From a virus, in the IMG/VR virus record IMGVR_UViG_3300025369_000085, positions 1 to 20,101 of that record: 20,101 nucleotides of DNA; one strand, 5' to 3'. The notes beneath the pieces are model-generated. The model saw only the letters and a program-made list of their open reading frames with translations, was not told the origin of the DNA and made no database searches. This document shows, piece after piece, positions 1 to 20,101 of the stretch; position 1 is the stretch's first letter, and every line of letters begins with the position of its first letter. Position numbers and translations under genes: made by a program.

Positions 1-62
1 AATCCTGGAGAGTTGCTAGTTGAACTAACTGAAAAAGTGTTACTGCCTCTTAAGTTAATCAT
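1..62 (-). CDS. 5' end of an unidentified gene, cut by the window edge
   Basis: An ATG at 60-62 overlaps the TGA stop (59-61) of the preceding gene in an ATGA junction, the coupling used repeatedly in this cluster. About 20 codons are visible before the window ends, giving MINLRGSNTFSVSSTSNSPG. The Ser/Thr/Asn-rich start is compatible with another tail-fibre or virion protein like its neighbours, but this is too little to assign a family. The reading frame is open to the edge. Confidence 0.55.
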   Translation of the reverse strand, partial: MINLRGSNTFSVSSTSNSPG

Positions 63-424
63 TTAATTTCTTGAACTTTCTGTACATTCATTTTTGTTTT
101 TGGGTCTAAATACTCATAACCAAACACTATCTTTTGTAGCATAGGGTCTGATGTTTCACCTGTCGCAAAGTTTCTTTCTATTGCGTAGGTCTTAAATCTA
201 ATTGGTTTAGCGTTGTCAGGAACTGATGTCCAATCTATGTCTATACGCTTATTTGGAACATGCAAAGACAAGCGTACCATAGGACCATGTTCGGTTTCTG
301 GTAGCTTGTTTAAAATATCATAGAAGGTGTTTCGTCCTTCTTCGTAAAAGGATTTATCATCCTGATTTTGTTCGTTAAGAACGAATCCATCTTTGTATTC
401 TGCTTCTATTGCATTGTGGGGCAT
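59..424 (-). CDS. Conserved phage protein of unknown function (121 aa)
   Basis: The 121-residue protein starts MPHNAIEAEYKDGF, has a GRNTFYDILNKLPE helix (about 30-43), then a VRLSLHVP strand with a following DIDW motif, IRFKTYAIER, and a C-terminal FGYEYLDP/NVQKVQEI stretch. The pattern (IEAxYxDGF, GRNxFxxILNxLPE, DIDW, IRFK, FGYxYxD, NVQxVxEI) resembles a small globular family I associate with actinobacteriophages and actinobacterial genomes. That recall cannot be verified here and the function is unknown. The start is the only ATG in frame. A purine-rich GGGAGAAAG lies a little farther upstream than an ideal SD. It follows the 165-residue protein after 39 bp and overlaps the next gene by ATGA. 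Confidence 0.8.
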   Translation of the reverse strand: MPHNAIEAEYKDGFVLNEQNQDDKSFYEEGRNTFYDILNKLPETEHGPMVRLSLHVPNKRIDIDWTSVPDNAKPIRFKTYAIERNFATGETSDPMLQKIVFGYEYLDPKTKMNVQKVQEIK

Positions 425-463
425 TGTATTGCTTTCTCCCTGCCATTTAAGGCTTAGTTACTA

Positions 464-961
464 TTAGCTTTCAGTCCAAGTGTAAGTGATAGTTTCTGAT
501 GTAGTGTCACCAGGAACTGCACTTGTAGTTGTTTGAAGCTGAAGTCGTAGTGGGTTTACATATACACCACCAGCTGTAGTGTAAGTAGATGTTCCAGTAC
601 CTACACCTGTTGAGCTTGAGTTAAAGTTTGCAGTCATAGCTGAAGTAGTAACTGTTGAGTCACCACTTGCTGTTGTTGCAGGAGTTGTGTAACTAGTCTT
701 AACTCCACCTACTAATGTTAGACCTGTTCCAAGGCTTCCACCTGCTACGCTCATTGTGTATGAAGCTGCAGATAGTGTGTTGTATGTGCCTGCGTGTACT
801 GCTGATTGGTACTTAGTAAAACTGTTGTTACCTGCAGTGATTGGGTTAGATGAGTAAGCAGTTGTGCTGTCATCTATATTCTTTAGGTTCATTTCAGTTC
901 TAGAACCTGTGATTGTTGGGGTTGCTCCGTTATATTCGGACCATGATACTGTTGATGCCAT
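464..961 (-). CDS. Ser/Thr/Gly-rich beta-structured virion protein, probably tail-associated (165 aa)
   Basis: The 165-residue protein is dominated by Thr, Ser, Gly and Ala, with alternating short hydrophobic stretches typical of beta-rich phage surface proteins. It begins MASTVSWSEYNGATPT and ends SETITYTWTES. There are almost no charged residues after position 60 and no signal peptide or membrane segment. The start ATG (959-961) overlaps the TAA of the 57-residue gene in a TAATG junction, with AGGAGGAG in the upstream coding end as SD. The gene closes with three in-frame stops in a row (TAA TAG TAA). Composition and position among fibre-like genes suggest a minor tail or fibre-tip component, but no family is recognised. 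Confidence 0.75.
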   Translation of the reverse strand: MASTVSWSEYNGATPTITGSRTEMNLKNIDDSTTAYSSNPITAGNNSFTKYQSAVHAGTYNTLSAASYTMSVAGGSLGTGLTLVGGVKTSYTTPATTASGDSTVTTSAMTANFNSSSTGVGTGTSTYTTAGGVYVNPLRLQLQTTTSAVPGDTTSETITYTWTES

Positions 962-1134
962 TAGTTAACTCCTCCTGCTGGTTCTTTGTGCCAGCCTATT
1001 ACGTTACCTTTGTCGTCTAAATCGGCGACAATAGTTTCACCGTTTCCGTCTACATATCCTTCTGGATGACCAGCTAGGATTTCTACGGACACAACATCAT
1101 TTACGATAGTTGCTTCTATTGGTTGTGAATCCAT
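961..1134 (-). CDS. Small acidic hypothetical protein (57 aa)
   Basis: A 57-codon frame fills what would otherwise be a 184-bp gap. It starts ATG at 1132-1134, preceded by AAGGAG at good spacing, and ends TAA at 961-963, sharing one base with the next ATG. The protein starts MDSQPIEATIVNDVVSVEIL and ends GWHKEPAGGVN. It is acidic, with a central GHPEGYVDGNGE stretch and a DLDDKGNVIGWHK beta-hairpin-like end. The tight SD, one-base overlap and lack of any competing frame make it a credible gene. Its function is unknown. The beta-rich look suggests a small virion or host-interaction protein. Confidence 0.72.
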   Translation of the reverse strand: MDSQPIEATIVNDVVSVEILAGHPEGYVDGNGETIVADLDDKGNVIGWHKEPAGGVN

Positions 1135-1145
1135 ATTTTTTCTCC

Positions 1146-1538
1146 TTATGTTGTTCTTGTTGTTATGTCATCTATTACTGTAAAAGTATTAGATTGCAGC
1201 GATATTATGTTACCTGAAGCGTCCTTTACTTGAACGTCATAGTAATATGTTCCTTGGTTCAAACCTGATGTGTCAGTGTTAGCAAGTAGGATTTGAGCCT
1301 GGCTTGGGTACGTTCCACCACTTGGGGTGATAAACGAACTTACCTGTTTCTTTATAGCAGCTGAAGCATCAGTACCATCACCTGGAGGAGTAGCAGAACT
1401 GTTAAGGGTAAAGTAAACTGTCCCTCCTGTTAAGTTAAATGGTGTAACACCGTCAGACTGATATACAGGTATGTTTAGAATGTATGTGTTGCCACGAATA
1501 GCATTCTGAATCTGTGGAGCTTGTGTGCTTACTTTCAT
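1146..1538 (-). CDS. BppU-N-like immunoglobulin-fold virion protein (130 aa)
   Basis: A 130-residue beta-sandwich-type protein. After a short N-terminus, residues about 17-50 read as alternating strands (TYILNIPVYQSDG, FNLTGGTVYFTL), followed by a variable Gly/Ser loop, then AQILLANTDTSGLNQGTYYY and DVQVKDASGNIISLQSNTFTV. This order (an xLxVPVYDxxGxPxxLTGxxVxFTL-like start and a GxYxYDVQVxDxxGxxxTLxxGxFxV-like end) resembles the N-terminal Ig-like domain of phage baseplate upper proteins (BppU_N) and related tail-attachment modules. Here the domain stands alone with no receptor-binding C-terminus. The start overlaps the upstream TGA by ATGA. It is probably a tail or fibre accessory or decoration domain. 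Confidence 0.78.
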   Translation of the reverse strand: MKVSTQAPQIQNAIRGNTYILNIPVYQSDGVTPFNLTGGTVYFTLNSSATPPGDGTDASAAIKKQVSSFITPSGGTYPSQAQILLANTDTSGLNQGTYYYDVQVKDASGNIISLQSNTFTVIDDITTRTT

Positions 1539-1813
1539 TCTTTTACTCCTAAGTGTTTATGTATCTTATTAATGTGTTTTATATGTTCAGCGTGTCTTTT
1601 TTTAGATTCTCTAGTTTGTAAGTTTTGACCTACCATAATTACAGATAGCATAGTAAGTTGAATAAAGGTTTGGCTAATCCATTGGACATAGTCTTGTGCT
1701 TTGCCATGTGTAGGAAATCCTAGCATGGCTAATATAGCAAAGATGTATGCACACCACATTGTGGCTACTCCAGATGTGATTTTAATTGCTAACCAGTTAT
1801 TAAACTTTTTCAT
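1535..1813 (-). CDS. Two-TM small membrane protein, holin candidate (92 aa)
   Basis: A longer open frame extends upstream, but the likely start is the ATG at 1811-1813. It overlaps the preceding TGA (1810-1812) and has GAGGTG upstream. The 92-residue product starts MKKFNNWLAIKITSG. It has two hydrophobic segments at about residues 8-33 (containing VATMWCAYIFAILAMLGF) and 44-63 (WISQTFIQLTMLSVIMVGQ), then a His/Lys-rich cytoplasmic-type tail (HAEHIKHINKIHKHLG). Two membrane spans, a short length and a charged C-terminus fit a class II holin. The TMWCAYxFAxLA and WIxQTFxQLxxLxxIMVGQNxQ patterns resemble small membrane proteins I know from actinobacteriophages. It lies next to a second one-TM protein, and no endolysin is visible. 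Confidence 0.8.
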   Translation of the reverse strand: MKKFNNWLAIKITSGVATMWCAYIFAILAMLGFPTHGKAQDYVQWISQTFIQLTMLSVIMVGQNLQTRESKKRHAEHIKHINKIHKHLGVKE

Positions 1814-2040
1814 TTGCCACCTCGTAAAATAACATCCCACACGTAAATGAAAGCTGTAAATATAGATATAATGATGCCAGTAATCCAACGAGCTGTGTTT
1901 TTGGTAATATAGTTTTGTTTAACATCATACATCATAGTTTTAAGTTCTTTAATGTCTTGTTTAATCTCTTCTAAATTATCACTCATATTCTTTTGATTTG
2001 CCTCCACTATAGCTAGTCTTTCAGTTTCACGCTGTGTCAT
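1810..2040 (-). CDS. XhlA-like coiled-coil plus C-terminal TM protein, lysis candidate (76 aa)
   Basis: I place the start at ATG 2038-2040, one base after the TAA of the preceding gene, not at the upstream ATG that would overlap it by about 90 bp. The 76-residue protein starts MTQRETERLA. A heptad-like helix runs through residues 5-42 (NLEEIKQDIKELKTMMYDV), then one hydrophobic span at about 52-70 (WITGIIISIFTAFIYVW) and a basic RGGK end. This coiled coil followed by one C-terminal membrane anchor is the layout of the XhlA (haemolysin-like) phage lysis family. It overlaps the two-TM protein by ATGA, as expected for co-translated holin/antiholin partners. The specific role is inferred. Confidence 0.78.
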   Translation of the reverse strand: MTQRETERLAIVEANQKNMSDNLEEIKQDIKELKTMMYDVKQNYITKNTARWITGIIISIFTAFIYVWDVILRGGK

Positions 2041-2041
2041 G

Positions 2042-2221
2042 TTACTTTTTTCCTGCTTTTTTCTTTCCTTGTGCAGAAAATGAAGCCATTTTTTTAGCTC
2101 CATACTTTTTTCTTCCAATATATGCTGCAAGTGCAGGGGATTTGCCAGATGCTACCATCTTAGCGAATCGTCCACCACCACCTGGTTTCATACTTTTGCC
2201 TTTGAAAGATTTAGCTGGCAT
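2042..2221 (-). CDS. Small, very basic Lys/Gly-rich protein (59 aa)
   Basis: The start ATG at 2219-2221 follows the stop of the 195-residue gene directly (TAATATG), and AAAAGGT lies upstream. A 12-residue in-frame upstream extension exists but would overlap the previous gene without an SD. The 59-residue protein begins MPAKSFKGKSMKPGGGGRFA. A short helical core (FAKMVASGKSPALAAYIGRKKYG) is followed by a Lys/Ala-rich end (AQGKKKAGKK). The charge is strongly positive and there is no membrane segment. The function is unknown. A nucleic-acid-binding or virion-packaged basic protein is a reasonable inference because it sits with three other basic proteins. Confidence 0.78.
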   Translation of the reverse strand: MPAKSFKGKSMKPGGGGRFAKMVASGKSPALAAYIGRKKYGAKKMASFSAQGKKKAGKK

Positions 2222-2222
2222 A

Positions 2223-2810
2223 TTACTTACCTTTTCTAACAGAAGCCATGTAGCCACTGCCGTCTTTGTTGCTTTTTCCTGCTCGTGCCATTTGTGCTGA
2301 TTTGCCAGTAAAGTTGCTTCCGCTTCCTACTTTGCTTGAACCACCGCCACGTTTACTAGAACCACCACGTATTGTTGTTGCAGTTCTATTAGCCTTGTTG
2401 CTGCCTGCAGGGTTGCTTTTCATAGGGTCGTTGTATGAACCACCGTACATTTTTTGTGTCATTACAGTGCTACCCATTCCGCCACCTGAGGGAGTTTGGA
2501 ATTGAGAAACACTTGAAGTGTTACCAGTTCGAGCCATTTTACCGTAGTGGTTAAGGCTTGCGAATGAAGGTCCACCGTATGGTCCACGACTTTTAATACC
2601 ACGTGTAAATGCGTTTATGTCGTTGTGTGTGCTAATCTTCTGTGTGCCCATGTGGTCACCAGGTCGTGCTACTTTACCAGTGCTTGATGCACCCTTGCTT
2701 GTGGATATTTTTCTTGCTCCACCAGCTTTTTCTGCGTTGTATGGGTTTGGAAGTGGTGCAATATTTTGACCAATCTTTCCACCTGATACGAACTTACTTT
2801 GTTGTCCCAT
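2223..2810 (-). CDS. Gly/Ser/Lys-rich, probably disordered basic protein (195 aa)
   Basis: The 195-residue protein has low-complexity composition rich in Gly, Ser, Lys, Arg, Asn and Thr throughout, with very few acidic or aliphatic residues. Recurrent short motifs include GKxARxG/GKMARTG/GKSAQMARAG and RGGSSKRGGGSSKVGSGS near the C-terminus. There is no signal peptide, membrane span or recognisable fold, and it is predicted by eye to be largely disordered and strongly basic. An SD-like AAAGGAA precedes the start. It has basic neighbours on both sides. The repeated GKMAR-type motif also appears as GRFAKM in the 59-residue neighbour, hinting at common origin or a shared binding target. The function is unknown. 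Confidence 0.72.
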   Translation of the reverse strand: MGQQSKFVSGGKIGQNIAPLPNPYNAEKAGGARKISTSKGASSTGKVARPGDHMGTQKISTHNDINAFTRGIKSRGPYGGPSFASLNHYGKMARTGNTSSVSQFQTPSGGGMGSTVMTQKMYGGSYNDPMKSNPAGSNKANRTATTIRGGSSKRGGGSSKVGSGSNFTGKSAQMARAGKSNKDGSGYMASVRKGK

Positions 2811-2828
2811 AATTAATGAGTTCCTTTC

Positions 2829-3020
2829 TTATTTACTTCTTGTTGTAACATATTTTGACTTCATTGCTTTCCTCACCCTCATAAGTTCAACTTTGTGGTC
2901 TTCCATATGTTTCTTGTTATATTTTTCGGACATTTTGAGTAATTTTTTTCCAGCTTTAATGTGTCGTTTACTCATTATTTTGTCCGATTTAGTAGCTGGT
3001 TTGACACCTCTACTTGCCAT
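2829..3020 (-). CDS. Small Lys/Arg-rich helical protein (63 aa)
   Basis: The 63-residue protein starts MASRGVKPATKSDK and continues with a long amphipathic, strongly basic helix (KRHIKAGKKLLKMSEKYNKK to about residue 50), ending KAMKSKYVTTRSK. About a third of residues are Lys or Arg. The start ATG (3018-3020) directly abuts the stop of the 39-residue gene, whose end supplies the AAGGAG SD. There is no membrane segment. Composition suggests nucleic-acid or membrane-surface binding. No family is recognised. Confidence 0.75.
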   Translation of the reverse strand: MASRGVKPATKSDKIMSKRHIKAGKKLLKMSEKYNKKHMEDHKVELMRVRKAMKSKYVTTRSK

Positions 3021-3140
3021 TTAATAACTCCTTAATGATTTAGGTCTTTTATCTGATTTAATTTTAATCTTTGGTATAACTTTGCCCATGACCTTTTTGG
3101 GTTTAGCTTTTTTTTCAAGTGTTAATTTTTTATAATCCAT
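3021..3140 (-). CDS. Very small Lys-rich protein (39 aa)
   Basis: This 39-codon frame fills the 132-bp space between the FN3 protein and the 63-residue gene. ATG at 3138-3140 is preceded by AAAGGAA at about 5 bases. The TAA at 3021-3023 abuts the next ATG. The product (MDYKKLTLEKKAKPKKV ... KIKIKSDKRPKSLRSY) has about 13 Lys in 39 residues and only four acidic residues. Good SD, full use of the space and coupling to the next gene support translation despite the small size. It is the first of four consecutive basic proteins. The function is unknown. Confidence 0.68.
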   Translation of the reverse strand: MDYKKLTLEKKAKPKKVMGKVIPKIKIKSDKRPKSLRSY

Positions 3141-3152
3141 ATTGTTCCTTTC

Positions 3153-3872
3153 TTAGAATACATCCATTGTTAGCATTGAATTATTTATTAAAGTTGTAAA
3201 TGATTGTGATGAGAATTGTGCGAAATCTCCATTGTTGTTGGTTACGTTACAGATGTAGTCATATAACGTAGCAGGTTGTAATCCTGTAACTGACCAATAG
3301 TTGTATCCTGCTGCGTCAGCTTGTATTCCTAAACTTGTGTATCCTGAATCGGTATGTAATTTATAGAACATTTCAAGATTTGCAGTTGTACCATGACCAT
3401 AACTTGTAATTTCTGCACCTAATCTTGCTGATTGAGTCGTAATGCTGTCTACTGTCATGTTTAGTAAACCAGGGGCTAATGGAATACGAGGTAGTGCCCA
3501 TGAACCAGAACCAGATGAAGTACCTGTTTGGTAAATGTCTATTGAATTACTTAAGTTTAAAGTCTGGTTACCGTTTGCATCATGACCTATTGTAAACGTA
3601 CCAGAAGCTAACGCTATGTCCCTAACAGTATATACACCTGCATAGTTATGTACTAAGCCTGTGTTCTGCCAAAGCATACCTGCGTTGGAATTGGTGTAAC
3701 CATTATTTAGCTGAGCATCTGCACCGTTAAAGTGAAAATATGTTTGCCAGTTAATGGTTGAATAATTACCACTTGTGTTCTGACCAGCTAATTGCCAGTT
3801 AGTAAAAATGTAGTTATTGGATTGACCTCCAATAGTGAAAGCTGAACCTGAAAATGAACCAGAGGTTGCCAT
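3153..3872 (-). CDS. Minor tail/fibre protein: DUF859-like N-domain plus fibronectin type III domain (239 aa)
   Basis: The 239-residue protein has two parts. Residues 1-132 are a beta-rich domain starting ATSGSFSGSAFT, with alternating strands (TINWQTYFHFNG, GTFTIGHDANGNQTL) and ending SGSGSWALPRIPLAPG. The terminal W-LPRIP motif and GxFxIxHDxxGxxT pattern resemble the siphovirus DUF859 family. Residues about 137-229 look like a fibronectin type III domain (NMTVDSITTQSARLG, YKLHTDSGYTSLG, VTGLQPATLYDYICNVTN, SQSFTT). AAGGGG precedes the start at 7 bases. Position directly after the fibre-like gene supports a surface-exposed tail appendage, probably in host binding. Confidence 0.8.
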   Translation of the reverse strand: MATSGSFSGSAFTIGGQSNNYIFTNWQLAGQNTSGNYSTINWQTYFHFNGADAQLNNGYTNSNAGMLWQNTGLVHNYAGVYTVRDIALASGTFTIGHDANGNQTLNLSNSIDIYQTGTSSGSGSWALPRIPLAPGLLNMTVDSITTQSARLGAEITSYGHGTTANLEMFYKLHTDSGYTSLGIQADAAGYNYWSVTGLQPATLYDYICNVTNNNGDFAQFSSQSFTTLINNSMLTMDVF

Positions 3873-3875
3873 CTA

Positions 3876-4751
3876 TTAACCCCTTGCTACGCTAAGTACA
3901 TCCCATTTGGATGTAGCTGCATTATATTTGCATCCAATGTAGTGAGTGTTGCTAGCTGTTGTAGCAGTTGGAAGTGTGACTTGTATCACATTGTACACAG
4001 AGTTCCATGCTAATGTTTGGCTAGTTCCGTTATCACGAATCCTAATTATTAATGTTTGCCCATCTGTTGGTGTACCAGTTGGAGCGGCTATCGTAGCACC
4101 TACAGCTAATGCAGATACGATATACATGGTTGAAGTAAGTGTAGGAGTAATAGTAGCACCAGAAGTTGTTGAAGTCGGAGTTACTGCTACAGCATTATTA
4201 AAAGTGGTAGCACCGTTAGCTGTTAAAGCTCCTGTAAGGGTTGTAGCTCCAGATACAGATAGTGTTCCAGATACTGCAGTGTTACCTAATGTAGGAATTG
4301 TAGCTGTACCAGATACAGTAATAGAGTCAGTGGTAAATCCACCAGAGTTATTCATTCCTCCAGTGTTAGATAATCCAGTGTGGTAACCAGCTTGAGTGTG
4401 CTGTGCTAAGTAAGAGCTTTGGAAATCATTCCATAGGTTAGCAGTAATCCACATTGTTACGTTAGCGTTTGATGTGTGAGCCTGTGCTGTAGTGCCGTCT
4501 TTACCTCGTAATAGGTTTCCAATATTAGTTGAAGTAGTTACTACACCTGTAACAACTTCTTTAAGAGTAGGTGTAGATGCTCCAGATACAGGGTCGGTTG
4601 CGTCAATAACTAAAGTAACAGCAGTTCCTGTTGGTAACCCTGTTGTTGAAGCTACCGTCATACTTGTATCACTTGATAGCATTGAGCTAGTCAAAGCGGT
4701 TGCAAAGTTCGGTGCTGCGTTTCGTACTAAATCTGTATTTGCTGCTGCCAT
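3876..4751 (-). CDS. Tail fibre-like protein (291 aa)
   Basis: The 291-residue protein has three regions. Residues about 20-108 form a beta domain (SMTVASTTGLPTGTAVTLVI, LLRGKDGTTAQAHTSNANV) that also appears inside the nozzle-like protein. Residues 140-190 are short Ser/Thr/Gly strand repeats (VSGTLSVSGATTLTGALTAN) typical of trimeric fibre shafts. Residues about 205-291 form a C-terminal domain (GQTLIIRIRDNGTSQTLAWN, HYIGCKYNAATSKWDVLSVA) of a kind common at fibre tips. AGGAGAAATAA before the start is an excellent SD. The gene has its own promoter/hairpin leader. It probably attaches through its N-terminal domain and contributes to receptor contact, which is inferred from architecture. Confidence 0.83.
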   Translation of the reverse strand: MAAANTDLVRNAAPNFATALTSSMLSSDTSMTVASTTGLPTGTAVTLVIDATDPVSGASTPTLKEVVTGVVTTSTNIGNLLRGKDGTTAQAHTSNANVTMWITANLWNDFQSSYLAQHTQAGYHTGLSNTGGMNNSGGFTTDSITVSGTATIPTLGNTAVSGTLSVSGATTLTGALTANGATTFNNAVAVTPTSTTSGATITPTLTSTMYIVSALAVGATIAAPTGTPTDGQTLIIRIRDNGTSQTLAWNSVYNVIQVTLPTATTASNTHYIGCKYNAATSKWDVLSVARG

Positions 4752-4762
4752 TTATTTCTCCT

Positions 4763-4793
4763 AAATAAAAAGGTACTCCGACAAAGGAGCACC
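4763..4793 (-). terminator. Terminator-like hairpin upstream of the fibre gene
   Basis: On the minus strand, GGTGCTCC pairs with GGAGTACC across a TTTGTC loop (8 bp, one G-U), followed at once by TTTTTATTT. This is a classic intrinsic terminator shape. It lies 29 bases downstream of the -10 element and 11 bases before the fibre gene start, so it could attenuate readthrough or act as a 5' hairpin on the fibre mRNA. Confidence 0.75.
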
Positions 4794-4821
4794 TGTAACT
4801 CTGTACTGAGTGTTCTTAGTT

Positions 4822-4830
4822 ATTATATCA
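4822..4830 (-). promoter_or_regulatory. Extended -10 promoter element before the fibre gene
   Basis: The minus strand reads TGATATAAT, a perfect TGn-TATAAT extended -10, 22 bases past the stop of the nozzle-like gene. No good -35 is seen at 16-18 bases (best TGTATT), consistent with an extended -10 promoter that does not need one. It is the same element as in three other gaps. Confidence 0.65.
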
Positions 4831-4852
4831 CAAATAAGGTTAAAAATACACA

Positions 4853-7255
4853 TTAGTTTAAAATCCAAGCATTTGGGTCTTGTGTAGGTATCATAAAACC
4901 TTTAACTACTAATTGGTTAAATGTGTATTGAGCATCTAATGTATTTGTATGAATCTCCGCTTCCCAGTTGTTAAGTAATTTAGTTACACGCACACGTTTC
5001 TTATCAGCTAATGTTGTAACTTGCAATGGTGCTGTAGCAACAGCTGAAAAAGCTAATGTACTAAATGCAAAACTAGAAAATCCTACGTTGTCTGCTGAAC
5101 TACCAGCTACATACGAATACGTGGCTAAATTAGATAACGGTGCATTTTTAGTTGTACCAGAAAACGCTAACTGTATTTGTCCTTGTGGTGAACCTAATTC
5201 CCAATATGCGTATTGTATGTTTGCAAACTTAATGTGGTCTGGGCTAACATGTATAAGACCAGTTTGAATGTGAGTATCAAAAGGCATACCATTATCTCCA
5301 GCAAAACTAGAACTTATTTCAATCAAAAAATTGCCGTTTACTGGATTAGTTTGTACAGCTAGTAATCTAAGGATTCCTGAATTGTCTGTGTACTTAAAAA
5401 AATGATTAACACCAAAATCAAAAGCATATGGATTCCAGTTTTGTTTCGCTGTATCGTATACAAATATTTGATTGTTAGTTGTAGCTCCATATGGGACTGA
5501 CCAAAAGATTTTTTTATCAAACTCTATACCAGCCATACCAGGAATTGCACTATATGTAATTTCTTTACAGTCTGGACGAATTACCAAACTTATTTCATTA
5601 GTAGCAAGCACGTTATAAAGCGTTTGTACGCTACCATTTGAATAAAAGCCTGCAGGTCCAGGTGAGAAATAGTAAACGTTCTGTAGGGTCTGTACAACGC
5701 TCCTAGGGGCTGTAGTTCCAAACGATTGCATAGCTTGAACAAGTGTCGGTACAGTTACTAGTATATTAGATATGTTTTGAGCCGTTAATTGACAATGCCA
5801 TACTGAACCATACCCTGAAGGTTCTGATAATAGAATAGTGGTCATAGGCGTACCTTTACCATCCCTAAATTGTCCTACCCATCTAGGCGTGTCTGCTGTA
5901 CCAGGTTTAATATCTACCCAACCACCACCAACAAAAGGTGAAAAACCTAGTGCGTATTGAAGCTGTGCTCCTGCCCAATAAAGTCGGTTAGGATTGTTAG
6001 GGTCACCTATAGCCCATAATCTGTTATCAGATATAGCCATCCAATTAAACTTAGGTGCATTTGTAGTGTCTGTAATGGGTGCAATAATAAAATCATTTAC
6101 ATCATGGTCGCCATAATCTGTGTAACTTACTGTAGCTCCTCCAGAATATGTACCTGGTTGTGCAATGTTGTCTAAATAATATGCTACACCTGCTGAAGTG
6201 TCTGCTAAATAAAGATTGTAACCTATTACGTTTGAGTCATTAACAGCATTCCATGTAAGGTTTATGTATGTTGATGTAGAATAAGTGGAAGTGTTTGTGT
6301 TCCACCAGTTGGTACGTGCAGGAATAGAATATGCAGTAGGAAATGCAGCTGGTGCTGTTTCTCCATTTTTAGTTACTGCAGTTACATAATAATTAAGGGC
6401 ATTTTGTGTAGTAGCTGTGTTATGTGTTGTAACACCACTACCAAATCCTAAAGGTACACCAGTAGGTGAATAGTTAGTTGTTGCAGGAATAGTTGGTGCT
6501 GCTACTGCACTTATTGATACCCAACTAAATGGTGAAGTTGTAAGGTCTACATAACCAAAATTATCTACACCATTAGTTACTAATACTTTGTTTTGGTATT
6601 GAAGCATTTGAGTCCATACTTGGTCACCAGATTTAACTAATGTGTATTGTGTGTGCGTTGCAGCCGTAGTTCCATTAATTGCTCGTTTAACTGTAAGTGT
6701 AGTTGTACCAGCTCCTGAGGTAACATACATTTGTTCATTATCTATAGTTATGTAGTAATTGTTTGAACTAGGTAATGCTGAAGCTGTTGTTACAGTTATT
6801 GTAGTTGCAGTAGTGGTTGTTATAGCTGAAGCAAGTGTAGTTGTGTACTGGTTAGTAGATACAAAATGATTACCGCTTCCTGTAGTTGTAGTCGAGTTTG
6901 TTACTGTTGTCCATGGGCCACCATCTTTTGAATATTTTAAAATACCATTATCAACAATTATTATATATGTTGTTGCTTTACCTGTAGTTGTATTAAATGT
7001 AGCACAATCAACTATTCCAGTTACTGGACCTGTATAAGCTGCTCCATAGTTGTTAGAACCCCAGCGTGTAGCCCATACACCGTCTTGTGTCATCATTAAG
7101 TTTTTAGCTTGAACAACTGCACCTAAAGGAAGTCGGTCTTCATTAACAAATGAAATTACACCAGGTCTCCAGTTAGACTGGTTACCTTGTCCACCAATAA
7201 TTTGCTCGTAACTTTTAATGTTACCTGCTTTAACTTTTGTAGTTTTACTTGGCAT
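4853..7255 (-). CDS. Tail nozzle/hub-like beta protein (800 aa)
   Basis: The 800-residue length matches the T7 gp12 nozzle (794 aa). The N-terminus has RPGVISFVNEDRLPLGAVVQ followed by KNLMMTQDGVWATRWG, the 'collect parameters, then strip of blades' pattern of phage nozzle and stabilisation proteins. Blade-like repeats follow (YIIIVDNGILKYSKDGGPW, LVTNGVDNFGYVDL, WMAISDNRLWAIGD, NQIFVYDTAKQNW). Residues about 140-207 are an extra beta module also present in the fibre-like protein, apparently inserted between two propeller strands. A fibronectin-like segment lies at about 285-390 (NYYVTAVTKNGETAPA to YTDYGD). The start is preceded by GGAGG overlapping the adaptor stop. Position directly after the adaptor supports the assignment. 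Confidence 0.8.
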   Translation of the reverse strand: MPSKTTKVKAGNIKSYEQIIGGQGNQSNWRPGVISFVNEDRLPLGAVVQAKNLMMTQDGVWATRWGSNNYGAAYTGPVTGIVDCATFNTTTGKATTYIIIVDNGILKYSKDGGPWTTVTNSTTTTGSGNHFVSTNQYTTTLASAITTTTATTITVTTASALPSSNNYYITIDNEQMYVTSGAGTTTLTVKRAINGTTAATHTQYTLVKSGDQVWTQMLQYQNKVLVTNGVDNFGYVDLTTSPFSWVSISAVAAPTIPATTNYSPTGVPLGFGSGVTTHNTATTQNALNYYVTAVTKNGETAPAAFPTAYSIPARTNWWNTNTSTYSTSTYINLTWNAVNDSNVIGYNLYLADTSAGVAYYLDNIAQPGTYSGGATVSYTDYGDHDVNDFIIAPITDTTNAPKFNWMAISDNRLWAIGDPNNPNRLYWAGAQLQYALGFSPFVGGGWVDIKPGTADTPRWVGQFRDGKGTPMTTILLSEPSGYGSVWHCQLTAQNISNILVTVPTLVQAMQSFGTTAPRSVVQTLQNVYYFSPGPAGFYSNGSVQTLYNVLATNEISLVIRPDCKEITYSAIPGMAGIEFDKKIFWSVPYGATTNNQIFVYDTAKQNWNPYAFDFGVNHFFKYTDNSGILRLLAVQTNPVNGNFLIEISSSFAGDNGMPFDTHIQTGLIHVSPDHIKFANIQYAYWELGSPQGQIQLAFSGTTKNAPLSNLATYSYVAGSSADNVGFSSFAFSTLAFSAVATAPLQVTTLADKKRVRVTKLLNNWEAEIHTNTLDAQYTFNQLVVKGFMIPTQDPNAWILN

Positions 7256-7263
7256 TTAACCTC

Positions 7264-8085
7264 CTATATGTAGCCTGTACCATTGTTGGTCCAGAAACCA
7301 CTATTGTAACGGTTTGGCAAATAAGAACTATAACCAAGTAATCCGTCTACATCTTTTATGTAATCGTCTTGGAAATTGGCACTCATTTCTTGTCCCATAC
7401 GCATGTTTAATAAAGAATAATTAGCTTTGTCTTCCATAATTTGGTAAAGAGTAGTATTAAAGTTGTTAGCAGAAACTTGTGCAGATACTTTGTAAATAAT
7501 AAAGTTAGGGTCGCTCATTTCAGGAATATCATAAGGGTTTTGCAATACTCCTGAAGTTGTTACGTCTGGTATGTTAGCAAACTTGTAATATCGGAAAGAT
7601 ATAGTAGCACCTATTTCAGCACTACCAACTTGTGGATACCAACCTAATACTAAGTTGTAACCTGTTACAGGATTACCTGTTACATAAAACTCTGGTTGGT
7701 TATTTCGTGGATTAAGTTCTAAATTAGGAAGTTTTTGTAGTTTAAAAGAACGTACGTTTTCACTAGCGTTGGTAGAACCAGGGTATGTAAGCCAAATAGT
7801 TCCACCATACATAAACTTAAAATCACTAGGAAGTGGAATGTTTATTGGTGTAGTTGTAGTAGAAGGAGTAGCAGCTATAGTGTAATAATTTGGTTGATTT
7901 ACCCAAAGTTCATCCCAAATAACACCACGCTCGTTTTCCCACGTAGGAATAGCTAGTGTTCTAATCATGCCCACATAAATGTTGTACTCCTGTGAACCTA
8001 CGGCTGGAGGAGTTGGGTCATTCAACGTTTGTAGTTGTATGGCATTAATAATTTGTTGATATGTCATTGGGCTAGTGTTAGCCAT
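7264..8085 (-). CDS. Head-tail adaptor protein, SU10-adaptor/T7 gp11-like (273 aa)
   Basis: The 273-residue protein starts MANTSPMTYQQIINAIQLQT, a helical N-terminus typical of podovirus ring adaptors. A beta section follows (WENERGVIWDELWV, IPLPSDFKFMYGGTIWL, YNLVLGWYPQVGSAEIGATI, SFRYYKFANIPD). The C-terminal half has helices (NFIIYKVSAQVSANNFN, KANYSLLNMRMGQEMSANFQ) and a Tyr/Asn-rich tail likely to contact the nozzle. Size and the adaptor-then-nozzle order match SU10-type adaptors and T7 gp11/gp12. Sequence similarity is not strong enough by eye to be certain. TAGGAG overlapping the preceding stop is the SD. Confidence 0.75.
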   Translation of the reverse strand: MANTSPMTYQQIINAIQLQTLNDPTPPAVGSQEYNIYVGMIRTLAIPTWENERGVIWDELWVNQPNYYTIAATPSTTTTPINIPLPSDFKFMYGGTIWLTYPGSTNASENVRSFKLQKLPNLELNPRNNQPEFYVTGNPVTGYNLVLGWYPQVGSAEIGATISFRYYKFANIPDVTTSGVLQNPYDIPEMSDPNFIIYKVSAQVSANNFNTTLYQIMEDKANYSLLNMRMGQEMSANFQDDYIKDVDGLLGYSSYLPNRYNSGFWTNNGTGYI

Positions 8086-8094
8086 GGTTTACTC

Positions 8095-8457
8095 CTATAG
8101 GTAAGTTATGGTAATTGTGTCACCTGATGGTACTACTACTGTTAAACCTGTATTAAACTTAGCATCAAAAGTAAATGTTACAGCTTGAGCACCAGTAGAA
8201 AATTGTGCAATTAAAGTTCCTGAACCAGTTAAACTATCATAAATAGAAATTGGACTAGTACTTTTAGCACCAAGAATTGATACTGTGTGTAAGATTCCAG
8301 GACCAGTTTTTAAAAAATATGTACCTGAAGTTAAATAACTATATGAACATTCAGTAGCATTTAATACTTCATAATCTCCTGTTGTATTGTTTTGTACATC
8401 AACAACTCTTTGTGTGTTGTCTTGTATTGATTGTGGGTTTGTAACTGTTATTGCCAT
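8095..8457 (-). CDS. Small beta-sandwich virion protein, possible decoration/fibre protein (120 aa)
   Basis: The 120-residue protein consists almost wholly of beta strands. Residues about 40-120 (SGTYFLKTGPGILHTVSILG, SPISIYDSLTGSGTLIAQFS, FDAKFNTGLTVVVPSGDTIT) match a pattern I recognise from many marine and aquatic phage virion proteins: LKxGPGxLHxVxVxx, IxIYDxxxGSGTxIA, DxxFxTGLTVV, DITVxY. Its function is not established. Head decoration or tail-collar roles are both plausible. The start has a strong AGGAG SD nearly identical to that of the fibre gene. It is the first gene after a promoter/hairpin cassette, suggesting high-copy expression. Confidence 0.75.
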   Translation of the reverse strand: MAITVTNPQSIQDNTQRVVDVQNNTTGDYEVLNATECSYSYLTSGTYFLKTGPGILHTVSILGAKSTSPISIYDSLTGSGTLIAQFSTGAQAVTFTFDAKFNTGLTVVVPSGDTITITYL

Positions 8458-8476
8458 TTATTTCTCCTTTTACATT

Positions 8477-8503
8477 AAAAAAGACATCTCAGATAGAGAT
8501 GCC
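8477..8503 (-). terminator. Terminator-like hairpin upstream of the 120-aa gene
   Basis: Minus strand GGCATCTC pairs with GAGATGTC across TATCT (8 bp, one G-U), followed by TTTTTT. This is an intrinsic terminator shape, 28 bases downstream of a strong promoter and about 20 bases upstream of the next start codon. Confidence 0.78.
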
Positions 8504-8531
8504 TCAGCTATGCTGTGATGCAATCCCTTGT

Positions 8532-8561
8532 ATTATACCATTTTTTTCTAATAATTGTCTA
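8532..8561 (-). promoter_or_regulatory. Strong sigma70/sigmaA-type promoter
   Basis: Minus strand -35 TAGACA (8556-8561, 5/6 to consensus), 18-bp spacer, -10 TATAAT (8532-8537) with an extended TGG in front. It begins one base past the stop of the 1625-residue gene. Predicted start of transcription is near 8525, giving a leader of about 20 nt before the hairpin at 8477-8503. Confidence 0.75.
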
Positions 8562-8562
8562 A

Positions 8563-11500
8563 TCATTTTTGTTTAAAACCTTTAACTTTGGTTCGCTTTA
8601 CTTTAATTCTTCTTTGATGTGGTGGTCGTTTTAATTTGACGTTAGTTTTTACACGAACAGGTTTAGGTTTTCTTATGATTACACGTTTTTGTTTAGTGCT
8701 ACTACCTACTGCCTTACCTACTCCTGTATAACCTGATGGTAAGTTTCCACCTGATAAATAAGCATATTGGCCTTCTGCATTTTTACCTATGTCGTAGTTA
8801 GCTAATGAAGCTATACCTGCCATAGTACGCTGGTTAGTTTCTGTGTTCATGTTAAGTAAATCACCTTGTGATGCTGTTGGTACAGATGGGTTTACGTACA
8901 TGTTTTCTGATAAACCTTTAGATGTTTCATACAATGCAACGTCTGCAAGATATTGCCTAACATCAGCGTTGCTGTTTATCATTTGGCTTCTTGCTGCTTT
9001 AGATTCTGAATCAGTACCTTTAGGCATAGCATTTAGTAAAGCTGTAACTCTATCGCTAGCTTGTGGATAATTTTGTAGTGCTTCTTGACCACTTGCTAAT
9101 CTAACTTGATTAATATGTAGTGCCTGCTTATCAAAATAAGGATTAAGGACGTCCATATTCTGTGATAAGAAATAAGATTTCATGCCAGGGTCTGACATAC
9201 CATTATATATGTTTAATATTTGTTGCGTCTTAGAATCAGGTGTTATTGGTAATAATGGGTCTGGTGCTTGTGGGTGATTATTCCAATAATCATTAATACC
9301 ATTTTGGTTATACCCTAATGATTTAAGGTACGTGTTCATATTGTTTTCGTAATTTGAATTAAATGTAATCTTATCTTGCTCGTATTGTTTAAGCCATGGG
9401 TTAGCTTGTAACATACCAGGTTTTTGTGGGTCTCCTGCTACAAGTGCATCATATTCCATAGCAGCTAATGGTTTAGGTACAGGTCGTCCACCAGTATCTA
9501 CACCCTGACCATTAAGTTTGAATAGTGGTCCAGCAGGGTAACCTGAATCTTTTTGATTGCGTGCGTAATCAATTAAGAAAGCTAATGATAATACACGTTG
9601 TGTTGGGTCATTTGGATTAACCTCTGTGTAGTTCTTTAATTTAGCTTGGTCATTTAATGGGTCATAAGGTACAAGTACTTTTTTACCATTAATGTCCATA
9701 GTATTTTGTGGGTGTATAGCTAAGTATTTATTGTATTCATTTGGTCCGTAGTTTTCTGGGAATGCACTTAAATCTACACCTAATGCTTTGGCTGCTGACT
9801 GTAGGTTTGTGTAATTACCATTCTTAACATCATTTAATAGATTTGCTGTTTCTGTAAAGTTTTTGCTTGCTTCTGATGCAATTCGTACATTAAAGAAACT
9901 TGCTCCTACTTTTGTCGCTCCACCTTTACCACCTGTTACTTCTTGAGCAGTTTGTGCAGGGGAATAAATAGATGAAATGTATTTTCCAATTTCACCAGGT
10001 ACTTCTTTAACAGCACGTCCTGGACGATTCATAATATCGTAAGTATTAAGTATTGGTCTGCCTAAACTATCTTTGTTATTTAATACATTTATCACACCTT
10101 GAGTACCGATAGCAGGTGTAAGATTTTTAGCTGCAACTTGTGCTGGTGTTTTATTACCTTCAACCATGTCATATATATCGCTCGGTAATGAGAATATACC
10201 TGAACGTATTGCTGATGCGTTTTTACCAAATATTTTTTTAGAAAGGTCATCTGCAGCTGGGTAAGCAACAAACATAACTAATCCAGCCATAATTAATCTA
10301 TCGAATGCTTCTGCTTTATTAATTATAGAACTATCTTTTGAAACTATGTCTCTGACTTGGTTAGCCCATGCTTTAAGAACATCATAGTGATAAGGTGTAA
10401 ATATAAAAAGGTTTGGGTTACCAATAAAGTTTTTTAAGTTTCTACTACCTAATACTCTTGCAGGCAACCGATAATCAGGCATAACTTTGTAAGTTTCTCT
10501 AATAGCTTGTTCAAACCCTTGGCCTTCCATTCTTCTTTCTAACACACGCTGTAAAGTAAGCATGTCACCAATGTTAAATGCTACGCTATGGTTAAGTTTG
10601 AGAATCATTTTACCTAGGTACATTGGATTAACGTAACCTAGTGCGTCTGCTACTTTTTGAAGTACGGTAGGGTCTTTAAACTGTCGGTCCATCATATTAA
10701 CTATACTTCTAGTTAGTAGTTCTCGGTTAGTAGCTTGCAATGCACTGCCATGACGTAACTCATTTCTATATAGTTCGTCTTTTTTCATTACAGATACAAT
10801 AGCTTGCACACCACTTTTAACTAATCTTCCATACGATGATGGTATTAATAACCTTGTAAGTCCTCTATCAAATACTGAGAATGCTGCAATGTTAAGTGGG
10901 TGAGTAAGTGGTTTAAAGAATATAGCGTCTCTAAATAAACGGTTTATTATGCCAAATGCTTTTAATGGGTCATTAGACATAACTTTTGTAAAATCGTCCA
11001 GTATATCGGCTGTGTGTGGCTCAAAAAAGTAACCTTGGAACTGTGGTGCATCCACAACTCTCCACTTAGGTGGCTTTGGACCATCACCCATTTTTAATGC
11101 TACATCTTTAAAACTAGGGTCTAGTTTCCATTGGTTGATTAATTGTGTGGCTCGCTCAGTACTTCTGGTACTTAGGTAATCTAACGCTGCTGAAACAATA
11201 GGGTTTTTGTAATACTCGGTGTTAGTGTGTTGTTCAATTTCTTTTGCTGTAGCTTCTTGAATCTGCCAACTTTTACCAGTTTTATCTATAAACTCACCTT
11301 GTTGTAATTGCGGTCTACCAACAATACCCCAAGTTTTTTGTAAAGATGGTTTAATATTTAATACTTGTTTGGTAGTTTCTTGTTCACCTAAGAACTGCTT
11401 AAACTCTTTGTAAAGTGTTGGAGCTTTCTCTTTAAATATATCAGGTGAACGCATCCATGCTTGGAATAATACTGCTACCTTTTCTTCGGTGCTATGCAAA

Positions 11501-13440
11501 TATGCTTTATAACTCTTTGTAACGTTTTGTGGTCCGCCAGGTACTCGTTCTAATGCTAATGCTCGTCCTTCTTCAAGATGCTTTAAAAACTTTTCGTTTT
11601 CTTTAATCTTTGCATCCATTTGCTCAATTAATTTAGTATTTGGTTTAGCTTTAATCTTCTCTTCATTAATAAGTCTTTGTGCTTTGTTAATTTCAGCTTT
11701 AAGAACCATGTCATTTTTGTTGCCAAAGATTCTTTTACCAATGCCATATTTGCGGTCCATTTGGTGACCAGCTTCGTGTAAAATAGTGTCTTCTGGTGTT
11801 GCCGCAGCTGTTCTTATAACTGGATTTTCTACTTCAGAATGCCCAAACTCACCACCTTTTAATTTAACTTTACGTTCGTGTGCTACACCTAAATCATCGA
11901 GAAGTTTATTTAGTTTATCTCTTACAAGTGGGTCATACGCTTCTTTGACCTGAGTAGGAATCTTTATTTTTTCTTTACCTAAATCAACAGCTTTTTTGTC
12001 TATGTGTGCTGTAACTCTACGTTCACCTACAGATTTTCCTAAAGCATTTGTTTTAGATTTAATGCTAACAACAATTCTTTGTTTGCCATCTGTAATAACT
12101 TTATAAACACGTGATTTATCAGAAGGTGCAGATTGTGTAAGTGGTCCTACTTCATCAACTCTACCTTTTTCACCTGTCCATGTTCGCTCTAATGATGTAC
12201 CTTTATTTTTAGCAATACGGTGCATATAGCTGTTAGCCAAATCATCAAGTCCCATTCTCCTATTACTTCTTGCTCTTGCATCTCTTAAAGGTTTAACAAA
12301 CTTGTCATAAATATATTGTTGTTGTGAAGTTAATTTTTCAGCTGGGTTTTCCGCATAATGAAATACTGCTTCCATATCTTCTGGTTTAAAGTCTGGTACA
12401 TGTTTAATCAGTTGATATACCATCAAATGGTCAGCCGTCACGTTACCTGAAATCTTGTTTAAGTTTTCTTGTAAATCTTTGCCAAAATTAACATTGTTAT
12501 CTGATTCTTTAATATTGTTAATAATATTTTGAATAGCACCTTCACGTTTGTCGCTTAATGTTTGTTGAACTTTATTTACAACTGCATCTTTAGCACCTTT
12601 GCCTGCCATTCCCAATACTTCACCACCTACACCTAATGCTGCACCTACAGGATAAGCCATAGCTGCTTGTTTAGCTATTTCTCCATAACCTTTGTTTTCT
12701 TTTGCTGCACCTATACCTGCAAATGCTGAGTTATATGCACCTCCAGTTAATGCTCCTTTTGCTACTTTAGTACCTATGTTTGTAGCAGTTTTAATTGCAG
12801 CCTGACTTGCTGCTTTACCTGTTAATTTAGTTATTGCAGATTCTGCAGGTTTAATTAATGCTTTAGTTATTATAGGTTTTGCTAATGCTTCAACTCCCCT
12901 ATCTAATGGACCTCCAACAAATAAACTAGCAATTTCAGCGTCATTTAATAATTGTGTTTTAGGGTCATACGGGTTTGATTTACCATTATCTGTTGCCCAG
13001 TTATATACATTGTTTACAGTTGGGTTAGATTTAACTAATTCTTGTGGTGTCATTCCTTTAGTTTGAGGTAATCCTGTTGCTCCTTCTGTAGCACTCACAC
13101 CAAAGTTTGTAATACCTGCAACTGGTCCAGAACCTATAGCTATAGCATTTGCTACTGCGTCTTTAGCAATAGACCCTATACCATTTGTAATAGGGTTATG
13201 AGTTATATCATGAATTAATCTGCCAACAGTCCATACATCTTGAACCCCTTGGTTAGAACCAATAGGTTGAGTATTTTGAGGTTGAAAAGCTGGTTGAGTA
13301 TTTTGAGGTTGAAAAACAGGTTTAATATTTAAAGGATTTGAGACATTTCCAATATTAACGTTTTGACTAAACTGAGTAGGTTGCAAAGGTACAGGTGTAC
13401 CAAACGGATTTGAACTGTCTAGCGGTTTTCTGGGAAACAT
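8563..13440 (-). CDS. Giant internal virion (ejection) protein with HEAGH zinc-metallopeptidase domain (1625 aa)
   Basis: The 1625-residue protein has a Pro/Gln/Asn-rich N-terminus (including a 9-residue tandem repeat at 43-59), a Gly/Ala-rich possibly membrane-active stretch (about 90-290), and helical segments to about 420. H555-E-A-G-H559 is a zincin HExxH site, followed by E652/E653 in STEEKVAVLFQAW as a likely third zinc ligand (gluzincin type). Residues about 800-1190 are helical and resemble the 'large polyvalent protein associated' domains such as LPD38 (FDRLIMAGLVMFVAYPAADD, FSLPSDIYDMVEGNKTPAQV). The last 45 residues are Lys/Arg/Pro-rich. Position after the scaffold/capsid block and before the adaptor fits internal proteins that enter the cell first, as T7 gp15/gp16. 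The peptidase could aid wall passage or maturation. GAGG SD overlaps the previous stop. Confidence 0.85.
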   Translation of the reverse strand: MFPRKPLDSSNPFGTPVPLQPTQFSQNVNIGNVSNPLNIKPVFQPQNTQPAFQPQNTQPIGSNQGVQDVWTVGRLIHDITHNPITNGIGSIAKDAVANAIAIGSGPVAGITNFGVSATEGATGLPQTKGMTPQELVKSNPTVNNVYNWATDNGKSNPYDPKTQLLNDAEIASLFVGGPLDRGVEALAKPIITKALIKPAESAITKLTGKAASQAAIKTATNIGTKVAKGALTGGAYNSAFAGIGAAKENKGYGEIAKQAAMAYPVGAALGVGGEVLGMAGKGAKDAVVNKVQQTLSDKREGAIQNIINNIKESDNNVNFGKDLQENLNKISGNVTADHLMVYQLIKHVPDFKPEDMEAVFHYAENPAEKLTSQQQYIYDKFVKPLRDARARSNRRMGLDDLANSYMHRIAKNKGTSLERTWTGEKGRVDEVGPLTQSAPSDKSRVYKVITDGKQRIVVSIKSKTNALGKSVGERRVTAHIDKKAVDLGKEKIKIPTQVKEAYDPLVRDKLNKLLDDLGVAHERKVKLKGGEFGHSEVENPVIRTAAATPEDTILHEAGHQMDRKYGIGKRIFGNKNDMVLKAEINKAQRLINEEKIKAKPNTKLIEQMDAKIKENEKFLKHLEEGRALALERVPGGPQNVTKSYKAYLHSTEEKVAVLFQAWMRSPDIFKEKAPTLYKEFKQFLGEQETTKQVLNIKPSLQKTWGIVGRPQLQQGEFIDKTGKSWQIQEATAKEIEQHTNTEYYKNPIVSAALDYLSTRSTERATQLINQWKLDPSFKDVALKMGDGPKPPKWRVVDAPQFQGYFFEPHTADILDDFTKVMSNDPLKAFGIINRLFRDAIFFKPLTHPLNIAAFSVFDRGLTRLLIPSSYGRLVKSGVQAIVSVMKKDELYRNELRHGSALQATNRELLTRSIVNMMDRQFKDPTVLQKVADALGYVNPMYLGKMILKLNHSVAFNIGDMLTLQRVLERRMEGQGFEQAIRETYKVMPDYRLPARVLGSRNLKNFIGNPNLFIFTPYHYDVLKAWANQVRDIVSKDSSIINKAEAFDRLIMAGLVMFVAYPAADDLSKKIFGKNASAIRSGIFSLPSDIYDMVEGNKTPAQVAAKNLTPAIGTQGVINVLNNKDSLGRPILNTYDIMNRPGRAVKEVPGEIGKYISSIYSPAQTAQEVTGGKGGATKVGASFFNVRIASEASKNFTETANLLNDVKNGNYTNLQSAAKALGVDLSAFPENYGPNEYNKYLAIHPQNTMDINGKKVLVPYDPLNDQAKLKNYTEVNPNDPTQRVLSLAFLIDYARNQKDSGYPAGPLFKLNGQGVDTGGRPVPKPLAAMEYDALVAGDPQKPGMLQANPWLKQYEQDKITFNSNYENNMNTYLKSLGYNQNGINDYWNNHPQAPDPLLPITPDSKTQQILNIYNGMSDPGMKSYFLSQNMDVLNPYFDKQALHINQVRLASGQEALQNYPQASDRVTALLNAMPKGTDSESKAARSQMINSNADVRQYLADVALYETSKGLSENMYVNPSVPTASQGDLLNMNTETNQRTMAGIASLANYDIGKNAEGQYAYLSGGNLPSGYTGVGKAVGSSTKQKRVIIRKPKPVRVKTNVKLKRPPHQRRIKVKRTKVKGFKQK
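13265..13318 (-). repeat. 27-bp tandem repeat, two copies, inside the giant-protein gene
   Basis: Units at 13265-13291 and 13292-13318 share their first 24 bases exactly (plus strand begins GGTTGAGTATTTTGAGG) and differ only in the last three. They encode two copies of the 9-residue FQPQNTQP-type unit at residues 43-59. In-frame length suggests recent duplication within a disordered N-terminal segment. Confidence 0.9.
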
Positions 13441-13448
13441 TGTTCCTC

Positions 13449-14552
13449 CTATTGGTTAAATATGTTTGAAAGTCCTGCTCCTGGGTTGAAGTTAGGAGTT
13501 GGTAATTGTTCTGCAGCTTGTGGCTTAGTAGGTGATGCTGTCATTGCATAAGAATTGGCATTTGTAGTACCTTGAGACAACGCGTTAGCTAAATATTGTT
13601 TACTATTAGTTATTGTTTGGTCTAAATTGTTCAACTGGTCTAATGCTGTACCAACTAAATCTTTTCTTGTGTAATATAAAATATCTCTTGCTTGTTGTGT
13701 AGTAGCTGTACTTATTGCATTGTCTATATTAGCTAAATCTGTTTGTAACTTTTCTTTTATAGTCTGAAGCCCTTGAGTTTTTTGGTCTGAAACAATTTGC
13801 TGTGCATCTTGGCCTTGCATAATCGCTGAATCAATTTGTTTTTTAATTAATGCTGTTTGTTCTGCCGCATTTAAATTAATTGCTGATTGAGCCATAGCTT
13901 TTTGTCTACCAAACGCATATTCGCCCATTTGAACTGCACTGGAACTACCTGCACCCATATTACCCAATGAGTTTTGAAAACTTTGATTACCACTTCTTAT
14001 TTGGTCTGCTAATTGAGCTAGTGAAAGTTGTTGCGAAGCTGCTGTATTTGCATTCTGTTGACCATAGTAATTTACGTTGCCTTGAGTTGTGTCTGCTGCT
14101 TGTTTAGATTCATCGCTATAATATTTAGCTGCGTTAGATGTATCAACTCCATAGTTTGCTACAGCCGTATCTCGTTGGCCATATAAGTTGTTTATATTAT
14201 TCTGTGCACCTTTTGTAATTGCATCAAGCATTTGTGAATTACCAGTATTTGATAGCCCACTTGCGTTTCCTGAACCAGCTGTTGATGTTGCAGGTGTTGC
14301 AGTCCCAGTTAAGTTTTGATATTGACTATAAGCATTTTTGTTTTCATTAATAAGGTTTGGGTCGGTAGTTCCTGTTACTTGTCCTTGGTTATTTACATAA
14401 CCCAACCCACCATTACTACCAATTAATGATTGTGCATTACTATCACCACCTGAGGTTGCCAAATAATTTAAATACCCACGATAATCAGCATTGCCTACAT
14501 AAGGTAGATTACCCCCTGGAGTCGCTACTGAATTATAACTTACATCTGCCAT
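13449..14552 (-). CDS. Gln/Ala/Asn-rich internal virion protein, probable ejection protein (367 aa)
   Basis: The 367-residue protein has a Gly/Asn-rich N-terminal 110 residues, then long helices rich in Gln, Ala and Asn (IKEKLQTDLANIDNAISTAT, QARDILYYTRKDL, LDQLNNLDQTITNSKQYLAN) and a Pro-containing tail. A Gly/Ser-rich segment, LGNMGAGSSSAVQMGEYAFG (about 197-216), breaks the helices. There is no membrane span or enzyme motif. Gln/Ala helical proteins directly before a giant internal protein are typical of podovirus ejection proteins (T7 gp14, P22 gp7/gp20 by position and composition, not by homology seen here). It has its own promoter/hairpin leader and AGGAGAAAATA SD, and is followed after 8 bases by the 1625-residue gene. 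Confidence 0.75.
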   Translation of the reverse strand: MADVSYNSVATPGGNLPYVGNADYRGYLNYLATSGGDSNAQSLIGSNGGLGYVNNQGQVTGTTDPNLINENKNAYSQYQNLTGTATPATSTAGSGNASGLSNTGNSQMLDAITKGAQNNINNLYGQRDTAVANYGVDTSNAAKYYSDESKQAADTTQGNVNYYGQQNANTAASQQLSLAQLADQIRSGNQSFQNSLGNMGAGSSSAVQMGEYAFGRQKAMAQSAINLNAAEQTALIKKQIDSAIMQGQDAQQIVSDQKTQGLQTIKEKLQTDLANIDNAISTATTQQARDILYYTRKDLVGTALDQLNNLDQTITNSKQYLANALSQGTTNANSYAMTASPTKPQAAEQLPTPNFNPGAGLSNIFNQ

Positions 14553-14565
14553 TATTTTCTCCTAT

Positions 14566-14604
14566 AAAAGAAAAAGAGCCATGCCTTATTAAGGGCACAA
14601 CTCT
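14566..14604 (-). terminator. Terminator-like hairpin upstream of the ejection-protein gene
   Basis: Minus strand AGAGTTGTGCC pairs with GGCATGGCTCT across CTTAATAA (11 bp with three wobble pairs), followed by TTTTCTTTT. It lies between the -10 element and the SD of the 367-residue gene. A second small hairpin, CTTTG/CAAAG, lies just upstream in the leader. Confidence 0.75.
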
Positions 14605-14632
14605 TTGATTTCAAAGTGATTTGTACCATTAC

Positions 14633-14661
14633 ATTATATCAGAAACGATAGTTTCGGTCAA
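14633..14661 (-). promoter_or_regulatory. Near-consensus sigma70/sigmaA-type promoter
   Basis: Minus strand -35 TTGACC (14656-14661, 5/6), 17-bp spacer, extended -10 TGATATAAT (-10 hexamer at 14633-14638). The TGA stop codon of the 85-residue gene is itself the TGn of the extended -10. Predicted transcript start is near 14626, before the hairpin at 14566-14604. Confidence 0.78.
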
Positions 14662-14896
14662 TTTTCTTTGCTTGTTCACCTATTTTTTCTGCTAATGCTG
14701 TGTCACCATTACGAATAGCTACTGTCATTTTTTCTCTAAGTCTAGCTATTGATGGATGTTTAGATTGGTCACGTATAGCATACATAACTTCTTCAGCTTT
14801 TTTACGTTCTTGGTCTGATATGTTAGGATTATTGGTTTTTTCTTGCATCTTTAAATAATCCATCTGTCTAGATGGGTCTAGATTTTTAGGATTCAT
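14639..14896 (-). CDS. Small charged helical protein (85 aa)
   Basis: The 85-residue protein begins MNPKNLDPSRQMDYLKMQEK. It is rich in Lys, Glu, Arg and Asp, and reads as two or three helices (DQERKKAEEVMYAIRDQS, ARLREKMTVAIRNGDTALAE). There are no Cys, signal or membrane segments. The start is just past the TAG TAA stops of the 107-residue gene, with GAAGGAG as SD. Its promoter-overlapped 3' end marks the end of the head transcription unit. The role is unknown. Position after the capsid gene would suit a head-completion or packaging accessory protein, but nothing in the sequence proves it. Confidence 0.78.
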   Translation of the reverse strand: MNPKNLDPSRQMDYLKMQEKTNNPNISDQERKKAEEVMYAIRDQSKHPSIARLREKMTVAIRNGDTALAEKIGEQAKKIDRNYRF

Positions 14897-14899
14897 TTA

Positions 14900-15223
14900 C
14901 TACGCTCCTTCAGGAAATATATAACCTAACTCTTTAAGTCGGTCTCTTACATCCCAAGGTTCTATGTTTAATACTTGGGCCATTCTATCTTCGTTAGCGT
15001 CTAATGCTTCGTGGTGAATAGCTAGAAAAGCATCTACTTGAGTTTCTAGTTCTATGTCTTTAATAGTTTCTTTAGCTATTGCTATTAAATCTTTTGATTC
15101 TAATTCTTCGTAAAGCTCATCTATTGTTAGTTGTGTAATTAGTTTTGCTCTTGGTGCATCACCATCTATGTTAGCTGGTTTCATTATTCCTGATTCGGAA
15201 GATGTTTTATTAATTGTTGCCAT
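14900..15223 (-). CDS. Acidic helical protein downstream of the capsid gene (107 aa)
   Basis: The 107-residue, acidic and mostly helical protein has a disordered N-terminus up to about residue 25, followed by LTIDELYEELESKDLIAIAK, IELETQVDAFLAIHHEALD and a final NIEPWDVRDRLKELGYIFPE. The C-terminal WDVRDRLKELGY segment looks like a small helix-turn-helix-like fold, but no DNA-binding family can be assigned. AAGGAG before ATG is a strong SD. The gene lies just behind the capsid terminator, so its expression is probably lower than that of the capsid gene. Candidates include a head-tail connector or a regulatory protein. Confidence 0.75.
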   Translation of the reverse strand: MATINKTSSESGIMKPANIDGDAPRAKLITQLTIDELYEELESKDLIAIAKETIKDIELETQVDAFLAIHHEALDANEDRMAQVLNIEPWDVRDRLKELGYIFPEGA

Positions 15224-15240
15224 ATGTTCTCCTTAATTAA

Positions 15241-15274
15241 ATTAAAAAGGGTAGAAGTAATTAAACTCCTACCC
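15241..15274 (-). terminator. Rho-independent terminator after the major capsid gene
   Basis: Minus strand GGGTAGGAG pairs with CTTCTACCC (9 bp, one G-U) across TTTAATTA, followed by TTTTTAATTT. It starts 22 bases past the capsid stop and has no -10 element between the stop and the stem, unlike the other four hairpins here. Partial termination would favour capsid over downstream genes. Confidence 0.85.
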
Positions 15275-15296
15275 CTTATGCGTAACGGAAGTTCTA

Positions 15297-16181
15297 TTAA
15301 GAAATAGAAGCCTGAGTTACAACATTTATGACCCAGTTGCTGTTCAAGACAACGCTTGCGAACTGACCTGCCCATGAAATTACATGGAATCGTTCTGCAG
15401 GGTTGTTTGAATCTGCACCAGTGACAATGTAGAGCTTAGGAGCATCTAGTTGGTTGTCGTATACACCAAATGATTCTCGTCCGTGGATGTAATTGTCATA
15501 AGTTACTGGAGTACCAGCGGTTGTGTAACCTTGGTTAGTAACTAAGAAACGTACACCGTAAAGTGCACCAATTTCACCAGCGTATAGAGCTTGAACATTT
15601 GAGTATGCAGCAGCACTTTGCCATGTGGTTGTAAGGATTAGGTCATATTCAGTTTGAGGCTGAATCTTTCCAATCCATCCAAATGTACCATCGTACATTA
15701 GGGCTTTGTTCTCTTTAAGAGTTGCTACAGCCTGAGCTACGTTAGCAGCTGTTAGGTTAGCACCAGTTGTAAGAGCAGTTGCACCACTGTGCAAAGCGTT
15801 TCGTACTAGAGCATCCAATGTTTCACCCATGTTCTGAGCTACAACATCAATTTTCTCTTTGTCTCGGTCATCAATGTCTACTGTACCCAAGAGGCGTGAT
15901 ACCTGTACTGAGTTTGCGTATTCAGCCAAAGTTACTGTAACTTGGTCGTCTACAAGTGAAACAAATGCAGGGTTGGTACCTTCAGTTGATAGAGCTGTAG
16001 TAGCTAAAGCTAGTGGGCGGAATCTGTTAAAGATTACTTGCTTTCCAGCGTTGCCTTCTAAGGCTCGTAACTGAGCACCTTCTTGATGTACTAACATAGC
16101 ACGTGCTCTTTCTAGGAAACGTCTTTCGTAGTAAACTGCGACTTCGTTTGATAGTGAGCTAGTAGTATTTAATACTGCCAT
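15297..16181 (-). CDS. Major capsid protein, N4 gp56 family (294 aa)
   Basis: The 294-residue protein matches the N4-gp56 capsid pattern: an N-terminal SLSNEVAVYYERRFLERARA helix, VHQEGAQLRALEGNAGKQVI, FNRFRPLALATTALSTEG, then VTVTLAEYANSVQVSRLL and a long helix (VAQNMGETLDALVRNALHSG). Later strands include IGKIQPQTEYDLI, ALYGVRFLVTNQGY, and a C-terminal WAGQFASVVLNSNWVINVVT. It is shorter than N4 gp56 itself (about 400 residues) but typical of the family core. The scaffold gene directly precedes it and a strong terminator follows, with TAA TAG tandem stops. AAAGG lies 9-10 bases before the ATG. It is the most confidently assigned structural gene here. Confidence 0.93.
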   Translation of the reverse strand: MAVLNTTSSLSNEVAVYYERRFLERARAMLVHQEGAQLRALEGNAGKQVIFNRFRPLALATTALSTEGTNPAFVSLVDDQVTVTLAEYANSVQVSRLLGTVDIDDRDKEKIDVVAQNMGETLDALVRNALHSGATALTTGANLTAANVAQAVATLKENKALMYDGTFGWIGKIQPQTEYDLILTTTWQSAAAYSNVQALYAGEIGALYGVRFLVTNQGYTTAGTPVTYDNYIHGRESFGVYDNQLDAPKLYIVTGADSNNPAERFHVISWAGQFASVVLNSNWVINVVTQASIS

Positions 16182-16200
16182 TGATTTATACCTTTATTTT

Positions 16201-17022
16201 TTAACGAACTCTCTTTGAAGCAAAGTATTGTTCCATCTCTGAAGCTGTCATTTGTTCAAACGGTTTCTGACTCTTTGATGGTGAGTTAGAAGGTTTAATC
16301 GCTGACTTCCCCTTAGATGATACTTCTTGATTATTCGCACCTTTTGGTTTTGTATTTGACGCAGAATCCAATAATCGTGTTAAAGGTTGTAGGAACTTTG
16401 TAAAGCTAAGTGTAGGGTCTTTGGAATATATTTCACTGTATGATTCAGTGATTTCATGTACCAAGTCCTCATCATAATCTTCGTTATTAGGGTTGAGTAC
16501 AGAATATTTTTGTTCTGCTTTCTCTATTTCTTGAGCTCTTTTTTCAACAGCCTGTTGTCTAGTCAAGTTAGATTCCAAAACCTTTGCGGTCGTTTGCATT
16601 TTCAGGTCTACTATCTGCGATGCGGCATTAATGATGTCAGCTTTGATTTGCTCTGGGCTAACTTCTGCCATCATCGAGTAGTCAGGCAACTGAACACTTG
16701 ATGGATTTACTTGAGTATTAGACAGCGTCTCTTGGAGATTGCTGGGATGTTGTAAAGCATCTTCTAATTCCCTAATTTTACTTGTTAATTCGCTAATTCG
16801 CCTCTCTGCACGAGAAGGTCTTTGTCGAGCCCCATCACTACTGTCTACACCGTCACTCCCATCACTGGAGTCGGAATTACTATTACCCTCATCAATACCA
16901 TTATCGACATTGGCGTTAGATGGTTGTAGTGTTTCGGCACTTGCATTTGAACTTACATCTGATGACGAATCTGATGCTCCACCAGCAAGGGTGGTGTTTT
17001 GCGTCTGTTCTGAATCAGCCAT
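16201..17022 (-). CDS. Capsid scaffolding protein (273 aa)
   Basis: The 273-residue protein has a Ser/Asp/Asn-rich, acidic disordered N-terminal 65 residues (NSDSSDGSDGVDSSDG), a short basic switch RQRPSRAERR, coiled-coil helices at about 75-95 and 125-175 (AERRISELTSKIRELEDALQ, QAVEKRAQEIEKAEQKY), and a Lys/Ser-rich C-terminus ending MTASEMEQYFASKRVR. Acidic-disordered, helical and basic-tailed layout immediately before the capsid gene is characteristic of phage scaffolds, whose basic C-terminal helix binds the coat protein. AAAGGAG precedes the start. It lies downstream of a GC-rich structured RNA stretch. Confidence 0.85.
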   Translation of the reverse strand: MADSEQTQNTTLAGGASDSSSDVSSNASAETLQPSNANVDNGIDEGNSNSDSSDGSDGVDSSDGARQRPSRAERRISELTSKIRELEDALQHPSNLQETLSNTQVNPSSVQLPDYSMMAEVSPEQIKADIINAASQIVDLKMQTTAKVLESNLTRQQAVEKRAQEIEKAEQKYSVLNPNNEDYDEDLVHEITESYSEIYSKDPTLSFTKFLQPLTRLLDSASNTKPKGANNQEVSSKGKSAIKPSNSPSKSQKPFEQMTASEMEQYFASKRVR

Positions 17023-17053
17023 GGCTGCTCCTTTCTAATCACACTTGTTAAAG

Positions 17054-17112
17054 GTTCGTGCGTCACCTGGGGGTGATGTCCCCCAACGCCTGCTCATCTA
17101 TTTGGGACGAAC
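17054..17112 (-). promoter_or_regulatory. GC-rich structured RNA element upstream of the scaffold gene
   Basis: The 105-bp gap before the scaffold gene is GC-rich unlike its surroundings. On the minus strand GTTCGT (17107-17112) can pair with ACGAAC (17054-17059), GCGT (17086-17089) with ACGC (17060-17063), and GGGGG (17080-17084) with CCCCC (17069-17073). A competing hairpin TCACC/GGTGA around CCCA would break the G5/C5 stem. There is no U-run, so it is not a plain terminator. Possible roles are translational control of scaffold/capsid, mRNA processing or a protein-binding site. This is inferred from pairing by eye only. Confidence 0.4.
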
Positions 17113-17128
17113 AGGAGTTGAAGGGCAT
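17063..17128 (-). CDS. Possible 21-codon leader ORF before the scaffold gene
   Basis: ATG at 17126-17128 shares one base with the TAA of the preceding gene (TAATG) and reads 21 codons (MPFNSCSSQIDEQALGDITP then R) to TGA at 17063-17065. No SD of its own is evident beyond AAAGCAAG, so it would depend on translational coupling. It runs through the structured RNA element, so ribosome passage could melt those stems. It may equally be chance. Confidence 0.2.
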   Translation of the reverse strand: MPFNSCSSQIDEQALGDITPR

Positions 17129-17382
17129 TATCTTGCTTTCAAAATAGGCTCTCCATTCTCTTTAACACCAACAAGCATTTTTTCCGTGCCAATCCAAGCA
17201 ATCGTATGCTGTTGTGTACAACTCCTACAGATAAGATATGGGCCTTGCTGAATAGGGGAATGATTAACATTATGCTTGGCTTCATCTCTAAGTCTTTCGT
17301 TAATTTTGTTAAAATCTGGGAATTGTGCAGGTTGGGCATTAATTATCTCCTGTTTAATTTCCTTGTTGGCTTCTTCGTCCAT
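17128..17382 (-). CDS. Small protein with CxxCxxxH motif (84 aa)
   Basis: The 84-residue protein has a charged helical N-terminal half (MDEEANKEIKQEIINAQ, FNKINERLRDEAKHNV), then a compact C-terminal domain, YLICRSCTQQHTIAWIGTEK, containing C52-x2-C55-x3-H59, and a terminal beta hairpin (MLVGVKENGEPILKAR). A CxxC plus His could be half of a zinc site or a metal site completed by dimerisation. GAGGAAAAG precedes the ATG, which lies 29 bases inside the upstream gene. The function is unknown. Position between portal and scaffold suggests a role in head assembly or packaging. Confidence 0.78.
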   Translation of the reverse strand: MDEEANKEIKQEIINAQPAQFPDFNKINERLRDEAKHNVNHSPIQQGPYLICRSCTQQHTIAWIGTEKMLVGVKENGEPILKAR

Positions 17383-17734
17383 CTTTAATCTTTTCCTCTA
17401 CCTGTGCTACAGCTGTTTCAACAGTTAGAATTATTTTTTCTAGTTCATCTGCTATTGCATTGGTGGTTATGGTAAGTCTTCCAATTTCTTCAAGTGACTT
17501 TGTAGGTATTGCTTGCTGTAATGGTTTACCAGAACGATACGAGTTAATCGTATTCTCAAAGTCTTTTTTAATCAGTACCCATCCTGGGTGGTCATTAAGT
17601 GAAGCATACACTTCAATTATGTTGTCTTCTTCTTGTTCTATTTCTTGGTTTTCTACTACTTCAGGTGGATTGTAAAGTGTGTCATCGAACGATACTCGCA
17701 TACTCCCCCTTAGTGCTGATTGTCCTTTGTTCAT
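17354..17734 (-). CDS. Acidic hypothetical protein downstream of the portal (126 aa)
   Basis: The 126-residue protein has a mildly basic N-terminus (MNKGQSALRGSMRVSFDDTL), an acidic stretch (VVENQEIEQEEDNIIEV), a small alpha/beta part (YASLNDHPGWVLIKKDFENT) and a long C-terminal helix (TNAIADELEKIILTVETAVA, QVEEKIKDGRRS). There is no membrane segment or known motif. The start lies one base after the portal stop, with GGAGGAAGG in the portal's last codons as SD. It overlaps the following gene by 29 bases. The role is unknown. It may be a portal- or scaffold-associated accessory protein. Confidence 0.78.
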   Translation of the reverse strand: MNKGQSALRGSMRVSFDDTLYNPPEVVENQEIEQEEDNIIEVYASLNDHPGWVLIKKDFENTINSYRSGKPLQQAIPTKSLEEIGRLTITTNAIADELEKIILTVETAVAQVEEKIKDGRRSQQGN

Positions 17735-17735
17735 C

Positions 17736-19916
17736 TTACCTTCCTCCCATTTGTGCCCTTACTTGTGCCATAGCCTGTGCAATCTCTGGGTCACCTATAC
17801 TTGTAGGACCTTGTCCCATAGTTTGTCCCTGAGACGTTTCTGGGGCTTCCTGAGGCTGTTGCATACCCTGAGGTGGCATTTGACCCATCTGTGCTTGTTG
17901 TGGGGCTACAGCAGGCTGCATTCCACTTTTAGCTTGCTCCATTGCAATCTTAGCTTGTGTTTCCATTTGAAGTTTTTGTTGTTCGTATTGTAAGAAATCT
18001 TGTGGATTAATGTTAATACCAGCTTGTTGAGCCATTTGAGCAGCTCCAGCAGGCGGTAAATCTTTAATATCTATAGTCTCACGTAGACTTTCTTGTGGTC
18101 CGCTTTGCTGTTGTTGGCCTGGCATTTGTTGCTGACCTTGTTGAGGTATTGGTTTAAGTAGTTGTTTGACGTCTCTTATGCCACCAGTTTGCAGAAGTTC
18201 TTTGTAATATTCGCCATAATCAAATCTTATTCCAGCTTGCTGTAATTGTGCGTCCATAATTCCAGGATTTGCCATCAATGTTTGGTGGATTTCCATTAAT
18301 TGTGCGTGCTGCTCTTCTTTTTCTTGTTTATATGTAGAACGAGCCTTAATTTTGTAAACATAGCCCTTTTCATTTTTAATTCGGCTAGGTTTTAAGGTAA
18401 TTTTTGCAGTTCTTCCGTCTTTAGATACCTTGATTGCGTCTTTTACGTCTGGGTAACTCTCAGCAATTTGTCCAATTTCTTCATTAAACATGTAAAGTTC
18501 TATAGGTTCATCGTGTTCTACATCGTTAATTAAGCTAATCATACCGTTAAATAGCTCTTCAATAGCTTTGTCCATGAAGTTAGTGTCAATATCATCACGT
18601 GTGGATTGACTAGCATTCTGAGCTTGAATAGCTTGTGGAGTTTTACCTTCGGTTGGAGTATTGGATTCACCACTAGCTCTCGTGGTAGTTTGACCTGTTA
18701 TGTTACTCATTATGCCCTGAAGCATTTGGAATGTGAGATTGTTGTTGCCATCTACATCTGGGAACTGGTGGTGACTAATATCGTTAGGGTTAGACACAAG
18801 CCACTTAGCACCAGGCTGGAATCTAACAGTCGGCATGACTACATTGCCGTTTAGTACTTTAATTGGTGGGTAGGTTCGTAGCTTAAGCCCATCAACTAAT
18901 AAGTTTGTAACAGTGTCAATAGCGTATTGTGCGTATCGTCCTTTTTCCATGTCACCAAGCCCAATAATGGAATCAAGTGTAGGCATAGCATATTTAACTA
19001 CTACAGGAATCTTTCCGTTTTGATGTGGGTTAGGAATGTTTCTAATAACTAAATTACCAAAGTCAGGTAGGAAATCTATCCAGCGTCCGTCATCACCAGC
19101 TTCGTACTTAGTAACAACTTCAATTTCACCTGTGTCAGTAAATACCGCTCGTCTTCGGTATTGAAACATTGGGTTGTGTCGCAAGTAATCATTGTAGCTA
19201 GAAGGTCGTGTACCACCACGTTTAGTCTTTTCAAGTACCTGTGCAATAGCATCAAGGTCATAATCAGTTACACCTTCTTCAACTAATTCCTCAAGGTATT
19301 CTCGGCTAATGTAGTTGGAAATAAACACAAAGTCACAGTTATGAATTGAATATCGTCCCTGTTGTGGAAAGAAGTTTCTAATTGGAACTAACCAACAATC
19401 AGGTCCAACGTAGTTTTGTGTATATGTCCAGTCGTAACACATAGCCATTGAGCCATATACGTTTGAGTACATGTCCCACATGTATAGCTTAGTCTTTAAA
19501 TCAAACTGGTAATTAGCGTTAGGGTATATCCACTTTTCAAGCACGAGGTCCATTAATTGACCTTTACCTTGGTTTTGTAAACCTAAAGCATTAACTGTAC
19601 CCTGTGGTAAGTTAGCCATAACTCTACCAGCACGCTCTATAACAATAGTAGAAAGTGAGCCTTCACTTAAACGAACTTTAGCATTGTCAGGGGTTCTGCC
19701 TTGGACAAATAAGAGGTCTTCATATTCATCCCAGTCAAGCGACATGTAACGTAAAGCATTTTGGGCAGTTTGAAATTGAGATGCTAACATCCCACGAAGA
19801 CGAGGGTCACCACCGATAGTTCGGTCGGCTTCTTCTAATTGGTCTACGACAGTATCGTAGTCTTTGCCTTTTTCAGCTTTTATATCGTTTAGTAATTTTG
19901 GTTGTTTTTTGTCCAA
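17736..19916 (-). CDS. Portal protein, P22/SU10-like size (726 aa)
   Basis: The 726-residue protein is almost the same length as P22 gp1 (725). It starts with TTG at 19914-19916. AAGGGAG lies 8 bases upstream, and the next in-frame Met is only at residue 43. The N-terminal half carries portal-like features: RLRGMLASQFQTAQNALRYM, WDEYEDLLFVQG, LSTIVIERAGRVMANLPQGT, YMWDMYSNVYGSMAMCYDW and WLVPIRNFFPQQG. The central DSIIGLGDMEKGRYAQYAID and NLLVDGLKLRTYPP lead to a helical clip/stem region with NITGQTTTRASGESNTPTEG. The C-terminal 150 residues are Gln/Met/Pro-rich with poly-Gln runs, compatible with a flexible barrel or core extension. It is followed by scaffold and capsid genes in classical order. 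Confidence 0.88.
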   Translation of the reverse strand: MDKKQPKLLNDIKAEKGKDYDTVVDQLEEADRTIGGDPRLRGMLASQFQTAQNALRYMSLDWDEYEDLLFVQGRTPDNAKVRLSEGSLSTIVIERAGRVMANLPQGTVNALGLQNQGKGQLMDLVLEKWIYPNANYQFDLKTKLYMWDMYSNVYGSMAMCYDWTYTQNYVGPDCWLVPIRNFFPQQGRYSIHNCDFVFISNYISREYLEELVEEGVTDYDLDAIAQVLEKTKRGGTRPSSYNDYLRHNPMFQYRRRAVFTDTGEIEVVTKYEAGDDGRWIDFLPDFGNLVIRNIPNPHQNGKIPVVVKYAMPTLDSIIGLGDMEKGRYAQYAIDTVTNLLVDGLKLRTYPPIKVLNGNVVMPTVRFQPGAKWLVSNPNDISHHQFPDVDGNNNLTFQMLQGIMSNITGQTTTRASGESNTPTEGKTPQAIQAQNASQSTRDDIDTNFMDKAIEELFNGMISLINDVEHDEPIELYMFNEEIGQIAESYPDVKDAIKVSKDGRTAKITLKPSRIKNEKGYVYKIKARSTYKQEKEEQHAQLMEIHQTLMANPGIMDAQLQQAGIRFDYGEYYKELLQTGGIRDVKQLLKPIPQQGQQQMPGQQQQSGPQESLRETIDIKDLPPAGAAQMAQQAGININPQDFLQYEQQKLQMETQAKIAMEQAKSGMQPAVAPQQAQMGQMPPQGMQQPQEAPETSQGQTMGQGPTSIGDPEIAQAMAQVRAQMGGR

Positions 19917-19921
19917 AACAA

Positions 19922-19946
19922 ATACTCCCTTAAATATTAGGAGTAC
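19922..19946 (-). promoter_or_regulatory. Hairpin enclosing the portal SD
   Basis: Minus strand TACTCC pairs perfectly with GGAGTA (6 bp plus one G-U) across an 11-base loop, followed by a U-rich TTTGTTTT. The second arm contains the GGGAG SD of the portal gene, so folding would hide the ribosome site. It resembles the CAGGTGCTCC/GGAGTACC hairpin before the fibre gene. Confidence 0.55.
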
Positions 19947-19977
19947 CTGCTTTGCCTAGGCTCAGTACTTAGCCCAC

Positions 19978-20007
19978 ATTATATCAGCTTGTTGCCATAT
20001 TCGTCAA
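19978..20007 (-). promoter_or_regulatory. Near-consensus promoter before the portal gene
   Basis: Minus strand -35 TTGACG (20002-20007, 5/6), 18-bp spacer, extended -10 TGATATAAT (hexamer 19978-19983). It lies inside the last codons of the upstream gene, whose TAA stop overlaps the -10. Predicted start is near 19971, leaving a leader of about 25 nt before the SD-enclosing hairpin. Confidence 0.78.
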
Positions 20008-20101
20008 TTAAAATGTGTGATATATGTCCTTTGTCATAGGTAATGGTCCAAGTCCTTGCACCTGTAAATGTAGAGTTTTCTGTAGCTTCCATCTCTTGTG
20101 C
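19979..20101 (-). CDS. 3' end of an unidentified gene, cut by the window edge
   Basis: Forty codons are open from the window edge to TAA at 19979-19981. The visible end includes FTGARTWTITYDKGHISHIL and ends DEYGNKLI. The short beta-rich segment has no recognisable motif. By position it could be the end of a terminase or packaging gene, but nothing visible shows that. An internal ATG at residue 4 has no good SD, so I treat the gene as continuing beyond the window. Its last codons also carry the portal promoter. Confidence 0.6.
   Translation of the reverse strand, partial: AQEMEATENSTFTGARTWTITYDKGHISHILIDEYGNKLI

Follow-up and report, generated by a model that had tools for sequence, protein, structure and literature searches.

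The window analyzed here, a whole virus contig of 20,101 bases, is A+T-rich and carries its virion genes on the minus strand. The capsid gene product matches a major head protein family; the product taken as the portal protein gave a single tblastn match, a weak one, whose target is annotated as 'head to tail connecting protein'. Four gaps on this strand, before the portal gene (leader A), a 367-aa gene (leader B), a 120-aa gene (leader C) and a 291-aa gene (leader D), each hold a promoter, a hairpin, a Shine-Dalgarno (SD) sequence and a start codon, in the order originally predicted (Table 1). The extended -10 motif TGNTATAAT, expected in these gaps as TGnTATAAT, is present four times in the record (4822-4830, 8532-8540, 14633-14641 and 19978-19986), always on the minus (coding) strand and only in the four named gaps, with no fifth copy. 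The count by itself is unremarkable: 1.93 copies are expected, and 14 of 100 shuffled sequences reach four. Judging from the sequence, the placement of all copies in gaps and on one strand, together with three promoter sites matching 11 of 12 positions, is not easily put down to chance. These three, promoters A, B and C, are the sole sigma70-type sites of that quality in the 20 kb, and their -35 boxes (TTGACG, TTGACC and TAGACA, at 17-18 bp) are those the prediction had listed. Two promoters share letters with stop codons: the TAA stop of the gene upstream of leader A sits inside TATAAT, and the TG of promoter B comes from the TGA stop of an 85-aa gene.

Table 1. Positions of the four promoter-leader cassettes and associated features in the 20,101-base window
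Feature	Position	Strand	Details
Promoter A (before portal gene)	19978..20007	-	TTGACG, 18 bp, TATAAT with TG; overlaps upstream gene end; kept in relatives
Leader A anti-sequestering fold	19942..19969	-	AGUAC-UGA-GC(CUAGGCAAA)GC-AG-GUACU
Leader A OFF hairpin	19914..19954	-	CAAAGCAGGUACUCC...GGGAGUAUUUGUUUUG; buries SD 19929-19925 and TTG start 19916-19914
Gene after leader A, portal	17736..19916	-	726 aa, TTG start; weak tblastn match
Fifth hairpin, gap between major capsid and 107-aa genes	15238..15277 (hairpin 15277-15246)	-	terminator-like, without promoter, conserved in relatives
Promoter B (before 367-aa gene)	14633..14661	-	TTGACC, 17 bp, TATAAT with TG
Leader B antiterminator fold (predicted)	14594..14627	-	GGUACAA-AUCA-CUUUG(AAAU)CAAAG-AG-UUGUGCC
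Leader B terminator	14563..14606 (hairpin 14606-14573)	-	13-bp stem AAAGAGTTGTGCC/GGCATGGCTCTTT, U-rich tail
Promoter C (before 120-aa gene)	8532..8561	-	TAGACA, 18 bp, TATAAT with TG
Leader C antiterminator fold (predicted)	8500..8522	-	UGC-AUCA-CAGC(AUA)GCUG-AG-GCA
Leader C terminator	8475..8505 (hairpin 8505-8481)	-	GAGGCATCTC/GAGATGTCTT, T6
Promoter D (before 291-aa gene)	4822..4830	-	TGATATAAT, without clear -35
Leader D antiterminator fold (predicted)	4790..4812	-	CAC-UCA-GUA(CAGAGU)UAC-AG-GUG
Leader D terminator	4762..4794 (hairpin 4794-4771)	-	AGGTGCTCC/GGAGTACCT, T-rich tail

The closest relatives of this phage are uncultured IMG/VR contigs from freshwater. Our comparison set includes five longer relatives of 31 to 43 kb (G001, G002, G004, G005 and G007), among which G004 and G005 are near-identical and not independent of each other. 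The nearest matches in genome assemblies are MAG contigs (one labelled Patescibacteria), with a capsid identity of about 50% or less; these are perhaps phage contigs binned along with those genomes. In the freshwater relatives, the four cassettes are found again at matching gene borders, and both the -10 box and the hairpin are conserved within the clade, the test that had been set for the prediction. In L015, L018 and L020, cassette C, likewise downstream of the gene for the large internal protein, stands before the 273-aa homologue instead. A relative of the 120-aa protein is also encoded upstream of the portal gene in some phages (L028, 2180-2533; L029, 2532-2885), with TGTTATAAT before the gene and without a hairpin.

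A hairpin is present in all four gaps, as predicted; the expected U-tailed, terminator-like form is found in leaders B, C and D but not in the portal leader, where the U-run is broken. A G+C-containing stem followed by a U-rich tract, the mark of an intrinsic terminator, is seen in hairpins B, C and D and in a fifth hairpin downstream of the capsid gene. These four predicted terminators are also the four best terminator-like sites on the minus strand. In leaders B, C and D, as in their relatives, the terminator stem begins at a nearly constant spacing of 25-27 nt from the -10 box. In leader B, all 13 pairs of the terminator are retained in four relatives; the variation among the four sequences does not beat that of shuffled ones, and the leader contains an invariant stretch of 16 nt. 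The capsid-gene gap (15224-15296) holds a terminator without a promoter, so that terminator-bearing gaps differ from the cassette set. This hairpin provides a natural comparison case for the four cassettes. The near-identical leader ends do not look like a feature of the cassettes: AGGAG...ATGGC also precedes the 107-aa gene, where there is no promoter cassette, and thus looks like a common ribosome-binding pattern.

For the hairpin of leader A, a translational lock is a better reading than a terminator. Its 3' arm contains the SD sequence (GGGAG), its foot extends to the TTG start, its broken U-run leaves it short of an intrinsic terminator in the window, and its pairing is kept in relatives, as CAAAGCA/UGCUUUG or, in L033, CAACGC/GCGUUG. 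In L033 both strands have changed together: the hairpin folds at -8.4 kcal/mol with its own partner strand versus -2.1 to -3.8 kcal/mol with those of others. We judged this conservation by an explicit check of strand partners; a count of OFF-hairpin pairs on the MAFFT alignment was dropped since the 3' arms were out of register. The L009 version of this hairpin has a run of U at its end and could act as a terminator and an SD lock at once. Among about 60 more distant portal relatives (30-36% identity), a terminator adjoins the portal start only in L071, L082 and L107; a genome scan added one further distant relative, L067. In L071 (a contig shared with L023; about 3900-4015), a portal gene of 34% identity follows a promoter, a hairpin and then a terminator that has the SD in its loop and 3' arm and the ATG directly after U7, a promoter-then-lock arrangement outside the clade. 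In L067 (about 340-450, in an assembly labelled Chloroflexi), the portal gene follows TTGACA/TATTAT, a terminator with T7 and a GTG. Between this promoter and terminator, GGTAGCTAAGTGGTAGCCAATGCCGCTCTAATGCGG is reminiscent of tRNA D and anticodon arms; ARAGORN found no tRNA in the stretch, and no relevant Rfam family was found for it.

Between the -10 box and the hairpin, all four leaders can adopt a second fold that starts 5-9 nt after the -10 box and hence close to the expected transcript start. We found it by unconstrained folding of the first 30-44 nt of each leader. The element spans 22-34 nt and has a common geometry: stem 1, an internal loop in which an A faces an A, and stem 2. The hairpin that follows, whether terminator-like or sequestering, takes its 5' arm from the 3' strand of stem 1, so that the two folds are predicted to be mutually exclusive. 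The geometry comprises an outer stem of at least 3 pairs and an inner stem of 2-5 pairs, separated by an internal loop of 2-4 by 1-2 nt; the signature adds an A ending the 5' side of this loop and an A beginning its 3' side. The A-facing-A geometry is present in 22 of 27 leaders, including all four cassettes of the window; the signature is absent from the B leaders of L009 and G002 and from the A leader of G007. In shuffled versions of eight leaders, the geometry arises in 7-12% and the signature in 1.3-3.0%. The product of rates for four window leaders out of four with the signature is about 2e-7, a guide only, as the signature was named afterwards: both descriptor and signature were drawn up after seeing the leaders, and their rarity is therefore no independent test.

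A descriptor combining a -10 box, the element and an overlapping hairpin was run on sequences of related and distant phages, 1.65 Mb when both strands are counted. It returned 17 places, 11 of which are late cassettes of G001, G004 and G005; a twelfth (cassette C of G005) was missed where the sequence was split at a piece border, and those of G002 were missed because their -10 boxes deviate. None of the other six places has a U-tail, and an SD-like word lies near the hairpin in two only. The non-structural parts of the genomes contain one descriptor place, with neither U-tail nor SD. Beyond the clade, relatives of the 291-aa gene lack the cassette, except for L041, which has a promoter and a terminator without the element.

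Single-leader folding statistics are mostly weak in thermodynamic significance, so that the case for the element rests on recurrence and covariation. Leader A is represented by nine distinct sequences, down to 55-62% portal identity. Four pairs of stem 1 show double-sided changes, 97.2% of cells are paired, and none of 500 shuffles scores as high; slid controls are far lower, near zero for the nearest slides. The outer stem takes the forms AGUAC/GUACU, AGUAG/CUACU, AGCAC/GUGCU, AGUAU/AUACU and GAUAC/GUGUC. Independent relatives are few for leaders B, C and D; among them, CAA/UUG in the stem of leader B corresponds to UAA/UUA in L012, and in leader D of L036, CAC/GUG has become AAC/GUU and GUA/UAC has become GUC/GAC. 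In G002, the element is present in leaders C and D with inner stems that differ (GUGU/ACAC and GAGC/GCUC), and the hairpin of these leaders bears the SD and no U-run: the same element joined to the other output. A covariance model of leader A, run on 0.94 Mb, ranked cassettes C and D of the same phages next after leader A (E 0.3-1). We rejected it as proof of a shared element, as its alignment of D crosses hairpin 2 and uses another register of stem 1. A nucleotide search with leader B in phage records gave weak partial matches only, with no evident relation.

In folding predictions for 19 leaders, the hairpin (OFF fold) is the full-length minimum in 17, lying 1.3 to 16.6 kcal/mol below the element (ON fold), which points to OFF as the default; no energy gap separates the two folds in leader C of L012 and leader D of G002. 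When the ON fold is forced, the predicted openness of the start rises from 0.03 to 0.97 in the portal leader and from 0.03 to 1.00 in leader C of G002.

The reading that we favor, with some reservation, is that the late gene blocks are switched by four bistable leaders sharing one RNA element and having two kinds of output. It builds on what can be read from the sequence: the anatomy of the leaders, their conservation, the mutual exclusion of the predicted folds and the covariation in leader A. Promoter activity, termination, switching and a common signal are what we infer beyond these. Each late (virion) gene block would have its own host-type promoter, whose transcript would open with a bistable leader. 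The two-stem element, near the 5' end, would fold first as the RNA emerges; the ON fold can precede the hairpin because it is made first. As long as the element persisted, its 3' strand would be unavailable as the 5' arm of the next hairpin: transcription would continue in leaders B, C and D, and the SD and start would stay open in leader A. Should the element yield to the more stable hairpin, transcription would terminate or the start would be hidden. Blocks would thus be off or partly off by default unless something held the first fold. The shared element would be the site for a common signal, most likely an RNA-binding factor of the phage or the host, that would switch on all four blocks together, late in infection.

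That the same fold lies before four genes suggests that one signal could control them all together, and the common internal loop suggests, in the model, a common binder. The original prediction had transcripts from each promoter meeting a hairpin at once, and the four leaders possibly controlled jointly. The alternative folds, the common loop and the covariation in leader A speak for this part of it, whereas the four hairpins are not all terminators. The fuller version, a phage-wide RNA regulon in which one factor would read the A-facing-A element and release termination in three leaders and translation start in one, as a late-gene switch, is in our estimate possible rather than probable. A phage antiterminator had been proposed to act on the four leaders; searches with Pfam and PHROG profiles among about 60 sampled non-structural proteins of G001, G002 and G004, records that may be incomplete, found no antiterminator-like protein, and a host protein could still be the factor. 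One candidate late regulator, a conserved protein of 223 aa encoded last in the early operon, was dropped as glycosyltransferase-like. A helix-turn-helix-like protein of 68-70 aa (L044, 6389-6595, plus strand; L042, 8607-8819, minus strand), about 60% identical between G001 and G004, is a possible regulator; its match to a sigma-factor family is weak (E 0.014). G001 also encodes a GroEL-like protein (Pfam Cpn60; L042, 4715-6328, minus strand), and a GroES-like protein is present among the scanned early proteins.

The result of the factor search also speaks for a rival explanation: the leaders may be passive attenuators, in which the two folds compete unaided and a fixed fraction of readthrough is set for each block with no factor involved. 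Such attenuators would tune the ratios of virion proteins and block readthrough from upstream, and a terminator lacking a promoter, such as the one downstream of the capsid gene, is in keeping with tuning of this kind. The ability of the ON fold to form first likewise speaks for unaided competition. However, passive attenuators have no need for the same internal loop in four leaders with differing stem sequences, and we consider this explanation possible but less likely than the favored one.

The put RNAs of phage HK022 offer a precedent for control without a phage protein, acting through the zinc-binding domain of the RNA polymerase beta' subunit. One of them, putL, is located immediately downstream of PL and needs no dedicated protein; these RNAs measure about 70 nt and have two stem-loops (PMC9378689). 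In the present case as well, the phage promoter is directly followed by a structured RNA that would favor readthrough, and a phage protein was looked for among the sampled proteins and not found; a 5' fold might bind RNA polymerase in cis and render it resistant to its own and later terminators. In contrast to put, which acts on distant terminators through RNA polymerase, the element is only 22-34 nt long and shares a strand with the very hairpin it would block; furthermore, in the portal leader and in G002 this hairpin would control access to the SD and not termination. We regard put-like antitermination as improbable.

Promoters B, C and D might also be small RNA genes, with terminated RNAs of 50-60 nt as their product and the blocks relying mainly on readthrough from upstream. 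A strong promoter, a short structured RNA and an intrinsic terminator are what such genes would present, and the invariant stretch in leader B would suit them. Yet the portal leader has the element without a terminator, and where a terminator is present the element overlaps it in a switch-like manner; we give this explanation little credence.

At lambda pR', an early terminator comes after the promoter. Control of the kind exerted by lambda Q (PMC7171158), with a phage protein loading at promoter DNA and passing the leader terminator while the RNA folds are incidental, shares with our leaders a late promoter closely followed by a terminator but seems very improbable: Q binds promoter DNA, whereas the conserved, covarying signal is here in RNA and in four units instead of one; the -35/-10 spacers of promoters A, B and C (AATATGGCAACAAGCTGA, GAAACTATCGTTTCTGA and ATTATTAGAAAAAAATGG) adjoin or lie in unrelated gene ends and, by reading only, hold no evident common Q-binding element; and no Q-like family match was obtained among the sampled non-structural proteins. 

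Bistable leaders have counterparts elsewhere. In the published model of the RAT (ribonucleic antiterminator) systems, a protein stabilizes a small RNA element that shares sequence with a rho-independent terminator at the terminator's foot and thereby excludes it (PMC9981650). As with the RATs of BglG and SacY, the predicted antiterminator fold overlaps the foot of a terminator recognizable by its stem and U-rich tract, and the two predicted folds are mutually exclusive. Unlike in these systems, four virion gene blocks of a single phage are each preceded by the element, which lies almost at the 5' end of the transcript and is also found over an SD-sequestering hairpin; no BglG-family protein was detected with Pfam or PHROG profiles among the sampled non-structural proteins of G001, G002 and G004. 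Riboswitches and ribosomal-protein leaders likewise join one sensing fold to a terminator or an SD-sequestering hairpin; here, however, the genes are phage structural genes, and neither the whole window nor six loci of relatives matched Rfam 15 at the curated threshold. No description of this leader arrangement was found in the open-licence literature. Its layout would work like that of RAT antiterminators, with the difference that the element would operate a translational lock as well.

The usual account of phage late genes has them activated by a new sigma factor or polymerase, or by one antiterminator acting at a single site. Each leader is shorter than 90 nt, which makes the proposed switch testable with reporters, without growing the phage. 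If the reading is true, a short RNA element before four virion gene blocks, with two outputs, would add to the known means of timing or balancing late genes.
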